From positions 2,849,501 through 2,913,500 of the forward strand of contig NZ_CP043633.1 in assembly GCF_012974865.1 (NCBI RefSeq): 64,000 nt of DNA. Direction: 5' to 3'. The notes under the pieces are model-generated. The model ran no database searches. It was not told the DNA's origin and saw nothing but the letters and a program-made list of their open reading frames with translations. This DNA is from Nonlabens sp. Ci31 (GTDB lineage: Bacteria > Bacteroidota > Bacteroidia > Flavobacteriales > Flavobacteriaceae). A program made the position numbers and the translations under genes. Below are positions 1 through 64,000 of this stretch, in pieces (the stretch's first letter is position 1; the number at the start of each line of letters is the position of its first letter).

Positions 1-622
1 CTGCGAGGTCTGCGAGTTCTTCATTATGAGTAACAATAACAAAAGTCTGATTGAATTCTTTCCTCAATTGAAAAATCAATTCATGGAGGTCGTGAGCTGT
101 TGCGCTGTCCAGGTTTCCTGTAGGTTCGTCTGCAAAGATTACCTTAGGATTGTTTATTAAAGCTCTTGCAACGGCAACACGTTGTTGTTCACCGCCAGAA
201 AGCGCGCCTGGCTTGTGATCCATTCGATCTGATAATTTGAGATAAGAAAGGAGCTCTTTAGCTCGTTTCTCAGCTTCTGATTTATCAGTGTTTGCAATGT
301 AAGCAGGGATGCAAACGTTTTCTAAAGCTGTAAATTCAGGTAATAATTGATGAAATTGGAATATAAAGCCAAGTGATTTATTTCTAAATTTATTAAGCTG
401 TTTACCACTAAGATTCATCATGTCTGTACCATCTATTTCAAGACTACTACCGGTTCTGAGATCTGGTTTTTCTAAGGTACCTAGAATATGTAATAAGGTG
501 GTTTTACCAGCACCTGAACTACCGACAACACTAGCTATTTCACCAGCTTTAATTTCTAGATCTACGCCTTTAAGCACTTGTAAATCACCAAAACTTTTAT
601 AAATCTGTACTGCTTTAATCAT
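1..622 (-). CDS. ABC transporter ATP-binding protein, LolD/MacB type (partial, cut by window edge)
   Basis: This ATPase would power an inner-membrane MacB/LolCE-type transporter that moves lipoproteins or exports substrates. It starts at an ATG read on the minus strand at 622-620 and runs off the left edge, so the C-terminus is missing. Visible motifs in order are Walker A (GSSGAGKTT, about residues 34-42), a Q-loop ([12 protein letters not shown]), the ABC signature ([15 protein letters not shown]), Walker B with the D-loop ([13 protein letters not shown]) and the H-loop histidine (IVTHNEE). TGNLDS and the short spacing are typical of the LolD/MacB/FtsE subfamily. The next gene on the same strand (DUF5916) starts far upstream and ends 20 bp before this start, so co-transcription is possible. 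The family call is secure; the exact substrate is not visible. Confidence 0.93.
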
Positions 623-642
623 AATAACAAAGTAATGGGTTT

Positions 643-3093
643 TTATGCTTTAAACCATCTTTTTGCATCATTAAAGTCTAGGAAATAAGTAACTCGCAGG
701 GATAGGTTGTGTCGAGATGGTTGCGTGAACAATTCATCTAAACTGTCTTGAAAAGCTATATCACCTTGATTATCAAAGTTAAATATGCTATTGCGATATA
801 GTAAAGTAGCTTCACTACCTGGCGCAAAACGCCATCTATAGGAAAGGTCTAGATTCCATACATTAAAATTAGCGTCAGGGTCAAAGTCGTCTGTCAATGT
901 GTAATCGGTAGGAATAGTACTTCCATTTGAATCAAGTTCTTTAAAATCGCGACTGAATGTTGCTCTAGACCAAAAATTTCTAAATGACAAGCTCAGCGCT
1001 TGCTTGTTATTAAAATTATAAGTTCCAGAGATTCTGTTTTCTACCGAGTGTGTATGACGTCTACTGACTATAGGGTTGTCGTCCACGTCTGTATTTACAT
1101 AACTCATACGATTGTCGTTTTTGTCCCATGATAGTCGGTAAATAAGCAAGAATTCATCTGAGAATCTATATCTAGGGCTCAAAGTAAAGTTATAGCTTTC
1201 TTCCAGGTCATTAAATCTTTTAAGCCGGCCCATTCTCACATCTGTTGCAAACTTCTTACGATAATCTGTAGAGATAAAACCTCCCGTAAAATAGGCAGGC
1301 TCATACCGCACGACTTGTCCTGTTTTACGAGCTTCAAATTGATTTAAATTTCTGGTAAAGAAATTAAAATCTCCACCGAATGCCAGACGTTCTCTAGTAG
1401 AAAAGAAAGGGTTGATGTTGAACTCGCTGTTGGTATGTAAATCTGGGTCGATTTGTCTTCGATGTCTTATTCTGAAGTCTACATCGTACCTATTGAAGAT
1501 ACCAACAGGTGTAAACTGATTGTATTTCAAGTCTGCTGCAAAGGTTTGCGTATTGTTTTGAAAATTACGTCCTAAATCATTAGGATTCCAATTTTTATCA
1601 CGGTAAAAGTGAGCTAGACTAGGTCTCCATCTACCAGTAGTTTTGCGCCATCTCGCCTCGCTTGCAACACCAGTTTCAGTTCCCGTAGGAGTAAACCGAT
1701 TACTCATCTTTAATTCTGCTCGGTAATTATTTGAAGCGTTTTTATCGTTGTGGTCGAGCACCAAAGCATTAACTACCGCATCTGTAAAGCTCCCATTTCT
1801 TATCGTACTTGCTGTAGATAAAGCAATAGAACTATTTTTACTGAATTGTTGGTCCAGGATAAACATGTTATAATTGGTAAAAGCTTCTGTAATTTCTGTG
1901 CGTCGCTCGTTATTAAGTAAGTTTTCAATAGTAGCTTCTGTCTTTTCGGTTATGGCATTTAAAAAACCTACACCTAATCTATCTTTTGTTCTTCCCGTAA
2001 TTTTTACAGCATTGAGCAATTGTGCACTATTGGGATTATCTATAATATCTTCATTTTCTAATAGCTCTAGGTTACCAAAGCCGCTAGGTGTCTGTCCTAT
2101 TCTTCGAGAAAAGAAAATCCCTCCTTTATTAAACAAATCAGTTCCTTCATTAAAAAAGGCCCTGTTTTCTCCAAAGGTTTGTTCAAAAGGTCCCAGATTA
2201 AGAACAACTTGATCAAAAGCTACTTGACCAAAATCTGGAATCAAAGTCGCGTCCAGAGTGAAGGCGTCGTTGATCCCGTATTTAAGATCCATTCCAGCGC
2301 TGTATTCTGTGGTGTTTACTCCATCAAAACGATCATTAACTATGGTGGTATATGGATAAAGGTTCAATCTCAACGGCGGATTTATTTTTTCTACTCCTGT
2401 CATTAAGGCATCGTATTGTGTTTCTATTCCCTTAGTAATATCTATCAAGTTATAAGTGTACTCTTCATTCAGCGCGCGTATTCTTCTAAAAATTTGAAAA
2501 CTCCAGTTTTGTTTTTCTATTTCTGGGAATCTCAGTGTTCTGTAAGGGATCCTCATTTCCACAAACCAGCCAAGTTTATTAATGCTTGTCTCGGATTTAA
2601 AAACAACATTGTAGCTAAAGTCTTCACGTCCACCTTCGGCAATGGCATCACCCAATGCGTTGGCACTAGTGGCATAAAACTTTGTTTGATTGATTTGGTT
2701 GTTATAGGTGTTTAAAAAGAAGCCAAACACATCTGCCTGAGCATCTATTTCATCTCTTTGAGAAAATTGTCGGGGTATACTTTCTGGATCGCTGTCGTAA
2801 AGAAATGCTGCAACATAAAGAGCCTTATCATCATAAGCAATTTTAAACTCTGTCTTATGAGTATCTCGTTCTTTTTGGCCATTTGTCGGCTGTGTCATTA
2901 CAAAATCACCACCTGTAGGAATAGCATCCCAAAATTTTTCAAAGGGCTCACCATCGACGCTAGGTACGGTAGTTACCCGAGTAGCATTATACACTTTTCT
3001 CTTGATTTCAAGAGTGTCTTGAGCTATTTGTGATTCCGCTTTCGCGAAAGCGAGAATTATAATTAACCAGGTAAAAATGTATTTAAATTGCAT
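643..3093 (-). CDS. DUF5916 protein: CBM9-like N-domain plus outer-membrane barrel
   Basis: An 816-residue exported protein. Residues 1-22 form a signal peptide ([13 protein letters not shown]). Residues about 40-230 match the carbohydrate-binding-9-like fold found at the front of DUF5916 proteins ([14 protein letters not shown], then [20 protein letters not shown]). The remainder is rich in aromatic/charged alternating strands with repeated YRW, FRNF and SLRVTYF motifs and ends in WFKA, consistent with a C-terminal outer-membrane beta barrel. The family is common in Bacteroidota, without a settled biochemical role; links to surface polymer or protease-associated processes are inference. An iterated CTTTCGCGAAAG palindrome lies inside the signal-peptide codons (3037-3052) and encodes AFAKA. 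No neighbouring gene clarifies its role. Confidence 0.85.
3037..3052. repeat. Iterated palindrome, copy 1
   Basis: Perfect 16-bp palindrome CGCTTTCGCGAAAGCG inside the signal-peptide codons of the DUF5916 gene. It is one of ten copies of the CTTTCGCGAAAG core in the window. Confidence 0.95.
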
Positions 3094-3203
3094 AAAGAGT
3101 TCTCAAAAATGCAAAAATAAGTTGTTTAACAAATCATTTCATTAAAGACATGTTAATTAAAAAAAAGATAAAAATATGTAGGTTAAATTGCTAAAAAAAC
3201 AAA

Positions 3204-3731
3204 ATGGACAAAGCAATTTTTGCTGGAGGATGTTTTTGGTGCACAGAAGCGGTTTTCCAACGAGTAAAAGGTGTAGAACAAGTGAAATCAGGTTTTTGTG
3301 GTGGGCGTATTAAAAATCCTCCTTATAGAGAAGTAGTGCAAGGAAGAACAGGTCATGCAGAAGCTATAGAGATCACATATGATTCTGAAGTGGTATCTTA
3401 TAAGGATTTAGTAGCCGTATTTATGGCCACTCATGATCCTACTACTTTAAACAGGCAAGGTTATGATGTGGGAACACATTATCGCAGTGCCATATTTTAC
3501 CTTAACGATCAACAAGAAAATACGGCTAGAGATTACGTTAAAAATTTAGAAGACAAAGCTGTCTATCCAGATCCTGTAGTGACAGAGATAGCTGCAGCTA
3601 CTATTTTTTATCCCGCAGAAGATATTCACAACGATTATTATAATAACAATCGGGAGCAAGGATACTGTCAGGTAATTATAGATCCTAAAATCAAGAAATT
3701 GATGACAGGTTTTAAAGAATTGGTCAAATAA
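3204..3731 (+). CDS. msrA: Peptide-methionine (S)-S-oxide reductase MsrA
   Basis: Reduces methionine-S-sulfoxide in proteins in the cytoplasm. The 175-residue product has the catalytic GGCFWCTE motif at residues 8-15 (Cys10 nucleophile), the conserved GHAEAIEITYD segment and a C-terminal region with a resolving-type cysteine (EQGYCQVI). Length is normal for a single-domain MsrA, with no MsrB fusion. The ATG at 3204 places the catalytic motif close to the N-terminus, as is usual. A strong terminator hairpin follows the stop codon by a few bases, so this appears to be a monocistronic transcript. Confidence 0.97.
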   Translation: MDKAIFAGGCFWCTEAVFQRVKGVEQVKSGFCGGRIKNPPYREVVQGRTGHAEAIEITYDSEVVSYKDLVAVFMATHDPTTLNRQGYDVGTHYRSAIFYLNDQQENTARDYVKNLEDKAVYPDPVVTEIAAATIFYPAEDIHNDYYNNNREQGYCQVIIDPKIKKLMTGFKELVK

Positions 3732-3732
3732 A

Positions 3733-3759
3733 AAAAGCTCCTTAAAAGGAGCTTTTTTT
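3733..3759 (+). terminator. Rho-independent terminator after msrA
   Basis: Hairpin AAGCTCCTT / AAGGAGCTT followed by a T run. The A run on the other side makes it able to work in both directions; it overlaps the stop of the convergent small membrane-protein gene. Confidence 0.9.
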
Positions 3760-4072
3760 ATGAAGAGTGATCTACATCAATAGATTTATTATTTTTGTTG
3801 CTTTCTTTTTCAGACTTGATAAGATAGGTATAGCACCACATGATGGTAAATGATGGAATAACATCTAGCCCTGGAAGTAATTCTTCTACTGTGGTAAAAA
3901 TACCAGCCGCTACTCCAGATTTTCCTGGATAAAGTTTTGTCATCAAGTAACCAGCAATTGGCGCCCAAGCTAAATCAGCGAATTCCAGTATCCCAAATCC
4001 TAAAAGGGAAGACATTCCTATAAGATCAAAGATGACACCTGCAACTAATTTGGAACGTTTTGAATGAAACAT
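3758..4072 (-). CDS. Small membrane protein of unknown function
   Basis: I do not recognise the family. The 104-residue product has a short basic N-terminus (MFHSKRSK), then hydrophobic segments at about residues 9-31 and 33-46 and another at about 70-86 (DVIPSFTIMWCYTYLI), and a polar C-terminal tail rich in Lys, Asn and Ser. It is probably an integral inner-membrane protein. It lies between msrA (convergent, sharing a terminator) and folE (same strand, about 50 bp upstream). The ATG start has a plausible upstream AT-rich region but no obvious TAnnTTTG box. The reading frame is clean and codon use looks like the neighbours, so it is likely real. Confidence 0.7.
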   Translation of the reverse strand: MFHSKRSKLVAGVIFDLIGMSSLLGFGILEFADLAWAPIAGYLMTKLYPGKSGVAAGIFTTVEELLPGLDVIPSFTIMWCYTYLIKSEKESNKNNKSIDVDHSS

Positions 4073-4122
4073 AGGATAGATTTAAAAACTCTTAAGTTCA
4101 AATAACGTTCCGCAAAATGTTT

Positions 4123-4722
4123 TTAGTGCAATTTTGAAGAAATAAGGTTCATGAATTCTGCTCGGGTCTCTACTTTTTGAAACTGGCCTCTAAAACCACT
4201 TGTGGTAGTAGCACTGTTTTGTTTTTGAACACCACGCATCATCATACACATGTGTGAAGCTTCTATAACAACCGCAACACCTTTAGGTTTTAAAGTCTTG
4301 TCTATGCATTCTAAAATGTCATGTGTCAATCGTTCCTGTACTTGTAGGCGTCTAGCAAATACATCTACTATTCTAGGTATTTTAGAAAGACCTACAATAT
4401 GACCATCAGGAATATAGGCGATATGTGCTTTTCCAAAAAACGGTAGCATGTGGTGCTCACACAAGGAATACAATTCGATATCTTTTATGATGACCATATC
4501 GTGATAATCTTCAGCAAACATAGCACCCTTAAGTATCTTAGCAGGATCTATATCGTATCCTGAAGTTAAAAACTGCATGGCTTTTGCAGCTCTTTCAGGT
4601 GTCTTTACAAGACCTTCTCGTTCCACGTCTTCTCCTAATTCTTTAATAACATCGCGGTATTTACCTTTGATTTCATCTGTAATTTTTATGTTGTATTCTT
4701 CAAAAACCCTGTAAGGTGCCAT
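4123..4722 (-). CDS. folE: GTP cyclohydrolase I FolE
   Basis: Converts GTP to dihydroneopterin triphosphate, the first step of folate (and tetrahydrobiopterin-type) synthesis, as a cytoplasmic homodecamer. The zinc-ligand motifs are visible ([18 protein letters not shown] and [11 protein letters not shown]), as are the substrate-binding segment [13 protein letters not shown] and the tail GFRGQF. The frame is also open from a TTG at 4743, but that TTG lies inside a TAACTTTG promoter box (minus strand 4748-4741). I therefore choose the ATG at 4722 ([11 protein letters not shown]), giving 199 residues and a leader of roughly 15 nt. Family assignment is certain. Confidence 0.96.
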
Positions 4723-4740
4723 ATACTTTTTATTAAGTGG

Positions 4741-4748
4741 CAAAGTTA
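4741..4748 (-). promoter_or_regulatory. TAnnTTTG promoter box for folE
   Basis: TAACTTTG on the minus strand ends 18 nt before the chosen ATG. It overlaps an alternative TTG start, which argues against that start. Confidence 0.65.
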
Positions 4749-4789
4749 TCTATATTTTGTTTAACTTTAAATTAAATTTGTTAAACATT

Positions 4790-5677
4790 TTAGAAATTAA
4801 GAGTGAGCCCAATGCTGTGTGAAGTGGCAGATAGTTTAAACACAAATTTTTGTGGATCTTGTCCGGTTTTACCCCTTCCATAGCGTTTAACCCCATATCC
4901 ATTTCTAGTATCCAGATAGCGATCTACTGCTTCTACCGTTGCTATAGTTATCGCTAGACTCAATACCACATCAGTTAGAAAATGTGCACCTGACCATAAT
5001 CGAGAGACTGGGGAAATCAACCCAACAGTGTAAATACCTGCTTTTACATAGGGATTATCAAAATGTTTTGCCAGTGCGTATGCAGTTGTAAAAGCAAGGA
5101 CGGTATGTCCAGATGGAAAAGATCCAAACCCAGATTCACCAGAGAAAGGACGGAATTCATGTCTTCCTAGACCTGTTTCTGGCCTCGCTCTACCCGTTAT
5201 TGTTTTAAGTATTTGTTGTAAAATGCCACCAGCAGTTGCGCTAGAAATCATTAATACGCCCGTGCGTCTCCATGCGGGATCTTTAGTAACTAATCCATAG
5301 GCATAAACACCTGCGGTAACGCCATAATTATTTTGCGGACTTCCAAAGTACCATCCAAAATCTCTTATCAATTCAGGAACATCTTTTTCTTGTTTTCTAA
5401 AGTAATCACTGGACTCATTATCAAAGGTGTACAAGCCGCTCACCAGTAGTGATGTTGCTCCTGCGCGATACAAATCACGTTTTTGCCAGTGAAAAGGCTT
5501 TGCATATGCGTATGCAACGCCATTTAATGCATTCAGACCATCATATTGCAGCAATTGCCAGGTGTTCATTTCTTTCACGTCAGAAGCAGTGTATTTGTCT
5601 GACTTAAAGTTTTGTGACTTAGCAATAGAAACTACTAGTAAAACTACTGTCAAAAGAATGTTTTTCAAAAATTTCAT
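4790..5677 (-). CDS. PAP2-superfamily phosphatase
   Basis: A membrane-associated acid-phosphatase-type enzyme that probably dephosphorylates a lipid or isoprenoid phosphate at the periplasmic face. The 295-residue protein has a signal peptide or N-terminal anchor (residues 1-21). All three PAP2 motifs are visible: K158..R164-P166 (KTITGRARP), PSGH at 188-191 with the catalytic His, and SRLWSGAHFLTD at 225-236 with the nucleophilic His. Several hydrophobic segments lie between them. Whether it acts on phosphatidate, undecaprenyl diphosphate or lipid A cannot be read from the sequence. It appears monocistronic, with only a short AT-rich gap before the tRNA-Arg promoter. Confidence 0.9.
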   Translation of the reverse strand: MKFLKNILLTVVLLVVSIAKSQNFKSDKYTASDVKEMNTWQLLQYDGLNALNGVAYAYAKPFHWQKRDLYRAGATSLLVSGLYTFDNESSDYFRKQEKDVPELIRDFGWYFGSPQNNYGVTAGVYAYGLVTKDPAWRRTGVLMISSATAGGILQQILKTITGRARPETGLGRHEFRPFSGESGFGSFPSGHTVLAFTTAYALAKHFDNPYVKAGIYTVGLISPVSRLWSGAHFLTDVVLSLAITIATVEAVDRYLDTRNGYGVKRYGRGKTGQDPQKFVFKLSATSHSIGLTLNF

Positions 5678-5772
5678 GATGGTAAAATTAGGTCATTTAA
5701 ATAGTTATTGATCTATTTTAAAGAATCGAATGTTTAATTTAAAAAATAGGTAGGCACTTTATAAAATAATAC

Positions 5773-5780
5773 TATATTTG
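5773..5780 (+). promoter_or_regulatory. TAnnTTTG promoter box for tRNA-Arg
   Basis: TATATTTG lies 28 bp upstream of the mature tRNA 5' end, at a plausible -7 position for the precursor transcript. Confidence 0.7.
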
Positions 5781-5808
5781 CAACCGCTTGGAAATAACTC
5801 CACGCTAC

Positions 5809-5882
5809 GGGCTCGTAGCTCAGCTGGATAGAGCACCTCCCTTCTAAGGAGGCGGTCACAGGTTCGAATCCTGTCGGGCTCA
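5809..5882 (+). tRNA. tRNA-Arg (anticodon UCU)
   Basis: A 74-nt cloverleaf. Acceptor GGGCTCG pairs with CGGGCTC using two G-U wobbles, with discriminator A. The D arm is GCTC..GAGC, the anticodon stem CCTCC/GGAGG carries loop CTTCTAA (anticodon TCT), and the T arm is CAGG-TTCGAAT-CCTG. No CCA is encoded. It is the left neighbour of the island; 3'-end-like fragments of it recur at 6056 and 6170. Confidence 0.96.
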
Positions 5883-6067
5883 CAATTACTTATGAATCCA
5901 TGCTTTTATGTAAAGCATGGATTTTTTTTATTTTAGGAGCGTTGAAAGTCCCAAGACTTTCATAAACGAATAGAATAAATACAATCTGTATCGCTCTTTC
6001 AGTGATACATAAATTCTTATTTGCAGGATGTAGCACATTCAGGATCATGAAATTAATCCTGTCGGGT

Positions 6068-6140
6068 TCACGAATAAATAGTATCATAAGGAAAAACGCC
6101 AAGCTCGCTTGAGCGTTTTTTTGTTTATACTATTTTCAAA
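6068..6140 (+). repeat. Island-flanking direct repeat, copy A (left)
   Basis: A 73-bp sequence starting TCACGAATAAATAG, containing the hairpin AACGCC..GAGCGTT with a T7 tract (terminator-like). It matches copy C at 23546-23618 with one mismatch (CTCGCTTG versus CTCTCTTG). Just upstream, CAGGAT..ATCCTGTCGGGTTCAC resembles the T arm and 3' end of the tRNA-Arg, suggesting a degenerate tRNA-end duplication. Confidence 0.9.
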
Positions 6141-6180
6141 GCGGAGCACATTCAGGATCAATGAAATAATCCTGTCGGCC

Positions 6181-6249
6181 TCACGAATAAATAGTATTAT
6201 TAGGAAAAACGCCACGCTCGCTTGAGCGTTTTTTTGTTTATGATATTTT
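6181..6249 (+). repeat. Island-flanking direct repeat, degenerate copy B
   Basis: Second tandem copy of the left repeat, about 113 bp after copy A, with several substitutions but the same hairpin and T tract. It is preceded by a CAGGAT..ATCCTGTCGG tRNA-3'-end-like segment. The truncated RHS gene starts in frame directly at its right end. Confidence 0.85.
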
Positions 6250-6262
6250 AGACCGTCCCGTA

Positions 6263-8923
6263 TTGACTCAAGATGGAAATCAGCGCATAGGTGGTAATGG
6301 AGTTGCTCCCAACTGGATGTTTACGAAGTATGATAAGTTAGGAAGAGTGGTCTACACGGGGCTTTTTACGAGTCCGCTTTCGCGAAAGCAATTACAGCAG
6401 CAACATCTCGATACACAAACAGCAAGTAATGTTTATGAGACACGTATCAAAACTGGTTTTACCAATGGAGGAAAAGCCATACGTTATTCTAATACTAATT
6501 TTCCATCAAATCTAAACAATATGACCGTGCTGAGTGTCAGTTATTATGACGATGCTACTCAGGTTGCGGGATCTAATACAACCTACGATACAGATGTGAT
6601 TTTAAGCAATAACTTAGCCTATACTAATGTGTACAGTCCTATTTTATCTACATCAAACACAGGGCTTCCTACCATAAGCGAAACCAGAGTATTAGGAACT
6701 AACGACTGGATCACCAGTGCTTCTTACTACGACATCAAAGCAAGAGCCGTATATGGAGCAATGGTCAACGATTATTTGGGTACTTGGGACAAGAGCTGGA
6801 GCAATATAGATTTTATAGGCAAGGCAACAGAGACCAAAACCGAACACCACAAACAAAGTCTTTCTCAGACCATCACAACTACAGATTATCTTACTTATGA
6901 CCATATGGATAGACTGACCACTCATGTGCAAATGATAGGCTCACAGCCATTAGAGCGCGTCGTAAACAATACCTATGACGCTATGGGACAGCTAGAATCT
7001 AAGGGCGTAGGAGGAACAACAACAGCATCACAAAGTTTACAAACGGTAGATTATAATTACAATGTACGAGGATGGTTGACCAATATTAACGATCAAAATA
7101 ATTTAGGTAATGATCTTTTTGGGTTTGACATAAATTATAACGCTCCTGCTTTAGGTTCTGGATCTGAAGCATTGTACAATGGTAATATATCTGAGACCTT
7201 ATGGAAAACTGCAAATGATGGAATTACGAGAGGCTATCAATACGGTTACGATGCTCTCAATAGAATAAAGTATGCTACCTATAGAGGAGGAACCCAACAT
7301 CAAGCCTCTGGAATGTTAGAAAACTATTCCGTAAACAATGTCAACTATGATAAGAATGGAAATATTACCACTTTAAATAGAAAGGGTCTTTTTGAAAACG
7401 CATCAAATAGTACGATGTCTATGGATTATGTGGACAAGCTTACTTATCAGTACAGTCCTAAAAGCAATCAGTTAATAAACGTAAGGGATATTGCAGATGT
7501 TGCGGCAAATAATACATTCAATGGAGGCTTTAAAGATAAATACTCAGGAATTAACTACATTTATGGTGACGCAAATGGGAATATGACTCAGGATAACAAC
7601 AAAAATATTCAAAGCATAAGCTATAATCACTTGAACTTACCTACCCAAATAGAGTTTACCGGTGATCGTACAATTGTTTACACTTACGATGCATCTGGGG
7701 TAAAATTAAAAAAAGAAATATTTTTAACTGTACGGGATTTGTTTAATCCAGTAGCTGATCTTACCAGTATTTATGCCGGGAATTACATCTATGAAAAAGA
7801 CAGCTCTGGTGAGAAGCTTTCGTTCTTCTCCCATCCAGAGGGCTATATAGAAAAGAATGGGACTGATTACGACTATGTATATCAATATAAAGACCACTTA
7901 GGTACGGTAAGACTTTCTTACTCAGATACCAATAACAACGGCTCTGTAACAAGTGCTGAGATCAGAGAAGAGAATAATTACTATCCTTTTGGGCTTAAAC
8001 ATAAAGGGTATAATAACGTGATTACTGGACGTGATCATAAATATGGTTTTGGTGGTAAAGAAGAACAGGGTGAACTTGGTTTAGAATGGCATGATTTTCA
8101 TGCTAGGAATTATGATGCAAGTTTGGGTAGATGGATGAATTTGGATAATCTAAGTGAAATGTATTATAACCATTCACCTTTCAACTATACTACAAACAAT
8201 CCTATCTATTTTATAGATCCAGATGGAAATAAAATAATTGATAATGATGGAATCGTATCAAAACAAAAAAGTCAAATAGCAAGTGATCAGAATGATGTAA
8301 ATCTCATGGTCAGTAATGGAGCACTTGATACTGAAGTTGCTAAAAAAATTAACAATTTCTATAATTCAGTTTTAAAAGAGATAACAGATTTAGAAGATTC
8401 AAAACAAGTTTATAGAGTATCATATGATAGCAATTTTTCCGGTAATGAAGGTGAAACAAGTTATGATTGGATTAATCATGATGTTGCTGTAAAGTTTAGT
8501 AAATCCGCATCATTTGGTACTGTTGGTCACGAATTAAAACACGCTTATCAATTTGAGACAGGTAATGTTGGATTTACTAGAAACGGACAATCTCCATTAT
8601 ATGATATTACAGATGAAACTGAAGGTTATAATCGTGAACTTGATCTAGAACGTACTATTAGTCAATTTTCTCCGGTAAACCCACTTTCTCCAATAAAAGG
8701 GAATAAACGAGATTTTACCGATCAAGATATCATAGACAAAGGAAAAACTTTTACTGTTCCTGCTTATCAAAACTTGCCTAGTAGCTCTATTAGTATTAAT
8801 AGTAAGACAGGTAGAAAATTACGTAAAATGGCCAAAGAATCTGGGTTAAATGATACGCCTGTAAACAATGTTTATATCGGATGGCAGAAGGATTACAATA
8901 AAGGTGTTAAAAAAAGAAAATAA
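6263..8923 (+). CDS. RHS/YD-repeat protein, 5'-truncated, with a metallopeptidase-like toxin tip
   Basis: C-terminal part of a polymorphic RHS toxin. The frame is open back to 6191 and already reads RHS sequence before the TTG at 6263 (DRPVLTQDGNQR), so the true N-terminus is missing and the gene is joined to direct repeat B. YD-repeat shell segments (GYQYGYDALNRIKYATY, YGDANGNMTQDNN) lead to the RHS-associated core (YYPFG, then FGGKEEQ, then LGRWMN, then NNPIYFIDPDG). After the core, about residues 650-886 are a unique tip with HELKH at 756-760, an HExxH-type zinc-peptidase motif, followed by DETEGYNRELDLE as a possible third ligand region. A small exported protein starts directly after the stop. 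An iterated CGCTTTCGCGAAAGC palindrome lies near the start. Expression is doubtful without a promoter. Confidence 0.82.
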   Translation: MTQDGNQRIGGNGVAPNWMFTKYDKLGRVVYTGLFTSPLSRKQLQQQHLDTQTASNVYETRIKTGFTNGGKAIRYSNTNFPSNLNNMTVLSVSYYDDATQVAGSNTTYDTDVILSNNLAYTNVYSPILSTSNTGLPTISETRVLGTNDWITSASYYDIKARAVYGAMVNDYLGTWDKSWSNIDFIGKATETKTEHHKQSLSQTITTTDYLTYDHMDRLTTHVQMIGSQPLERVVNNTYDAMGQLESKGVGGTTTASQSLQTVDYNYNVRGWLTNINDQNNLGNDLFGFDINYNAPALGSGSEALYNGNISETLWKTANDGITRGYQYGYDALNRIKYATYRGGTQHQASGMLENYSVNNVNYDKNGNITTLNRKGLFENASNSTMSMDYVDKLTYQYSPKSNQLINVRDIADVAANNTFNGGFKDKYSGINYIYGDANGNMTQDNNKNIQSISYNHLNLPTQIEFTGDRTIVYTYDASGVKLKKEIFLTVRDLFNPVADLTSIYAGNYIYEKDSSGEKLSFFSHPEGYIEKNGTDYDYVYQYKDHLGTVRLSYSDTNNNGSVTSAEIREENNYYPFGLKHKGYNNVITGRDHKYGFGGKEEQGELGLEWHDFHARNYDASLGRWMNLDNLSEMYYNHSPFNYTTNNPIYFIDPDGNKIIDNDGIVSKQKSQIASDQNDVNLMVSNGALDTEVAKKINNFYNSVLKEITDLEDSKQVYRVSYDSNFSGNEGETSYDWINHDVAVKFSKSASFGTVGHELKHAYQFETGNVGFTRNGQSPLYDITDETEGYNRELDLERTISQFSPVNPLSPIKGNKRDFTDQDIIDKGKTFTVPAYQNLPSSSISINSKTGRKLRKMAKESGLNDTPVNNVYIGWQKDYNKGVKKRK
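6375..6389. repeat. Iterated palindrome, copy 2
   Basis: CGCTTTCGCGAAAGC inside the truncated RHS gene. It is the only copy within the island. Confidence 0.95.
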
Positions 8924-9517
8924 ATGAAAATAATAATTTTAATCGTTATTTTAACAATTCTGAATAACAGTTCGCAAAGTGAACAAGGTAATTATAGTTA
9001 TCGTCAAACTCATTATTATGAGTCCATAGAACTTAAACAAAACCAGAAATTTACCTACTTACTGAGAAAAAATTTTTCCGAGTATATAGTTAATGGTAAT
9101 TACAATATTTCACAAGACAGTTTGTTCCTAAATAGCTTTCCTCAAAGAGACAGAATAATTGTTAGGGAAGAAAACAAGAGAAATAAAAACAAAGATACTT
9201 TTATCGTACAAACTAAAGAGGGAATAGATTTTCACTATAATTTATATCTAACTTTAGAGGATGGGAATTTAATAGTATTAAAAAATAAAATAGGAAAATC
9301 TACAATAAAGAATAAAAGAATAAAGAGTTTCTATTTAAAAGATAATAATGGAATTAGATCGCCTGAACATGTAATATATGGGAATTCTAATAATTATTTT
9401 GAAATATTTTTTGAAACCAAAAGGGTTTTTGAAAATGAAAGTTGGATCCTAAAATTGGATAAAATAAAACCTCGTGATTTTAGTGGGAGTTTAACAAGTT
9501 ATTATTTAAAAAAATAG
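8924..9517 (+). CDS. Candidate immunity protein for the HELKH RHS tip (exported)
   Basis: A 197-residue protein of no family I recognise. The ATG directly follows the TAA of the RHS toxin gene (TAAATG), the usual toxin-immunity arrangement. Residues 1-20 form a hydrophobic signal (MKIIILIVILTILNNSSQS), so the product is likely periplasmic or membrane-anchored. The rest is basic, Asn/Lys-rich and predicted beta-rich (YNISQDSLFLNSF, YLTLEDGNLIVLKNK). Position and size make immunity likely, but there is no family evidence. It ends about 80 bp before a REP fragment and the IS4-type transposase remnant. Confidence 0.6.
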   Translation: MKIIILIVILTILNNSSQSEQGNYSYRQTHYYESIELKQNQKFTYLLRKNFSEYIVNGNYNISQDSLFLNSFPQRDRIIVREENKRNKNKDTFIVQTKEGIDFHYNLYLTLEDGNLIVLKNKIGKSTIKNKRIKSFYLKDNNGIRSPEHVIYGNSNNYFEIFFETKRVFENESWILKLDKIKPRDFSGSLTSYYLKK

Positions 9518-9598
9518 GTATTGTGGGTAGTGTTCCAAATTAGGACATATAGATATTATAAGTGTTAAATAATTGAAATACAGCAATTGGTATAAATA

Positions 9599-9617
9599 CC
9601 CAGCTGGCGCGAGCGCA
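9599..9617 (+). repeat. REP-like half element before the IS4 remnant
   Basis: CCAGCTGGCGCGAGCGCA matches the left half of the island REP palindrome. The other half is missing where the transposase remnant begins; a full REP follows the remnant at 10383. Confidence 0.6.
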
Positions 9618-9639
9618 ATGTCATTAAGTTAAGGCTTTG

Positions 9640-10377
9640 TCAAACTCCATCTTTCTGATTTTTAGTTATTTTAGGTTTTATACGATTACGATATTTCCCT
9701 GGTCTACGTTCAAATTTCCGATTAGGTCTTATAGGCACTAAATTTGATTTGAATAATAATTTAAGTTCTTCTACAATATCTGTTTCAACTGATTGTTCTT
9801 CCAAAAACAGTGTTACAATTCTATTTTTTAATAGCCCGTAAGACACATTGGTATTTACCTTGTAATCATATTTCTTAGTCTGATTACCTTCCTTAATTTC
9901 ATCTTCTAATTCACTAACTATTAATGTTTGTACATTACTGACAAATAATGCAGCTTTAAAATCTTGAAGAATACTTAGGTTTGAGTAACCTGAAAAATGT
10001 TCTACTTTCAATTTATTTTTAAGCTCATCATAAAAAGTTTCTACTCTCCAGCGCTTAAAATAGAGCTGTTTAAACTCATTAGTTGAGTATAAGTTACTAT
10101 TTGCTAAAGATGTTATCAAAATCTCAACCTGACCTTTTCCTAATTCTACCCTAACAAGTCTAACTTTAATAGGCGTATTTCGAGTGTATTGTTTGTCTGA
10201 AAGCTTTGCGTTTTTCCCTGGATACATTTCAGTAACAATAGATTTTTTACCGCTCTTTTCAAAATCCTTAATTAGACCGCTAAAACCTATCTTAACTCTC
10301 ATTACATAATTTAATCCTCTATCAAGATGTTGATTAATGAAATCATACGAAGGGTAACCTCTATCATAAATTATCAA
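9640..10377 (-). pseudogene. IS4-type DDE transposase, N-terminally truncated
   Basis: A 245-residue C-terminal part of an IS4-superfamily transposase. The second catalytic Asp region (IIYDRGYPSYDF) and the Y-(2)-R-(3)-E-(6)-K signature (YFKRWRVETFYDELKNK) are present; the N-terminal part with the first catalytic Asp is absent, because the frame ends abruptly at the REP element at 10383. It is therefore an inactive remnant. REP sequence lies on both sides (9599 and 10383), so the insertion or its decay may have involved recombination between REPs. No clean terminal inverted repeats could be paired by eye. Confidence 0.8.
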
Positions 10378-10382
10378 ATCAT

Positions 10383-10457
10383 CCCAGCTGGCGCGAGCGT
10401 CACGCTCGTGATCTACACAACATGAAGAATAAAAAGGAAAGCTAGCAATGGCTTTCC
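10383..10457 (+). repeat. REP + hairpin module 1
   Basis: REP element with a perfect 7-bp inverted repeat around one base (CGAGCGT-C-ACGCTCG), then GATCTACAC, then hairpin GGAAAGC..GCTTTCC at 10436-10457. The left end joins the truncated IS4 transposase. Confidence 0.85.
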
Positions 10458-10502
10458 TTGGTAGTGTAAATTAAACTCTGTCTGACATTTATTTTTTCAT
10501 TT

Positions 10503-10589
10503 CCCAGCTGGTGCAAGCGCCTCGCTTGTGATCTACACAGCAAGAGTTAAGAAAGAAAAAGGAAAGCTAGCGATGGTTTTCCTTTTTTT
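10503..10589 (+). repeat. REP + terminator module 2
   Basis: REP variant with CAAGCG/CGCTTG stem, GATCTACAC tail, then terminator GGAAAGCTAGCGATGGTTTTCC plus T7 ending at 10589. Lies 40 bp before the truncated RHS cassette 2. Confidence 0.85.
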
Positions 10590-10630
10590 AGGGAACATGA
10601 TTAAATCGAAGCCATATTTTTAAATACCTC

Positions 10631-11852
10631 ATGAACCTCTCTGCCAAAGATCGTTTTGCCGGCGATCAAAAAATCAACTACATTTATGATGCAGCAGGAA
10701 TAAAAATGCAAAAAAGAGTGTACCACGCCACGTCACATACCGTGCCTATTAAAATCACCAGCTATGCGGGTAACTACATCTATGAAAAAGACAACTCTGG
10801 TGAGAAGCTTTCGTTCTTCTCCCATCCAGAGGGTTATGTAGAGAAGAACGGAAGTACATACAGTTATGTCTATCAATATAAAGACCACTTAAATAACATA
10901 AGACTTTCTTATTCAGATATTAACGGAGGTGGTTCTGTAGATTCTTCTGAAATCAAAGAAGAGAATAATTATTATCCCTTTGGTGGAAAATTAAAAGGCT
11001 TTAATAATGTGATTACTGGGCGTGACCATAAATATGGTTTTGGTGGTAAAGAAGAACAAGATGAACTTGGATTAGAATGGATGGACTTCCATGCTAGAAA
11101 TTATGATGCAAGTCTAGGTAGGTGGATGAATATTGATCCAATGGCTGAAAAATTCTATGATTTTACTCCATATAACTATGCGAATAATAACCCTATTTAT
11201 TTATTGATCCTGATGGGATGGAGTCTAAAGATTGGGTTTACAAAGACGGAGGTTATTATTGGGATGAAAATATTAATGCAGCTGATGAAGTTCCGGAGAA
11301 TAGCGGAATAGAATATGTTGGTGAAAACAGATCAGATGTGGATCAGCATTATGATAATAGAAGCAGTTGGGATGCTATAAAAACAGGTGGTAAAAATGTG
11401 GATGAACAATCGTATTATAACTATGTTAATAAAACTATAAATAAGAATTTGAATAGGGCTATCAATAGCGCAAATACACAAAATCCTGTTTATATTTTTG
11501 AAGGGATTAGAGGTTTGAATCATGATCAAAAAATGTATTCTACTAACAGTGCATCTAATACAGCCAAAACTTTAAAGGTTTTCAATTAGAATTTGACGGT
11601 TATGAAGCAACCGTGGGGAGAGGTGTGTTGTTAACAACTGGTAAAAGAACCACTTTTAGAGAAATGCATACTATTCATATGGTTAAATTTAAGGAGCAAA
11701 CTTATAATGGTAGACCTTCGAATGTAAAACTTCCTTTAATGATAAATCTCTATGGTCCGCAACGCAGAGATGTCGATGCTATAGGGACTATATATTTATC
11801 TCGTGACTATTTAGATTACTTTGACAATGTACGGAAAAATGGTAGTCATTAA
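10631..11852 (+). pseudogene. RHS C-terminal cassette 2, two frameshifts
   Basis: A displaced RHS tip: about 190 residues of RHS-associated core (DAAGIKMQKRV, then YYPFGG, then FGGKEEQDELGLEW, then LGRWMNIDP, then NNPIY) followed by a toxin tip. Two frame breaks are visible. At about 11203, NNPIY runs into LLILMGW; one extra T would restore FIDPDGMES. At about 11574, the frame changes near KTLK and continues as GFQLEFDGYE. Restored, the tip would run from about 11206 to 11852 (about 215 residues) and has no motif I recognise. Both breaks lie in homopolymer runs, so sequencing error is an alternative to decay. The only start is an internal RHS methionine, with no promoter box. A candidate immunity gene follows 15 bp downstream. 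Confidence 0.8.
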
Positions 11853-11867
11853 AAACACATAAGCAAT

Positions 11868-12290
11868 ATGAATAGTAAAAAAATTATTTTGGGAATTTTG
11901 ACAGCATTGATCATATTATTTATAACGATAATTTATGTAAAATGGTCGTTTTGGAATGAAATTGAAAATGATAAATATCTCATAGGTAGTTTACAATTTT
12001 ATATTAGTGATTATAATGATTTAAATAATGAAAACCCTGATAAAACTAAAATTAAAGACTTTTTAAACAGAAATAATAAAAATTTAAAATTAACAAACAA
12101 CGATATCCATGTTACTGAAATGGATGGGCTTTTACTTATTAATATTAGAACTGATACTTCAATTTTAAATTCTTGGAATGAAGATAAAGGCAAAGTTAGC
12201 GAGGTTAATTATAACAATATAGAATCCTCTAACTCCTTTATTAAATTTTTAATTAATGATCAAAGTACATATACGTTGTATCTAAATTAA
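11868..12290 (+). CDS. Candidate immunity protein for RHS cassette 2 (membrane-anchored)
   Basis: 140 residues, no recognised family. Residues about 5-24 form one transmembrane or signal-anchor helix (IILGILTALIILFITIIYV), followed by a polar domain of about 110 residues rich in Asn, Asp and Lys (DLNNENPDKTKIKDFLNRN). Placed 15 bp after the broken RHS tip, as expected for an immunity gene. The frame is intact while the toxin frame is broken, a common decay order in orphan modules. The function is inferred from position only. Confidence 0.58.
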   Translation: MNSKKIILGILTALIILFITIIYVKWSFWNEIENDKYLIGSLQFYISDYNDLNNENPDKTKIKDFLNRNNKNLKLTNNDIHVTEMDGLLLINIRTDTSILNSWNEDKGKVSEVNYNNIESSNSFIKFLINDQSTYTLYLN

Positions 12291-12371
12291 GGGTAGTGTT
12301 GCTCTGCAACCAACTAGAATATTTGGTAATGGTTCCCGCTAGAGCCAATGGTGAAGTTCCAAAATCAAATC

Positions 12372-12446
12372 CCCAGCTGGCGCGAGCGTCACGCTCGTGA
12401 TCTACACAACATGAAGAATAAAAAGGAAAGCTAGCAATGGCTTTCC
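12372..12446 (+). repeat. REP + hairpin module 3
   Basis: Same REP and GGAAAGC..GCTTTCC hairpin as at 10383, part of the 409-bp duplication. Confidence 0.85.
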
Positions 12447-12491
12447 TTGGTAGTGTAAATTAAACTCTGTCTGACATTTATTTTTTCATTT

Positions 12492-12578
12492 CCCAGCTGG
12501 TGCAAGCGCCTCGCTTGTTATCTACACAGCAAGAGTTAAGAAAGAAAAAGGAAAGCTAGCGATGGTTTTCCTTTTTTT
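12492..12578 (+). repeat. REP + terminator module 4
   Basis: Same as module 2 (10503-10589) with one base change in the REP (CTTGTTATC for CTTGTGATC); terminator hairpin and T7 intact. Confidence 0.85.
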
Positions 12579-12619
12579 AGGGAACATGATTAAATCGAAG
12601 CCATATTTTTAAATACCTC

Positions 12620-13849
12620 ATGAACCTCTCTGCCAAAGATCGTTTTGCCGGCGATCAAAAAATCAACTACATTTATGATGCAGCAGGAATAAAAATGCAA
12701 AAAAGAGTGTACCACGCCACGTCACATACCGTGCCTATTAAAATCACCAGCTATGCGGGTAACTACATCTATGAAAAAGAATCCACCACAGAATCTCTAC
12801 AATTTTTCTCCTATCCAGAAGGCTACGTAGAGAAGAATGGATCAAGCTTTGACTATGTATATCAATACAAAGACCATCTTAAAAATGTAAGACTTTCTTA
12901 TTCAGATAGTAACAATGACGGATCGATAGATGCAGCAACAGAAATCATATCGGAGAAAAATTATTATCCATTTGGATTGACTCACAAAGGATATAACAAT
13001 GTTATAAGCGGTAACTCAAATGCAGCTGCTGATAAATTTGGTTTTGGTGGTAAAGAATTACAGGATGAACTAGGTTTGGAATGGATGGATTTTCATGCTA
13101 GGAATTATGATGCTAGTTTGGGTAGGTGGATGAATGTAGATCCACTGGCGGAGAAGTTTGTTGCTTGGAGTCCGTATGTTTACGTTCACAATAATCCAAT
13201 TAATATGACTGACCCTACTGGTATGGAAGCAGAATGGGTTCCAGACCAAAACGGAAACTTAATAGCGCAAGCTGGAGATAACGCAGCTAGTCTTGCTAAA
13301 CATCTGAATATATCTGAAAGTAAAGCTTCTAATATGATTAATAGCCAAAATCTAACTAGAGATAATTATGTTGAAAGTGATCCTAGTGTAACTAAAGATC
13401 AAACTCTTATTGTTGATAACATTATGACCAGAGGAACTGATTCAGAAACTGATACAAGCGATAAAACATCTTACCAATATAATTGTCATGATTGTTCGAA
13501 AGCAGTTGTTACAGGAGAGGAATTGAGCTCTAGTATGACAAGTAGAGGTGCGCCGTCTTTAGCAGACCCTATTTTCACTACAAGAAAGGATAAAAATTAT
13601 AAAGAATCTACAACTGAAGTTACAGCAAACGAAGCTGTTTTTGGACAAACAGTAATAACTATAGGTACTTTACATTCTGTAGTTTATTATGGTAAAAGTC
13701 AGGATGGTACAGTCTATGCTTTCACTAAAGAAGGGCATAGTAGTTTTGTTAAACCAAGGGTGGAGAAGCTTTCAGATATATACAACCGACATAACGCAAC
13801 AACTAAAGGTGATGAAAAAATTAGGTATTTTAATCATAATAGTAATTAG
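12620..13849 (+). CDS. RHS C-terminal cassette 3 with a Cys/His peptidase-like toxin tip
   Basis: A displaced RHS tip of 409 codons from an internal methionine. Residues 1-200 are RHS-associated core (YYPFGLTHKGYNNVISG, then FGGKELQDELGLEW, then LGRWMNVDPLAEKF, then NNPINMTDPTG). The tip begins at about residue 205. It has a short LysM-like stretch (NLIAQAGDNAASLAKHLNIS), then YNCHDCSKAV with Cys289 and Cys292, and a later HSVVYYGKSQDGTVY with His352. A Cys followed by His-x-V-x-Y-Y-G resembles the layout of papain-fold amidase/peptidase toxins (NlpC/P60-like); this is inference. The frame is intact and the candidate immunity gene overlaps its 3' end. No promoter box is seen, so it is probably a silent donor cassette. 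Confidence 0.8.
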   Translation: MNLSAKDRFAGDQKINYIYDAAGIKMQKRVYHATSHTVPIKITSYAGNYIYEKESTTESLQFFSYPEGYVEKNGSSFDYVYQYKDHLKNVRLSYSDSNNDGSIDAATEIISEKNYYPFGLTHKGYNNVISGNSNAAADKFGFGGKELQDELGLEWMDFHARNYDASLGRWMNVDPLAEKFVAWSPYVYVHNNPINMTDPTGMEAEWVPDQNGNLIAQAGDNAASLAKHLNISESKASNMINSQNLTRDNYVESDPSVTKDQTLIVDNIMTRGTDSETDTSDKTSYQYNCHDCSKAVVTGEELSSSMTSRGAPSLADPIFTTRKDKNYKESTTEVTANEAVFGQTVITIGTLHSVVYYGKSQDGTVYAFTKEGHSSFVKPRVEKLSDIYNRHNATTKGDEKIRYFNHNSN

Positions 13850-14354
13850 TTTTTATAACTGTAAATCAACAGATGAAAACCCAATTACTGACGATAAATT
13901 AGGCTTAGTGTTTAAATTTCGTTCAGATGTTTTAAGATTTGAGGATTATCAAATTTGTAAGGATATAAATGACGGATTTTACATAGGTTTACCTTATTCA
14001 GAGATTAAGGGTAAAAAAATGGATTTACTAAATTCTATTTCTTTTATAAAATCTGATACAATCTTAATTAGAGCTCTTCCTTTACAGGTTTCAGTAAGTA
14101 ATTATCCCAAATCAGATGCTTTAGTTACAACTTCTAATGACAAAAAGAATCTATTAGGCTATAAGGATGATGATGATATTTTTTGGTTTTCTTTTATAAG
14201 TAATCCCAAAAGACCATATAATATTAATATTCTATCTGATGAGAATCAAATCAAAAATTGCATAAAATGGGAAAATGTAAAGTCTATTAAAAGTTTTAAT
14301 GGAAAAGATATAAATGAATCTGATCTTATAATTAATCAAAATGTCTCACAATAG
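13812..14354 (+). CDS. Candidate immunity lipoprotein for RHS cassette 3
   Basis: 180 residues, no recognised family. The frame is open further upstream, but the ATG at 13812 gives a clean export signal (KKLGILIIIVISFYNCKS) with a Cys at a lipobox-like position, so this start is preferred. It overlaps the toxin gene by 38 bp, implying translational coupling. The mature part is acidic and Lys/Asn-rich with beta-strand character (KSDTILIRALPLQVSVSNY). A hairpin terminator of the GGAAAG type lies 27 bp downstream. Immunity function is inferred from position and export signal. Confidence 0.6.
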   Translation: MKKLGILIIIVISFYNCKSTDENPITDDKLGLVFKFRSDVLRFEDYQICKDINDGFYIGLPYSEIKGKKMDLLNSISFIKSDTILIRALPLQVSVSNYPKSDALVTTSNDKKNLLGYKDDDDIFWFSFISNPKRPYNINILSDENQIKNCIKWENVKSIKSFNGKDINESDLIINQNVSQ

Positions 14355-14380
14355 TTGATATGGTTTTTATAACCTTATAA

Positions 14381-14408
14381 GGAAAGTCAAAAACGGTTTT
14401 CCTTTTTT
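14381..14408 (+). terminator. GGAAAG-type terminator after cassette 3
   Basis: GGAAAGTCAAAAACGGTTTTCC followed by a T run. It is the same hairpin family as in the REP modules, here without an adjacent REP. Confidence 0.8.
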
Positions 14409-14420
14409 CATGCACTAAAA

Positions 14421-14525
14421 TCAAGCTAAAAACCGTTCCATTAGTTTTTCCAACACCTCTGTATCTCTTTGAGCCAATTTAGAAGATTTTGCAGCGAGTT
14501 GTTCGAGTTTGCTAGGCGTTGCAAC
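14421..14525 (-). pseudogene. C-terminal remnant of an unidentified gene (copy 1)
   Basis: On the minus strand about 34 codons end in a TGA at 14421. The peptide is helical (SKLEQLAAKSSKLAQRD, then EVLEKLMERFLA). The nucleotide sequence is repeated at 15888-15992. No start, no identifiable domain; possibly the tail of a lost island gene. Confidence 0.3.
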
Positions 14526-14582
14526 TCATCAAAACCGCAACAAAAGTGTTCCAAAGTTGGGACAAGTGCCTTAAATAAAAAG

Positions 14583-14982
14583 GTTCTCCAATAGAAACGG
14601 AGGTTTTAAAGAAATATACTTAGAAACTAACTATAGTTATGCTGATACAAACGGCAACATGACTCAGGATAACAATAAAGGAATCAGACTAGAAATAGCC
14701 AGGAATAACAACGTACAAAACGAACAACTTTTAATACCACAAAACTACTTTAATGACCTGATCGGAAAGAGCATTATAAAATGACTAAAAAAGATCAATA
14801 GCAAAGCAGGAAACGTGAATCATCTGCGAGCATCCGTAATCGTGAATTGGTTGAAACAGCACAACATCAGAAAAGTCCAATATCTAGCGGGCCATAAGTT
14901 TATCAGTTCTACAGAAAAATACAAACAGAACCATCTTGAAAGTCTGCAAGATGCCGTAAACGAGTTTCATCCGTTATCCTAA
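14583..14982 (+). pseudogene. RHS-core / tyrosine-recombinase chimera, copy 1
   Basis: The first ~35 codons are RHS sequence (NRNGGFKEIYLETNYSY, then GNMTQDNNKGI). They run in frame into the C-terminus of a tyrosine recombinase (RLEIARNN, then LLIPQNYFNDLIGKSIIK). A stop interrupts at about 14782, after which the catalytic region continues: HLRASVIVNWLKQ (Arg), LAGHKF (His) and SSTEKY (Tyr nucleophile), ending in HPLS. The catalytic N-terminal domain is missing, so this is not functional. The same join occurs at 16047 and 20198. A well-formed promoter and an ORF6N gene follow. Confidence 0.75.
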
Positions 14983-15011
14983 AAGTCAGTATCAAATAAT
15001 CACAATAATAA

Positions 15012-15019
15012 TATCTTTG
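15012..15019 (+). promoter_or_regulatory. TAnnTTTG promoter box for ORF6N gene 1
   Basis: TATCTTTG ends 4 nt before the ATG at 15024, implying a leaderless or nearly leaderless mRNA. Confidence 0.65.
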
Positions 15020-15023
15020 CAGC

Positions 15024-15551
15024 ATGAGTAAAAAAGAAATCTCCATACCAGAAGAAATAATTGCTAATAAAATACACTTGATAAGAGAACAGAAAGTAAT
15101 GTTGGATAAAGACCTAGCAGAACTTTATCAAGTTGAAACCAAGCAACTCAAACGCCAAGTTAGAAGAAATATAGATCGTTTTCCTGAAGATTTTATGATC
15201 GAACTGGATCAAGAAGAGTTTACAAACTTGAGGAGCCAATCTGGCACCTCAAAATGGGGCGGAACAAGATATGCTCCTATGGCTTTTACTGAGCAAGGAG
15301 TTGCAATGTTATCAAGTGTTTTAAGTAGCCCAACGGCCATAAAAGTACACATCCAAATCATAAGAGTATTTACCAAGATCCGAGAAGTTCTAAAAAATCA
15401 TAGCGATTTACTTTTACGAATGGAAAAGCTAGAAAGAAATACCAGTAAACACGATATGCAAATTTCACAGGTTTTTGATCTCATAAAACAGTTGGTAAAA
15501 CAAGAAGAAGCTCCACGTACACAAATCGGTTACAAAAAAGATAACAAATAA
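15024..15551 (+). CDS. ORF6N-domain DNA-binding protein 1
   Basis: 175 residues. Residues about 10-100 form an ORF6N domain (IHLIREQKVMLDKDLAELY, then RFPEDFMIELDQEE, then MAFTEQGVAMLSSVL), a putative DNA-binding domain common in phage and mobile-element antirepressor-like proteins. Residues about 125-160 form a coiled coil (LLLRMEKLERNTSKHDMQIS). The second copy at 20640 has nearly identical 5' and 3' ends but a divergent centre. Its own promoter box suggests expression. Function in the island (regulation or immunity to phage) is unknown. Confidence 0.85.
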   Translation: MSKKEISIPEEIIANKIHLIREQKVMLDKDLAELYQVETKQLKRQVRRNIDRFPEDFMIELDQEEFTNLRSQSGTSKWGGTRYAPMAFTEQGVAMLSSVLSSPTAIKVHIQIIRVFTKIREVLKNHSDLLLRMEKLERNTSKHDMQISQVFDLIKQLVKQEEAPRTQIGYKKDNK

Positions 15552-15758
15552 AAAGCCAGAAGATTTCTATGGTCTTGTCGATAGGATGAATCAACCTCTT
15601 GACTTTTGCGCATGGTTCAAAGAATATAGTTTACAAAAATGTAAAGACTATATGATCGACATTAGTAAACCAGTTCCATTAACTCACTATAAAAAATATA
15701 AATAGAAATGGTAAGCAACACTTCATACATTTGGGCAAAAAAATAAAGTAATAATAGC
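15552..15758 (+). pseudogene. 3' fragment of the 17665 lipoprotein gene
   Basis: About 200 bp starting right after the ORF6N stop are close to 17995-18200, the C-terminal third of the lipoprotein at 17665-18192 (PEDFYGLVDRMNQ, then CKDYMID). A few substitutions and a frame break (TATAAAAAATATAAATAG) show decay. It is followed by a degenerate REP and a GGAAAG terminator, the same order as after the intact gene. Confidence 0.75.
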
Positions 15759-15764
15759 AAAGTC

Positions 15765-15876
15765 CTCTGCTGGCGCCAGTCTACAAAGTCGCTAGTGCTA
15801 GTTTTTAACTAGTACCGTACTGAGTAAAAACGATGTAATCAATAAAAGGAAAGTCATAAACGGCTTTCCTTTTTTT
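15765..15876 (+). repeat. Degenerate REP + GGAAAG terminator
   Basis: CTGCTGGCGCCAGTCTACA looks like a REP that has lost its central palindrome. It is followed by a CTAGT..ACTAG inverted repeat and the terminator GGAAAG..CTTTCC plus T7 (15848-15876). The block recurs at 17303-17415. Confidence 0.7.
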
Positions 15877-15887
15877 AGGCGCTAAAA

Positions 15888-15992
15888 TCAAATTAAAAAC
15901 CGTTCCAATAGTTTTTCCAACACCTCTGTATCTTTTTGAGCCAATTTAGAAGATTTTGCAGCGAGTTGTTCGAGTTTGCTAGGCGTTGCAAC
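15888..15992 (-). pseudogene. C-terminal remnant of an unidentified gene (copy 2)
   Basis: Second copy of the minus-strand helical tail seen at 14421-14525, inside the larger repeat that also carries the RHS/recombinase chimera. Confidence 0.3.
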
Positions 15993-16046
15993 TCATCAAA
16001 ACCGCTACAAAAGTGTTCCAAGGTTGGGACAAGTGCCTTAAATAAA

Positions 16047-16448
16047 GGGTTCTCCAATAGAAACGGAGGTTTTAAAGAAATATACTTAGAAACTAACTAT
16101 AGTTATGCTGATGCAAACGGCAACATGACTTAGGATAACAATAAAGGAATCAGACTAGAAATAGCCAGGAATAACAACCTACAAAACGAACAACTTTTAA
16201 TACCACAAAACTACTTTAATGACCTGATCGGAAAGAGCATTATAAAAAGACTAAAAAAGATCAATAGCAAAGCAGGAAACGTGAATCATCTGCGAGCATC
16301 CGTAATCGTGAATTGGTTGAAACAGGACAACATCAGAAAAGTCCAATATCTAGCGGGCCATAAGTTTATCAGTTCTACAGAAAAATACAAACAGAACCAT
16401 CTTGAAAGTCTGCAAGATGCCGTAAATGAGTTTCATCCATTGAGATAA
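16047..16448 (+). pseudogene. RHS-core / tyrosine-recombinase chimera, copy 2
   Basis: Close to copy 1 over about 590 bp including upstream sequence. Here the recombinase part is uninterrupted (IIKRLKKINSK, then HLRASVIVNWLKQ, then LAGHKF, then SSTEKY, ending HPLR), but the RHS part has a stop (GNMT-stop-DNN). Catalytic Arg, His and Tyr are all visible. Without the N-terminal domain it cannot be an active recombinase. It ends 50 bp before yefM. Confidence 0.75.
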
Positions 16449-16484
16449 ATACTGAATAAAAGTACTTGATTAGGTACTTTTTAT

Positions 16485-16492
16485 TATCTTTG
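16485..16492 (+). promoter_or_regulatory. TAnnTTTG promoter box for yefM-yoeB
   Basis: TATCTTTG ends 4 nt before the ATG at 16497; likely leaderless. Upstream AGTACTTGATTAGGTACT is an inverted repeat that may be the autoregulatory operator. Confidence 0.6.
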
Positions 16493-16496
16493 CTTT

Positions 16497-16745
16497 ATGG
16501 AAACAGTAAATTATACAGACTTTCGTTCCAATCTGAAGCATTGGTTTGATAAAGTAGTCAATGATGTAAGCGATATCATTATCAAGCGTAAAAGTGGTAA
16601 AGACCTTGTTTTAATATCGTTAGACGAATACAACTCATTAAAGGAAACGACCTATTTGCTAACAGGAAAAAATAGAGATATTTTATTAAACTCTATCAAA
16701 GAACTTGAAGCAGGTAAAGGAGTTCAAAAAGGTTTAATAGAATAG
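16497..16745 (+). CDS. yefM: YefM/Phd-type antitoxin
   Basis: The 82-residue antitoxin of a type II pair. The N-terminal Phd/YefM fold is visible (VNYTDFRSNLKHWFDKV, then DIIIKRKSGKDLVLISLDEY), followed by the C-terminal toxin-binding segment (YLLTGKNRDILLNSIKELEAGKG). It neutralises YoeB and, in this family, represses its own promoter; an inverted repeat AGTAC..GTACT overlaps the promoter region at 16460-16480. The TAG stop is directly followed by the toxin ATG, so the two are co-translated. Such modules often stabilise genomic islands. Confidence 0.95.
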   Translation: METVNYTDFRSNLKHWFDKVVNDVSDIIIKRKSGKDLVLISLDEYNSLKETTYLLTGKNRDILLNSIKELEAGKGVQKGLIE

Positions 16746-17006
16746 ATGAAATTAACTTGGTCTACTTCTTCTTGGGAAGATTATTTGTATTGGCAGAAAG
16801 TCGATAAGAAAATCGTAAAACGAATTAATGAACTTATTAAAAGTTGTTTGCGAACACCTTTTGAAGGCATAGGAAAACCCGAAGCTTTAAAGGGCGATTT
16901 ACAGGGTTATTTGTCAAGACGAATAACATCAGAACATCGATTGGTTTACAAATACGAAAAAGAAGAAATCTTGATAGCAGCTTGTCGTTATCATTACGGG
17001 AAATAA
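16746..17006 (+). CDS. yoeB: YoeB-type mRNA interferase toxin
   Basis: 86 residues of the RelE/ParE superfamily, YoeB subgroup. Features are WSTSSWEDYLYWQKVDKK near the start, PFEGIGKPEALKGDLQGYLS in the middle and the catalytic tail RRITSEHRLVYKY..CRYHYGK. The family cleaves mRNA at the ribosome. The end residues Arg, His and Tyr match the catalytic set. It is intact, starts directly at the antitoxin stop, and would be expected to be active. An imperfect inverted-repeat block of unknown type follows at 17119-17275. Confidence 0.95.
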   Translation: MKLTWSTSSWEDYLYWQKVDKKIVKRINELIKSCLRTPFEGIGKPEALKGDLQGYLSRRITSEHRLVYKYEKEEILIAACRYHYGK

Positions 17007-17118
17007 ATCCCACACAAGATAAAGGCCAGATTATTGCCAAAAAAAGGCAAGAATCCTCTGTCTTTTATCCTGTTCCGCGCGCCACCACTTCTATGGTTTT
17101 TGGGTCACATTTTTTGTA

Positions 17119-17275
17119 GCCAACGCACAAACAGCACATTACGTTTTTAAAAAGATTTAGTTGTTTAAAGAAAGTTGTAATCTTAAAAAAGTAAAGAGCT
17201 GCGCCAACGCTCAAAAACAAAAAATCTGCCATAAAAACCACCCCAAGCTATGTTACATAATAGAAGTTATGTTCG
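17119..17275 (+). repeat. Long imperfect inverted-repeat block, copy 1
   Basis: Begins GCCAACGCAC, contains AGCACATTACGTTTTT with a complementary AAAAAAGTAAAGAGCTGC, a second GCCAACGC box, and ends CCCCAAGCTAT..TTACATAATAGAAGTTATGTTCG (inverted ACATAA/TTATGT). The same elements in the same order occur at 21171-21353. Nature unknown. Confidence 0.55.
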
Positions 17276-17302
17276 TACAAACGGAACTCTGCTACCTACA
17301 AG

Positions 17303-17415
17303 CCCCTGCTGGTCCCGGTCTACAAAGTCGCTAGTGCTCGTTTTTAACGAGTACCGTTATGAGTAAAAACGATGTAATCAATAAAAGGAAAGTCAAAAAC
17401 CACTTTCCTTTTTTT
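17303..17415 (+). repeat. Degenerate REP + GGAAAG terminator
   Basis: CCTGCTGGTCCCGGTCTACA, then CTCGTTTTTAACGAG and terminator GGAAAG..CTTTCC plus T7 (17387-17415). Second copy of the 15765-15876 block. Confidence 0.7.
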
Positions 17416-17447
17416 ATGCACTAAAATCAAGCTAAAAACCGTTCCAC

Positions 17448-17648
17448 GGCTAGCGCGAGCATCTTGCTCGTGCCCTCAAAGAAAAGTAAACTGATTTTTA
17501 TCTATTTTTACTGAAAAGAGTTGATGAGCCGAAACTAAAATACATACACGACAATCCTGTTGTATAAGGCTTTGTGACCAACCCAATAGATTGGAAATTG
17601 ATATAAATTAGATAGTGTGTACGAGCGAGACGCTCGCACCTGCTGGGG
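17448..17648 (+). mobile_element. Internally deleted RAYT derivative (MITE-like), 201 bp
   Basis: Carries both RAYT element ends: left REP (CTAGCGCGAGCATCTTGCTCGTG) and right REP (ACGAGCGAGACGCTCGCACC..GCTGGGG). Between them the transposase is reduced to its leader and a bit of its 3' end. The main deletion joins GAGCCGAAA to CTAAAATACATAC, with GAAA microhomology. A second deletion removed about 50 bp between two TTGGAAAT direct repeats near the 3' end. Not autonomous. Confidence 0.8.
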
Positions 17649-17664
17649 AAATAATACCTAAAAA

Positions 17665-18192
17665 TTGAAAAATTCTAAAATAATATACTGCTTACTACTT
17701 TTCTGTTTTTTAATATCGTGCAAGACGAACCTAGTTGAGTTTAATAGCGGTAAACCAGATGTCTATAAATCTTTAATTAAAGATTTCGAAGAAAGAGTGT
17801 TAAATAAAACACCAAATGACACTTTAAAATTAATAGAAATATTTTCCAATGATAAAATTTTAAATGATGGAACTTTATTTACATTTTATCAATGGAAAAA
17901 GTCAGTCGTAGTAGTACCTGACTCTATTTATGATGTTGACTATATTTTAAAAAATGATAGGATCTATTATTGGCAGGACAAGGGAACAAAGAAAAAGCCA
18001 CAAGATTTCTATGGTCTTGTCGATAGGATGAATCAACATCTTGACTCTTGCGCATGGTTCAAAGAATATAGTTTACAAAAATGCAAAGACTATATGATTG
18101 ACATTAGTAAACCAATTCCATTAACTTACTATAAAAAAATAAATAGAAATGGTAAGCAACACTACATACATTTGGGCAAAAAAATAAAGTAA
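17665..18192 (+). CDS. Exported lipoprotein, orphan immunity candidate
   Basis: 175 residues from a TTG start; no recognised family. The N-terminus is a lipoprotein signal with a good lipobox (LLLFCFLISCKT). The mature domain is polar with a Lys-rich end (YIHLGKKIK). The start is only 16 bp downstream of the RAYT derivative, so any toxin partner upstream has been lost. Its 3' third is duplicated at 15552-15758, in both cases followed by a REP and a terminator. Given its similarity in layout to the other exported proteins after RHS tips, I infer an orphan immunity gene. Confidence 0.6.
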   Translation: MKNSKIIYCLLLFCFLISCKTNLVEFNSGKPDVYKSLIKDFEERVLNKTPNDTLKLIEIFSNDKILNDGTLFTFYQWKKSVVVVPDSIYDVDYILKNDRIYYWQDKGTKKKPQDFYGLVDRMNQHLDSCAWFKEYSLQKCKDYMIDISKPIPLTYYKKINRNGKQHYIHLGKKIK

Positions 18193-18205
18193 TAATAGCA
18201 AAGTT

Positions 18206-18299
18206 CCCCTGCTGGTGCGAGCGTCTCGCTCGTGATCTACACGGTAAGAGGCGAGAATAACAATTTAAATAAGGGAGTTAGAGATAGCTTTCCTTTTTC
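18206..18299 (+). repeat. REP + hairpin module 5
   Basis: CCCCTGCTGGTGCGAGCGTCTCGCTCGTGATC REP, then an imperfect AGGGAG..CTTTCCT hairpin with T run. A short RHS-like scrap (AACCTCTCTACCAAAG) follows at about 18343. Confidence 0.7.
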
Positions 18300-18392
18300 T
18301 ATCCAATAATCTCAGGGTCAAATAACAGATTTAACCACCTTAGTAACCTCTCTACCAAAGCCCCAGCTGGTGCGAGCGTAATTAGCCGGAAC

Positions 18393-19054
18393 GTCTAGCG
18401 CGAGCATCTTGCTCTTGCCCTCAAAGAAAAGTAAACTGATTTTTATCTATTTTTATTAAAAAGAGTTAATGTGCCGAAAGTATAAATTTGCAGATAAATC
18501 TGGTGCGTACTTTATAAGCTTTGCTACTGTGAACTGGATAGATGTATTTACTAGAGACACTTACTTTTGGTGTATTATAGCATCGTTAGATTTTTGCAGA
18601 AAAAATAAAGGCATGGAGCTTTATGGTTATTGTATCATGCCAAGCCACGTTCATTTAATTTTTCGGTCAGCATTAAACGATCCATCAGGATTAATAAGAG
18701 ATTTTAAAGGGTTTACTTCAAAGAAAATAGTTAAAATCATTGATGATAATCCACAAGAAAGCCGAAAAGAATGGATGCTCTGGATGTTTGAACGTGCTGG
18801 CAAAAAAAATAGCAATGTTACCAATAAACAGTTTTGGCAGCAGGATAATAAACCAATAGAGATTTGGTCATTAAACGTATTTGAGCAGAAACTAAAATAC
18901 ATACACAACAATCCTGTTGTATCAGGCTTTGTGACCAACCCAATAGATTGGAAATTTAGCAGTGCAAGAAATTATGGTAATGATGACCATACCATTTTGG
19001 AAATTGATATAAATTAGATAGTGTTTACGAGCGAGACGCTCGCGCCAGCTGGGG
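18393..19054 (+). mobile_element. RAYT transposon between inverted REPs (full-length, 662 bp)
   Basis: Left end CTAGCGCGAGCATCTTGCTC..GCC and right end ACGAGCGAGACGCTCGCGCC share the REP core in opposite orientation (GCGCGAGC..GCTCG). The 182-codon transposase is the only gene. To the left a broken REP (GTGCGAGCGTAATTAGCCGG) abuts it; the same broken context is found next to the copies at 19918 and 21508. Confidence 0.8.
18469..19017 (+). CDS. REP-associated tyrosine transposase (RAYT, Y1 HUH family)
   Basis: 182 residues of the Y1 transposase family (IS200/IS605-like, RAYT/TnpA-REP branch). The HUH metal site is MPSHVHLIF (residues about 60-68), and the Y1 tyrosine lies in KYIHNNPVV near residue 144. 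The start region (KYKFADKSGAYFISFATVNW) is typical. RAYTs process single-stranded REP hairpins and are thought to mobilise them. The gene is flanked by inverted REPs and is intact, so it may act in trans on the many REPs and the two deleted derivatives in this island. Chosen start ATG at 18469, 76 bp into the element. Confidence 0.92.
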   Translation: MCRKYKFADKSGAYFISFATVNWIDVFTRDTYFWCIIASLDFCRKNKGMELYGYCIMPSHVHLIFRSALNDPSGLIRDFKGFTSKKIVKIIDDNPQESRKEWMLWMFERAGKKNSNVTNKQFWQQDNKPIEIWSLNVFEQKLKYIHNNPVVSGFVTNPIDWKFSSARNYGNDDHTILEIDIN

Positions 19055-19233
19055 AATTTGGAACAGCAGCTAGAACATATAAAAATGCTGTAAATATAAA
19101 AGTAAGTAATCCTCAAGCATTAATAGTAGGTTGGAAGAAGTGGAGAGGTATCCCTTACAAGCCAATCGAAGGAGACTTTCATAACTCTCACAATCGAGTT
19201 GATGATTGGACTAATAATACACCAGACGAATAA
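19021..19233 (+). pseudogene. Remnant of an RHS toxin tip
   Basis: The reading frame runs out of the RAYT right-end REP into a peptide unrelated to REP (GTAARTYKNAVNIKVSN, then GWKKWRGIPYKPIEGDFHN, ending NNTPDE). The 5' part has been lost at 19055, where the REP ends, so about 59 codons of a former gene remain. It overlaps the next gene (TAATGA) in the toxin-immunity style. Most likely the last part of a toxin tip cut by the RAYT element. No family recognised. Confidence 0.5.
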
Positions 19234-19658
19234 TGAAAAAAATATTTTTACTCTTACTCACTTTGATTTTTTGTAGTTGTAATAGTGGTTACGATTATAA
19301 GATATCAGATTTAGAAAGTCAAAAGCTCAAATTTGATAAGTTGCCACAAATAGTAAAAGAATTTTTCTTGAGTCCACAAGAATTTGAAAAAGATAAAGGT
19401 GGTTATATTGACTTAGCATGTCTAGATCAAAAATGTTATTACAAATTAGAAGTCGTTAAAACAAGTGTTGGCTCTTGGGTTTCTTATGTCAAATTAATTG
19501 ATGAAAAAACTGGATTATCATATTATATCGATCAAGGAATACCGCAGCCTTATATTATACACAGTGAAAAGCTATATTTGATAAATCAGTTTAATGTTTT
19601 TACGACAGTTGAAGATTTTTCTACTTTAGAAATTACCTGCTATAATTTAAAAAGTTAA
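19233..19658 (+). CDS. Exported lipoprotein, candidate immunity protein
   Basis: 141 residues with a clear lipoprotein signal (KKIFLLLLTLIFCSCNSG). The mature domain begins YDYKISDLESQKLKFDKLP and contains DLACLDQKCYYKLEVVKTS and YYIDQGIPQPYIIHSEKLYL; I do not recognise the family. The start overlaps the stop of the toxin remnant (TAATGA), and a REP + terminator module follows directly. Intact immunity candidate with a destroyed toxin partner. Confidence 0.62.
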   Translation: MKKIFLLLLTLIFCSCNSGYDYKISDLESQKLKFDKLPQIVKEFFLSPQEFEKDKGGYIDLACLDQKCYYKLEVVKTSVGSWVSYVKLIDEKTGLSYYIDQGIPQPYIIHSEKLYLINQFNVFTTVEDFSTLEITCYNLKS

Positions 19659-19660
19659 TA

Positions 19661-19750
19661 CCCTGCTGGCACGAGCGTCTCGCTCGTGATCTACACAACA
19701 AGAGTTCAAGAATAAAAAAAGAAAAGCTATCAATGGTTTTCCTTTTTTTA
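19661..19750 (+). repeat. REP + terminator module 6
   Basis: CCCTGCTGGCACGAGCGTCTCGCTCGTGATC REP and GAAAAGC..GGTTTTC hairpin with T7, directly after the 141-residue lipoprotein gene. Confidence 0.8.
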
Positions 19751-19756
19751 TGCGTA

Positions 19757-19856
19757 CCCCAGCTGGCGCGAGCGTCACGCTCGTGATCTACAGGTAAGAG
19801 TTAAGAATGATAATAGGAAAAAGGGACGTCTAGAAATAGTTTCCCCTTTTTATGTG
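19757..19856 (+). repeat. REP + terminator module 7
   Basis: CCCCAGCTGGCGCGAGCGTCACGCTCGTGATC REP followed by an AAGGG..CCCCTT hairpin with T run. The next ~16 bp (TGATAGGCTCACAGCC) match RHS gene 1 at about 6933, a tiny RHS scrap. Confidence 0.75.
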
Positions 19857-19917
19857 ATAGGCTCACAGCCTTGCTACCAACGAGGCCCCTGCTGGTGCGA
19901 GCGTAATTAGCCGGAAC

Positions 19918-20166
19918 GTCTAGCGCGAGCATCTTGCTCGTGCCCTCAAAGAAAAGTAAACTGATTTTATCTATTTTTACTAAAAAGAGTTGATGAGCAG
20001 AAACTAAAATACATACACGACAATCCTGTTGTATCAGGCTTTGTGACCAACCCAATAGATTGGAAATTTAGCAGTGCAAGAAATTATGGTAATGATGACC
20101 ATACCATTTTGGAAATTGATATAAATTAGGTAGTGTGTACGAGCGAGACGCTCGCACCAGCTGGGG
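19918..20166 (+). mobile_element. Internally deleted RAYT derivative, 249 bp
   Basis: Both REP ends are present. The transposase is deleted from just after its start to AGCAGAAACTAAAATACATAC, leaving the last ~40 codons including the tyrosine region. The junction is at almost the same place as in the 17448 element. The right REP fuses directly to the third RHS/recombinase chimera region. Confidence 0.8.
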
Positions 20167-20197
20167 TTCCAAGGTTGGGAAAAGTGCCTTAAATAAA

Positions 20198-20598
20198 GGG
20201 TTCTCCAATAGAAACGGAGGTTTTAAAGAAATATACTTAGAAACTAACTATAGTTATGCTGATGCAAACGGCAACATGACTCAGGATAACAATAAAGGAA
20301 TCAGACTAGAAATAGCCAGGAATAACAACCTACAAAACGAACAACTTTTAATACCACAAAACTACTTTAATGACCTGATCGGAAAGAGCATTATAAAAGA
20401 CTAAAAAAGATCAATAGCAAAGCAGGAAACGTGAATCATCTGCGAGCGTCTGTAATCGTGAATTGGTTAAAACAGCACAACATCAGAAAAGTCCAATATC
20501 TAGCGGGCCATAAGTTTATCAGTTCCACATAAAAATACAAACAGAACCATCTTGAAAGTCCGCAAGATGCCGTAAACGAGTTTCATCCATTATCCTAA
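20198..20598 (+). pseudogene. RHS-core / tyrosine-recombinase chimera, copy 3
   Basis: Same in-frame join of RHS core (GNMTQDNNKGI) to recombinase C-terminus (RLEIARNN). One A is missing in the AAAAGACT run at about 20397, causing a frameshift. A second lesion changes the nucleophile motif SSTEKY to SST-stop-KY at about 20528. So each of the three copies carries different inactivating changes. Followed by the same promoter and ORF6N start region as copy 1. Confidence 0.75.
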
Positions 20599-20627
20599 AA
20601 GTCAGTATCAAATAATCACAATAATAA

Positions 20628-20635
20628 TATCTTTG
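20628..20635 (+). promoter_or_regulatory. TAnnTTTG promoter box for ORF6N gene 2
   Basis: TATCTTTG ending 4 nt before the ATG; sequence around it is identical to that before ORF6N gene 1. Confidence 0.65.
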
Positions 20636-20639
20636 CAGC

Positions 20640-21167
20640 ATGAGTGAAAAAGAAATCTCCATACCAGAAGAAATAATCGCTAATAAAATATTTTTAGTTA
20701 GAGATAAAAAAGTGATGTTGGACAGCAGTCTTGCGGAGCTTTATCAAGTAGAAACAAAACGTTTAAATGAGCAAGTAAAAAGAAATAGTGATCGTTTTCC
20801 AGATGATTTTATGTTTCAACTTACTAAAGAAGAATGGACAGACTTGAAGTCGCAAAATGCGACCTCAAGTTGGGGTGGACGACGTAGCGAACCTTTTGTA
20901 TTTACTGAACATGGAGTTTTAATGCTTTCGAGCGTTTTAAATAGTGAAAGAGCCATTGCTGTAAACATCAAGATCATGAGAGTTTATACAAGAATAAAAG
21001 AAATGTTACTTACCAGCAATGATTTATTATTACGAATGGAAAAGTTAGAAAGAAATACCAGTAAACACGATATGCAAATTTCACAGGTTTTTGATCTCAT
21101 AAAACAGTTGGTAAAACGAGAAGAAGCTCCACGTACACAAATAGGTTATAAAGCAGATAACGAGTAA
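20640..21167 (+). CDS. ORF6N-domain DNA-binding protein 2
   Basis: 175 residues, the same length as the copy at 15024. The ORF6N domain (IFLVRDKKVMLDSSLAELY, then RFPDDFMFQLTKEEW, then FVFTEHGVLMLSSVL) differs at many positions from copy 1, while the first ~20 and last ~50 residues (KLERNTSKHDMQIS, then EEAPRTQIGY) are almost identical, also at the DNA level. The coiled-coil tail probably mediates oligomerisation and the divergent centre would set DNA specificity. The frame is intact. The arrangement suggests past recombination between two alleles. Confidence 0.85.
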   Translation: MSEKEISIPEEIIANKIFLVRDKKVMLDSSLAELYQVETKRLNEQVKRNSDRFPDDFMFQLTKEEWTDLKSQNATSSWGGRRSEPFVFTEHGVLMLSSVLNSERAIAVNIKIMRVYTRIKEMLLTSNDLLLRMEKLERNTSKHDMQISQVFDLIKQLVKREEAPRTQIGYKADNE

Positions 21168-21170
21168 AAA

Positions 21171-21353
21171 GCCAACGCACGCCAGCCGCACATGTTTTGG
21201 CTGGCTGCCAACGCTCACGCAGCACATTACTTTTTTATAGAAATCTCTAACTATCAGAAAATAGGAAACCATAAAAAAGTAAAGAGCTGCTGCCATTGCG
21301 CTCACACCATTCAAAAGCCCCAAGCTATCTTTACATAATAGAAGTTATGTTCG
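21171..21353 (+). repeat. Long imperfect inverted-repeat block, copy 2
   Basis: Starts four bases after the ORF6N stop. Contains a perfect GCCAGCC/GGCTGGC hairpin, CAGCACATTACTTTTTTAT complementary to ATAAAAAAGTAAAGAGCTG, and the ACATAATAGAAGTTATGTTCG end seen in copy 1 (17119-17275). Confidence 0.6.
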
Positions 21354-21374
21354 CAAACGACACTTTTTAAGGAA

Positions 21375-21462
21375 CCCCAGCTGGCGCGAGCGTCACGCTC
21401 GTGATCTACACAAGAAGAGTAAATAATAAAAGAGGAAAGCTAGCAATGGTTTTCCTTTTTTT
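21375..21462 (+). repeat. REP + terminator module 8
   Basis: CCCAGCTGGCGCGAGCGTCACGCTCGTGATC REP, then GGAAAGC..GGTTTTCC with T7. Confidence 0.85.
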
Positions 21463-21507
21463 ACGCGATAAAATCCCCCTGCTGGTGCGAGCGTAATTAG
21501 CCGGAAC

Positions 21508-21594
21508 GGCTAGCGCGAGCATCTTGCTCGTGCCCTCAAAGAAAAGTAAACTGATTTTTATCTATTTTTACTAAAAAAAGTTGATGAGCCGAAA
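21508..21594 (+). mobile_element. Truncated RAYT left end
   Basis: The left REP and transposase leader are present up to GAGCCGAAA, then the sequence changes abruptly into RHS-core sequence. No right end follows. The break is at the same GAAA where the deleted derivatives are joined. Confidence 0.75.
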
Positions 21595-21771
21595 TTATGA
21601 ATATGCGGCTAAGAGCAATTGCCTGGTAGACGTGCGCGACACGGCAGACGCCTCTCCTAGAAACATCACCGGTGGCGGCATGTCTGAATGGGAATATTAC
21701 GGTGGCTTTAAGGACAAACACATCACCAGTGATAAATACATTTATGGCGATCTTAACGGCAACATGACTGC
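21595..21771 (+). pseudogene. RHS-core fragment
   Basis: About 58 codons of RHS core (YEYAAKSNCLVDVRDTAD, then YYGGFKDKHITSDKYIYGD, then NGNMT) aligning with residues around 400-450 of the RHS gene at 6263. Both ends are broken: the left joins the RAYT fragment, the right runs into GCCCTGCTACCAACGAGG, a string also present at about 19871. Confidence 0.75.
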
Positions 21772-21880
21772 CCTGCTACCAACGAGGCTCTTTTAAAATA
21801 GACCGTCACTTATAAGGGACGTAATTCATTTATAGATAGTTAGAAAAATGATTACTTAAATAGTATTTGAATTTACAAAA

Positions 21881-21906
21881 GGGAAAGCTAGATAGGCTTT
21901 CCTTTT
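21881..21906 (+). terminator. GGAAAGC-type terminator
   Basis: GGGAAAGCTAGATAGGCTTTCC followed by TTTT; the last member of the island hairpin family. The 220 bp between the RHS fragment and the IS3-like transposase hold nothing else I can identify. Confidence 0.7.
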
Positions 21907-21995
21907 GTAGTTTATAAGGAGTTATTTATTTAATGACATAGTGTACAGGCATTTTTTCTATTTTCTTGTATTCTAATTGCTTTTTTTTGTTCAAG

Positions 21996-22883
21996 TCAAT
22001 TGGTATATTGGTGTAAATAAATAGGGGTCCTTTCAAATGTTTCAATTGGTGTATTACCGCCTAAACTCATTTGAGGTTTTATTGTGTTATAGGTCATAAC
22101 AGTTTGATCAAGACACCTATTAAGTTGTTCTCTAGTATTTATTTCTTTATGAAAGAGAAATTCATGTTTGATTGTTTTGTTCATTGCTTCAATCATAGAG
22201 TTAGAAAACACTACGTCTTTTTGAGGGATATTATGGTCCATATTAAGCTCGTACCTATCTTTAAAGCTAGCGACTATTTTGTTTACATTTTCAATTCCAC
22301 CATCGGTAAGAAATTGTAATTGCTGTGGTTTGTATTTTTCAGTAGCATTTTGAATCATAGATTTTATTGCGATAGCAGAGCTGTTATTCTCGACTCTATA
22401 ACCGAGTATCATTTTAGAGTAGTGATCCATAAGAAAATGAATGTAATGTTTCTTATTATCAGGTGTTTTAAAGATGGTAACATCAGCGCACCAAACTTCA
22501 TTAGGTGTTGATGTTTTTAAAGGCTGATAATCATCTGATTTTCTTTTTCTAGGACGATTCTTAAAACCAAGTAACCTACAATATTTATAAAAAGTGGTCA
22601 TACCACATGTTAACTCACCATCTCGAACTGCTTTTAGATAAACAGAAGACTTAGACCAAAATTTATAATTGACATCACTCCTATACTTTTTGATGGTCCG
22701 TACCTCAGTAGATAGAAGTTGATGGGAAAACCTACGCACACACCAATTAAAATAAGAAGGTTCACACTTATGAATCACAATAGATTTATAATTTTCAAAA
22801 GTGCTTCTGGAAATGTTGAATACTTTTAATGCTTGATTGATAGGGATGTGTTCTCTAACTTTCTCGATGGTATTTACAACCAT
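21996..22883 (-). CDS. IS3-like DDE transposase (OrfB, integrase core)
   Basis: 295 residues. An N-terminal helix-turn-helix-like part (INQALKVFNISRSTFENYK) precedes an rve integrase core with the catalytic triad: Asp in EVWCADVTIF, Asp in LQFLTDGGIEN and Glu in FSNSMIEAMNKTIKHEFLF. The C-terminal YNTIKPQMSLGGNTPIETF matches the IS3/IS481 pattern. The upstream small ORF (22890-23204) is the OrfA partner. OrfA stop and this ATG are in the same frame, separated by only TAA-AAA-GAA. The core is complete and could be active. Element ends were not resolved with confidence. Confidence 0.88.
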   Translation of the reverse strand: MVVNTIEKVREHIPINQALKVFNISRSTFENYKSIVIHKCEPSYFNWCVRRFSHQLLSTEVRTIKKYRSDVNYKFWSKSSVYLKAVRDGELTCGMTTFYKYCRLLGFKNRPRKRKSDDYQPLKTSTPNEVWCADVTIFKTPDNKKHYIHFLMDHYSKMILGYRVENNSSAIAIKSMIQNATEKYKPQQLQFLTDGGIENVNKIVASFKDRYELNMDHNIPQKDVVFSNSMIEAMNKTIKHEFLFHKEINTREQLNRCLDQTVMTYNTIKPQMSLGGNTPIETFERTPIYLHQYTN

Positions 22884-22889
22884 TTCTTT

Positions 22890-23204
22890 TTATTCTTTGA
22901 TGATAGACTTCATTCCTTTGACTTGAGAAATCACTTTATAAAAAGTATCGGCTAGTTTAAAATAGCATTCATTGATCTTTTTTATTTTAAAAGATTGGTT
23001 GATCGGCTTGATCAATTCTATTTCTTCCTTAATGATTTTATTAACTTCACAGAATTGATATTTATCATTAGATTCTTGTTTCCATCTAGAAATATTAAAA
23101 CATGGAATAGCTGCTATTTGTTCATTGGATAATATATGATTTAACAGTCCGTTTCTTGTGATATGTTTTATAGCTGTGTCGTAGGATTTTCTATTGTGAT
23201 TCAT
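22890..23204 (-). CDS. IS3-like OrfA (DNA-binding partner)
   Basis: 104 residues, Lys-rich and helical (YDTAIKHITRNGLLNHIL, then IPCFNISRWKQESNDKY), consistent with the helix-turn-helix/leucine-zipper-type OrfA of two-ORF insertion sequences. It ends in TAA directly followed by AAAGAA and the OrfB ATG in the same frame, so expression of OrfB is probably by reinitiation or, less likely, the pair is one ORF split by a nonsense change. No typical A6G slippage arrangement is needed or seen. Confidence 0.7.
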   Translation of the reverse strand: MNHNRKSYDTAIKHITRNGLLNHILSNEQIAAIPCFNISRWKQESNDKYQFCEVNKIIKEEIELIKPINQSFKIKKINECYFKLADTFYKVISQVKGMKSIIKE

Positions 23205-23545
23205 GGAGTGAAAATATAGAAAGTGGCTATAATAAAAAGGGTCATTTGCAACTGCTGCTTTTGAGAATCTACATATTTACAATTATAGTTTCATAGATAT
23301 TTAGATGTCCGGTATGTAAAATTCTGATTAGTGGATTGTAGTTGCGTTTCATATCAATCAAACTATAAAACTTTATTTAAAAGGTCAAACAATCCTAATG
23401 ACTTTAAATGTGTTTTTTAAAATAGTGGTTGAATAGTTTAAAAAGAGTAATATCATTTAGAATTGAACCCTCTTAATAACAATTGATTTTGAGATAATTA
23501 GGCTAATATCATCTTTCAAAAAGTTTGAACTCTGTCCTCTCGAGG

Positions 23546-23618
23546 TCACGAATAAATAGTATCATAAGGAAAAACGCCAAGCTCTCTTGAGCGTTTTTTT
23601 GTTTATACTATTTTCAAA
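23546..23618 (+). repeat. Island-flanking direct repeat, copy C (right)
   Basis: 73 bp matching 6068-6140 with one mismatch, including the terminator-like hairpin and T7. The preceding TCTGTCCTCTCGAGG is a weak echo of the tRNA 3' end. The region 23205-23800 otherwise contains no gene I can support. Confidence 0.9.
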
Positions 23619-23800
23619 ATGCTGCTTTAAAGGAACCCTTTATAAACTTATTAATAGCTGTTTATTTGCAATCTACCTTCTTTTTATATAGGTGGTTTTG
23701 AGATTTGTGACTGCAGTCTAAAACCTTATTGATATTTTATAAAATGTATTTTTAAACCTTCTGTACCTAGAGTTCCGCAAAACTTTTTACATTTATACTC

Positions 23801-24304
23801 ATGATGCAGATGGATCAAGAAATTGTATTAAGGCCTAGGTTTCAAAAAAGCCTTTCTATGACACGAGAAGTGTTTATGGGTTTGTTTGATGCGCTCCATT
23901 CCGACAAGCAATATGTGGTAAGTAAGGCAGATGCTCATGTCTTTATACGTATTCCTAAAAACAGATCTCATTTTTGGTCTCCAGAATTACACCTAGAGGT
24001 ACAGGAGGAAACAGATGATCGCTTACTGCTTAAAGGTTTATATGGTCCTAAACCTACTGTATGGACTATGTTTATGTTTTTGCATTTTCTTGTTGCAGGA
24101 CTTTTCATCGCTTCCTCGATCTGGTTGTATACCCGATTTACCTTAAAAGATTCTATAAACTTTCCTTTAATATTCATGATTTTAATGCTGCTTATTTGGG
24201 TAGTTCTTTACATCTCTGGAAGGATGGGCAGGAAAAAGGGAGAAGATCAAATGAAAGAATTACAACAGTTCTTGGATCGGGTATTAGAGACCGAGGGAGT
24301 TTAA
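23801..24304 (+). CDS. Two-TM membrane protein of unknown function
   Basis: 167 residues. A soluble N-terminal part of about 85 residues (FQKSLSMTREVFMGLFDAL, then SHFWSPELHLEVQEE) is followed by two strong transmembrane helices (MFMFLHFLVAGLFIASSIWL and FPLIFMILMLLIWVVLYISG) and a charged amphipathic C-terminus (MKELQQFLDRVLETEG). I do not recognise a named family with confidence. First core gene to the right of the island. The start could be any of the first Met residues (MMQMD). Confidence 0.72.
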   Translation: MMQMDQEIVLRPRFQKSLSMTREVFMGLFDALHSDKQYVVSKADAHVFIRIPKNRSHFWSPELHLEVQEETDDRLLLKGLYGPKPTVWTMFMFLHFLVAGLFIASSIWLYTRFTLKDSINFPLIFMILMLLIWVVLYISGRMGRKKGEDQMKELQQFLDRVLETEGV

Positions 24305-24408
24305 TAGTGGTGCTTTGGCAACATGACTAAGGGCATTAAAAAAAGTGTCAAACGCAAAAAAGTTCCATAGCGATGATGAAACTTTACAGTTGATTTCTTT
24401 GATTGATG

Positions 24409-25200
24409 CTAGTTGACCGTATAACCCGTAAGACTTTGCACCGTTAAAATTTGTGCACTCTGAGGCACTGGTAGCGCTACTCCTAAAGAAGAAAAATCTT
24501 CCAACATATAGTCCAATTGATTTTCAGACTTGATGAGTCCTATATCTTTTGCCCAATAGTTATCAATGACGACAACATCTTGTGACTGTAATAGGGGTAC
24601 TTGCTGGGTAAATCCAGCAATGCTTAAATCGGTGGTAATAGAAGCGTTGATGATGAGTTGTGAGTGTATCACCTCTGTATAACTCATTCCTTCTACAGTC
24701 ATTTGGGCTACAGCAGCTTGTTGTATTGTGGTGACCTCATAATTAATATCTAAGTCAAAATTCTGAACGGTTTGTGCTGTTGATCCAGTAGTGCTGTACA
24801 GTTCTGTACCTGCACTGGCATTTTGATCGTAAAGAGTACCGTTAGTAATAGTGACAGTAAAGTTGTTCAATCCTTGAAGTCCAAAATCAATAGTTCCATT
24901 CCCTATCAATTTTCCCGATACTGCTTGCAATGCACCGCCGCTTAAAATACGTGTCATGAATCCAACAGGTGTTGTGGGGTTTGCTGTTAGCGTATACTCA
25001 TTTCCAGTTACAGAAGCTACGCTAAGGCTTTCTGAAGAAGTATCTGTTCCTGTTACTATATCATAATCCCAATTGTTTGCGACGGCAAGGGGAAAGTAAC
25101 TAAAGTCTGTATTAGTTCCACTAGAACCGCCATTATCATCATTAGGATCACAAGAAACTAATGAAATAAGACAAAGTGCAAGTATTGTTTTTTTGAACAT
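24409..25200 (-). CDS. Putative lipoprotein, beta-rich
   Basis: 263 residues with a lipoprotein signal ending LISLVSCDPNDDNGGSSG; the acidic/Gly stretch after the Cys is typical of surface-exposed Bacteroidota lipoproteins. The mature domain begins FSYFPLAVANNWDYDIVTG, the opening common to several Bacteroidota lipoproteins of unknown role, and is Thr/Ser-rich and beta-strand rich. It is 98 bp from the next lipoprotein gene on the same strand. Function unknown. Confidence 0.8.
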   Translation of the reverse strand: MFKKTILALCLISLVSCDPNDDNGGSSGTNTDFSYFPLAVANNWDYDIVTGTDTSSESLSVASVTGNEYTLTANPTTPVGFMTRILSGGALQAVSGKLIGNGTIDFGLQGLNNFTVTITNGTLYDQNASAGTELYSTTGSTAQTVQNFDLDINYEVTTIQQAAVAQMTVEGMSYTEVIHSQLIINASITTDLSIAGFTQQVPLLQSQDVVVIDNYWAKDIGLIKSENQLDYMLEDFSSLGVALPVPQSAQILTVQSLTGYTVN

Positions 25201-25298
25201 AATTATTTTCTTAATGAGTAAATATATTAGAATTATATAGAAGTCTGTTGACTATTGTACATTTTATATTAATGTAAATGATTGATTTACATCATTTA

Positions 25299-26078
25299 CT
25301 ATATAGGATTATAGGTCACAGGAACCGAGAAAGGAACAGTTACCTTTTCACCTCTCGATTCACCTGGTATCATTTGAGGGAGGCTAAAGATCACTCTTTT
25401 TGCTTCTAGAGATAAGAAGGTATTCATTCCTCTAGCCGTTATACTTGCCACATTACCTTCGGTATCAATCGTATAGTAAACATAAGTGCTTACTTTTTCA
25501 TAAACACCAAAGGTGTTTCCCAGGCCTACATCATAGGTCCTTATGATATGTTCTTGAACCATTTGACTGCTACATTTTTGAATTTCTATTTGTGTCGTCT
25601 CTGGGCAGTTTGGAAATCTAGGCTGTTTTTCAACTACTAAATAGCTATCGTCATTCAGTTGTTTGTTATCCTTGTTTTTAAATATTTCAGCTTGTTTTAA
25701 TCGTATTTCTTCCTGAAACTCTTCTTCAGCGAGGTTAAGAGCTAATAATTGTTCGGCTTTGTTTTTATATAAAGAATAGGCTTTATTTTGATCAATGACG
25801 TATTGATAAGCAGCTCTAGCATCTGTAGTTTCTCCGTAAGCGTGATGTATAAACCCTTTTAAATAATATAGTTCTTCTAAATGTTTTTGATCCTTTTCTT
25901 GAATCGCTAAGTTGATCGCATCTAAGCCTTTATGGTACTCTGATTCAGATAGGTAGTGCTTAGCTTTTTCATAAGTGGTTCTTTCTGAACCATTTGTTTT
26001 TGTTACAACATTCGACTTAGGTTGACAACTGCTCACCAGTAACACCGTAATTATAAAGAGGTAGTATAGATTTTTCAT
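25299..26078 (-). CDS. Lipoprotein with TPR-like repeats and a TonB C-terminal-like domain
   Basis: 259 residues. The signal ends LLVSSCQPKS (lipobox). Residues about 30-120 look like tetratricopeptide helices (KGLDAINLAIQEKDQKHLEELYYLKGF). The C-terminal ~90 residues match the TonB C-terminal fold as found in many Bacteroidota proteins (YYTIDTEGNVASITARG, then EAKRVIFSLPQMIPG, then VTVPFSVPVTY). Such proteins are usually envelope-associated, but no TonB transmembrane anchor is present, so energy transduction is unlikely. Divergent from aroC, with 71 bp between the starts. Confidence 0.82.
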   Translation of the reverse strand: MKNLYYLFIITVLLVSSCQPKSNVVTKTNGSERTTYEKAKHYLSESEYHKGLDAINLAIQEKDQKHLEELYYLKGFIHHAYGETTDARAAYQYVIDQNKAYSLYKNKAEQLLALNLAEEEFQEEIRLKQAEIFKNKDNKQLNDDSYLVVEKQPRFPNCPETTQIEIQKCSSQMVQEHIIRTYDVGLGNTFGVYEKVSTYVYYTIDTEGNVASITARGMNTFLSLEAKRVIFSLPQMIPGESRGEKVTVPFSVPVTYNPI

Positions 26079-26136
26079 CTAGAAGATTTTATGGTGATAA
26101 TTTATAATGTACACAAAGCTAATGCTATTCATATAG

Positions 26137-26144
26137 TATATTTG
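26137..26144 (+). promoter_or_regulatory. TAnnTTTG promoter box for aroC
   Basis: TATATTTG ends 5 nt before the ATG at 26150; implies a leaderless or almost leaderless mRNA. Confidence 0.7.
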
Positions 26145-26149
26145 CCTTT

Positions 26150-27226
26150 ATGGCAGGAAATACCTTTGGTAAGCAATTTACCGTTACAACATATGGAGAA
26201 TCTCATGGAATCGCGCTAGGTGGCGTTATCGACGGGTGTCCGGCAGGAATAGATATAGACTTAGAGGCAATCCAACTGGATTTAGACCGACGCAAACCCG
26301 GTCAAAGCAAGATTGTTACCCAGCGAAAGGAAAGTGATACCGTCACTATCTATTCTGGAATTTTTGAAGGAAAAACTACAGGAACACCTTTAGGGTTTCA
26401 AATTGTAAATGAGAATCAAAAATCTAAAGATTATTCTCATATAAAAGAAACCTACCGACCTAGTCATGCCGATAAGGTGTATGATGATAAATATGGTCAT
26501 CGGGATTACCGCGGGGGTGGGCGCAGCAGTGCTCGTGAAACTGTAAGTAGGGTAGTGGCAGGAGCTATCGCAAAACAATTGCTTTCTCAGATCAAAATAA
26601 CAGCTTACACCAGTAGTGTAGGAGATCTTTTTATAGATAAACCTTACCAAGAACTCGATTTCTCAGAGATTGAAAACAATGCGGTGCGCTGTCCTGATAT
26701 CGCTTTCGCGAAAGCGATGGAAGAAAAAATCCTTCAAACCAGAAAAGAAGGTGATACCATAGGAGGAACTATATCCTGTGTGATTCAAGGCCTACCAGCT
26801 GGTCTAGGAGAACCTGTATTTGATAAACTGCATGCAGATCTTGGAAAAGCCATGCTTTCTATCAATGCGGTAAAAGGTTTTGAATACGGTAGTGGTTTTG
26901 CTGGTACCCAACTCAAAGGAAGCGAGCATAACGATCAATACAATGCAGATGGAACTACCAAAACGAATTTAAGTGGTGGTATTCAAGGCGGTATTTCTAA
27001 CGGTATGGATGTTTATTTTAGAGTGGCCTTTAAACCTGTAGCGACCATCATGCAATCTCAAGAAACCATAAATTCTAAAGGCGAACTCGTAGAAATGCAA
27101 GGAAAAGGAAGGCACGACCCCTGTGTGGTACCTCGAGCAGTGGTGATCGTAGAAGCGATGGCAGCACTCGTACTAGCCGACCACTTTCTAAGAGCGCGTA
27201 ATTCAAAGTTATCCTATGACGGTTAA
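26150..27226 (+). CDS. aroC: Chorismate synthase AroC
   Basis: Converts EPSP to chorismate, the last shikimate-pathway step, using reduced FMN. 358 residues, the usual length. Signature segments are [18 protein letters not shown] at the start, [15 protein letters not shown]-like [38 protein letters not shown] and the C-terminal [18 protein letters not shown]. The iterated palindrome at 26701-26716 encodes AFAKA in this gene. The next gene overlaps by 11 bp, suggesting an operon. Confidence 0.98.
26701..26716. repeat. Iterated palindrome, copy 3
   Basis: CGCTTTCGCGAAAGCG inside aroC, read as AFAKA. Confidence 0.95.
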
Positions 27227-27713
27227 AGATTTATTTAGGCTTGTTTTTAAAAGTATAGGGGTTATATGTTTGTTTTACTCATTCATTAGTTTATTTGGGT
27301 TGATAGGTCCGTTGATGGATAGCGGAGATGCTAGTAGTCTTTTCGTTTTCGGTGCAGCCGTATTATTAGTGATCATAGCAATTTACTTGGTGTTTTTCAT
27401 ATTTGTTGACAAGCTCATTACCCAATTAAAATTAGATAAAGGATTTGATAATCAGCAAGTCAACTTTGGTACGATAAATACAGGAAAAGTATTTGAAGTG
27501 ATTCTATTTACTCTTGGAATGATAAATATAATCAACGTCCTACCAGATTTTATACATTGGTTTTTTAAGAAATTTCAAAAAGAGGTATCCCATCAAAGCA
27601 CAGACATTTTCTCTGGAATGACATCTTATGACCTTACCTATGACCTTATATATTTTGGAGTAGGTTTATCAGTGATTTTACTTAGAAAACAGATTGTCAA
27701 GCTGTTACAATAA
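27216..27713 (+). CDS. Polytopic membrane protein of unknown function
   Basis: 165 residues with about four hydrophobic helices ([58 protein letters not shown] and [14 protein letters not shown]). No family recognised. It overlaps the end of aroC by 11 bp (ATGACGGTTAA), so it is probably translated from the same mRNA, with no obvious functional link to aromatic amino acid synthesis. Confidence 0.75.
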
Positions 27714-27847
27714 TGGTTGGCGTTATGATTTGATTTTTGAATTAACTTGCGCATAAATTTCTATTTTATTTTAGAAAATAGAAAGCAGAAACACCACAAA
27801 AAGATTACCTATATTACGAAAATTAGATTAAAAGAAGACAGGATTAC

Positions 27848-29179
27848 ATGAAGAAATTAGCACTACACTGGCAGATATTAATAGGAATGGTTGCAGGAAT
27901 CCTTTTTGGATTTGCAATGATGCAATTTGATTGGGGAAAAAATTTTGTTGGAGATTGGGTAGAGCCGGTAGGTACCATCTTTGTAAACCTATTAAAACTT
28001 ATTGCCATCCCTTTAATTCTAGCATCCTTGATCAAGGGAATCTCTGACCTAAAGGACATAGCTAGGTTTAAGAAAATGGGTGTGCGCACCATCATTATTT
28101 ATATTTGTACGACGGTCGTGGCTATCGTAATAGGCTTAGGTCTGGTCAATTTAATAAAGCCAGGTGTAGGATTACCAGAAGAGACCAAGGAACGAATAAG
28201 TGCAGCGTATAGCACCAATGAAAAAATCGCAAAAACTCAAGAGACAGCATCAATGCAAGAAGATCAAGGTCCATTGCAGTTTTTAGTAGATATGGTTCCT
28301 GATAATGCACTTTCTGCTATGAGTAATAATTCCTTGATGCTTCAAGTTATTTTCTTTGCTTTGTTTTTAGGGATATCTATGTTACTAGTAGGAGAAAAGA
28401 GAGCCAAACCTTTAAAAGACTTTTTTGATAGTCTGAATGATGTGGTACTCAAAATGGTCGATCTGATCATGTTGAGCGCGCCATTTGCCGTTTTTGCATT
28501 GCTTGCTACAGTTGTTGTAACTGCCGAAGATCCTGAGATCCTACTTGCATTGCTCAAATATGCTGGAGTGGTCGTTTTAGGATTGGGTTTAATGATAGGT
28601 TTTTACTGTTTGATTTTTGCTGTATACGTAAAAAAATCACCTTTGTGGTTTTTGCAACAAATTGCTCCTGCTCAATTACTCGCATTTTCAACAAGTTCCA
28701 GCGCAGCTACCTTGCCGGTAACTATGGAACGAGTGGAAGAACACATGGGTGTAGAGAAGGATGTTTCTAGTTTTGTACTTCCAGTAGGAGCGACCATTAA
28801 TATGGATGGAACCAGTTTATACCAAGCCGTTGCAGCAGTATTCATTATGCAAGTACTATGGCCTGAAGGTTTAGAATTTAGTAATCAAATAACCATAATA
28901 CTTACCGCTCTAGTAGCTTCCATTGGATCTGCTGCAGTTCCAGGTGCTGGTATGGTTATGTTAGTGATCGTATTAAAGTCAGTTAATTTCCCAGATGATC
29001 AACTTCCTCTTGCTCTTGCACTGATTTTTGCTGTAGATAGACCATTAGACATGCTTCGTACCACGGTTAACGTAACTGGAGATGCTACTGTTGCTTCTGT
29101 GGTAGCTAAGAGTTTGGGTAAATTTGGCAAGCCTCGTGTAGAGAACTGGGACGATCATCTCGATGAGGTGTCTTCCTAG
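27848..29179 (+). CDS. Dicarboxylate/amino-acid:cation symporter (DAACS)
   Basis: 443-residue inner-membrane transporter of the GltP/DctA family, importing glutamate/aspartate or C4-dicarboxylates with Na+ or H+. The family hallmarks are visible: the serine-rich re-entrant loop STSSSAATLPVTMERVEE, the NMDGT motif (VGATINMDGTSLYQAVAA), the second re-entrant loop AVPGAGMVMLVIVL and the substrate-binding VDRPLDMLRTTVNVTGDA. An insert with charged residues (EKIAKTQETASMQEDQG) lies between early helices. Substrate cannot be fixed by eye. Monocistronic. Confidence 0.95.
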   Translation: MKKLALHWQILIGMVAGILFGFAMMQFDWGKNFVGDWVEPVGTIFVNLLKLIAIPLILASLIKGISDLKDIARFKKMGVRTIIIYICTTVVAIVIGLGLVNLIKPGVGLPEETKERISAAYSTNEKIAKTQETASMQEDQGPLQFLVDMVPDNALSAMSNNSLMLQVIFFALFLGISMLLVGEKRAKPLKDFFDSLNDVVLKMVDLIMLSAPFAVFALLATVVVTAEDPEILLALLKYAGVVVLGLGLMIGFYCLIFAVYVKKSPLWFLQQIAPAQLLAFSTSSSAATLPVTMERVEEHMGVEKDVSSFVLPVGATINMDGTSLYQAVAAVFIMQVLWPEGLEFSNQITIILTALVASIGSAAVPGAGMVMLVIVLKSVNFPDDQLPLALALIFAVDRPLDMLRTTVNVTGDATVASVVAKSLGKFGKPRVENWDDHLDEVSS

Positions 29180-29263
29180 TGAAGCAGCTTGATGCATGGC
29201 TCCCATAGAAACCTATTGTCATATTAAGTATCATGAGGAATGAGAATTGTTTGTTTTTCATTC

Positions 29264-29279
29264 CGCTTTCGCGAAAGCG
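29264..29279. repeat. Iterated palindrome, copy 4
   Basis: CGCTTTCGCGAAAGCG in the intergenic region between the symporter and the ATP-grasp gene. Confidence 0.95.
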
Positions 29280-29381
29280 AATACAAATCACTGCTTTCAT
29301 TGATAATATTACATAATATTAACGTAATACATCCTTTTTTCTCCTTAATTTACCACATTAACTAATTTAAAAAACCAAAAC

Positions 29382-30413
29382 ATGAACGTTTGTTTTATCA
29401 TGTATCCTTGGGAAGAAATCAACCCAGAAAGCGATTCTACTTTAACTCTTATTCACGAATGTGTCAAACGAGGACATCGTGTCGCCATAGCTACTCCATC
29501 AAATCTTACTATTAGAAATAGCATTGCTTATGCGTTCTCTAAGATGATCAAGAAAACAGATAAAGTGCCTGCACAGCTAAAGTCTTTTTATAAAAACACC
29601 ATACTTAAAGAAAAAATGTTACCGCTCGCAGGTTTTGACGTGATCATGATGAGAGCAAATCCGCCTTTGGACCCTATTGCTTTAAATTTTCTCGACTCTG
29701 TAAAAGATGATGTATTTATTGTCAATGATATTGAAGGCTTGCGCGAGGCTAATAATAAATTGTACACCGCCTGTTTTGATGATCCTAATAACGAAATCAT
29801 TCCAGCGACTCATGTCTCTAAGAATAAGGAATATTTGAAATCTGTCATCAAGGAAAGTCCTAAGGATAAAATGATCATGAAACCCTTAAACGGTTTTGGA
29901 GGTAGTGGCGTGATCATGATTGAAAAAACAGCCATGGGTAATGTCAACTCGCTATTGGACTTTTATATAGATAATAAAGACGGAACCACAAATTATGTCA
30001 TTCTTCAAGATTATATAGAAGGAGCAGAAAAAGGCGATGCGCGTATTTTATTATTAAATGGAAAACCCATAGGAGCGGTACAACGTGTACCTGGTGCTGA
30101 AGACCATCGTTCTAACATAAGCGCTGGTGGCACCTTTAAGAAGCATGCGCTTACAGCAGCAGAGAAAAACCTTTGTAAAAAAATAGGTCCTAAATTAGTC
30201 AAAGATGGTTTGTACTTTGTAGGAATAGATGTTATTAATGGAATGCTGGTAGAAGTAAACGTGATGTCTCCAGGAGGCATTACCTATATCAACAAAGCAT
30301 CTAAAGTAAAGTTACAAGAAAAAGTCATAGACTTTTTTGAAGAAGTAGTAGAAGATCGCATCAAACAACTGGAAAGGCGGAACAAGCTAAAAAGCACCAT
30401 ACTAGATGATTAA
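29382..30413 (+). CDS. ATP-grasp ligase, glutathione-synthetase-like
   Basis: 343 residues. The N-terminal region (NVCFIMYPWEEINPESDSTL) resembles the GshB N-domain. The ATP-grasp core is clear: KPLNGFGGSGVIMIEK (lysine/glycine loop), DYIEGAEKGDARILLLNG, SNISAGGTFKKHAL and the metal-binding FVGIDVINGMLVEVNVMSPGG. It would ligate an amino group to a carboxylate with ATP in the cytoplasm. True glutathione synthesis is uncertain because no GshA is nearby. The next two genes overlap or nearly so, giving a three-gene operon with an N-formylglutamate amidohydrolase and a DUF1704 putative metallopeptidase, suggesting a peptide-like metabolite made and cleaved by the same cluster (inference). Confidence 0.9.
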   Translation: MNVCFIMYPWEEINPESDSTLTLIHECVKRGHRVAIATPSNLTIRNSIAYAFSKMIKKTDKVPAQLKSFYKNTILKEKMLPLAGFDVIMMRANPPLDPIALNFLDSVKDDVFIVNDIEGLREANNKLYTACFDDPNNEIIPATHVSKNKEYLKSVIKESPKDKMIMKPLNGFGGSGVIMIEKTAMGNVNSLLDFYIDNKDGTTNYVILQDYIEGAEKGDARILLLNGKPIGAVQRVPGAEDHRSNISAGGTFKKHALTAAEKNLCKKIGPKLVKDGLYFVGIDVINGMLVEVNVMSPGGITYINKASKVKLQEKVIDFFEEVVEDRIKQLERRNKLKSTILDD

Positions 30414-31245
30414 ACTTTCTATTCGTGAGATCATAACTCGTATTGAAAACCAAGAAAGCTTCCATGCAGTTGCAGAAGATTATTCGTTTTCTATAAAAAT
30501 TGAAGATTATGTGCCTTATGCTTGTGCGGCGGTTCATGACGGTCATCATTTTTCAAAAGATTTATGGGACAACTGTTTGCATACCGAGTACGATCGCTGG
30601 TATGAAGAAGATCCGGGTACAGGTCAGATGATTTCTGGTTTGCCTATTACCTTAATTGCACATGACAGTAGGTTTGAGTACGATTTAAACAGAGCCCCGG
30701 AGACGGCTATTTATGACACTGCCTGGGGAAAAACACTTTGGAAGAAACCCTTAAGCCAAGAGAAAAAAGATAGAGCTCATAGAAAACACGATAATTTCTA
30801 TAAAGTAGTCCTTAGCCTTATTGTTAAATTAGAGGAGCTTTTCGGAAGTAGTGTTTTTTACGATATGCATTCTTATAATTGGAAAAGATGGGATCGAGAA
30901 GTACCCGTTTTCAATATAGGAACTACTAATGTAGATGAAGAGAAGTACCGTGCTGAGATCACGCAATGGCAAGATATCTTAGACGATGTTCAATTGCCTA
31001 TAGAGCAAAAAGTGCATTGTACCATCAATGATGTTTTTAAAGGAAATGGTTACTTTTTAAAATATGTAACTAATAACTCGTTAAACACACTTGTTCTCGC
31101 TACAGAAATTTCAAAGATATATGCAGATGAAACTACGGGAAGAATTTTTCCAGAAGTAGTAACAACTGTTCAAGACCTTCTTAAGTATTATATTAAAGCA
31201 CATGCCCACCGTTTTTATGATAGATACCACACTCCCAAAATATAA
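30406..31245 (+). CDS. N-formylglutamate amidohydrolase family protein
   Basis: 279 residues of the FGase/HutG-type Zn amidohydrolase family. Visible: AAVHDGHHFSKDL (metal His), LIAHDSRFEYDLNR, FYDMHSYNWKR (metal Asp/His), and the final HAHRFYDRYH. It probably hydrolyses an N-acyl amide bond of a glutamate-like compound. The start overlaps the ATP-grasp gene by 8 bp (ATGATTAA) and its end overlaps the DUF1704 gene by 44 bp in another frame, a tight translationally coupled operon. Histidine degradation genes are not nearby, so a classical Hut role is unlikely. Confidence 0.88.
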   Translation: MIKLSIREIITRIENQESFHAVAEDYSFSIKIEDYVPYACAAVHDGHHFSKDLWDNCLHTEYDRWYEEDPGTGQMISGLPITLIAHDSRFEYDLNRAPETAIYDTAWGKTLWKKPLSQEKKDRAHRKHDNFYKVVLSLIVKLEELFGSSVFYDMHSYNWKRWDREVPVFNIGTTNVDEEKYRAEITQWQDILDDVQLPIEQKVHCTINDVFKGNGYFLKYVTNNSLNTLVLATEISKIYADETTGRIFPEVVTTVQDLLKYYIKAHAHRFYDRYHTPKI

Positions 31246-32404
31246 GAACATAGATTTGAATACCTATCAAGATGTATTTGATATCGATGCAAATGTTCAT
31301 AGAATCGTAAAAAACTTAGAGCTTCTAGCCTATATCAATCCGTTGAATATTGCTCAGGAGCGCAAAGAGTTTTTTAAATCTAAATTTACCTACGAGCCCA
31401 ATTTCAAATACCGCAAGCTTAAGTTCAAGCCCTATAAGTTGCACCGTATGTTTTATAGCCAGCGGCTGGAACGCATACAAGATGAGGATATCAGATCTTT
31501 GTATAAAGATGTTATTTACACCTATAGCGGTCTTGTACAATGCATGGAAACGATCAGTGAACCCAACAGCAAGTTTTATTACAACAGCTTGCGCTTTTTT
31601 GGAACACCTACAGAGAAGATGGTGGAAAATGCTAAATTCATTCTGCATTTTCAAGAAGAAAAACTTATAGCGCCTAAATACGACGCTGTACTTAGTACTG
31701 CCGAAGCCGAAGCTTTTTTTATCAAATATCGAGAGTTGTACGATTTTGATTTTAAAATCAAAACAAGCAGTGCGATGAGTGCTTCAGCTATGGTCTCTAA
31801 CAAGGATAGAATGCTTATTTTAAAGAAAGGTCACAAGTATTCACAACATGAATTGAACGTGCTGGCACATCACGAAATAGGAGTGCATTTGGTGACCACT
31901 TTTAACGCTATAGAGCAGCCGTTATATGTTTTCGGCAATGGATTTCCTAATAATGTAGAAACACAAGAAGGGCTTGCTGTGATGTCTGAATATATGAGTG
32001 GTAATTTAACTTTAACAAGATTAAAAGAACTGGCTTATCGTGTCATAGCAACAGATTCCCTGATAAAAGGTTATTCCTTTGCAGATACCTTTGACCTGAT
32101 ACACGGTAAGTACAAACTCGATCGGGAGCGTGCTTTTAACATCACATTACGCATACATCGCGGCGGCGGTTTTACCAAAGACGCGTTGTACCTTTCTGGG
32201 CTTAAAAAGGTATACGACCTCTATAAATCTAATGCTAGTATTGACAACATGCTCTTAGGAAAATGTTCTTTAGAATACGATCCTATTATTGAAAAAATGA
32301 AGTCCTTAAATTTAGTCTTACCAGCGGCACACAAAGCCAGAAGTTTTGATGAACAGTTGAATACTAATCCTACTATTGATTTTATTTTAGGGCATTTGAA
32401 ATAG
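31202..32404 (+). CDS. DUF1704 (QEGLA-motif) putative zinc carboxypeptidase
   Basis: 400 residues of the DUF1704/TIGR02421 family. The putative zinc site is HEIGVH at 224-229 with a following TQEGLA motif at 254-259 (Glu256 as third ligand), as in HExxxH gluzincin-like enzymes. The eukaryotic DUF1704 members MATCAP1/2 are tubulin tyrosine carboxypeptidases, so a carboxypeptidase on a small or peptide substrate is the best guess here. The ATG at 31202 lies within the preceding gene; the later ATG at 31217 is possible. The family's old annotation as a flavohemoglobin expression modulator is not supported by anything seen in this window. Confidence 0.88.
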   Translation: MPTVFMIDTTLPKYKNIDLNTYQDVFDIDANVHRIVKNLELLAYINPLNIAQERKEFFKSKFTYEPNFKYRKLKFKPYKLHRMFYSQRLERIQDEDIRSLYKDVIYTYSGLVQCMETISEPNSKFYYNSLRFFGTPTEKMVENAKFILHFQEEKLIAPKYDAVLSTAEAEAFFIKYRELYDFDFKIKTSSAMSASAMVSNKDRMLILKKGHKYSQHELNVLAHHEIGVHLVTTFNAIEQPLYVFGNGFPNNVETQEGLAVMSEYMSGNLTLTRLKELAYRVIATDSLIKGYSFADTFDLIHGKYKLDRERAFNITLRIHRGGGFTKDALYLSGLKKVYDLYKSNASIDNMLLGKCSLEYDPIIEKMKSLNLVLPAAHKARSFDEQLNTNPTIDFILGHLK

Positions 32405-32427
32405 TAGAGAAGAAGTGGCTGTTGTTC

Positions 32428-32442
32428 CGCTTTCGCGAAAGC
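32428..32442. repeat. Iterated palindrome, copy 5
   Basis: CGCTTTCGCGAAAGC in the 118-bp gap after the DUF1704 gene. Confidence 0.95.
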
Positions 32443-32522
32443 TTAACAACAACAATTAATAGCCATATCTTAAGGTAAACTGCTGCTAGAATATGTACTA
32501 TTGCAATTCCTAAAAACAGACC

Positions 32523-33125
32523 ATGTCAGACTTACGTAAACAATTAGAAGAACGATCAGCAGATACTTGTGAGCTTTGCGCTGCAAAAGATACCTTAGAA
32601 ATTAAGGTCAGCTTAGATGTATATGAAGTTCCAGACTCTCCTAAAAACGTCAAGGACACGACTATTTTTGCTTGTGAGACCTGTAGAATGCAATTGGAAG
32701 GAGAAACAGAAGTAGATCCTAACCACTGGCGTGCGCTTAATGATTCTATGTGGAGTACCGTCCCAGCAGTGCAAGTGGTGGTATACAGAATGCTCGATCA
32801 ATTGCGAGCTGAAGGCTGGCCAGTAGATCTTATCGACATGATGTATATGGAGGCAGATACAAAACAATGGGCTGAGGATGGAATCCAACGCGGTCCTAAA
32901 ATCATTCATAAAGATGTGAATGGTAACATTCTTCATAGAGGTGATAGCATTGTAATTATTAAGGATCTCGATGTGAAAGGGTCTAGTCTTATTGCAAAAC
33001 GAGGTACAGCCGTTCGTAATATTTCTTTAGTTCATGATAATGCAAATCAAATAGAAGGTAGGGTAGGACCTACTCAAGTAGTTTTATTGACCGAGTTTGT
33101 AAAGAAAACTTCTAAGGAAGAGTAA
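32523..33125 (+). CDS. PhnA-domain protein
   Basis: 200 residues. The N-terminal half has a zinc-ribbon-like pair of Cys motifs (CELCAAKDTLEI and CETCRMQLEG). The C-terminal ~70 residues are a PhnA domain (DVNGNILHRGDSIVIIKDLDVKGSS, split here as DVNGNILHRGDS then VIIKDLDVKGSS, then AKRGTAVRNI, then IEGRVGPTQVVLLTEFVKK). PhnA was once linked to phosphonate use; no phn genes are near, and the protein is better seen as a small-fold protein of uncertain role. Monocistronic. The next 380 bp (33126-33505) show no gene I can support. Confidence 0.9.
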   Translation: MSDLRKQLEERSADTCELCAAKDTLEIKVSLDVYEVPDSPKNVKDTTIFACETCRMQLEGETEVDPNHWRALNDSMWSTVPAVQVVVYRMLDQLRAEGWPVDLIDMMYMEADTKQWAEDGIQRGPKIIHKDVNGNILHRGDSIVIIKDLDVKGSSLIAKRGTAVRNISLVHDNANQIEGRVGPTQVVLLTEFVKKTSKEE

Positions 33126-33505
33126 TCTGTAAGGTATCATTAGGTTTTAAACGGCCGTCAATACTTTAGTTATGAACTGATTTCTTTATGGACATCATGG
33201 CAAGATCAAGGTCCTTATGCTTTATTAAATACAAACCTTTGAAGACGTTTTATCAATAGGAATTTAATACAAGCTTTGATCTGAGGGGAGTTTTTTGTTT
33301 TCTACCTTAAAAACACTGTCGAAGTTTATTTGTTATGCGATAAAATGTATGGAATGACTCTATATCATGGAGCTAAGAAGTGTGTTTTATTTATAATCCC
33401 CTGAGGCAACTGCACCTGCTTTTATTGAAATGAAACACCGATGACGCTCTTTAGAGCACCATGTCTCGATAGGATCTAATTTTGCTGCTCTCGCTTTCCA
33501 TTAAT

Positions 33506-33682
33506 TCAAGACTTACCGCCATTCTCGTTGCTTTGCTTTTGCTTTAAATAACTTCCTATGGCAGCTCCTATTGCAATTCCAACACCTGTCCCTAAGGCTA
33601 AATTTCCGATGGCCAGACCAATGGCCGATCCAAATACCACTCCTAATGAAATTCCTAGAGCTAATTTATTTCCTTTTTTCAA
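33506..33682 (-). CDS. Small glycine-zipper membrane protein
   Basis: 58 residues from a TTG start. The product is KKGNKLALGISLGVVFGSA followed by repeated GxxxG-type spacing (GLAIGNLALGTGVGIAIGAAIGS in sequence blocks) and a charged tail KQKQSNENGGKS. Glycine-zipper helices of this kind insert into membranes. It lies between the PhnA gene and the permease gene, on the permease strand but about 175 bp after its stop. Clean frame and membrane-like composition support a real gene, but the TTG start and short length keep confidence moderate. Confidence 0.55.
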   Translation of the reverse strand: MKKGNKLALGISLGVVFGSAIGLAIGNLALGTGVGIAIGAAIGSYLKQKQSNENGGKS

Positions 33683-33858
33683 TTATTTTTAGACAAATCA
33701 ATTGTTTTAATAGAGTCGCATGACACAGGTTCTTGTAAATTTCACTCCTCTTTTATAAAAATTTGGTGGACGCGACACAAATCATTTTTTAGCTGCTTGT
33801 TATCGGTATAACATAAAATCTATAGTCATCCTTGTCTTTTACGGTAATGAATTGGATA

Positions 33859-35100
33859 CTACTCGTAACGCAAGGCTTCAATAGGGTCGAGCTTTGCTGC
33901 TTTTACCGCTGGAATAACACCAGAAGCAAAGGCTATTAAAACAGAAACAATAGTTGCAGCAATAATCGCATTCCACGGGATTTCAAATGGGATTTCAAAC
34001 CCAGCAGAAACCGCATATCCTATAAGCATTCCTAACAGAATACCTACTATGCTGCCGTACTGACTGATTAAAAAGGTCTCAATAAAAAACTGCCATGAAA
34101 TCGTGCTGCGTTTAGCACCAAGAGCTTTTCTAACACCTATTTCACGCGTGCGCTCTGTAACAGAAACCAACATGATATTCATCAGTGCTATAGAAGAGCC
34201 AAAAATGGTGATCAGACTTATGATAATAGCAGCAATATTTAAAGAAGAAGTTATATCATTCAAATTCCCCATTAGCTGATCGCTTTGTACGATTCCAAAA
34301 TTATCTTCTTCAATAGGGTTGAGACCTCGGATATTTCGCATTAAAATAATCGCATCGTCTTTTGCCTTTTCTATAAAATTTTGCTCAAATACCTTGACGC
34401 TTAAATCATAATTGATATTAGGAGCTGTATAAATACCCCGTGCTGTTTCAATAGGAATAAGGATTCTTAAGTCTACGTTATTACCGAAGGTAGACCCCTT
34501 TTCTTCCAGAATACCAATTACTGTAAATTTATTACCTCGTATACTAAGGGTTTTACCTAATGGATTAAAGCCTTGGAATAGATCTTCTTGCATGTCGCTT
34601 CCTACCACACAGACTTTAGAATTATTTGAAATATCTAAAGAGGAAAACATACGACCTTCACCGAGTTTGATACCAGCATTCTCTGCATAGTATTCATTGA
34701 CACCAGCAACGATGACTTCTGGTTTGGTCTTTCTGTCTTCACTTTTTACTTCGGCACTACTAGTGGCTTGAAAAGAAATGCCTACTTGAGTTAATGCGGT
34801 CTTATATTTATCTTTAAATTCTCTTACTTGTCGGTAATTGATAATAGGATTCACCTTGGTTCTTTTATTGCCACCACGACTTTGAAAACTACGCGAGTAT
34901 TGCTGCACATAAAAGGTATTGGTTCCTATTCCTGAGAAACCATTATTTAAAGTGGAAGAAAGTGCATTTACAGCACTTAAAATCCCTACAAGAGCGGTGA
35001 TTCCTATGGCAATGATAATAATGGTCAGTATGGTACGCAGCAATTGGCCTTTAATGCTTTGTTGTGCGATATTGATATTTTGGCGTAGTAATCCTATCAT
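33859..35100 (-). CDS. ABC transporter permease, MacB/FtsX type
   Basis: 413 residues. A first transmembrane helix at about 21-43 (ILTIIIIAIGITALVGIL), then a periplasmic MacB-type domain of about 230 residues, then three C-terminal FtsX helices (IIISLITIFGSSIALMNIML, YGSIVGILLGMLIGYAV, IIAATIVSVLIAFASGVIP) and the typical SVTERTREIGVRKALGA and AAKLDPIEALRYE motifs. It would pair with a LolD-type ATPase, possibly the one at 1-622 or another outside the window. Divergent from hisS. Confidence 0.94.
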   Translation of the reverse strand: MIGLLRQNINIAQQSIKGQLLRTILTIIIIAIGITALVGILSAVNALSSTLNNGFSGIGTNTFYVQQYSRSFQSRGGNKRTKVNPIINYRQVREFKDKYKTALTQVGISFQATSSAEVKSEDRKTKPEVIVAGVNEYYAENAGIKLGEGRMFSSLDISNNSKVCVVGSDMQEDLFQGFNPLGKTLSIRGNKFTVIGILEEKGSTFGNNVDLRILIPIETARGIYTAPNINYDLSVKVFEQNFIEKAKDDAIILMRNIRGLNPIEEDNFGIVQSDQLMGNLNDITSSLNIAAIIISLITIFGSSIALMNIMLVSVTERTREIGVRKALGAKRSTISWQFFIETFLISQYGSIVGILLGMLIGYAVSAGFEIPFEIPWNAIIAATIVSVLIAFASGVIPAVKAAKLDPIEALRYE

Positions 35101-35198
35101 GGAAAGTAAGACTTGAAAATCGATAGAAAGTTACAAGTTCTTCAGGTAAATTATCTTTTTATTAAAATTACTTTAGGAACAGACGTCGCATAACTGTT

Positions 35199-35206
35199 TA
35201 TATTTG
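35199..35206 (+). promoter_or_regulatory. TAnnTTTG promoter box for hisS
   Basis: TATATTTG, 17 nt between its end and the hisS ATG at 35224. Confidence 0.7.
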
Positions 35207-35223
35207 CATCCTTAATAAAAATT

Positions 35224-36594
35224 ATGGCACAGAAACCATCCATTCCTAAAGGTACCAGAGATTTTAGTCCGCTAGAAGTACAGCGCAGGCAGTATATCAT
35301 GAACAAGATCCAGCGTCATTTTGAGCTGTACGGCTTTATGCCTATTGAAACTCCTAGTTTTGAGAATTCTGATACATTGATGGGTAAATACGGTGAAGAA
35401 GGTGACCGATTGATATTTAAAATTTTGAATAGTGGGGAATACCTTAAAAAGGCCGATCCAGAACTTTTGGAAACAGGTAAAGAAAATCAACTGACCGCCC
35501 AGATTTCTGATAAGGCATTGCGTTACGATCTTACCGTACCTTTTGCACGTTATGTGGTTCAAAATCAAAACGATATTACCTTTCCTTTTAAGAGGTATCA
35601 AATGCAAAATGTATGGCGAGCAGATCGCCCACAGAAAGGACGTTTTAGAGAATTTACCCAATGTGATGCAGACGTAGTAGGAAGCAACTCGCTTTTTCAA
35701 GAAGTAGAACTCGTACAATTATACGATACTGTTTTTACAGACTTAAAACTGAAGGCTTGCACTATAAAAATCAATAACCGTAAAGTTCTTGCAGGTATTG
35801 CTGAGGTAATGGGAGCAGAGGATAAGCTTATAGATTTTACGGTTGCATTAGATAAGCTGGATAAAATCGGAAAGGAAAAGGTACAGGAAGAAATGCTATC
35901 CAAAGGAATCAATCAACAAGCCATTGATATTCTGGATCCTGTTTTCTCCCTTTCTGGATCTTATGCAGAAAAGATTGCGAGCATGAAAGAATTGCTCAAA
36001 AATTCTGAAATAGGATTAAAAGGAATTGAAGAGCTCGAATTTATCAATACTTCCATTACCCAAATGCCTTTAAAAAGCGCTGTTCTGGATCTTGATATAA
36101 CGCTTGCTCGGGGTTTGAATTATTACACAGGATGTATTTTTGAGGTCGCTGCTCCAGAAGGAGTTGCTATGGGAAGTGTAGGTGGTGGTGGCCGTTATGA
36201 TGATTTAACTGGAATCTTTGGATTAAAAGACGTGAGTGGTGTCGGAATCAGTTTTGGACTGGACCGCATTTACTTAGTTTTGGAACAATTAGACCTTTTC
36301 CCAGACTCGGTAAGAGCAGGAGTAGAGGTATTGTTTATTAATTTTGGGATGAAAGAAGCGCAGTATTGTTCTTTGTGGTTGTCTCGCTTTCGCGAAAGCG
36401 GAATCAAAACAGAACTCTATCCCGATGCTGCAAAAATGAAGAAGCAAATGAGTTATGCAGATCGCAATGCTATTCCTTACGTGATTCTTGCCGGTGAAGA
36501 TGAAATTACGACAGGAAAACTGAACCTAAAGAATATGGCCAGTGGCGAGCAATCGTTGCTGACCCCCGAAGAGATTATTTCAAAACTGTCTTAG
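35224..36594 (+). CDS. hisS: Histidyl-tRNA synthetase
   Basis: 456 residues, class II aminoacyl-tRNA synthetase. Motif 1 region PKGTRDFSPLEVQRR, motif 2 around KRYQMQNVWRADRPQKGRFREF, the histidine motifs RYDLTVPFARYV and LARGLNYYTGCIFEV, and motif 3 GVGISFGLDRIYLVL are all present, with a C-terminal anticodon-binding domain (VEVLFINFGMKEAQYC). The iterated palindrome at 36385-36400 is read as SRFRES in the anticodon domain. Confidence 0.98.
   Translation: MAQKPSIPKGTRDFSPLEVQRRQYIMNKIQRHFELYGFMPIETPSFENSDTLMGKYGEEGDRLIFKILNSGEYLKKADPELLETGKENQLTAQISDKALRYDLTVPFARYVVQNQNDITFPFKRYQMQNVWRADRPQKGRFREFTQCDADVVGSNSLFQEVELVQLYDTVFTDLKLKACTIKINNRKVLAGIAEVMGAEDKLIDFTVALDKLDKIGKEKVQEEMLSKGINQQAIDILDPVFSLSGSYAEKIASMKELLKNSEIGLKGIEELEFINTSITQMPLKSAVLDLDITLARGLNYYTGCIFEVAAPEGVAMGSVGGGGRYDDLTGIFGLKDVSGVGISFGLDRIYLVLEQLDLFPDSVRAGVEVLFINFGMKEAQYCSLWLSRFRESGIKTELYPDAAKMKKQMSYADRNAIPYVILAGEDEITTGKLNLKNMASGEQSLLTPEEIISKLS
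36385..36400. repeat. Iterated palindrome, copy 6
   Basis: CGCTTTCGCGAAAGCG inside hisS, read in a different frame from the AFAKA copies (SRFRES). Confidence 0.95.
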
Positions 36595-36765
36595 ATGCTC
36601 CTGAGTATCGATCAGGTATCCTTTTATAAATACCCTACGGGACGCTAATGCTGTTGAAGCAACAATCATATCAATTTGATATGGGCACTTTCAAACCTAA
36701 GCATTTGTATAATTAGTATACAACTGCAAGCTCGTTAATCTAATTTATTAGACCTCTATAAATAA

Positions 36766-36797
36766 CAAAAGCCTTTGAAATTATTCAAAGGCTTTTG
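36766..36797. terminator. Bidirectional terminator between hisS and the giant surface protein
   Basis: CAAAAGCCTTTGAA / TTCAAAGGCTTTTG hairpin with A and T runs on its flanks; it can serve both convergent genes. Confidence 0.85.
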
Positions 36798-36817
36798 TAG
36801 TTAGGGATTGGAGTGTT

Positions 36818-39800
36818 TTACTTAATAATCACTTTTCGGGACTGCATACCGTAATTAGTGTCCATAACCATAATGTAGTTACCGCTGGCTATATTTTGAG
36901 TACTCACCGAGATGATTCCGCCTTGATCTCTAACATCCCAAGTTTGAACCTGCTGTCCTAACATGTTAGTAAGCCCGATGGATTCCATAGTGATGTTCTG
37001 TCCTTTCTTTATGTTTAAAGTATGCATACCGTTAGGAGTGTAGACCACTAAATCGCTTTCTACTAGTGTCACATCTTCATTACTCAAAGTAGAAGGGTCA
37101 TTGAACACAATAGAATAACGTGTTGAGTTGGTTCCAGCAACTAATCTAGGGCTTGTGTAGTGACCACTCATCAAATCTGTATAAGTTCCTAAGACAGCAT
37201 CTTTAAGGAAGATTTGCTGCGTTGGTTCTATATTTTTAATCTCATCTAATTTGATGGTCATGTTACCTTCTGCTTGTAATTTTACCATTAACGGCAATTC
37301 AATGTTTGAGTTCATAGCATCTATTCCTTGAATGGTTAGATTTTTATTTCCTAAAATGAATGCCATATCTTCCATTTGTTCGTCGATTTGAACACCGTCA
37401 AAAGCATGGTCATAGTTCCTACTTGCATTGGGGTCAATAGTCAATAATAGTTGTCTGTGTATGGTACTAGGACTATCAAATCCCAATCTGATTTTAGGTC
37501 TTGGATCATTAAAGCTGTTATAGTCTGCATACGCATTGCTTCCAGCATCAGTTCCTGGAGCAGACACAAAAAGGCTGTTTCCAGAAGATTCTGTTACAAA
37601 CTGTCGTTGATCGTTTCTAAATCTGATCGTACCATTTGTAATTCCAGTAACAAAGAATCCTTGTGCAACCGGCACAAAACGTTCTGGACGTTTGGTAGCA
37701 ATTCCTCCTTGGTTAACGTCTGGACTAGAAGTTCCTAAAGTTGCATTAGCCACACCACCAGAGAAGTTGTACATCGCATAGCCACCTTGATAGCTAGCAA
37801 GGATATGAGTATTACCACCCCAATGTTCCCAAAAATATAAGGTACCGTCTAGGTTAGGGTTATCTGTAATAAATTCATGAGCATCTAAAGCGCTTGGGTA
37901 TGGATTACCAATTAAGTAATCGTTTCCTGCATTGATAGGGAGATCAATAGCTCCATTGTTAGGTTTCCCTACAAAAACATAGTTTTGTTCTCCAGTTGCA
38001 CCAGTTCCTTTCATTGTAAATCCTTCACCAGCATTCATAACTCCTGTGGGACCTGTATACTGCCAGTTAGCATATGTGCCACTAGTTAAGTTTCCATATT
38101 TGTACAACCATCTTCCAGATATAGTAGCCGCGGTAGCAGCATCTCCTGCTGTACCATTTCTCACACTTGTAGGCGTCCAGTTTAAATCTCTAGGATTATT
38201 TACTAGAGTTCCATCTTTGAGAGCGTCAGCTAGGGAAAAACCGTTATTATCATTGTTATTATTAGTAATACTTACCGGAGAAGACCAATAATTATAGTCA
38301 TATGTGATACCTGTTCCTTGTTGATCTCTTTCTATAAATCCAGTTGTGGTACTTAACAAATCACTGTCTGTAGTTTGAATTAATTGAGATTCTCCCTTAA
38401 GATCAATGGAACCTTGAAGATCCAGAACATGAGTAATGGTAAGTCCGTGATCGTTATCTACATTCATTTCGTTACTTTCTACAAATAAGCCTAGTAAGGT
38501 TATATCTGAATTTGCAATAGTAACTTCATTGTTAGTTTTTACGATGTTCCAGTCTATATTTTCAACAACTCCATTAATGACACGAGTACTTCCTGGCGTG
38601 TATAGCACAGAACCATTTTCCCAACTAGAAGAATTTTCCCAGTCGCCGGTACCTAAGGATTTATATGGTAACGGAGCGGTTTGAGTTCTTAATTCAAAGT
38701 AGTTCTCATTTGCCATTCTACCATAGCCTTCATTAACAGATTCGTCATTTAAAGAAGTTCCAATAAAACTGTTCATACTGTAATAAGCAGATAAGGTCGT
38801 CCAGTTCAATCCAGCTAGTTCATTTTTAGTAATCGTACTTGGAATGGTTTTACCAGAGACAAGGTTGGCGTTTTCCATCAGCTCTTGGTTCATGATGAAT
38901 CTGATTTGATTTTCAGTTAAAGCCATATCCCACATTCTGATTTCATCAATTTCTCCATGGAAAAGGTCGTAAGCCATTTCATCTTCGTCTATTCTAGCAC
39001 CTATTCCTAATAAGTTTCCATCAGGAAGAGGAGCAGAGAGCGTAGCTTCAATGTCCAGAACACCATCAATATAGATTTTTGCAGTACTGCCGTCATAAGA
39101 GAAACCTATATGTCTCCATACGCCATCACTTAAAGCTGTATTAGAAACCATTTCTTCTAAAGAGCTACCATTCCATCTTAGTGTTATCCGATTGTCATTT
39201 CTAAGAGACAGCTGGTATCCATTACCATTTGCTCTTTTTGCAACGATGGTTCTTTCTGTATTGGCACTGTTTGCACCTTCACTTAAAATCCACGCACTTG
39301 CAGAAAAAGTACTTCCCAAGCCTTGAGGATTATCTACGATGATGTGATCATCTACACCGTCAAAAGCGACACTTCTATCATCAAACATCACATCAGAGAC
39401 AGCAAGAGTGAAATACTTAATTCCATCAAAGTTGTAAGAAGCTCTTTCATATATTCCATCGTTAACGAAGAATCTTGTTTCCAGTCCGGTAGTAAAGTTC
39501 TCATCATCTGCTATCATAAGAACATATTTTCTATTTACTGTTAAGGCTGGTAGACCAGCAAAATCAGTGGTAGCTACTCTAAGCTCGGTAGTTGCTATGT
39601 CAGTAGGGGTTTGCTCTTCCATCTTCCATACACGGTTCATTCTTGTGATGTTTGTCAATACGGCATTTGAAATACCAACATCGTGATTTATAATTGTGCT
39701 GCTGGCATTGAGGTCTTGTCCATTATGACCCCAGAATAAAAAGTCTTTATCATTATCAAAGCTCTGCGCGTTTTGCGTTCCTAAGTCTTCCACGCGATCT

Positions 39801-42175
39801 AAACCTACAGCTACTATACTCGTTGAGTTTTCACTTTTAGATTGTTTTTGAACTAATTCTGATTTATCATCACGTCCTATTGCTGCAACGTCAAAGTTGA
39901 AGTTTGTGTTAGCGGAATAGTTCCACACTGTATTGTCGTCAGAATCAAGGTAATCCCAATCAGCCCTATGATCATCTAAAGTACTTGTAGGATTGTGTAA
40001 TGACACTCCGTTTTTGATAGCCAGATAAGAATATATTCTTTGTTGTACTAAATTAGATTTTCTATCTCTATAACTAAAAACTTCGGTTATTTCTCCGTTC
40101 AAGTGAGTTTCAAATGGTAACCCGTTCAATTGGTAACGTCCGGCACCTATATAAAAAGGTTTGTTGGTAAAGCCATAAAAGTTTAAGGTTTCTCTAGAGA
40201 TTTGGGTCATACCCGTTTGGTTATCAATTTTACGTCCGTTTAAATAGATTTCTGTTTGATTGTTTGCTGGGTTATTTTTCACATTGAGGATGTGTACATC
40301 ATCAAATGTTCTAGTAGCGTTAGAGAATGATCTTCCATAACTACCATCTGCTGGGTTTGTTTCAGAAACAGTACCAACACTATGCGAAATAACTTCGTCA
40401 TCAAATCTTACTGATACGGGGCCCCAACCTAATCCAGAAGGGTCTTTTGCTGGGTTGACAGGAGCGCATTTTGCAGCTAGAAGCATGGTTTCACCTGCTA
40501 GTTGTCCCGTCATATCTATCGTACTACGTACAACAATCCAGTAATCGTTAGAGTTATAACCTCCTTTACCTCTTAAGTGTTGTTGTTGAGATCTATCAAA
40601 AGCAACAGTTGCGTTAAAGTTGATATTGTTAGTCGTATTATTAGCATATACAGGAGCATTTGCAGGTATTTCAAAAGCATCGTTATCTAGTGCTTGATCT
40701 TCCCACAATGGCAATAATGTTCCATCAGTGGATGGAATATCTTGAGATCTCAACCAAAGTGTCAAATTATCATTTACATCAGCTGGTCCATCAGGAGCAT
40801 TATCAGGGATTATTTTTCTACCAGTGATAATAATGTTGTCAAATAAAGCACCATCATCTGTAGGAGTTGACCCATTGCTGGCAAAAGCAATTCGCAATCT
40901 TAGGTTGGCATTGTTTTCAGTAGAGTTAGGTAAGACATGTGTAGCTTCTTCAAACCTACTTAGGGATGCAGTTAAATTGGAGTTGTCTCCGGTCCATGCA
41001 TCGGCATTGTTAGCAAATCCATCTACGTCTGTAGAATTATACCAATTTACACCAGAAGTATCAGAACCTAAGGTGATCCAAGTACTACCGCCGTCATCAC
41101 TGTATTGAACTCTCATACCATCTTTATTATCATTGGTATTGGTTCTAAAATCTATATAAAACTTAAGGTCGGTATATCCTAAGGTAGAAATGATAGGACT
41201 GGTCACCGTTGCAGATGCATTGGCTGGATAATTGTTCCAGTTATTAGTATACCAATAGTCTCCTTCTCCTTTTTCGTTAGTTACAGTTCCCAAACTAAAT
41301 TGAAAACCGCCTGTTGTGGAAGGACTCCATCCAGAAGCGCCACCATCAAAATTTTCAAAGTATAAGGTAGATATTGATCCAGCCGAAACCGCCGTAATAT
41401 CAAAATTATAGTTCGTCTCATCTGCATCATTTGAAGTAAAACTAATCACAGCATTACTGGTCCCAGTAGTAGCACGTGAAAATTCTACGGTAAAGGTATC
41501 TGAACTTCCAGGAGCAATAGTTGCGGCAGGTTGATCGGTAATGCTAAAGTCTCCAGCGTTTGTTCCAGTTATATTAATAGGAGTACCTGTAAGATCTAAA
41601 TTTGCAGTTCCCGTATTCTCTATAGTGTAGGTGACTGCAATACTTGTAGTTCCGTCGGCTGTACCAAGATTAGTAGCATCAGCACTACTAGGAGTGGTGT
41701 CGTTATCAGAAATAATAACTCCATTTCCTAAAACAGCCACTTCTGGCGCAGCAGCACCACAGCCACCGCCATATACATTAAAGTTAAAATAGTCGCCACT
41801 TTGACCACTGTTTAAACCAGTACTAAGGACTACGTTTCCTCCTGAAGTTATAGTAGCGGTACCACCGCTATCCCAGCCATCGTTTGGGCTATCATATAAT
41901 CTAGCTCTATAGTTGTTACCGTCTGGTAAACAACCTAAATCAATAGTAGCGTAATAGGCAACCGCAGATCCAGTATAACACTGAGCAGGATTACAATATC
42001 GAGCTATCTCAGTTCCAGAGGGGTTATAGATTAAAATATAGTTTTCACCAGAATAAGACGGCCAACTTATATCTAAATTAACTTGACTAGTTTGTGCGAT
42101 GCTCGAAAAGGAATATAATGCAACAAATGTGAACATTATCATTTTCCAATGGTGGGAAAGAGTAGTTTTTTTCAT
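36818..42175 (-). CDS. Giant T9SS-secreted surface protein with LamG domain
   Basis: The frame is open from 42283, but the ATG at 42175 gives a proper signal peptide (MIMFTFVALYSFSSIAQTSQ), so 1785 residues is preferred. Domains in order: a beta-rich N-domain, a choice-of-anchor-type repeat (VAVLGNGVIISDNDTTP, then FSITDQPAATIAPGSS), an anchor/MAM-like domain (LYFENFDGGASGWSP), a concanavalin-like region (NLTLWLRSQDIPSTDG), a LamG domain (VAFDGVDDHIIVDNP, then WRHIGFSYDGSTAKIYIDG), a long C-terminal region shared with the 59339 protein (NPYPSALDAHEF, then GGIATKRPE) and a type A T9SS sorting tail (SIGLTNMLGQQVQTWDV, ending SRKVIIK). Probably a cell-surface or gliding/adhesion protein. Next to a divergent LacI regulator. 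Confidence 0.9.
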   Translation of the reverse strand: MKKTTLSHHWKMIMFTFVALYSFSSIAQTSQVNLDISWPSYSGENYILIYNPSGTEIARYCNPAQCYTGSAVAYYATIDLGCLPDGNNYRARLYDSPNDGWDSGGTATITSGGNVVLSTGLNSGQSGDYFNFNVYGGGCGAAAPEVAVLGNGVIISDNDTTPSSADATNLGTADGTTSIAVTYTIENTGTANLDLTGTPINITGTNAGDFSITDQPAATIAPGSSDTFTVEFSRATTGTSNAVISFTSNDADETNYNFDITAVSAGSISTLYFENFDGGASGWSPSTTGGFQFSLGTVTNEKGEGDYWYTNNWNNYPANASATVTSPIISTLGYTDLKFYIDFRTNTNDNKDGMRVQYSDDGGSTWITLGSDTSGVNWYNSTDVDGFANNADAWTGDNSNLTASLSRFEEATHVLPNSTENNANLRLRIAFASNGSTPTDDGALFDNIIITGRKIIPDNAPDGPADVNDNLTLWLRSQDIPSTDGTLLPLWEDQALDNDAFEIPANAPVYANNTTNNINFNATVAFDRSQQQHLRGKGGYNSNDYWIVVRSTIDMTGQLAGETMLLAAKCAPVNPAKDPSGLGWGPVSVRFDDEVISHSVGTVSETNPADGSYGRSFSNATRTFDDVHILNVKNNPANNQTEIYLNGRKIDNQTGMTQISRETLNFYGFTNKPFYIGAGRYQLNGLPFETHLNGEITEVFSYRDRKSNLVQQRIYSYLAIKNGVSLHNPTSTLDDHRADWDYLDSDDNTVWNYSANTNFNFDVAAIGRDDKSELVQKQSKSENSTSIVAVGLDRVEDLGTQNAQSFDNDKDFLFWGHNGQDLNASSTIINHDVGISNAVLTNITRMNRVWKMEEQTPTDIATTELRVATTDFAGLPALTVNRKYVLMIADDENFTTGLETRFFVNDGIYERASYNFDGIKYFTLAVSDVMFDDRSVAFDGVDDHIIVDNPQGLGSTFSASAWILSEGANSANTERTIVAKRANGNGYQLSLRNDNRITLRWNGSSLEEMVSNTALSDGVWRHIGFSYDGSTAKIYIDGVLDIEATLSAPLPDGNLLGIGARIDEDEMAYDLFHGEIDEIRMWDMALTENQIRFIMNQELMENANLVSGKTIPSTITKNELAGLNWTTLSAYYSMNSFIGTSLNDESVNEGYGRMANENYFELRTQTAPLPYKSLGTGDWENSSSWENGSVLYTPGSTRVINGVVENIDWNIVKTNNEVTIANSDITLLGLFVESNEMNVDNDHGLTITHVLDLQGSIDLKGESQLIQTTDSDLLSTTTGFIERDQQGTGITYDYNYWSSPVSITNNNNDNNGFSLADALKDGTLVNNPRDLNWTPTSVRNGTAGDAATAATISGRWLYKYGNLTSGTYANWQYTGPTGVMNAGEGFTMKGTGATGEQNYVFVGKPNNGAIDLPINAGNDYLIGNPYPSALDAHEFITDNPNLDGTLYFWEHWGGNTHILASYQGGYAMYNFSGGVANATLGTSSPDVNQGGIATKRPERFVPVAQGFFVTGITNGTIRFRNDQRQFVTESSGNSLFVSAPGTDAGSNAYADYNSFNDPRPKIRLGFDSPSTIHRQLLLTIDPNASRNYDHAFDGVQIDEQMEDMAFILGNKNLTIQGIDAMNSNIELPLMVKLQAEGNMTIKLDEIKNIEPTQQIFLKDAVLGTYTDLMSGHYTSPRLVAGTNSTRYSIVFNDPSTLSNEDVTLVESDLVVYTPNGMHTLNIKKGQNITMESIGLTNMLGQQVQTWDVRDQGGIISVSTQNIASGNYIMVMDTNYGMQSRKVIIK

Positions 42176-42257
42176 GAGCCTTTTTATTATTTGTTCAGGT
42201 ACACGAATATAAAGGTCGTTCATCGTCAAAAAAGGTATTTTAACAATATAATCGCCG

Positions 42258-42269
42258 AACAACGTTGTT
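42258..42269. promoter_or_regulatory. Palindrome AACAACGTTGTT, possible LacI-type operator
   Basis: Perfect 12-bp palindrome with a central CG, the form typical of LacI-family operators, lying in the 267-bp gap between the giant protein and the lacI-type gene. Binding is inferred only. Confidence 0.4.
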
Positions 42270-42442
42270 ATTATGCATTTCATGGAATATTTACCGTTTT
42301 AGGAGAATATTTTAAAAATATATATATGTTTTTAAACGATTATTTTATACGTATTAGCATCATTTTTAACATATGTTAATTAATAAAATCAGTTGTCAGT
42401 GTTCAAGAATACCCTTATATTTCCTATGCTAGCAATTGAAGC

Positions 42443-43444
42443 ATGAAAAAAGAGAAAGTAACCCTAAAACAACTGGCAGATTTGTTGAATTATTCGATTT
42501 CGACTATTTCAAAAGCCTTAAATAACAGTGAAGAAATTAACAGCGATACAAAGCTTAAGATAATCGAGGCTGCAAGGGAGTTAGGCTATAAGTTTTCACA
42601 AACGTCCTTAAAGACAAATAAAACTATAGTTGTGATAATTCCAGACATTAGGAATGACTTTTTTGCACAGGTTTTAAATGGTTTGGAAGTAGCAGCTACA
42701 GAAAATAATTTTAAAATCATTACGGGCTTTTCAAATGAATCCTATGATAAAGAAGTTGCCTATTTATCTGCTTTAAATAAAGAATCTATTGATGGTTTTA
42801 TAATAGCTGCCGCAAGGGAAACCCAACAAGTTGAAAAATATAAGCATTTTGAAGAACTTATAGATTTGGGTATTCCTTTAGTCATGTTTGATCGTGTCAT
42901 AGACGAATTGGAATGTGATAAGATAGTTAATGATGATTATCAATCTGGTCAAAGAGCTTTTGATTTCTTATTAGAAAGTGGTGATAGAACTATTTGTATG
43001 GCCAGTACTATAAGTTTATTAAGTGTCGGCAAATTAAGAGAAAAAGGTATTAGAGCCAGTGTAGAAATGAATGAAGATGTAAGCTTCCTAGTTATTACAG
43101 CATCTGACGAAGAGGAATATTCTAGAAAAATAGAAAAGGCTTTAAAATTTGATGGTATTCAGTCTATTATAGCATTAGATCAAATAGCAGGAGTCTTGGC
43201 ATTAAATAAAGCACACGAATTGCATATCAAAATACCTGAAGAATTACAGCTTATATGTTATTCTGACGGACTTTTATCTAATTATTCCTTTCCAAAAATG
43301 TCTGTTATTGATCAACAGGCTCTAGAAATAGGGAAGAAGGCGTTCATCAGGATGTTGAACCTCATTAATAACACAGATAAAATAAAGGTAACACGTGTAC
43401 ATACCTTGAAATCGTCACTAATTAAAAGAGGAACTACTAGATAA
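42443..43444 (+). CDS. LacI-family transcriptional regulator
   Basis: 333 residues. The N-terminal helix-turn-helix (VTLKQLADLLNYSISTISKALNN) with hinge helix region (EAARELGYKFSQ) is followed by a periplasmic-binding-protein-like effector domain (VVIIPDIRNDFFAQVLNGLE, then GIPLVMFDRVIDELECDKIVNDD). It would repress or activate genes in response to a sugar-like ligand. Divergent from the giant T9SS protein; that gene is the natural first candidate target. A bidirectional terminator shared with tRNA-Met follows. Confidence 0.93.
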   Translation: MKKEKVTLKQLADLLNYSISTISKALNNSEEINSDTKLKIIEAARELGYKFSQTSLKTNKTIVVIIPDIRNDFFAQVLNGLEVAATENNFKIITGFSNESYDKEVAYLSALNKESIDGFIIAAARETQQVEKYKHFEELIDLGIPLVMFDRVIDELECDKIVNDDYQSGQRAFDFLLESGDRTICMASTISLLSVGKLREKGIRASVEMNEDVSFLVITASDEEEYSRKIEKALKFDGIQSIIALDQIAGVLALNKAHELHIKIPEELQLICYSDGLLSNYSFPKMSVIDQQALEIGKKAFIRMLNLINNTDKIKVTRVHTLKSSLIKRGTTR

Positions 43445-43445
43445 T

Positions 43446-43476
43446 AAAAAAGCTCTTACTGTAAAGTAAGAGCTTT
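43446..43476. terminator. Bidirectional terminator (lacI-type gene / tRNA-Met)
   Basis: AAAGCTCTTACT-GTAA-AGTAAGAGCTTT hairpin; T run on the tRNA side after the minus-strand hairpin. Confidence 0.88.
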
Positions 43477-43477
43477 G

Positions 43478-43551
<74 letters not shown>

Positions 43552-43697
43552 ATTTAGGTAATATTCTTTGTTGTTTAGCGGCTGCAAATATACATCTATT
43601 TATTTTTTTATTCCAAACCTTACTCATTATTAATTTTGATTAATTTTCTTTTTTCAGGAATGAAATTAAACCTTATATTGCCGTCAAAGTTTATTAA

Positions 43698-44087
43698 ATG
43701 CAAGACCCAATCAAATTTGACCTTGAATTTCCAATTCAAGCATCACCGACTTTGTTATATCAACATATTGCAACGCCATCTGGAATGTCAGAATGGTTTG
43801 CTGACAATGTAAATAGTCGTGGCGAGTATTTCCGATTTATTTGGGATGGACAGGAAGAGAAAGCAAAAATCCTTAAACGCGTCTCTGGAGAAAGAGCCCG
43901 TTTTCAATGGGATTATGATGAGGACACTAAAAAATATTTTGAAATTAGAATTCAGGTAGATGAAATTACTAAAGATGTCTCTTTAATGATTTCAGATTTT
44001 GGTGATGATGAAGATGAGGTAGAAGAACAAAAAATGTTTTGGGAAAACCAAATAGGAGCACTAAAAAAAGTCCTAGGTTCTAGATAA
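43698..44087 (+). CDS. START-like domain protein
   Basis: 129 residues with the conserved Bacteroidota START-like/AHSA1-like fold: FDLEFPIQASPTLLYQHIAT, then MSEWFADNVNSRGEYFRFIW, then RFQWDYDEDTKKYFEIRI, and an acidic stretch DDEDEVEEQKMFWENQIGALK. Such proteins bind hydrophobic ligands in a helix-grip cavity; the ligand is unknown. A terminator follows at 44111-44137. Confidence 0.9.
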   Translation: MQDPIKFDLEFPIQASPTLLYQHIATPSGMSEWFADNVNSRGEYFRFIWDGQEEKAKILKRVSGERARFQWDYDEDTKKYFEIRIQVDEITKDVSLMISDFGDDEDEVEEQKMFWENQIGALKKVLGSR

Positions 44088-44110
44088 AACCCTAATTAAT
44101 ATTTAATTTT

Positions 44111-44137
44111 GAGCCCTGAAATTACAGGGCTTTTTTT
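44111..44137 (+). terminator. Terminator directly abutting the next start codon
   Basis: GAGCCCTG-AAATTA-CAGGGCT hairpin with a T7 tract whose last base is immediately before the ATG at 44138. Confidence 0.85.
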
Positions 44138-44974
44138 ATGGTGATAATTAATAGAGAATTTTTAGAAGAACAGAATGCTGTTATCCCTTACGATAACAGG
44201 GGAACCTTTTATGGTGATGGAGTTTTTGAAACTTTGAGGTGTTATAAAGGTAAAGCATTACTCTTTGAAGAACATTATTTTAGGTTGATGTCAAGTATGC
44301 GTATATTACGCATGGATATCCCTCAATTTTTCACTCCAGAATTCCTTGAGGATAGCATTCATCAGTTACTTAACAAGGAAGGTTTAGATAAAAATCATGC
44401 CAGGATAAGGATTAGTGTTTGGAGAAAATCAGGAGGTTTATATACGCCAAATGATTTATCAGTGAACTACTCGATTTCTTGTTCTAGTCTGGAGGGTGCT
44501 TTTGAAAATGTGTCCAAGAAAGAAGTTGATCTGTTCAAAGATCATTTTGTTTATGCTTCTTTATTAAGCACTTTAAAGACCACTAATAAAGCGGTAAACA
44601 TTCTTGCAGGTATTTATGCTAGCGAAAATGATTATGATGATTTATTATTGCTCAATCAAGATAAGATGGTTGTCGAGGCTATTTCAGGAAACGTGTTTTT
44701 ACGTAAAGGCGATGAGATCAAAACGCCACCTATTGATGACGGCTGTTTGAATGGTGTTATGAGAACTCATATTATCAAGCAATTTAAAAAGATGCTCAAC
44801 TATAATTTTGTAGAGGAAACCATCACACCTTTTGAATTGCAAAGAGCAGATGAAATCTTTGTTACTAATATGATAAGAGGTGTTCAAAGTGTTACTAAAT
44901 ACCGTAAAAAGAGTTACTCTGATGAGACTGCAAATGAGTTGATAGAATTGCTTAATGACACCTTTTTTGATTAG
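44138..44974 (+). CDS. Aminotransferase class IV (PLP enzyme)
   Basis: 278 residues of the fold-type IV PLP family (branched-chain aminotransferase or 4-amino-4-deoxychorismate lyase). The catalytic lysine lies in TTNKAVNILAG, and DNRGTFYGDGVFETLRCYKG near the start and EAISGNVFLRKGDEI, then PPIDDGCLNGVMR later are the family motifs. The enzyme could be the PabC-type lyase of folate synthesis, but this is not decided by sequence. Its ATG begins right after a terminator T tract, so transcription must come from read-through or from a start inside the hairpin. Confidence 0.9.
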   Translation: MVIINREFLEEQNAVIPYDNRGTFYGDGVFETLRCYKGKALLFEEHYFRLMSSMRILRMDIPQFFTPEFLEDSIHQLLNKEGLDKNHARIRISVWRKSGGLYTPNDLSVNYSISCSSLEGAFENVSKKEVDLFKDHFVYASLLSTLKTTNKAVNILAGIYASENDYDDLLLLNQDKMVVEAISGNVFLRKGDEIKTPPIDDGCLNGVMRTHIIKQFKKMLNYNFVEETITPFELQRADEIFVTNMIRGVQSVTKYRKKSYSDETANELIELLNDTFFD

Positions 44975-45531
44975 TTATAAGAAGGGTTCTCTGGAGCATT
45001 AGACCATAACTCGTAGTCACCACCTAAATATTTCATTTTCTTTTTCCAAATATCATGCATATTATTTGATAGAAGGTTTTTACTATCCGTGTTTTCCACG
45101 ACTACCCAAGAATTAGATTCTAACTCATTCTCTAGTTGATGGCGTTCCCATCCAGAGTACCCTAAAAAGAATTTGATTTCTTCTCCGGTAATTTTTCCTT
45201 TACGAAGTAAATCACTTACTGCATGAAAGTCTCCACCCCAATAAATACCATCTTCAATTAAGTGGGAGTCTGGAATAAGATCTGGTATATTGTGAAGAAA
45301 ATAAAGGTTATCTGTTTCTACTGGACCGCCTTGGTACACCTCTAATTGTAAAGTGATTTCAGGTATCAATTGATCTAATGTACAGTCTAGGGGTTTGTTG
45401 AGAATGAAACCTACAGCACCTTCTTTATTAAATTCAGTAAGTAAAACCACAGAGCGTGAGAAGGAATCGTCTCCTATTATGGAAGGTTCGGAAACTAAAA
45501 GACTTCCTTTTTCTGGCGCTACATTTTTCAT
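44971..45531 (-). CDS. YqgE/AlgH family protein (DUF179)
   Basis: 186 residues. The family motifs are clear: GSLLVSEPSIIGDDSFSRSV, then VLLTEFNKEGAVGFILNKPL, then VYQGGPVETDNLYFLHNI, then GIYWGGDFHAVSDLL, then FFLGYSGWERHQLENEL. Widespread conserved family without a settled function. Ends 4 bp inside the convergent aminotransferase gene. Confidence 0.95.
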   Translation of the reverse strand: MKNVAPEKGSLLVSEPSIIGDDSFSRSVVLLTEFNKEGAVGFILNKPLDCTLDQLIPEITLQLEVYQGGPVETDNLYFLHNIPDLIPDSHLIEDGIYWGGDFHAVSDLLRKGKITGEEIKFFLGYSGWERHQLENELESNSWVVVENTDSKNLLSNNMHDIWKKKMKYLGGDYELWSNAPENPSYN

Positions 45532-45630
45532 AAACTGTTCTTATCACCTTAAACTTAGTAAAAATTAATGAATATCACACTAGTTTTAAGAGAATAGCAA
45601 AAGGATCAGATAAAATACTTAGATAAAAGC

Positions 45631-45672
45631 AATAAAAAAAGTCCCAATCTTAAACGAGTTAAGTTAGGACTT
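45631..45672 (-). terminator. Terminator after the HU gene
   Basis: On the minus strand AAGTCCTAACTTAA..TTAAGATTGGGACTT with a following T run. Confidence 0.75.
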
Positions 45673-45695
45673 CTAATGGTTTAAACTAATCTAAA

Positions 45696-45968
45696 TTAGT
45701 TTACAGCTTTTTGTAAATCGCTACCTGCTTTGAATTTTACAACTTTTTTTGCAGCAATTTTGATAGTCTTACCAGTTTGTGGGTTTCTACCTTCACGAGC
45801 AGCTCTTTTAGAAACTGAGAAAGATCCGAATCCTACTAAGGATACTCTATCTCCTTTTTTAAGAGAACCTTCTACATTTCCTAAGAAAGATTCTAATGCT
45901 TTTTTAGCTGCTGCTTTTGAAATTCCAGCATGCTCTGCCATTCCTTCGATTAAATCTGTTTTGTTCAT
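45696..45968 (-). CDS. HU-family DNA-binding protein
   Basis: 90 residues. The frame is open from 46037, but [20 protein letters not shown] at 45968 is the canonical HU start, so the earlier Met is rejected. Signature regions are [18 protein letters not shown] and the DNA-binding arm [20 protein letters not shown]. Nucleoid-associated histone-like protein. Strong terminator downstream. Confidence 0.97.
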
Positions 45969-46121
45969 AATTGAATTTAAATTAATGTTGGTTAAACTAA
46001 AACGTTGAACAAATTTATACGGAATATGCGACCACACAAGGATTACAGTGTAAATCTCAACAATTTGTTCATAAAACCGATAAATTGTTAATAACTATAA
46101 GCCTTTCAAGGAGATTTCTCC

Positions 46122-47075
46122 TTAAGCCTCGTCAAATCTAGCATCTGGAACAAACGTATATCCATTCAATAGATCTTTTATTTTCATGCGTTTTTTATTA
46201 GGTAATTGGAGTTCTTCGATTTGTATCATGTTTTTACCACAGGCAACAATCATCTCCCCGTTTTCTATAACAAAACTTCCGGGTTTCATTTTGTGATGTT
46301 TTTCAACGACTTTACTTTTGTGAATTTTCACAACCATTTGCTCTTTATTATATAAAAAAGCTTTTGCTACTGGATAAGGATACAATCCTCTTATTAGTGC
46401 GTCAACTGTCACCGCATTTTTTGTAAAATCGATGAATGTGTTTTCACTATTGAGTTTGGGAGCTTCTTTTAGATCCGTATTATCTTTTTGTAGGGAGGTA
46501 GTAACTGTGCCCGCAGCGATACTATTAACGGTTTCCAAACTCAGTTGTGCTCCAATAGACATTAGTCTTGTATAAAGTGTTCCTACGTCTTCTAATGGAT
46601 CAATAGGAGTCTCTTTGTTGGAGATAATAGCGCCAGTGTCAATTTTATCATCTATAAAGAATGTTGTTACACCAGTTGCTCTTTCTTGATTTATAATTGC
46701 CCAATTGATAGGGGCTGCCCCCCTGTATTGTGGCAATAGGCTTGCGTGGAGATTAAATGTACCTAAAGGAGGCATCTTCCATACGGCTTCTGGTAGCATT
46801 CTAAAGGCTACGATAACCTGCACATCTGCTTTAAATGAAGCTAGCTCCTTTAAGAATTCGTCTGCTTTTAAGTTTTTAGGTTGCAAAACGGGAAGATCAT
46901 GTGCTACAGCATATTTTTTTACATCACTCTCATTAATTTTCCTTCCTCTTCCCGCAGGTTTGTCTGGAGCTGTTACCACAGCCGCTATTTCATGATGTGA
47001 TTTTTGCAATGTATCCAATACGCCAGTGGCAAATTCTGGTGTACCGAAGAATACTATCTTTAAGGACTTATTCAT
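46122..47075 (-). CDS. fmt: Methionyl-tRNA formyltransferase
   Basis: Formylates Met-tRNAfMet using 10-formyl-THF. 317 residues with KIVFFGTPEFATGVLDTL at the start, the catalytic SLLPQYRGAAPINWAIINQE (Asn/His motif region) and GVTTFFIDDKIDTGAII, plus the C-terminal OB-like domain (VRGLYPYPVAKAF as IRGLYPYPVAKAF). It overlaps the recQ gene by 8 bp, a common flavobacterial arrangement. Confidence 0.97.
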   Translation of the reverse strand: MNKSLKIVFFGTPEFATGVLDTLQKSHHEIAAVVTAPDKPAGRGRKINESDVKKYAVAHDLPVLQPKNLKADEFLKELASFKADVQVIVAFRMLPEAVWKMPPLGTFNLHASLLPQYRGAAPINWAIINQERATGVTTFFIDDKIDTGAIISNKETPIDPLEDVGTLYTRLMSIGAQLSLETVNSIAAGTVTTSLQKDNTDLKEAPKLNSENTFIDFTKNAVTVDALIRGLYPYPVAKAFLYNKEQMVVKIHKSKVVEKHHKMKPGSFVIENGEMIVACGKNMIQIEELQLPNKKRMKIKDLLNGYTFVPDARFDEA

Positions 47076-48951
47076 TGATTTTATATTTATTATGGCTAGT
47101 TAAAATAACTTTCTTTTGTTCTAATAATGTTTTTAGATGTGCGACCACCACATCTTTATGTTCATTTATTCTTTTACAGATCTCTTGACTATCAAAGGGC
47201 TGCTTGCGTAATAGGGTGATAATTTGTCCTGAGGTAGTTCTAACTACTGCGCTCAAACAGTTGCTACAATGGCCACAATCGGTGTCAGTTTTTTCGTCAA
47301 AATATTCCAATATCATTCTATTGATACAAGTGGTTGTATTGGTTACCAGCTGTACTAATGACTTTAGTTTATTAAGCCTCAGCGTATTCTGTCGTTCTAG
47401 TTCTCTTGAGAATCTATTGATGGTACGATCATCATCTCTAGGAACTAAATAGGTGATTTGTAAATCTGTATTGGTAATAGTAGCTTCTATCAATTCTTGA
47501 TCGTGCAGCAACTGCAGTGCTTCATTTACTTCTTCTTCACTCGTATTACTTCGTGTAGCGATCAAAGCTGTATTGATTTGTAGCACGTGATTTTTACTGC
47601 TTCCATAAGTGCGCAAGATGGCCTGTATAATTGCATTGACAACAGGTCTATTTTGGGCAAAGGAAATGATTCTTGTTCCGCTTTCGCGAAAGCTGACACT
47701 ACAACGTCTATGATAACCTTGTGCAAGACTGATCACACTAAATCTGTCTAAGGCGTTAAGGGCGCTGTATGCTTGCATACCGTTTAATTGATAGGTGGCG
47801 CAAAATTTTGAAAAGGAAAGAGGATGAGTTTGCTCTTCTCCTTCACCTATGGCTATTCTCAAATAATTAGATAATTTGCGATAGATAAATTTGAGATAAT
47901 CTGCCGTAGGTTGTGATTTCACAAACTGATTGTACGCATGTTCAATATCATTGCGATTGTAAATAAAATAAGCAATACTGTCATCACCATCCCTACCGGC
48001 TCTTCCAGTTTCTTGATAGTAACTCTCAACGCTGTCAGGTAATTGCATGTGAACGACGCTACGCACATCTGGCTTATCGATCCCCATACCAAATGCATTT
48101 GTAGCTACCATCACCTGTATTTTATTATTCATCCAGGATTGCGCAGTACGGGTTCGTATTTTATTAGAAAGGCCACCGTGATAGAATCCTGAAGTAATTT
48201 GAGCTTGCTGAAGGAGTAAAGTGAATTCTACGGCATTCTTTCTACTTCTTACATAGGTGATACTGCTACCGGGATAAACCGTGTAAAAATGACGTAGTGC
48301 TTGTCGTTTATCTCCAGTGTTTTCTATTTTGTAATGAATGTTGGAACGCTCATAACTAGACTTGAATACTTGTGCATCTTCCAGTTCCAAGACGGTGACT
48401 ATATCTTCTTGTACCGCTTGGGTTGCTGTCGCTGTAACCGCAATTATAGGAACTCGAGGATGCAACTCTTTTAACGTAATGATCTGTCGGTAGGCAGGTC
48501 TAAAATCATGGCCCCATTCACTGATGCAATGTGCTTCATCAATAGCGATCAGATTGACATTCATTTTAAGAATACGTTCCTTAACTAACGCTTGTTGCAA
48601 TCGCTCTGGACTCAAATACAGAAAATCATAATTTCCATAAATACAATTATCCAGTACATCATCTAGTTCTTGGTAAGAAATACCTCCAGTGATTCCTACC
48701 GCTTTGATATTTCGCTTTTTAAGTTGGTCGACTTGATCTTTAATCAAAGCAACCAGCGGAGATATGACAATGCAGATACCTGGAAGTTGTATACCTGGAA
48801 TTTGATAACATACAGATTTTCCTCCACCAGTAGGTAATAAGGCAAGAGTATCCCTACCTTCTAATACACTGGAAATAATCTCCTGTTGTAAAGGTCTGAA
48901 TTGGTCAAAACCATAAACGGTTTTTAATATGTTTAAGGATCTATTTATCAA
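47068..48951 (-). CDS. recQ: RecQ-family ATP-dependent DNA helicase
   Basis: 3'-5' DNA helicase of recombination and repair. 627 residues: Walker A LPTGGGKSVCYQIP, DEAH box IAIDEAHCISEWGHDFRPAY, motif VI QETGRAGRDGDDS, and a zinc-binding domain with Cys in TTTCINRMILEYF and DCGHCSNCL. A winged-helix-like region follows, but the HRDC domain of longer RecQ proteins is absent. The iterated palindrome at 47679-47693 is within the gene (SFRES). Overlaps fmt. Confidence 0.95.
   Translation of the reverse strand: MINRSLNILKTVYGFDQFRPLQQEIISSVLEGRDTLALLPTGGGKSVCYQIPGIQLPGICIVISPLVALIKDQVDQLKKRNIKAVGITGGISYQELDDVLDNCIYGNYDFLYLSPERLQQALVKERILKMNVNLIAIDEAHCISEWGHDFRPAYRQIITLKELHPRVPIIAVTATATQAVQEDIVTVLELEDAQVFKSSYERSNIHYKIENTGDKRQALRHFYTVYPGSSITYVRSRKNAVEFTLLLQQAQITSGFYHGGLSNKIRTRTAQSWMNNKIQVMVATNAFGMGIDKPDVRSVVHMQLPDSVESYYQETGRAGRDGDDSIAYFIYNRNDIEHAYNQFVKSQPTADYLKFIYRKLSNYLRIAIGEGEEQTHPLSFSKFCATYQLNGMQAYSALNALDRFSVISLAQGYHRRCSVSFRESGTRIISFAQNRPVVNAIIQAILRTYGSSKNHVLQINTALIATRSNTSEEEVNEALQLLHDQELIEATITNTDLQITYLVPRDDDRTINRFSRELERQNTLRLNKLKSLVQLVTNTTTCINRMILEYFDEKTDTDCGHCSNCLSAVVRTTSGQIITLLRKQPFDSQEICKRINEHKDVVVAHLKTLLEQKKVILTSHNKYKINE
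47679..47693. repeat. Iterated palindrome, copy 7
   Basis: CGCTTTCGCGAAAGC inside recQ. Confidence 0.95.
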
Positions 48952-48953
48952 TA

Positions 48954-49481
48954 CTATAAATGATCGTTAATAAAAGTAAGACGATTTTCTACATCAAGTT
49001 TAGGAATAGGAATAGGAGTGTAGCCTAACTTGCTATAAAAGCTATGGAGAATATCTCCTAAAACTACTGCTTGCTCATAACTCTCATAACGTTCACTGTC
49101 ACTCTCGTATATTTCCTCCCACGGTGGTAAAAAGAAGACTAAATCGTACTGGTGTTCTTCACTAGCCTTGATAAATTCTGCTGGAATATCATCCCCTGTA
49201 AACACGTGATAGGCAGGAATGTCTGGAATACCTCTGTCATAAAAATGGATTCCTTCTGTCGCTTTATTGAATTGTAAAATACGACCAGCAAGCAATTCAT
49301 TGCTAAAAGCAAACGGGTCGGTTAGAAAAAGTTGCGCTATGCCTTGCTGTTTTGCTTTTGCAGTTACTTCCCTAGAGATTTCATGATGTACGTTAAAGCC
49401 ATTTTTTTCAATAGCCTTTAGAACACTAGTTTTTCCCGATCCAGGACCACCGATGATTAAAATTCTTTTGATTTTTTTCAT
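48954..49481 (-). CDS. P-loop ATPase/kinase-like protein (AAA_28 / NadR-like)
   Basis: 175 residues with Walker A GGPGSGKTSVL (residues about 11-21), the lid-like region EISREVTAKAKQQGIAQ, FYDRGIPDIPAYHVF and a Walker-B-like DLVFFLPPWEE. It matches the AAA_28 family of predicted nucleoside/nucleotide kinases. Two bases separate its stop from the recQ start, so it is the first gene of the recQ-fmt unit. Divergent from the DUF493 gene. Confidence 0.88.
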   Translation of the reverse strand: MKKIKRILIIGGPGSGKTSVLKAIEKNGFNVHHEISREVTAKAKQQGIAQLFLTDPFAFSNELLAGRILQFNKATEGIHFYDRGIPDIPAYHVFTGDDIPAEFIKASEEHQYDLVFFLPPWEEIYESDSERYESYEQAVVLGDILHSFYSKLGYTPIPIPKLDVENRLTFINDHL

Positions 49482-49532
49482 AACAGTACAAAATAACTAA
49501 ATCTATCAATAGCAATCGAGGCTATGATGAAT

Positions 49533-49540
49533 TATATTTG
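49533..49540 (+). promoter_or_regulatory. TAnnTTTG promoter box for the DUF493 gene
   Basis: TATATTTG ending 10 nt before the ATG at 49551. It lies inside an open frame that begins at 49524, which argues for the later start. Confidence 0.65.
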
Positions 49541-49550
49541 CATCTACAGT

Positions 49551-49838
49551 ATGGAAAATAAAAATTCAGAAGAGTTTTACGCAAAACTAAAGATTCAGCT
49601 GGCAGACACGAGTTCATGGCCTTCTAAGTATTTGTATAAATTCATAGTCCCAACGCAAGGAACACAAATCTCAGAGATAGAAACGCTTTTTGATAATACA
49701 GGAGCGGTAATAACGACAAAGGAATCCAGTAAAGGAAAATACACCAGTGTTTCTATACTAGTAAACATGAAAAACCCTGACAAAGTGATCGCTAAATATA
49801 AAGAGGTCAGTAAAGTTAAAGGAGTTATCTCTCTTTAA
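49551..49838 (+). CDS. DUF493 family protein (YbeD-like)
   Basis: 95 residues when started at 49551 (MENKNSEEFYAKLKIQL); the open frame starts at 49524, but a TATATTTG promoter box lies within it. The small alpha/beta fold is typical: SWPSKYLYKFIVPTQG, then TKESSKGKYTSVSILVNM, then KVIAKYKEVSKVKGVISL. The family is conserved and has no firm function, possibly a regulatory ACT-like domain. Confidence 0.93.
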   Translation: MENKNSEEFYAKLKIQLADTSSWPSKYLYKFIVPTQGTQISEIETLFDNTGAVITTKESSKGKYTSVSILVNMKNPDKVIAKYKEVSKVKGVISL

Positions 49839-49900
49839 TAGATTATTTATTCTATTTTGTGTATTTTGCAACACTTCACATTAAGTAATACCATTTCAAT

Positions 49901-50602
49901 TTGATATCATCATTAGAATACAATACAGAGCGCAACCAGCTTGTTATACCAGAATATGGAAGACATATTCAAAAGTTAGTGGAACATTGCAGAGCCTTAG
50001 AAACTAAGGAAGAACGCAATAAGATGTCTACCGCTATTATAGGTGTGATGGGTAATTTAAATCCACATTTAAGAGATGTTGCCGACTTTCAACACAAACT
50101 ATGGGATCAATTATTTGTTATCGCAAATTTTGATTTAGACGTAGATTCCCCATATCCTATTCCTGATAGAGAAGAGCTTGCGGCCAGACCAGCAAGAATG
50201 TCTTACCCTCAAAAAAGACCTCGTTACCGATTTTATGGAAATAATATCCAGGGAATGATCAATGTTGCTCTAGGATGGGAAAAGGGAGAGAAAAGAGAAG
50301 CTCTCGCTTATATTATCGCAAACCACATGAAGAAATCGTTCCTAAATTGGAATAAAGACTCTGTAGATGATGCGGTTATTTTTAAGCACCTCTTTGAATT
50401 AAGCGAAGGGGAGATCAACCTTGCTGCAAAAGAAGAAGACCTTTTAGAGTCTAAGGCGCTGATTTATCGCAATACAAGTACGAGCCGTTCTAATACCAAT
50501 AACAATAACAATAAGCGCCAGCAAGGTAAAAAGAACACAAGAAGTAGTAGTAATAGCAATAATAATAGCAATAGCAATAGCAACAGAAGGAGAAGGAATT
50601 AA
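49901..50602 (+). CDS. DUF4290 protein with low-complexity Asn/Ser tail
   Basis: 233 residues from a TTG start. The first ~190 residues are the DUF4290 domain (LEYNTERNQLVIPEYGRHIQ, then ADFQHKLWDQLFVIANFDLD, then PRYRFYGNNIQGMINVALG). The last ~40 are a low-complexity tract of Asn, Ser, Lys and Arg encoded by runs of AAT, AAC and AGC codons, ending in RRRRN. Conserved in Bacteroidota; function unknown, and the basic tail could bind nucleic acid. TTG is the only start that keeps the domain intact. Confidence 0.88.
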   Translation: MISSLEYNTERNQLVIPEYGRHIQKLVEHCRALETKEERNKMSTAIIGVMGNLNPHLRDVADFQHKLWDQLFVIANFDLDVDSPYPIPDREELAARPARMSYPQKRPRYRFYGNNIQGMINVALGWEKGEKREALAYIIANHMKKSFLNWNKDSVDDAVIFKHLFELSEGEINLAAKEEDLLESKALIYRNTSTSRSNTNNNNNKRQQGKKNTRSSSNSNNNSNSNSNRRRRN

Positions 50603-50625
50603 GTTTCTTTTTTTTTAAACTTCAT

Positions 50626-50660
50626 AAAAAGTCCCATTTTAGTTATAAAATGGGACTTTT
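50626..50660. terminator. Bidirectional terminator between DUF4290 and dps genes
   Basis: AAGTCCCATTTT-AGTTAT-AAAATGGGACTT with A and T runs on both sides; serves both convergent genes. Confidence 0.88.
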
Positions 50661-50682
50661 ACTTTGTAATAAGTATGCTAGA

Positions 50683-51174
50683 TTAAATAGATTTTCTAGT
50701 ATCTTCAGAGTTCATTCTCCAAGCATCTAACATCCATGAAGTAGTTTCTAATTCCCGTATATAAGCACCTATTAAATCAATCGTACCCTCATCATCACAG
50801 TCTCCAGCTGTTGCTACAACTTTTGACATTTGAGAAAGAAGACTACCATGATCTTCTATTAGATTATTCACCATTTCTATATCAGATAATTCTGACTTGG
50901 TTTCCTTTATATTAGAAAGTTTTAAATAATCACTATAATTGGATGTAGGTTGGTATCTTAAAGTTAAAATACGCTCTGCAATTTCATCAATTTTTATAAT
51001 GGCATCGTCATACATTTCTTCAAATTTAATATGTAAATCGAAGAATGATTTTCCTACAATATTCCAATGGTAATTTCTTAATTTTTGATAGTATAAATGA
51101 TAATCAGCTAATAGAATATTAAGTTCCTTACTGGTGTGTTTTGCTTTTTCTAAATCGAAGTTTAAGTAATTCAT
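50683..51174 (-). CDS. dps: Dps-family ferritin-like DNA-protection protein
   Basis: 163 residues with the Dps ferroxidase motifs LRNYHWNIVGKSFFDLH and FEEMYDDAIIKIDEIAERIL, then DHGSLLSQMSKVVATAGDCDD. It oxidises and stores iron and protects DNA in stationary phase. The ATG overlaps the stop of a 42-codon ORF immediately upstream (TAATG), suggesting translational coupling to a small protein. Confidence 0.95.
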   Translation of the reverse strand: MNYLNFDLEKAKHTSKELNILLADYHLYYQKLRNYHWNIVGKSFFDLHIKFEEMYDDAIIKIDEIAERILTLRYQPTSNYSDYLKLSNIKETKSELSDIEMVNNLIEDHGSLLSQMSKVVATAGDCDDEGTIDLIGAYIRELETTSWMLDAWRMNSEDTRKSI

Positions 51175-51302
51175 TATTTTGATGTTTTTTGTTTGTCTTT
51201 GATTGTTGTCTTTTCTAAATCAAGATCCCTGTGTTCCACATTTCGATCACCGAAACTGGTCAATGGTTGATCATCCGTCTTTCTTTCAAATTTCTTTTCC
51301 AT
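51174..51302 (-). CDS. Small acidic/basic 42-residue protein upstream of dps
   Basis: Reads from ATG at 51302: EKKFERKTDDQPLTSFGDR, then NVEHRDLDLEKTTIK, ending KTSK. Highly charged, no hydrophobic segment. Its TAA overlaps the dps ATG by one base. No family recognised; a coupled leader peptide or a small regulatory protein are both possible. Short length keeps confidence moderate. Confidence 0.5.
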   Translation of the reverse strand: MEKKFERKTDDQPLTSFGDRNVEHRDLDLEKTTIKDKQKTSK

Positions 51303-51422
51303 GCTTAAAGGTAACAATACATACTTCCATACTTTAAGAAATTGAAGTTAAACTATGTTTATAAAATCACAAATAAATAGGGTAAATCCTGATATAGTGT
51401 GAATCTATCAGCTAAAAGGAAA

Positions 51423-52271
51423 TTATTTAACAACAAAAAAGCTTTCAAAACTCTTGTCTTCTAGTTGCATCCAGAGCAGCGGTGCAAAGCCTCTGTCTAA
51501 GCTTTCCCAAGTAAGTAATAGAACTTGATGGAAGGTATAGGATGCAGGTAATTCCTGTGGTGTCATTTTCCACGCATATTTTTCTGGAAGGAAATAGGTG
51601 TTTTCAGTTTCCGCTTTCGCGAAAGCGGAACTCTTATAATAATAACCGACAATACTCGATTTATGAATGTACTTAAATTTATGATCCCATAATTGATGTG
51701 GTATGAATACATGTGCCAAAAAACAAACGCGTTGTTTGATATTTTCTACAGCAATATCATGACTCTTTAATAGCTCCACAGCTTCTGCAGTGTAGAGCAA
51801 TGGTAGTTGATGGTTTTTAAGATGCTCTAATTTCCTTACCAGATGATCCCTGCCGTTGGGACCTTGATATTTGTTGAGCTCTTGAAGGACAGTTGATTTC
51901 TCCGTACTTGTGATTGTAGGATTATAAATGTAAAATTTATAAACCAATTCTATATGTAAAGTGGAGTTAGAACGTTGATCCTTGATGATATAGTCCAACT
52001 CACCCATGGTTACTTTTCCTTTAAATACTTGAATATTAGATAGTAATAATTGATAGTTATTGGATTGCTCTACACAAAACTTGAAAAAGTATTCGGCTCT
52101 TTTACCCAATAAAGTTCCTTGAGGTATCATGGGTAGGTCTAATGATTCTTGATGCTCTAGATGATCAAAATTAAAATTTGATAATCCAAATTGTTCTAAT
52201 CCTAGTAACTTTCCAGACCACAAGCTTGCTGTTTTATAAAAAGCTTTAAAACGTGCAAAGTTACTCTCCAT
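51423..52271 (-). CDS. DUF1853 family protein
   Basis: 282 residues matching DUF1853 (GTLLGKRAEYFFKFCVEQSN, then ELDYIIKDQRSNSTLHIELVYKFYI in blocks, then GPNGRDHLVRKLEHLKNHQLPLL, ending PLLWMQLEDKSFESFFVVK). The family has a nuclease-like GELD..E..KFY arrangement, but activity is unproven. The iterated palindrome at 51612-51627 is inside. Downstream of wbqC on the same strand with 10 bp spacing, probably an operon. Confidence 0.88.
   Translation of the reverse strand: MESNFARFKAFYKTASLWSGKLLGLEQFGLSNFNFDHLEHQESLDLPMIPQGTLLGKRAEYFFKFCVEQSNNYQLLLSNIQVFKGKVTMGELDYIIKDQRSNSTLHIELVYKFYIYNPTITSTEKSTVLQELNKYQGPNGRDHLVRKLEHLKNHQLPLLYTAEAVELLKSHDIAVENIKQRVCFLAHVFIPHQLWDHKFKYIHKSSIVGYYYKSSAFAKAETENTYFLPEKYAWKMTPQELPASYTFHQVLLLTWESLDRGFAPLLWMQLEDKSFESFFVVK
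51612..51627. repeat. Iterated palindrome, copy 8 (extended)
   Basis: CGCTTTCGCGAAAGCG inside the DUF1853 gene; symmetry continues three more bases on each side, the longest copy (22 bp). Confidence 0.95.
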
Positions 52272-52281
52272 GAATTTATAG

Positions 52282-52890
52282 TTAACGGGATTGGCTTTTT
52301 AGGAAAGCACCAGCAGCCGGACCTAAGTTAAATAATACATCGAGACCACTTAGAGGTTGCGTAAAACCATGCTTTTCTTGAAACACTTGTATATATTGGG
52401 TTAAACACATCACAGGTTTGTCTTTAGCATCAATTAATCGCTTTGCTAGTGGATCGTTTTGATATTGTTGAGTCCTCTTTATTTCTCTATGCAGTTGCAA
52501 GTGTTCTAACAAAAAATAAAGTGTTTTAATATTCCATTCCATTAAAGAAGTTGGAATGTCTTTAAAAAGCATCTCGAGGTCATCTTGATAATATTCAAAG
52601 TAAGGACTACTGTAATAAGCACTTTTAATACTTTTTAAATGAGTGGTTGCCCAATTTTGTGAATGATCTATTTCAATAGAATGATAGGGTACAGACCCCC
52701 CTTTTTTTTGATGTATGATAGGAATGTTAAGCGCAAGTTTACCATTTGCTGCAGCGATGTAAGTTCTATTGCGATAGGTCTGTTTAACATAACTATCTTG
52801 GGTTTCTAATACAAGGCTAGAAGATTTATGGATATGAACGAGTGCTATCACATCCACAAAATACGATGGATGAATAATGATTCCATTCAT
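52282..52890 (-). CDS. WbqC-like family protein
   Basis: 202 residues. WbqC family motifs: IIIHPSYFVDVIALVHIHKS, then ETQDSYVKQTYRNRTYIAAA, then IPIIHQKKGGSVPYHSIEID, then HLKSIKSAYYSSPYFEYYQDD. Found in polysaccharide loci of other bacteria, but here between lepB and DUF1853, so a general role is likely. Three bases separate it from lepB. Confidence 0.92.
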   Translation of the reverse strand: MNGIIIHPSYFVDVIALVHIHKSSSLVLETQDSYVKQTYRNRTYIAAANGKLALNIPIIHQKKGGSVPYHSIEIDHSQNWATTHLKSIKSAYYSSPYFEYYQDDLEMLFKDIPTSLMEWNIKTLYFLLEHLQLHREIKRTQQYQNDPLAKRLIDAKDKPVMCLTQYIQVFQEKHGFTQPLSGLDVLFNLGPAAGAFLKSQSR

Positions 52891-52893
52891 AAT

Positions 52894-54558
52894 TTATTTA
52901 CTTCTTCCTTTTAAAATTCTTTTTACTATAAAATATCCAGCCACAACAACAAGAAAATAAACTAAGTAGGAAGTAGGTTGTCCAGATCCGTTTACGGTGG
53001 TAAACATTCTTTCGAACCTAAAACCACTAGGAAATGATTTATTAGTATCATAACTCATCCATACAAATACAGGTTTACCAACTACGTGATTAAAGGGTAC
53101 ATAACCCCAAAACCTGCTGTCTAAACTGTTGTCGCGATTATCCCCCATAAGCCAGTAGTAATCCTGCTTAAAGGTGTAAGAGGTGAGTGGTGCGCCATTT
53201 AATAAAACCTGATTTCCTTTTAATGTAACATCATTAAATGTATCCATTTCACTGCCTTCATAAACTTCGATAATTCTTTCGAAATAAGGGATGTTCTTAT
53301 AATCTATGTCTGTGGTCATTCCTTCGGCAGGAATTAAGAAAGGATCTCTATCATCTGCATTATTAGATGTTCTCCCGTCATACGGAAAAACATTAGGTCT
53401 CATGTATAAGGAATTTTCATCCTCTAGGTCTCTTAAAGCCATACTCATAGGCCTTCCTATGTCTCTGTTTTGCCGTTCTACATTGATAACATGTCCAGAA
53501 GCTTTTATTTTTTCTATAGCTTCTTCTGTAGCAGCCTTCACAAAAAAGGCTGGCCTACCCGTTTTTAAATGAGAACCGAATTGAAACCCATCGGTAATGT
53601 CATAGGTAAAGAAAAACTCTTCTCTTGTCAATTTACTCCCATCAGGGAAAATCATTTCTTGATCTGTCTGAGATACAGCATCGGTTTCTAAGACATAAGA
53701 ATGCTGAGGCTTTGCACGTTCAGGAAGTATTAATTTTTCTCCATTGATAAAGATATCTCCATCTCTCATAGACATGGTATCCCCAGCGATGGCTACACAT
53801 CTCTTTACATAGTTGGACTTTTTATCAATAGGCTTGTAATGAAATTTACCATCATCATTAGGGTACGAATTAATGGTGTCTGTAGGATAGTTAAAAACGA
53901 CTATGTCATTGCGTTCTATTTTTTGAAAGCCAGGAATTCTCGCATAAGGCAGTTGGGGTCTGGCTAGATAGCTCTTTACACCCAAAATAGGAATGGTATC
54001 ATGAACCATAGGAGCAGCGATAGGTGTCATAGGTAATCTTGCACCATAATGAAACTTACTGACAAAAAGGAAATCTCCAGTAAGCAAAGTTTTTTCTAAC
54101 GAGGAAGTAGGAATAATAAAAGGTTGCATCACATAAGTATGTACAATGGTAGCAGCTATAACAGCAAACAGAATAGAATTGGTCCATTCTCCTGCAGCCG
54201 TTCTAGGATTTAATTCTCTGTTTTTTATGTGATTTAATACCTGCGTATAATTGATGTAATAGCTATAGAAACCTAAGCTACTAACACCTAAAATAGTATC
54301 TAATCTTTTATTGTAACCGAAGGATCTCAGTGTATCTACCCAGATGACGATAAACATCATGATATTTACCACCGGTAGGAACAATAAAATGGTCCACCAC
54401 CAAGGTCTGTTCATTATTTTCATCAAAATAACCGCATTAATAACAGGAACAAATGCTTGCCATGCCTCGTAACCAGCAGCTACGTACATTTTCCAAGTTC
54501 CTAATCCATGTACCAGCTGGATTATTAAAAATACGATTAACCATTCTGTCCAGTTCAT
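52894..54558 (-). CDS. lepB: Signal peptidase I LepB, long form
   Basis: Cleaves signal peptides of exported proteins at the inner membrane. At 554 residues it is much longer than the common ~200-330. The first ~130 residues hold about three hydrophobic segments of the type seen in DUF5684-like domains (TEWLIVFLIIQLVHGLGTW, then WWTILLFLPVVNIMMFIVIW). The catalytic Ser lies in PTSSLEKTLLTGDFLFVSKF and the Lys in YVKRCVAIAGDTMSMRDG; GDNRDNSLDSRFWGYVPFNH is motif E. A large insert between them (residues about 300-440) lies in the periplasmic domain. Confidence 0.95.
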   Translation of the reverse strand: MNWTEWLIVFLIIQLVHGLGTWKMYVAAGYEAWQAFVPVINAVILMKIMNRPWWWTILLFLPVVNIMMFIVIWVDTLRSFGYNKRLDTILGVSSLGFYSYYINYTQVLNHIKNRELNPRTAAGEWTNSILFAVIAATIVHTYVMQPFIIPTSSLEKTLLTGDFLFVSKFHYGARLPMTPIAAPMVHDTIPILGVKSYLARPQLPYARIPGFQKIERNDIVVFNYPTDTINSYPNDDGKFHYKPIDKKSNYVKRCVAIAGDTMSMRDGDIFINGEKLILPERAKPQHSYVLETDAVSQTDQEMIFPDGSKLTREEFFFTYDITDGFQFGSHLKTGRPAFFVKAATEEAIEKIKASGHVINVERQNRDIGRPMSMALRDLEDENSLYMRPNVFPYDGRTSNNADDRDPFLIPAEGMTTDIDYKNIPYFERIIEVYEGSEMDTFNDVTLKGNQVLLNGAPLTSYTFKQDYYWLMGDNRDNSLDSRFWGYVPFNHVVGKPVFVWMSYDTNKSFPSGFRFERMFTTVNGSGQPTSYLVYFLVVVAGYFIVKRILKGRSK

Positions 54559-54598
54559 AATTGATATGTTGTAATGTGATAAAAGTGTTTAGGTTGTG

Positions 54599-55300
54599 TT
54601 ACAATCCTAATACATCTTTCATCGTGTATATTCCTTTTTTATTAGTAATCCACTCTGCGGCAATGATACTTCCTAGTGCAAACCCATCCCTAGTTTGTGC
54701 CGTATGAATAATTTCTATGCGATCTATTTCATTTTGATAGGTAACACTATGTGTTCCTTTTACATCATTCTCTCTCACGGCTTCAATAGGTACAGAGTTG
54801 CTTTTTAACGTATGACCCAAATGCCAATTTTCTTTCCCTGCGCTTTCTGAAAGTCCATCAAATAAAGTAATAGCAGTGCCGCTAGGGGCATCTTTCTTTT
54901 CTGTATGATGAATTTCCTTCATTTTTACATCATATTCTTTAAACGAACTCATCATTTGAGCTAATTTCTTATTGAGCTCAAAGAATATATTCACTCCTAG
55001 ACTAAAATTTGAAGCATATACCAAACTGGATTTATGTTTAGAAACCAGCTTTGTAATATCAGGAAGATGCTTATTCCATCCAGTGGTACCGCATACTATT
55101 GGTATTTGAGTTGGAATCAAATATCTTAAATTTCCCATGACACTTTCGGGACTTGTAAATTCAATAATTACATCGGCTTTTGTAATTTCTTCCATGGAAT
55201 CGTTGCGACCTACTCTAGTAACCACATTATGACCGCGTTCTAGTGCTATTTTTTCAATAGCCTTGCCCATTTTACCATATCCTAATAATGCTATTTTCAT
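54599..55300 (-). CDS. dapB: 4-hydroxy-tetrahydrodipicolinate reductase
   Basis: Lysine/diaminopimelate synthesis enzyme. 233 residues with N-terminal NAD(P)-binding GYGKMGKAIEKIA, the FTSPESVMGNL region, CGTTGWNKHL and the signature IHHTEKKDAPSGTA (substrate-binding). Ends with the FALGSIIAAEWI tail. In the parA-parB-DUF5683-dapB-lepB-wbqC cluster typical of Flavobacteriia. Confidence 0.97.
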   Translation of the reverse strand: MKIALLGYGKMGKAIEKIALERGHNVVTRVGRNDSMEEITKADVIIEFTSPESVMGNLRYLIPTQIPIVCGTTGWNKHLPDITKLVSKHKSSLVYASNFSLGVNIFFELNKKLAQMMSSFKEYDVKMKEIHHTEKKDAPSGTAITLFDGLSESAGKENWHLGHTLKSNSVPIEAVRENDVKGTHSVTYQNEIDRIEIIHTAQTRDGFALGSIIAAEWITNKKGIYTMKDVLGL

Positions 55301-55301
55301 A

Positions 55302-55886
55302 TTAAAAAGTGTAGCTTAAATTAAAGCCGTAGGTATTGCCAATGGCCAGAGTATTATAATCCATATAAGGTAAGAAGCTCAAATTGCGATCCACGCTAAA
55401 TTGGCTCAAATGCCCATCTACATTAGCCTCTATTATTTGTATGACATAAAGAGCGGCAGTTATTAAGATGCTTAACTCTTTATTGCGTTGTGAGGTACGT
55501 TGTGCTCTTTCTAGCCCTTCTGTGCTTATTATGGGTGTGCCGTTTTCATTTGAAAATTCATCGTCTGTTCCACCAGCAAGTCTTATTCTAAAGGCATCTC
55601 TGAGTCTGTTGTATTCTTTATCGTTAATAGTGTAAGCATAAATGGGTAATCCTACTGCAGCGAGTGCTAGAGGTACTTTCCAGTATTGTTTATTGTAAGC
55701 TTGTCCTAGACCAGGTATGACAGCGCTATAAAAAGCGGCTTTTGCAGGTCTGTTGGCATCATAAACTGTTGCAACACTGTCTTGTGCGACGAGCAAGCTG
55801 TCAAAATTAGGACCAGGATCTGTTGTGTTTTGTGAAAAACCTAATGTTCCCAAAAAAAGTAATATGTAAAAAAAACCTTTACTCAT
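55302..55886 (-). CDS. DUF5683 family exported membrane protein
   Basis: 194 residues with an N-terminal signal (FFYILLFLGTLGFSQNTTDP), then KAAFYSAVIPGLGQAYNKQYWKVPLALAAVG in blocks, the DUF5683 signature. A central hydrophobic region and a C-terminal SFLPYMDYNTLAIGNTYGF. It overlaps parB by 8 bp and ends 1 bp before dapB begins. Function unknown. Confidence 0.9.
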   Translation of the reverse strand: MSKGFFYILLFLGTLGFSQNTTDPGPNFDSLLVAQDSVATVYDANRPAKAAFYSAVIPGLGQAYNKQYWKVPLALAAVGLPIYAYTINDKEYNRLRDAFRIRLAGGTDDEFSNENGTPIISTEGLERAQRTSQRNKELSILITAALYVIQIIEANVDGHLSQFSVDRNLSFLPYMDYNTLAIGNTYGFNLSYTF

Positions 55887-56775
55887 TGATCAACTTTACG
55901 ATACGTTCAAAATCAGCTTTGGAAGCGTAAGAAATAGTTATTTTACCTTTGCCAGAATTTGTCATGGTAGTGGTTACTTTAGTATCTAGTAAATCGTTTA
56001 ATTCCTTTGTTTGCTTAGATATATGCTCTGGTAAGGAATTGGTTTTAGTTGGCTTTCGCGAAAGCGGTTCTGTTTTTAATTCCTTTACCATTTTCTCAGT
56101 ATCTCTCACAGAAAGGCCATCGCTGAGTATCTTTTGATAAATATCTAGCTGTAGTTCTAAACTTTCTACCGTGATCAAGGCGCGACCATGTCCCATAGAA
56201 ATAAATCCATCTCTCATACCAGTTTGTATGATGGGATCTAATTTTAACAGACGTAGGTAATTGGCAATGGCGCTACGAGATTTCCCAATTCGATCGCTCA
56301 TTTGTTCTTGAGTAAGATCGATCTCTTCAATAAGTCTTTGATAAGAAAGAGCAATTTCAATAGGGTCAAGATCTTGACGCTGTATGTTTTCCACCAGTGC
56401 CATTTCAAGAGATTCTTGGTCATTTGCAATACGCACATAAGCAGGAATGGTATTCATTCCTAGAAGCCTAGAAGCGCGACACCTGCGTTCTCCAGAAACG
56501 AGTTCATACTTACCAAACCCCTTTTTACGTACGGTTATAGGTTGTATAACACCTAGTTCTCTGATGGAAGAAGCCAGTTCTCTTAACTGCTCCTCATTAA
56601 AACTAGTTCTAGGTTGAAAAGGGTTCATGTCTATGTCCTCTAGAGAAAGGTCAATAACATTACCTACTATCTGATCTGCATTTTTATCTGAGGTAGAATT
56701 GATATCGTTACTAGGGTCTTTTAAAAGAGCAGATAAACCTCTTCCTAGTGCTTGTTTTTTAGTTGCTTTGGCCAT
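55879..56775 (-). CDS. parB: ParB-family chromosome partitioning protein
   Basis: 298 residues. N-terminal GRGLSALL box (ParA interaction), ParB/Srx domain with MNPFQPRTSFNEEQLRELA and the CTP-binding GERRCRASRLLGM, helix-turn-helix TQEQMSDRIGKSRSAIANYLR, and a C-terminal dimer domain (GKITISYASKADFERIVKLI). Binds parS and loads SMC. No parS-like palindrome was found in the window. The iterated palindrome copy 9 is within. 5 bp after parA. Confidence 0.97.
   Translation of the reverse strand: MAKATKKQALGRGLSALLKDPSNDINSTSDKNADQIVGNVIDLSLEDIDMNPFQPRTSFNEEQLRELASSIRELGVIQPITVRKKGFGKYELVSGERRCRASRLLGMNTIPAYVRIANDQESLEMALVENIQRQDLDPIEIALSYQRLIEEIDLTQEQMSDRIGKSRSAIANYLRLLKLDPIIQTGMRDGFISMGHGRALITVESLELQLDIYQKILSDGLSVRDTEKMVKELKTEPLSRKPTKTNSLPEHISKQTKELNDLLDTKVTTTMTNSGKGKITISYASKADFERIVKLINE
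56052..56065. repeat. Iterated palindrome, copy 9
   Basis: GCTTTCGCGAAAGC inside parB. Confidence 0.95.
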
Positions 56776-56780
56776 ATTGC

Positions 56781-57545
56781 TTAGGCGTTTTTCTGTATGA
56801 GTTCATTGGCAAGGCTCAAATAATTTTCTGACCCTTTACTAGATGCATCATAATTAATAATACTTTCTCCATAAGATGGTGCTTCACTTAAACGCACATT
56901 ACGTTGAATGATTGTTTTAAAGGTAAGGCCTTCAAAATGTTGATTTACTTCTTCTACTACTTGGTTAGAAAGTCGCAGCCTGCTATCGTACATCGTAAGC
57001 AGTAAACCCTCTATATCCAGGTTTGCGTTATGTATTTTCTGTACACTCTTTACCGTGTTCAGTAATTTACCTAATCCTTCTAAGGCAAAGTATTCACATT
57101 GAATAGGAATTAATACCGAATTGCTCGCGGTGAGTGCATTTAATGTGAGCAAACCCAAAGATGGAGCACAATCGATTATAATGTAATCGTAGCTATCTTT
57201 TATACTCTGTAAGGCTTTTTTCATCATGTACTCGCGGTCTTCTTTATCTACGAGTTCTATTTCTATGGCAACAAGATCAATATGCGCTGGAATAATATCA
57301 ACGTTAGGAGATGCTGTTTTGATAATTAAGTCTTCAGCTTTTGCAGAGTTTTCTATGAGTTGGTAGGTCCCTTGTTCTATGGTATCTACATCAATTCCTA
57401 GACCCGAAGTCGCATTTGCCTGAGGGTCAGCATCAATGAGTAAAACTTTCTTTTCTAAAACACCTAAACAGGCTGCAAGATTAACTGCCGTTGTTGTTTT
57501 TCCTACACCACCTTTTTGATTTGCTATAGCAATTATTTTACCCAT
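56781..57545 (-). CDS. parA: ParA/Soj-family partition ATPase
   Basis: 254 residues with the deviant Walker A KGGVGKTTTAVNLAACL at the start, switch region IIIDCAPSLGLLTLNAL and the family stretch IPIQCEYFALEGLGKLL. Drives chromosome segregation with ParB. First gene of the parA-parB-DUF5683-dapB-lepB-wbqC-DUF1853 cluster. Confidence 0.97.
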   Translation of the reverse strand: MGKIIAIANQKGGVGKTTTAVNLAACLGVLEKKVLLIDADPQANATSGLGIDVDTIEQGTYQLIENSAKAEDLIIKTASPNVDIIPAHIDLVAIEIELVDKEDREYMMKKALQSIKDSYDYIIIDCAPSLGLLTLNALTASNSVLIPIQCEYFALEGLGKLLNTVKSVQKIHNANLDIEGLLLTMYDSRLRLSNQVVEEVNQHFEGLTFKTIIQRNVRLSEAPSYGESIINYDASSKGSENYLSLANELIQKNA

Positions 57546-57735
57546 GGAAGATTTATAAATTAAAACGCTAAAGTAAATATTTTACGGCGGATTTTAGGCT
57601 CTATTCTATAATTAGGTTGACAAGATTTTGTTAGCAAGTAGGTATTTGCACTTATTTCATTGATTTGGAGCTTCAGACTTTAATAAATGATTTATTGCAA
57701 CAGGTCAATTTATCGATCTAGTAAGATCTAAGAAC

Positions 57736-57743
57736 TAACTTTG
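57736..57743 (+). promoter_or_regulatory. TAnnTTTG promoter box for the glycosyltransferase gene
   Basis: TAACTTTG ending 4 nt before the ATG at 57748; likely leaderless. Confidence 0.68.
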
Positions 57744-57747
57744 CTTT

Positions 57748-58977
57748 ATGAAAAAATTACTCGTTATAGGAAAAAACTGGCCAGAGCCTAACACAACAGC
57801 TGCAGGGTATAGGATGATACAGTTGCTCAGGGTTTTTCAAGAAGACGCATATCAAATTCACTTTTCATGTGCCGCAACAAAATCTGAATTTTCTAAGGAT
57901 TTGAATGCTTTGCATATAATCGAAAAGTCTATTATCCTCAACGATTCTAGTTTTGACGATTACGTCAAAGAATTGCAACCAAATATAGTATTGTACGATC
58001 GTTTTATGACCGAAGAGCAATATGGATGGCGTTGTAGAGAACATGTTCCCAAAGCTATTCATATATTGGATACAGAAGATCTTCATTTTTTACGAAAGGC
58101 TAGGGAAGAGGCGTTTAAGAATAGGGAACAGGTAAATGTATTTAATGAAACTGCTATGAGAGAAATTGCAGCTATATATAGGTGTGACTTGAGTATTATT
58201 ATTTCCAAAGTAGAAATGGCCTTATTAAAGAAGACATTTCAAGTGCCAGATTCCAAGTTGATTTACGTGCCTTTTTTATTCAAGACTTCTGAATATCAAA
58301 AAAAAGATAAGTGCCTTCCTAGTTTTCAAGAGCGAAGACATTTTATAATGATAGGCAATTCCCTACACCGTCCTAATTATGATGCGGTTTTACATATGAA
58401 GATGGATATATGGCCTAGCATTAAAAAACAATTGCCGGGTGTAGAGATTCATATTTACGGAGCCTACCAAAATGAGAAGATCAACCAACTTCACAATAAG
58501 GAACAAGGATTTATTATAAAAGGATTTGCTCCAAGTGCTATGGACACCTTAAAAAAATATAGAGTATTGATGGCACCATTAAGGTTTGGTGCTGGTTTAA
58601 AGGGTAAAATATTTGATGCCATGCTGTCCTGCACACCGGTCGCAATGACCGCTATTGCTTCAGAAGGCATGTTTAACGATGAAAAATTATACGGTTTTGA
58701 GGAAAATGACCCCCTAGATTATGCACATAAATGTGTGGTGTTGTATACATCTGAATCGGAATGGAATAATATCAGTGACACTAATGAAGAATTATTAAAA
58801 GACAATTATGATTATAACACTTTCGCGAAAGCGCTTTTAAATAGAGTTGTATCGATAAAAGACAACGACCTGTACATCGAGTCAAAGGATGATTTTTTTA
58901 TCAAAATGCTGAACTATCACTCCGATAGAGCATATAAATATTTGAGTAAATGGATAGGAGTAAAAGCACAGTTATAA
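57748..58977 (+). CDS. Glycosyltransferase (GT4-like)
   Basis: 409 residues. The N-domain begins KKLLVIGKNWPEPNTTAAGY; HILDTEDLHFLRKAREEAF and ICDLSIIISKVEMALL-like RCDLSIIISKVEMALLKK follow. The C-domain has the GT-B donor-site pattern MAPLRFGAGLKGKIFDAMLSC and TPVAMTAIASEGM. Likely adds a sugar in surface polysaccharide or glycoprotein synthesis. Single gene; the iterated palindrome copy 10 is near the 3' end (TFAKALLN). Confidence 0.9.
   Translation: MKKLLVIGKNWPEPNTTAAGYRMIQLLRVFQEDAYQIHFSCAATKSEFSKDLNALHIIEKSIILNDSSFDDYVKELQPNIVLYDRFMTEEQYGWRCREHVPKAIHILDTEDLHFLRKAREEAFKNREQVNVFNETAMREIAAIYRCDLSIIISKVEMALLKKTFQVPDSKLIYVPFLFKTSEYQKKDKCLPSFQERRHFIMIGNSLHRPNYDAVLHMKMDIWPSIKKQLPGVEIHIYGAYQNEKINQLHNKEQGFIIKGFAPSAMDTLKKYRVLMAPLRFGAGLKGKIFDAMLSCTPVAMTAIASEGMFNDEKLYGFEENDPLDYAHKCVVLYTSESEWNNISDTNEELLKDNYDYNTFAKALLNRVVSIKDNDLYIESKDDFFIKMLNYHSDRAYKYLSKWIGVKAQL
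58820..58831. repeat. Iterated palindrome, copy 10 (core only)
   Basis: CTTTCGCGAAAG inside the glycosyltransferase gene. Confidence 0.9.
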
Positions 58978-59087
58978 AAAGTTAATTTACACACTTTTTT
59001 TTACACTTTTCTCAGTAAAATTGTTAATATGTAGTTCGTCGATAAAAATTATTGACACTTTAAATTTAGCTATCAAATGTTTATTAG

Positions 59088-59101
59088 TTACCAATTGGTA
59101 A
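59088..59101. promoter_or_regulatory. Palindrome TTACCAATTGGTAA upstream of the second giant protein
   Basis: Perfect 14-bp palindrome in the 361-bp AT-rich gap 58978-59338. The same gap has an inverted pair TCGTCGATAAAAAT (59037) and ATTTTATCGACG (59157). Possible regulator sites; no regulator identified. Confidence 0.4.
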
Positions 59102-59338
59102 TTATTTTAACAACCTTATTTTAACCTTTTCTGTTGAAAAGATTAAACATTTGATTATTTTATCGACGTACGAAAATTTAATTACAGCTTTTTTTTATAT
59201 ATTTAAAGTTGTAAATAGATGATAAACAGTATTTTAATTTATATTTATTATTTTTTCCTTATGTAGCGCATAACACTTAGCTTGTCTCTGCCTATTTCAT
59301 CTTCTATTCTTGTGTTACTCATTTTTAACATTGGAATA

Positions 59339-62300
59339 ATGAATAAAATTAACTTTTTTAGACTGAAGGTTTTACTGCCTGTTTTTACCTTATTTTTCTC
59401 AGCATTTCTTTTTGGACAGGTAACTATTTTTAATGCTGATTTTGAGAATGGAGCTGGAGTAAATTCGTGGTCCTATCAAAATAGCGGTGGGATTGATTTT
59501 AGTAGGGGTACTAATTCCTACCATTCCGGTAGTTCTGGAAGATATCAATACTCAAATACATCAAGCGGTCGTTATCAAAATAATACTGATATATCTGCAA
59601 CTTCTCCTGTTATTAATTTGTCCGGTTATGATAAAATGACTTTATCTTTAGATATTAGTATTGACACTCAGACGGGTTATGATGGTATGAACATAGAATT
59701 TACCAATGACGGTGGAGCTAACTGGCACCTGCTAGGAAAATATAATGGTGAAGCTACGAACTGGTATAATAGAAGTTATGACGTAGCTGCTACAGGAAGA
59801 ATATCTGTAATGGTAGGCGCATGGAGTGGAGATTTCAATGGATGGTTCAATGCTTCCATTGATTTACCACCTCAAGCATTTGATAACCAAAATAGCGTGC
59901 AATTTAGAGTTAATTTAGGAAGTAATGGTTCTACAAGAGACCGTGGTGGCGCATTTGATAATTTCAGAATTGTCGGATTTACTCAACAGGTTAAAAATTA
60001 TATTACTTGTGGTACTGGTATCTATGACCATCTGGAGCTTTGGTTGAATGCAGAAACGCTAGCGCTTGCGGGATGGAATAATGGAGATCGAGTGAGTGAG
60101 TGGGAAAATACTTCAGCATTACTTCCCGGGTCCAATATCAGTCCAGATTGGACTAATGCTAAGTCTTCTGGTTCAGAAAGACCCACTTATCATGACAACT
60201 CAACAAACAATGTTAATTTTAATCCCGTAGTTTCTTTTGACGGATCTAATGCTATGTTTGGTAGGTCGGGCTTTTACAGTGAAGATTTATATATCGTGAT
60301 TAACCCTACACTGACTATATCTGCTTCTCGTCCTACAGAGGATGTATTTTTAGGAGATGATTATGTAACCGATGGAAGAAATCAAGATGTAACAGGTATT
60401 TCTATCAATAACACTTCTGCCAGATATGGTTCTTCTCCAGACATTGTGGCTTATAATCAAGGAGCTCAAAGTGATTATGGTAAAGCCATTGTTCACCCTA
60501 CGTTGGTGTATGATCGTCCAGTAATTTTTAATGCACGACTCAATGATGCTGGTAATGGTATGGATTTATATTTAGATGGTATAGATTTAGGGGTTACACT
60601 GGATCCGTCTTTGACTGAAGAAGCCAACCTTTCCACATTTAAAGATATTTTAAACTCCAAGTATTGGTTGGGAAGATCCGAGTTTTTTGGACCTAGTTTT
60701 ACCGGTGATTTTTTGGAGGTGATGTCCTTTTCACAGCGCAAAAGTGATGCAGATCGCAAACGTTTAGAATCTTATTTAGCGGTAAAATTTGGCATAACCC
60801 TAGGTCTTTTTGAGGTCACAGCAATAGGACTGCCGCATGTGCCTGGTGAGTATTTTGATTCTAATGGATTTGCTTTATGGAACACAACATTAGATCCTGG
60901 CTACACGTATAATGTAACAGGTATAGGTCGTGATGACTGTTCTTTATTGAATCAGAAACAAGCAAAAAGTGTGGATCCGTTTACTTTTATGACAGTAGGT
61001 TTAGGAGATATTTATGCTACTAACAGTGCTAATCCAGGTGTTTTTGAAGATAGCGGTGATTTTTTAATGTGGGGGAGTACTCGTGCGTCACTTTCAGCAC
61101 TTTCAGCTCCTCTCGAAGTAACCTTAGGCCCAAGTCTGGTAACGACCTTTACAGAGGTGACAGAGCGAACTTGGAAGTTTAAAGAGATTTCCCAAAATGC
61201 CAATGATATTCCAGAAGTGAAAATATCAGTATTAACAGCGGGGTTAATCTCATTACCGCCATTAACAGGGAATGACGCTTATGTGATGATACTAGCCGAT
61301 GATGATAATTTTACCACAGCAGTGGAAACTATATTTCTGGAAACTGTAGGTGCCAATCAAGAAGCTTTCTATGATTTTGATGGGACACGTTATGTTAAAT
61401 TTGGAGTTGCTCATGAAGTTATTGCCTCTAAGGATATCCTATTTGACGGTACCAACGATTATGTAGCTATGGATGACGAAGTGGGGTTAGGCGGAGATTA
61501 CTCCATCTCTGCTTGGGTAAAAACCAATGGTTCCAATTCAAGCAGTACCAATAAAACTATTGTTTCTAAAAGAGCAGCAGGTAATGATGGGTATCATTTC
61601 TATATAACAGATAGCAATCGCGTGGCAATGACCCATAACGGGACTTCTACTATAGTTAGTAATACCGCTTTAAGCAATAATGTATGGAGGTATGTGACTT
61701 TTACCTATAGCGGTAGTACAGCAGTGCTTTATATAGATGGAATTGAAGATATTACTCAGAATATTGCCAATACGGTTCCTAATGATGCTAAGTTTTGTAT
61801 TGCTTCTCGATATGTTGATAAATATAACATCATCGATAACTTTTCAGGAAACTTGGATGAGATCAGGATTTTTTCCAGAGCTCTTAGTCAGGATCAGATC
61901 CGTTTTATGATGAATCAAGAAATTGAGATCGATGGAACTGGTATAAAAGGATCCATTATCCCAGAAACAGTTAGTAGAAATGATATTTCTGGATTGAATT
62001 GGAATAATGATCTCGAGGCCTATTTCAATATGAATACCTATATAGGAACGCACCTTAACGATGCTTCAGGAAACGGTCATAGAGGTAGTTTGATCCAGCC
62101 AGATAGTTTTAGTATCAATGAGCAAACTGCGCCACTTCCTTATGTGTCTACATCTGATGGAAACTGGAATAGCGTTAGCAGCTGGAGTAACGGTAACGCT
62201 ATGTTTATCCCAGGTGCTACAAGAGTCATTAATGGAACTACTGTATCAATAGACTGGAACATTGCAGTTGTAAATGAAAATATTACAGCAAATAATAAAG

Positions 62301-63994
62301 ATTACACGCTATTAGGACTGGAAGTAGGGCCATTAGGAAATCTTTATATGGAAAGCGATCATGGCCTTAGGATAACACATAACTTAAAATTAGACGGTAC
62401 CATAGATCTTCAAGGAGAATCTCAATTGGTACAATCTACAGATAGCGATTTGATCTCTTCTATAACAGGAAAGATTGAAATCGATCAACAAGGAACTTCT
62501 AGTCAATACGATTACAACTACTGGAGTTCACCAGTAAGTAGGATTACTAACGGGACCAATAACAATGGATACACCATATCGGGAGTTCTTAAAGATGGAA
62601 CTTTAGTAACCACTCCAAGAGACATACTATTTACTCCAACTTCAGTAAGAGATGGTGCTCCAGGAACAGTTAGCACACCTGCAACTATTTCAGGAAGATG
62701 GTTATGGAAATATGGAAATCTTACTAGTAATACGTATGCCAATTGGGAATACGCAGGACCTACTAGCAACCAATTTGCTGGAGAAGCCTGGACAATGAAA
62801 GGAACAGGAGCATCAGGAGCAACACAGAATTATATCTTTGTAGGAAAGCCTAATAATGGAGCTATTGATCTAAATATCGACAACGGGAATGACTACTTGG
62901 TAGGAAACCCTTATCCAAGTGCCTTAGATGCTCATGAGTTTATCTCAGATAACCCAGATACAGATGGAACTGTTTATTTTTGGGAACACTGGGGAGGAAA
63001 CACACATATATTAAGAGACTATCAAGGTGGTTATGCTAGTTATAACTACTCTGGCGGAGTAGGTAGTGCTACCATAGGGACTTCAAATCCAGATATCAAT
63101 CAAGGAGGAATAGCAACAAAGCGACCAGAACAATTTATCCCAGTAGGTCAAGGTTTCTTTGTCACCGGAATCAATGATGGCGGTAGCATTAGATTTAGAA
63201 ACGATCAGCGTCAGTTTAGAAAAGAGTCAGATGGACAAAGTTTATTTGTATCTGCTCCAGGAAGCAACCCTATTTCAAGTATTGGAGATATCAATACAGT
63301 CAATGACCCACGTTCTAAAATCAGGTTGGGATTTGATTCTTCCAACTTAATTCACAGACAGTTGTTGGTAACTATAGATAGCAACACAACATTAGGATTT
63401 GATAGAGCTTATGATGGAAGAATGCAGGAAGAGCAAATGGATGACATGGCATGGTCCTTACCTAATGAAAAACTTCTCATTCAAGGAGTACCTGCTATGG
63501 ACGCTACTACAGAGTTGCCTTTATTTATAAAAGTAAATAACAACAGCAGGTTCAGCATCAAGATAGACGCTCTACGCAATGTGGCTCCTACACAAGAAAT
63601 ATATGTCAAAGACGCTTTATTAAACATCTATGTCAATATTATGAATGCTACTTATACCAGCCCACAACTGGTTGCAGGAACTTATGAAGATCGTTTCTCT
63701 ATTACCTTTTCAGATCCATCTACTTTAAGTAATGATAGTTTAGAAATAAGCGCTACCGACATTATTGTGTTTACACCTAATGATGCAGAAGAGTTACATA
63801 TCAAGAGATCTGTAGAAATAGAAATCGAAGAGCTAACGATCATCAATATGTTAGGACAACAGTTAAAAGTTTGGGATGTAGCCGACCAGAACGGAATCAT
63901 TAGAATAGATACCTCTTCCATAGCAAGCGGTAACTACATTATAAAAATGAATACCAATTACGGTATTCAAACTAGAAAAGTAATCATTAAGTAA
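59339..63994 (+). CDS. Giant T9SS-secreted surface protein, paralogue of the 36818 protein
   Basis: The frame is open from 59282; the ATG at 59339 gives a typical signal peptide (FFRLKVLLPVFTLFFSAFLF, ending GQ), so 1551 residues is preferred. It has a jelly-roll-type N-domain (IFNADFENGAGVNSWSYQ), a concanavalin-like region (YDHLELWLNAETLALAGW), a LamG domain (ILFDGTNDYVAMDDE, then WRYVTFTYSGSTAVLYIDG), a C-terminal region strongly similar to the 36818 protein (GKPNNGAIDLNID, then GNPYPSALDAHEFISDNPD) and a T9SS type A tail (LTIINMLGQQLKVWDVADQ, ending TRKVIIK). It lacks the choice-of-anchor repeat of its paralogue. Surface location is secure, role unknown. The stop is 6 bases before the window edge. 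Confidence 0.9.
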   Translation: MNKINFFRLKVLLPVFTLFFSAFLFGQVTIFNADFENGAGVNSWSYQNSGGIDFSRGTNSYHSGSSGRYQYSNTSSGRYQNNTDISATSPVINLSGYDKMTLSLDISIDTQTGYDGMNIEFTNDGGANWHLLGKYNGEATNWYNRSYDVAATGRISVMVGAWSGDFNGWFNASIDLPPQAFDNQNSVQFRVNLGSNGSTRDRGGAFDNFRIVGFTQQVKNYITCGTGIYDHLELWLNAETLALAGWNNGDRVSEWENTSALLPGSNISPDWTNAKSSGSERPTYHDNSTNNVNFNPVVSFDGSNAMFGRSGFYSEDLYIVINPTLTISASRPTEDVFLGDDYVTDGRNQDVTGISINNTSARYGSSPDIVAYNQGAQSDYGKAIVHPTLVYDRPVIFNARLNDAGNGMDLYLDGIDLGVTLDPSLTEEANLSTFKDILNSKYWLGRSEFFGPSFTGDFLEVMSFSQRKSDADRKRLESYLAVKFGITLGLFEVTAIGLPHVPGEYFDSNGFALWNTTLDPGYTYNVTGIGRDDCSLLNQKQAKSVDPFTFMTVGLGDIYATNSANPGVFEDSGDFLMWGSTRASLSALSAPLEVTLGPSLVTTFTEVTERTWKFKEISQNANDIPEVKISVLTAGLISLPPLTGNDAYVMILADDDNFTTAVETIFLETVGANQEAFYDFDGTRYVKFGVAHEVIASKDILFDGTNDYVAMDDEVGLGGDYSISAWVKTNGSNSSSTNKTIVSKRAAGNDGYHFYITDSNRVAMTHNGTSTIVSNTALSNNVWRYVTFTYSGSTAVLYIDGIEDITQNIANTVPNDAKFCIASRYVDKYNIIDNFSGNLDEIRIFSRALSQDQIRFMMNQEIEIDGTGIKGSIIPETVSRNDISGLNWNNDLEAYFNMNTYIGTHLNDASGNGHRGSLIQPDSFSINEQTAPLPYVSTSDGNWNSVSSWSNGNAMFIPGATRVINGTTVSIDWNIAVVNENITANNKDYTLLGLEVGPLGNLYMESDHGLRITHNLKLDGTIDLQGESQLVQSTDSDLISSITGKIEIDQQGTSSQYDYNYWSSPVSRITNGTNNNGYTISGVLKDGTLVTTPRDILFTPTSVRDGAPGTVSTPATISGRWLWKYGNLTSNTYANWEYAGPTSNQFAGEAWTMKGTGASGATQNYIFVGKPNNGAIDLNIDNGNDYLVGNPYPSALDAHEFISDNPDTDGTVYFWEHWGGNTHILRDYQGGYASYNYSGGVGSATIGTSNPDINQGGIATKRPEQFIPVGQGFFVTGINDGGSIRFRNDQRQFRKESDGQSLFVSAPGSNPISSIGDINTVNDPRSKIRLGFDSSNLIHRQLLVTIDSNTTLGFDRAYDGRMQEEQMDDMAWSLPNEKLLIQGVPAMDATTELPLFIKVNNNSRFSIKIDALRNVAPTQEIYVKDALLNIYVNIMNATYTSPQLVAGTYEDRFSITFSDPSTLSNDSLEISATDIIVFTPNDAEELHIKRSVEIEIEELTIINMLGQQLKVWDVADQNGIIRIDTSSIASGNYIIKMNTNYGIQTRKVIIK

Positions 63995-64000
63995 AAAGGG

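Follow-up and report, generated by a model that had tools for sequence, protein, structure and literature searches.

Rhs cassettes inserted at a tRNA-Arg gene

The window analysed here is a stretch of 64,000 nucleotides from Nonlabens sp. Ci31 (contig NZ_CP043633.1, positions 2,849,501 to 2,913,500). It holds an insertion of 17.7 kb (~5884-23569) at the 3' end of a tRNA-Arg gene, without counterpart at the same site in G010, the one relative compared, where the flanks of the empty site are 87.2% and 87.6% identical to those of the island. The NCBIfam model TIGR03696 (Rhs_assc_core) scored above its cut-off of 32.5 in three ORFs (6263-8923, 10631-11311 and 12620-13849), all of them on the + strand, in agreement with the first-pass annotation, which had placed three C-terminal Rhs-core cassettes in one row. 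The fourth toxin remnant and the orphan partner that it listed were recovered as well, as a stub near 19056 and a gene at 17665-18192. Cassettes, stub and orphan partner lie on this one strand between 6.2 and 19.7 kb, and Rhs core fragments extend to 21.8 kb, past the region named in that annotation. The features are as follows.

5809..5883, + strand: tRNA-Arg(tct) (ARAGORN), with the island inserted at its 3' end
6018..6243, + strand: pair of 113-nt repeats, each with the tRNA 3' end and a terminator (sequence repeats)
6263..8923, + strand: cassette 1, a 5'-truncated Rhs of 886 aa (TIGR03696, 50.2 bits)
8924..9517, + strand: partner of cassette 1, an immunity candidate with an export-like start, directly downstream of tip 1
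9640..10377, - strand: IS4-type DDE transposase fragment (PF01609, 50.4 bits), with a partial REP adjoining at 9600
10383..10791, + strand: repeated block (REP and terminator, REP and terminator, start of the Rhs head), equal to 12372-12780 at 408 of 409 nt
10631..11852, + strand: cassette 2, Rhs core and tip, frame-broken (TIGR03696, 50.6 bits on 10631-11311)
11868..12290, + strand: partner of cassette 2, membrane anchor, open frame (ORF)
12620..13849, + strand: cassette 3, Rhs core and open tip (TIGR03696, 66.3 bits)
13812..14354, + strand: partner of cassette 3, lipoprotein type, starting within the end of the toxin frame
14596..14973, + strand: Rhs core fragment, then a tyrosine-recombinase C-terminal fragment (14812-14973)
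14812-14973, 16278-16439 and 20428-20589: three tyrosine-recombinase C-terminal fragments (sequence comparison)
15024..15551, + strand: ORF6N-domain gene (PF10543)
15795 and 17334, + strand: REP-B elements (sequence search)
16497..17006, + strand: YefM/YoeB toxin-antitoxin pair (PF02604, 58.7 bits; PF06769, 133 bits)
17665..18192, + strand: orphan partner, lipoprotein type, without toxin (ORF)
18208..18240, 10384, 10504, 12373, 12493, 19662, 19759 and 21377, + strand: REP-A elements (sequence search)
18361..19054, + strand: RAYT element, with REP-type left end, gene and inverted REP-type right end (PF01797, 31 bits)
18469-19017, + strand: RAYT gene
19056..19233, + strand: remaining 3' part (stub, ~59 codons) of a fifth toxin tip, directly after the RAYT right end
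19233..19658, + strand: partner of the lost fifth tip, lipoprotein type (ORF)
20640-21167: second ORF6N gene, 73% identical to the gene at 15024..15551
21581..21796, + strand: final fragment of an Rhs core, linked to a copy of the RAYT left end at 21476
21996..23204, - strand: IS3-type element near the right border (rve, 55.4 bits on 21996-22883)
23496..23608, + strand: third of the 113-nt repeats (tRNA 3' end and terminator), on the right side (sequence repeat)

The 113-nt copies of the tRNA end, which bound the insertion, are probably att-like scars. PF10543 scored 124.4 and 125.9 bits on the two ORF6N genes, and the 22890-23204 portion of the IS3-type element gave no Pfam match. The GC content of the array is 0.28-0.40 per 1-kb window. 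REP hairpins and terminators close most of the units; terminator-like sites number 20 versus 9.6 (sd 4.0), and a sigma-70 scan found 87 sites versus 72.0 (sd 9.5) in shuffles, which speaks neither for nor against the lack of promoter boxes noted in the first-pass annotation.

Truncated cores and divergent toxin tips

No complete Rhs N-terminus is present in the row, as the first-pass annotation had stated: residues 1-669 of ORF 6263 correspond only to the later part of the frames of two G021 proteins (1483 and 1504 aa), with 61% identity over query 1-669 to one of these full-length frames. The heads of the cassettes had also been described as nearly identical. This holds for cassettes 2 and 3, which share the 409-nt block up to a sharp breakpoint inside the core at 10792/12781 and then show 55-85% identity per 40-column window until the core end, but not for cassette 1, with 33-95% identity per window to the other two over the same stretch.

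From the five tip frames, two are open (cassettes 1 and 3), the others being broken, stubbed or gone; in cassette 2, the pieces lie in different frames (10631-11311, 11218-11589 and 11613-11852). Tip 1 is open from ~8222 and carries an HExxH motif (HELKH), in place of which its G021 relative has DELTH, with the first His missing. The HMM searches against toxin families that had been proposed as a check returned nothing for the tips over the curated cut-offs of Pfam and NCBIfam besides the Rhs core. Regarding solved structures, neither tip 1 nor tip 3 had a match at a useful E-value: the PDB sequence search gave 0 matches for the former, and for the latter two that were weak (E 0.19 and 1.3). 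A scan of contigs for named relatives yielded three, with best segments at 26-35% identity. The structure model of tip 3 was unusable (mean pLDDT 34.9), and that of tip 1, built from a two-sequence input, reached 51.7 on the same scale. In Foldseek, tip 1 had 0 matches at the threshold of E <= 0.001, and a few metalloproteases stood amid many chance matches. Hence, tip 1 is a candidate zinc metallopeptidase with the HExxH motif as its sole basis.

Partner genes stay open

After each tip comes a small gene with a putative immunity role. The five partners all differ and, by eye, their starts look export-like (three lipobox-like, one Sec-like and one membrane anchor), in line with the earlier claim of a different exported partner for each toxin. 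All five frames are open. None of them matched a known immunity or toxin family over curated cut-off: the cassette 1 partner had no match in Pfam, and the best one for the cassette 2 partner, DUF4179, reached 20.7 bits, under the cut-off of 30.1. The longest ORF of the cassette 3 partner begins at 13689, and a partial 3' copy of the orphan partner lies at ~15538-15763. The orphan lipoprotein, found at different loci in two species, gave a dN/dS of 0.14 versus 0.07-0.21 for four flanking control genes; because the two toxin stubs start at different points, this selection may predate the toxin loss. For two paralogues of G010, the other pair compared, the values were saturated and carry no information.

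Open partners beside broken toxins, together with this dN/dS value, would suit an acquired-immunity island like the rAID of gut Bacteroidales, that is, an integrase-linked array kept for its orphan immunity genes with the toxin parts as passengers. The co-oriented, short, low-GC genes, the repeated intergenic motifs and the tyrosine-recombinase fragments are consistent with such an island. However, the array also holds toxin tips and Rhs cores, its recombinases are seen as C-terminal fragments only, with none intact (G022 carries two overlapping intact ones), and the immunity role is putative. We regard this reading as possible, while leaning against it.

One could also argue that the tRNA is a hot spot where IS elements and gene debris have piled up and are functionless now, given the IS4, IS3 and RAYT pieces, the broken frames and the repeated recombinase fragments. 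Yet five partners and two tips are open, and the same core-tip-partner layout recurs in the genus and in other genera, which makes mere accumulation of debris a doubtful account.

RAYT and REP elements among the Rhs units

The RAYT protein shows the motifs SHVH (HuH) and YIHNNP (Y-xx-NP type), and its gene lies between inverted REP-type hairpins that also have copies elsewhere. At <=3 mismatches, the genome contains 12 REP-A and 6 REP-B elements, and 16 of these 18 are in or near its three Rhs regions; all REP-A copies are on the + strand, 11 of them in or near these regions. Of 10 partner genes picked by hand from the three arrays of this genome, 8 have a REP <=150 nt downstream, versus 9.0% of random positions in these arrays, and no REP was found within 24001-64000 of the window. 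Among the 23 genomes of the genus, REP-B has 26 copies in five, with 22 at Rhs or toxin/partner-like loci by reading and two unexamined. The presence of RAYT and REP among Rhs units is new here.

Such a distribution could reflect RAYT-driven mobility, in which the REP hairpins at unit ends would be the RAYT substrate, units would be copied or moved, and REPs would be cassette borders. In other genera, 7 of 30 RAYT loci are <=5 kb from an Rhs core among the cores listed, with 0.22 expected, an expectation that assumes uniform genomes and ignores contig breaks (the 30 are those of 50 RAYT loci that lie in genomes with a listed core). In the eight RAYT-Rhs pairs within 10 kb among those cores, both members are always on the same strand, RAYT being downstream. 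As a control, 0 of the 26 IS110 loci in genomes with a listed Rhs core were within 10 kb of such a core. Besides, at loci L073 (G010), L094 and L095 (both G120), copies of RAYT are interleaved with small genes, some of them lipoprotein-like, with no Rhs core near among the cores listed, and a toxin-stub/lipoprotein unit is common to different loci of G000 and G010.

Several observations speak against mobility of this kind. Neither excised circles nor exact REP-to-REP units turned up, nor any precise empty site for a lone cassette. In G010, the unit that this genome has in common with G000 starts ~65 nt past the right end of RAYT, and the REP types that come after its copies are not the same. 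A tip frame of G016 (C32) ends in a REP, and REPs also run across genes, as would fit a bystander element. Moreover, 23 of the 30 RAYT loci are farther than 5 kb from the Rhs cores listed, none of the 44 Rhs core rows is near the seven RAYTs of a distant clade in the genus (36-41% identity) or the G021 copies at C5:1124381 and C11:103612, and the comparison with IS110 outside the own genome reaches P = 0.033 only. Among RAYT loci L079-L085, only L082 was viewed gene by gene, L083-L085 being of the distant clade and left out. Altogether, we consider it unlikely that RAYT moves the units. The wider proposal, in which the RAYT single-strand transposase and the REPs would be specific partners of Rhs/polymorphic-toxin loci in Flavobacteriaceae-type Bacteroidota, with REPs marking the 3' border of units and RAYT, alone or with tyrosine recombinases, moving, stacking and trimming them in an integron-like use of a domesticated transposase, strikes us as improbable.

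Full-length rhs genes and tip exchange

The first-pass annotation read the row as a silent reservoir that supplies, by recombination, a full-length rhs gene at another place. The layout fits, also in relatives, and the excerpted text of PMC3967940 provides a precedent, an orphan Rhs-CT that recombined with the main gene in passaged Salmonella. In this single-contig genome, protein, DUF6443 and core-domain searches found no full-length rhs gene: the longest frame among its 7 Rhs cores has 910 aa, DUF6443 gave no match, and none of 11 protein matches is a longer copy of the island core. PF05593 (RHS_repeat) had 0 matches despite the cores present, so this model alone is too insensitive; DUF6443 scores 138.7 bits on a G021 full-length gene.

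Relatives carry full-length two-gene Rhs systems with different tips after the same core. The two full-length rhs genes of G021 are 96.9% identical over 3933 nt, to ~37 nt into the core, and then diverge; a displaced cassette of the same genome matches one of the two at 97.1% identity along 757 nt (-712 to +44 of the core). Contigs C13 and C14 of G022 have 4098 nt in common at 99.6% and then differ. The orthologous trkH-aspC loci of G000 and G016, two different species, have the flank and ~190 nt of core in common (80.0%), followed by different sequence until the right flank. Three G008 cassettes also count as support for displaced cassettes. These comparisons are across relatives and other species, with no conspecific strain in the sample, and 32 of 44 Rhs core rows were examined closely, the full-length frames of G001 being known from their lengths alone.

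The reservoir was to be given up if the genome and its relatives lacked a full-length rhs gene, or if tips were always fixed without exchange. The gene is missing from the own genome and present in G021, and tips differ in the G021 pair and at trkH-aspC. The idea fits G021, whereas a reservoir active in the own genome is very unlikely, short of an intact gene being brought in by transfer.

An integron cassette array was considered too, given the cassettes on a single strand, the hairpins, the TA pairs and the recombinase fragments, and was set aside because the hairpins look more REP-like (GTAG end) and form an inverted pair around RAYT.

Interpretation of the island

According to these results, the locus is probably a tRNA-Arg genomic island of displaced Rhs toxin-tip/partner cassettes in decay. 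Both the gain and the exchange of tips would have relied on homologous recombination in the shared core and on integrase-borne insertion at the tRNA. Toxins would then decay, with partner genes outlasting them. Decay is incomplete, since the tips of cassettes 1 and 3 remain open frames, and these cassettes may be expressed in place. With no full-length recipient, any present function of the array would mainly be that of an immunity-gene store against the toxins of neighbours; otherwise it would be a relic.

To our knowledge, the cellular role of RAYTs is not settled, and the way they recur immediately 3' of toxin/partner pairs from one genus to another offers a setting where it can be tested. 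The collection and swapping of tips is usually ascribed to homologous recombination via the core, as in PMC10539506; RAYT is a candidate second agent. Should RAYT prove a mere bystander, the comparisons would still document that orphan loci exchange tips in genomes in which searches gave no full-length recipient.

Comparison with known systems

Regarding Bacteroidetes RAYT/TnpA-REP elements, as far as the excerpt of PMC6006769 describes them, the RAYT found here shares the size (~180 aa), the YIH[QN]NP motif of subclass 2.6 and a hairpin-flanked gene with copies elsewhere. It departs from that subclass in its first motif (SHVH, not NH[LIV]H) and in the GTAG end of REP-A, given there for other subclasses. 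The 18 REP copies of both types are below the usual high copy number of RAYT systems, which is >100 per genome in the excerpt of PMC2817692.

The array resembles rAID, in the portion of PMC12247911 available, in its recombinase, its co-oriented low-GC short genes (at least two below 41% GC), its repeated intergenic motifs and its putative orphan immunity. Unlike rAID, it contains toxin tips and only recombinase fragments, C-terminal and inside the array rather than a tyrosine recombinase upstream of it.

As in the displaced rhs-CT/rhsI modules of Enterobacteriaceae (PMC3967940, in part), core and tip fragments lie with a partner on one strand, a core precedes a variable tip in three ORFs, the Rhs N-terminus is absent, and the shared core permits exchange. 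Here, in contrast, no main rhs with the same core was found in the genome (G021 has one), partners look exported, and the cassettes sit within a tRNA island that also holds fragments of tyrosine recombinases, RAYT and REPs. Finally, the stand-alone cassettes, RHS repeats and HExxH metallopeptidase tips in Bacteroidetes that appear in the excerpt of Zhang et al. 2012 (PMC3482391) match what we describe, and the units found here differ from that account in being marked by REP and RAYT.

Displaced Rhs tip cassettes in a tRNA-Arg island

The window covers bases 2849501-2913500 of a genome (G000) that is a single contig of 3.74 Mb. Judging from its relatives, this genome belongs to the Bacteroidota, probably to the Flavobacteriaceae. 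As the first-pass annotation had claimed, three RHS-core cassettes lie in a row, with Rhs_assc_core matches in three ORFs, all on the plus strand, and an orphan partner and a fourth toxin remnant are present as well (17665-18192 and 19056-19658).

Features of the array
6018-6130, 6131-6243, 23496-23608: repeats of the tRNA 3' end and terminator
6263-8923, plus strand: cassette 1 ORF, Rhs_assc_core match
8924-9517: small partner gene after cassette 1, export-like start (by eye)
10631-11311, plus strand: cassette 2 ORF, Rhs_assc_core match
11868-12290: small partner gene after cassette 2, export-like start (by eye)
12620-13849, plus strand: cassette 3 ORF, Rhs_assc_core match
13812-14354: small partner gene after cassette 3, export-like start (by eye)
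17665-18192: orphan lipoprotein-type gene
18469-19017: RAYT (REP-associated transposase) gene, a Y1 transposase
19056-19658: tip stub and the lipoprotein-type gene belonging to it

The small genes behind the three cassettes all differ from each other, as had been proposed; their putative export is read by eye from their starts. Five of five partners have open frames and two of five tips do: those of cassettes 1 and 3 are open, while that of cassette 2 is spread across different frames. In G000 the displaced Rhs tip cassettes of this tRNA island are in decay, with partner genes outlasting toxins. A toxin stub and an orphan lipoprotein also recur together at different loci of G000 (L013) and its relative G010 (L074), 81% identical over 561 nt. 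The dN/dS is 0.14, and four genes in the flanks give 0.07, 0.08, 0.21 and 0.11. These values would fit retention for immunity, and the selection may predate toxin loss.

G010 is the genome that best matches a right-flank protein (83% identity). Window positions 1-5883 and 23570-27208 match it at 87.2% and 87.6%, and there the two stretches lie nearly side by side, so the 17.7 kb between them, at the tRNA-Arg(tct) 3' end, is, judging from this comparison, an insertion in the lineage of G000 or a loss in that of G010. The tRNA 3'-end repeats would be expected of repeated integrase-driven insertion. Inside the island, tyrosine recombinase is present as three C-terminal fragments; relative G022 carries two overlapping intact recombinase genes upstream of a cassette.

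A unit of an Rhs fragment and a tyrosine-recombinase C-terminal fragment was found three times (14596-15551, 16062-16439 and 20213-21167), twice followed by an ORF6N gene. Several tip arrays contain toxin-antitoxin-like pairs, some adjoining recombinase fragments (window 16497-17006; L013 13792-14308, 15417-15719 and 17108-17398; L064 2058-2652; L096 7658-9163); YefM/YoeB and two ParE matches were assigned by Pfam, the rest by eye.

Tip exchange and the search for a recipient gene

Cassettes 2 and 3 agree at 408 of 409 nt over a stretch that opens with a REP hairpin (first base at 10383 and 12372) and ends at 10791/12780, within the core. In the windows that follow, their identity drops, at the lowest to 62%, and cassette 2 becomes up to 95% like cassette 1. 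Because the identity profile of the three cassettes changes there, a recombination breakpoint probably lies inside the core. The nearly identical heads with different tips noted in the first-pass annotation hold for cassettes 2 and 3 only, and there the identity ends inside the core. Different tips also follow heads 95-99% identical in three cassettes of G008, 99.6% identical over 4098 nt between contigs C13 and C14 of G022, and 93% identical over 730 nt in two of the three heads of L013; the first of the three L013 heads is only 71-77% identical to these two.

The first-pass annotation saw a silent reservoir for a full-length rhs gene elsewhere. No such gene was found in G000: its seven cores lie in frames of at most 910 aa, DUF6443 has no match (the same model scores 138.7 bits on a full-length gene of G021), and there is no longer core copy among the 11 protein matches, which are the cassettes and shorter pieces. 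In its present state, G000 thus offers the donor-to-main-gene scheme no recipient. Relatives do have full-length genes: among 42 Rhs cores over the cut-off in 11 of 23 genus genomes, four lie in frames above 1400 aa, two each in G001 and G021, and some short-frame cores sit at contig ends.

The two full-length genes of G021 agree at 96.9% over 3933 nt, after which the tips differ, and one displaced cassette of G021 matches a member of this pair at 97.1% over -712 to +44. At the trkH-aspC locus, G000 and G016 have both flanks in common, the left one together with about 190 nt of core (80.0% identity) and the right one at 80.5%, and the contents in between differ except for short core-like and REP-B-like stretches. 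Tip exchange is thus well supported.

The trkH-aspC gap is a second tip-cassette site in two species (L013, G000 1694000-1713500; L068, G016 C33; gene names by eye). The full-length Rhs system, present in G021 at L053 1878-9988 and at L054 3297-11566, comprises two genes; the upstream genes of the two copies have different N-terminal parts and common ends, so exchange may occur there too. On G021 C13, each of two displaced cassettes is preceded on the same strand by a transposase gene (L053 10597-11250 and 12996-13670), which we take to be IS1-like.

RAYT genes and REP hairpins accompany the cassettes

The YIHNNP motif of the RAYT at 18469-19017 fits a Bacteroidetes subclass described in PMC6006769, whereas its SHVH is not the motif stated there. 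Of two hairpin repeat types, REP-A has 12 copies in G000 (at most 3 mismatches), all on one strand, and REP-B has 6, with 26 in 5 of 23 genus genomes and no match to its reversed control pattern. In the three arrays of G000, a REP lies within 150 nt downstream of 8 of 10 partner genes, compared with 9.0% of random positions. The two exceptions are 13812-14354 and 8924-9517, the latter followed by a partial REP adjoining an IS4-type fragment.

In each of G000, G010, G016, G017 and G021, at least one locus has a near-clade RAYT gene next to Rhs or partner-like genes (for G010 and G017, judged by eye or from a short remnant of the core). G002 has a lone near-clade copy among other genes, and within the genus no core was found near two G021 copies or seven distant-clade copies.

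Of 149 family genomes, at least 54 carry an Rhs core, and RAYT occurs in 43 (E <= 1e-20). Beyond the genus, 41 genomes together contain 50 RAYT loci, 30 of them in genomes with a listed core. Among the cores listed, 7 of these 30 loci lie within 5 kb of a core, where 0.22 would be expected, and 8 within 10 kb, where 0.40 would be, counts reached in 0 of 200,000 simulations; in all eight pairs within 10 kb the RAYT is downstream on the same strand. In G110, three REP-B-like units separate the partner genes from the RAYT. At L094 and L095 of G120, lipoprotein-like and other small genes are interleaved with RAYT genes that are nearly identical to each other, with no Rhs core nearby among the matches listed.

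A preference of RAYT for terminators or islands may be a simple cause of this proximity. As control we used one IS family, IS110, of which 0 of the 26 loci in genomes with a listed core lie within 10 kb of such a core (0 of 20 outside G000); the difference from RAYT gives Fisher P = 0.033 outside G000 (7/30 vs 0/20) and P = 0.003 with it (9/32 vs 0/26).

Comparison with known systems

Displaced Rhs tip cassettes are already known as a kind. Earlier work describes orphan Rhs modules with activation by recombination (PMC3967940), exchangeable tips with orphan immunity genes in Serratia (PMC10539506), stand-alone toxin cassettes (PMC3482391) and rAID arrays (PMC12247911). For a RAYT-Rhs link we found no description in the open-licence literature (titles and abstract starts for broader topics), and the association of RAYT and REP with the cassettes would be the new element here. 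A comparable case of repeats at loci of this type comes from some Neisseria, whose T6SS core clusters are flanked by Correia elements (PMC10210955).
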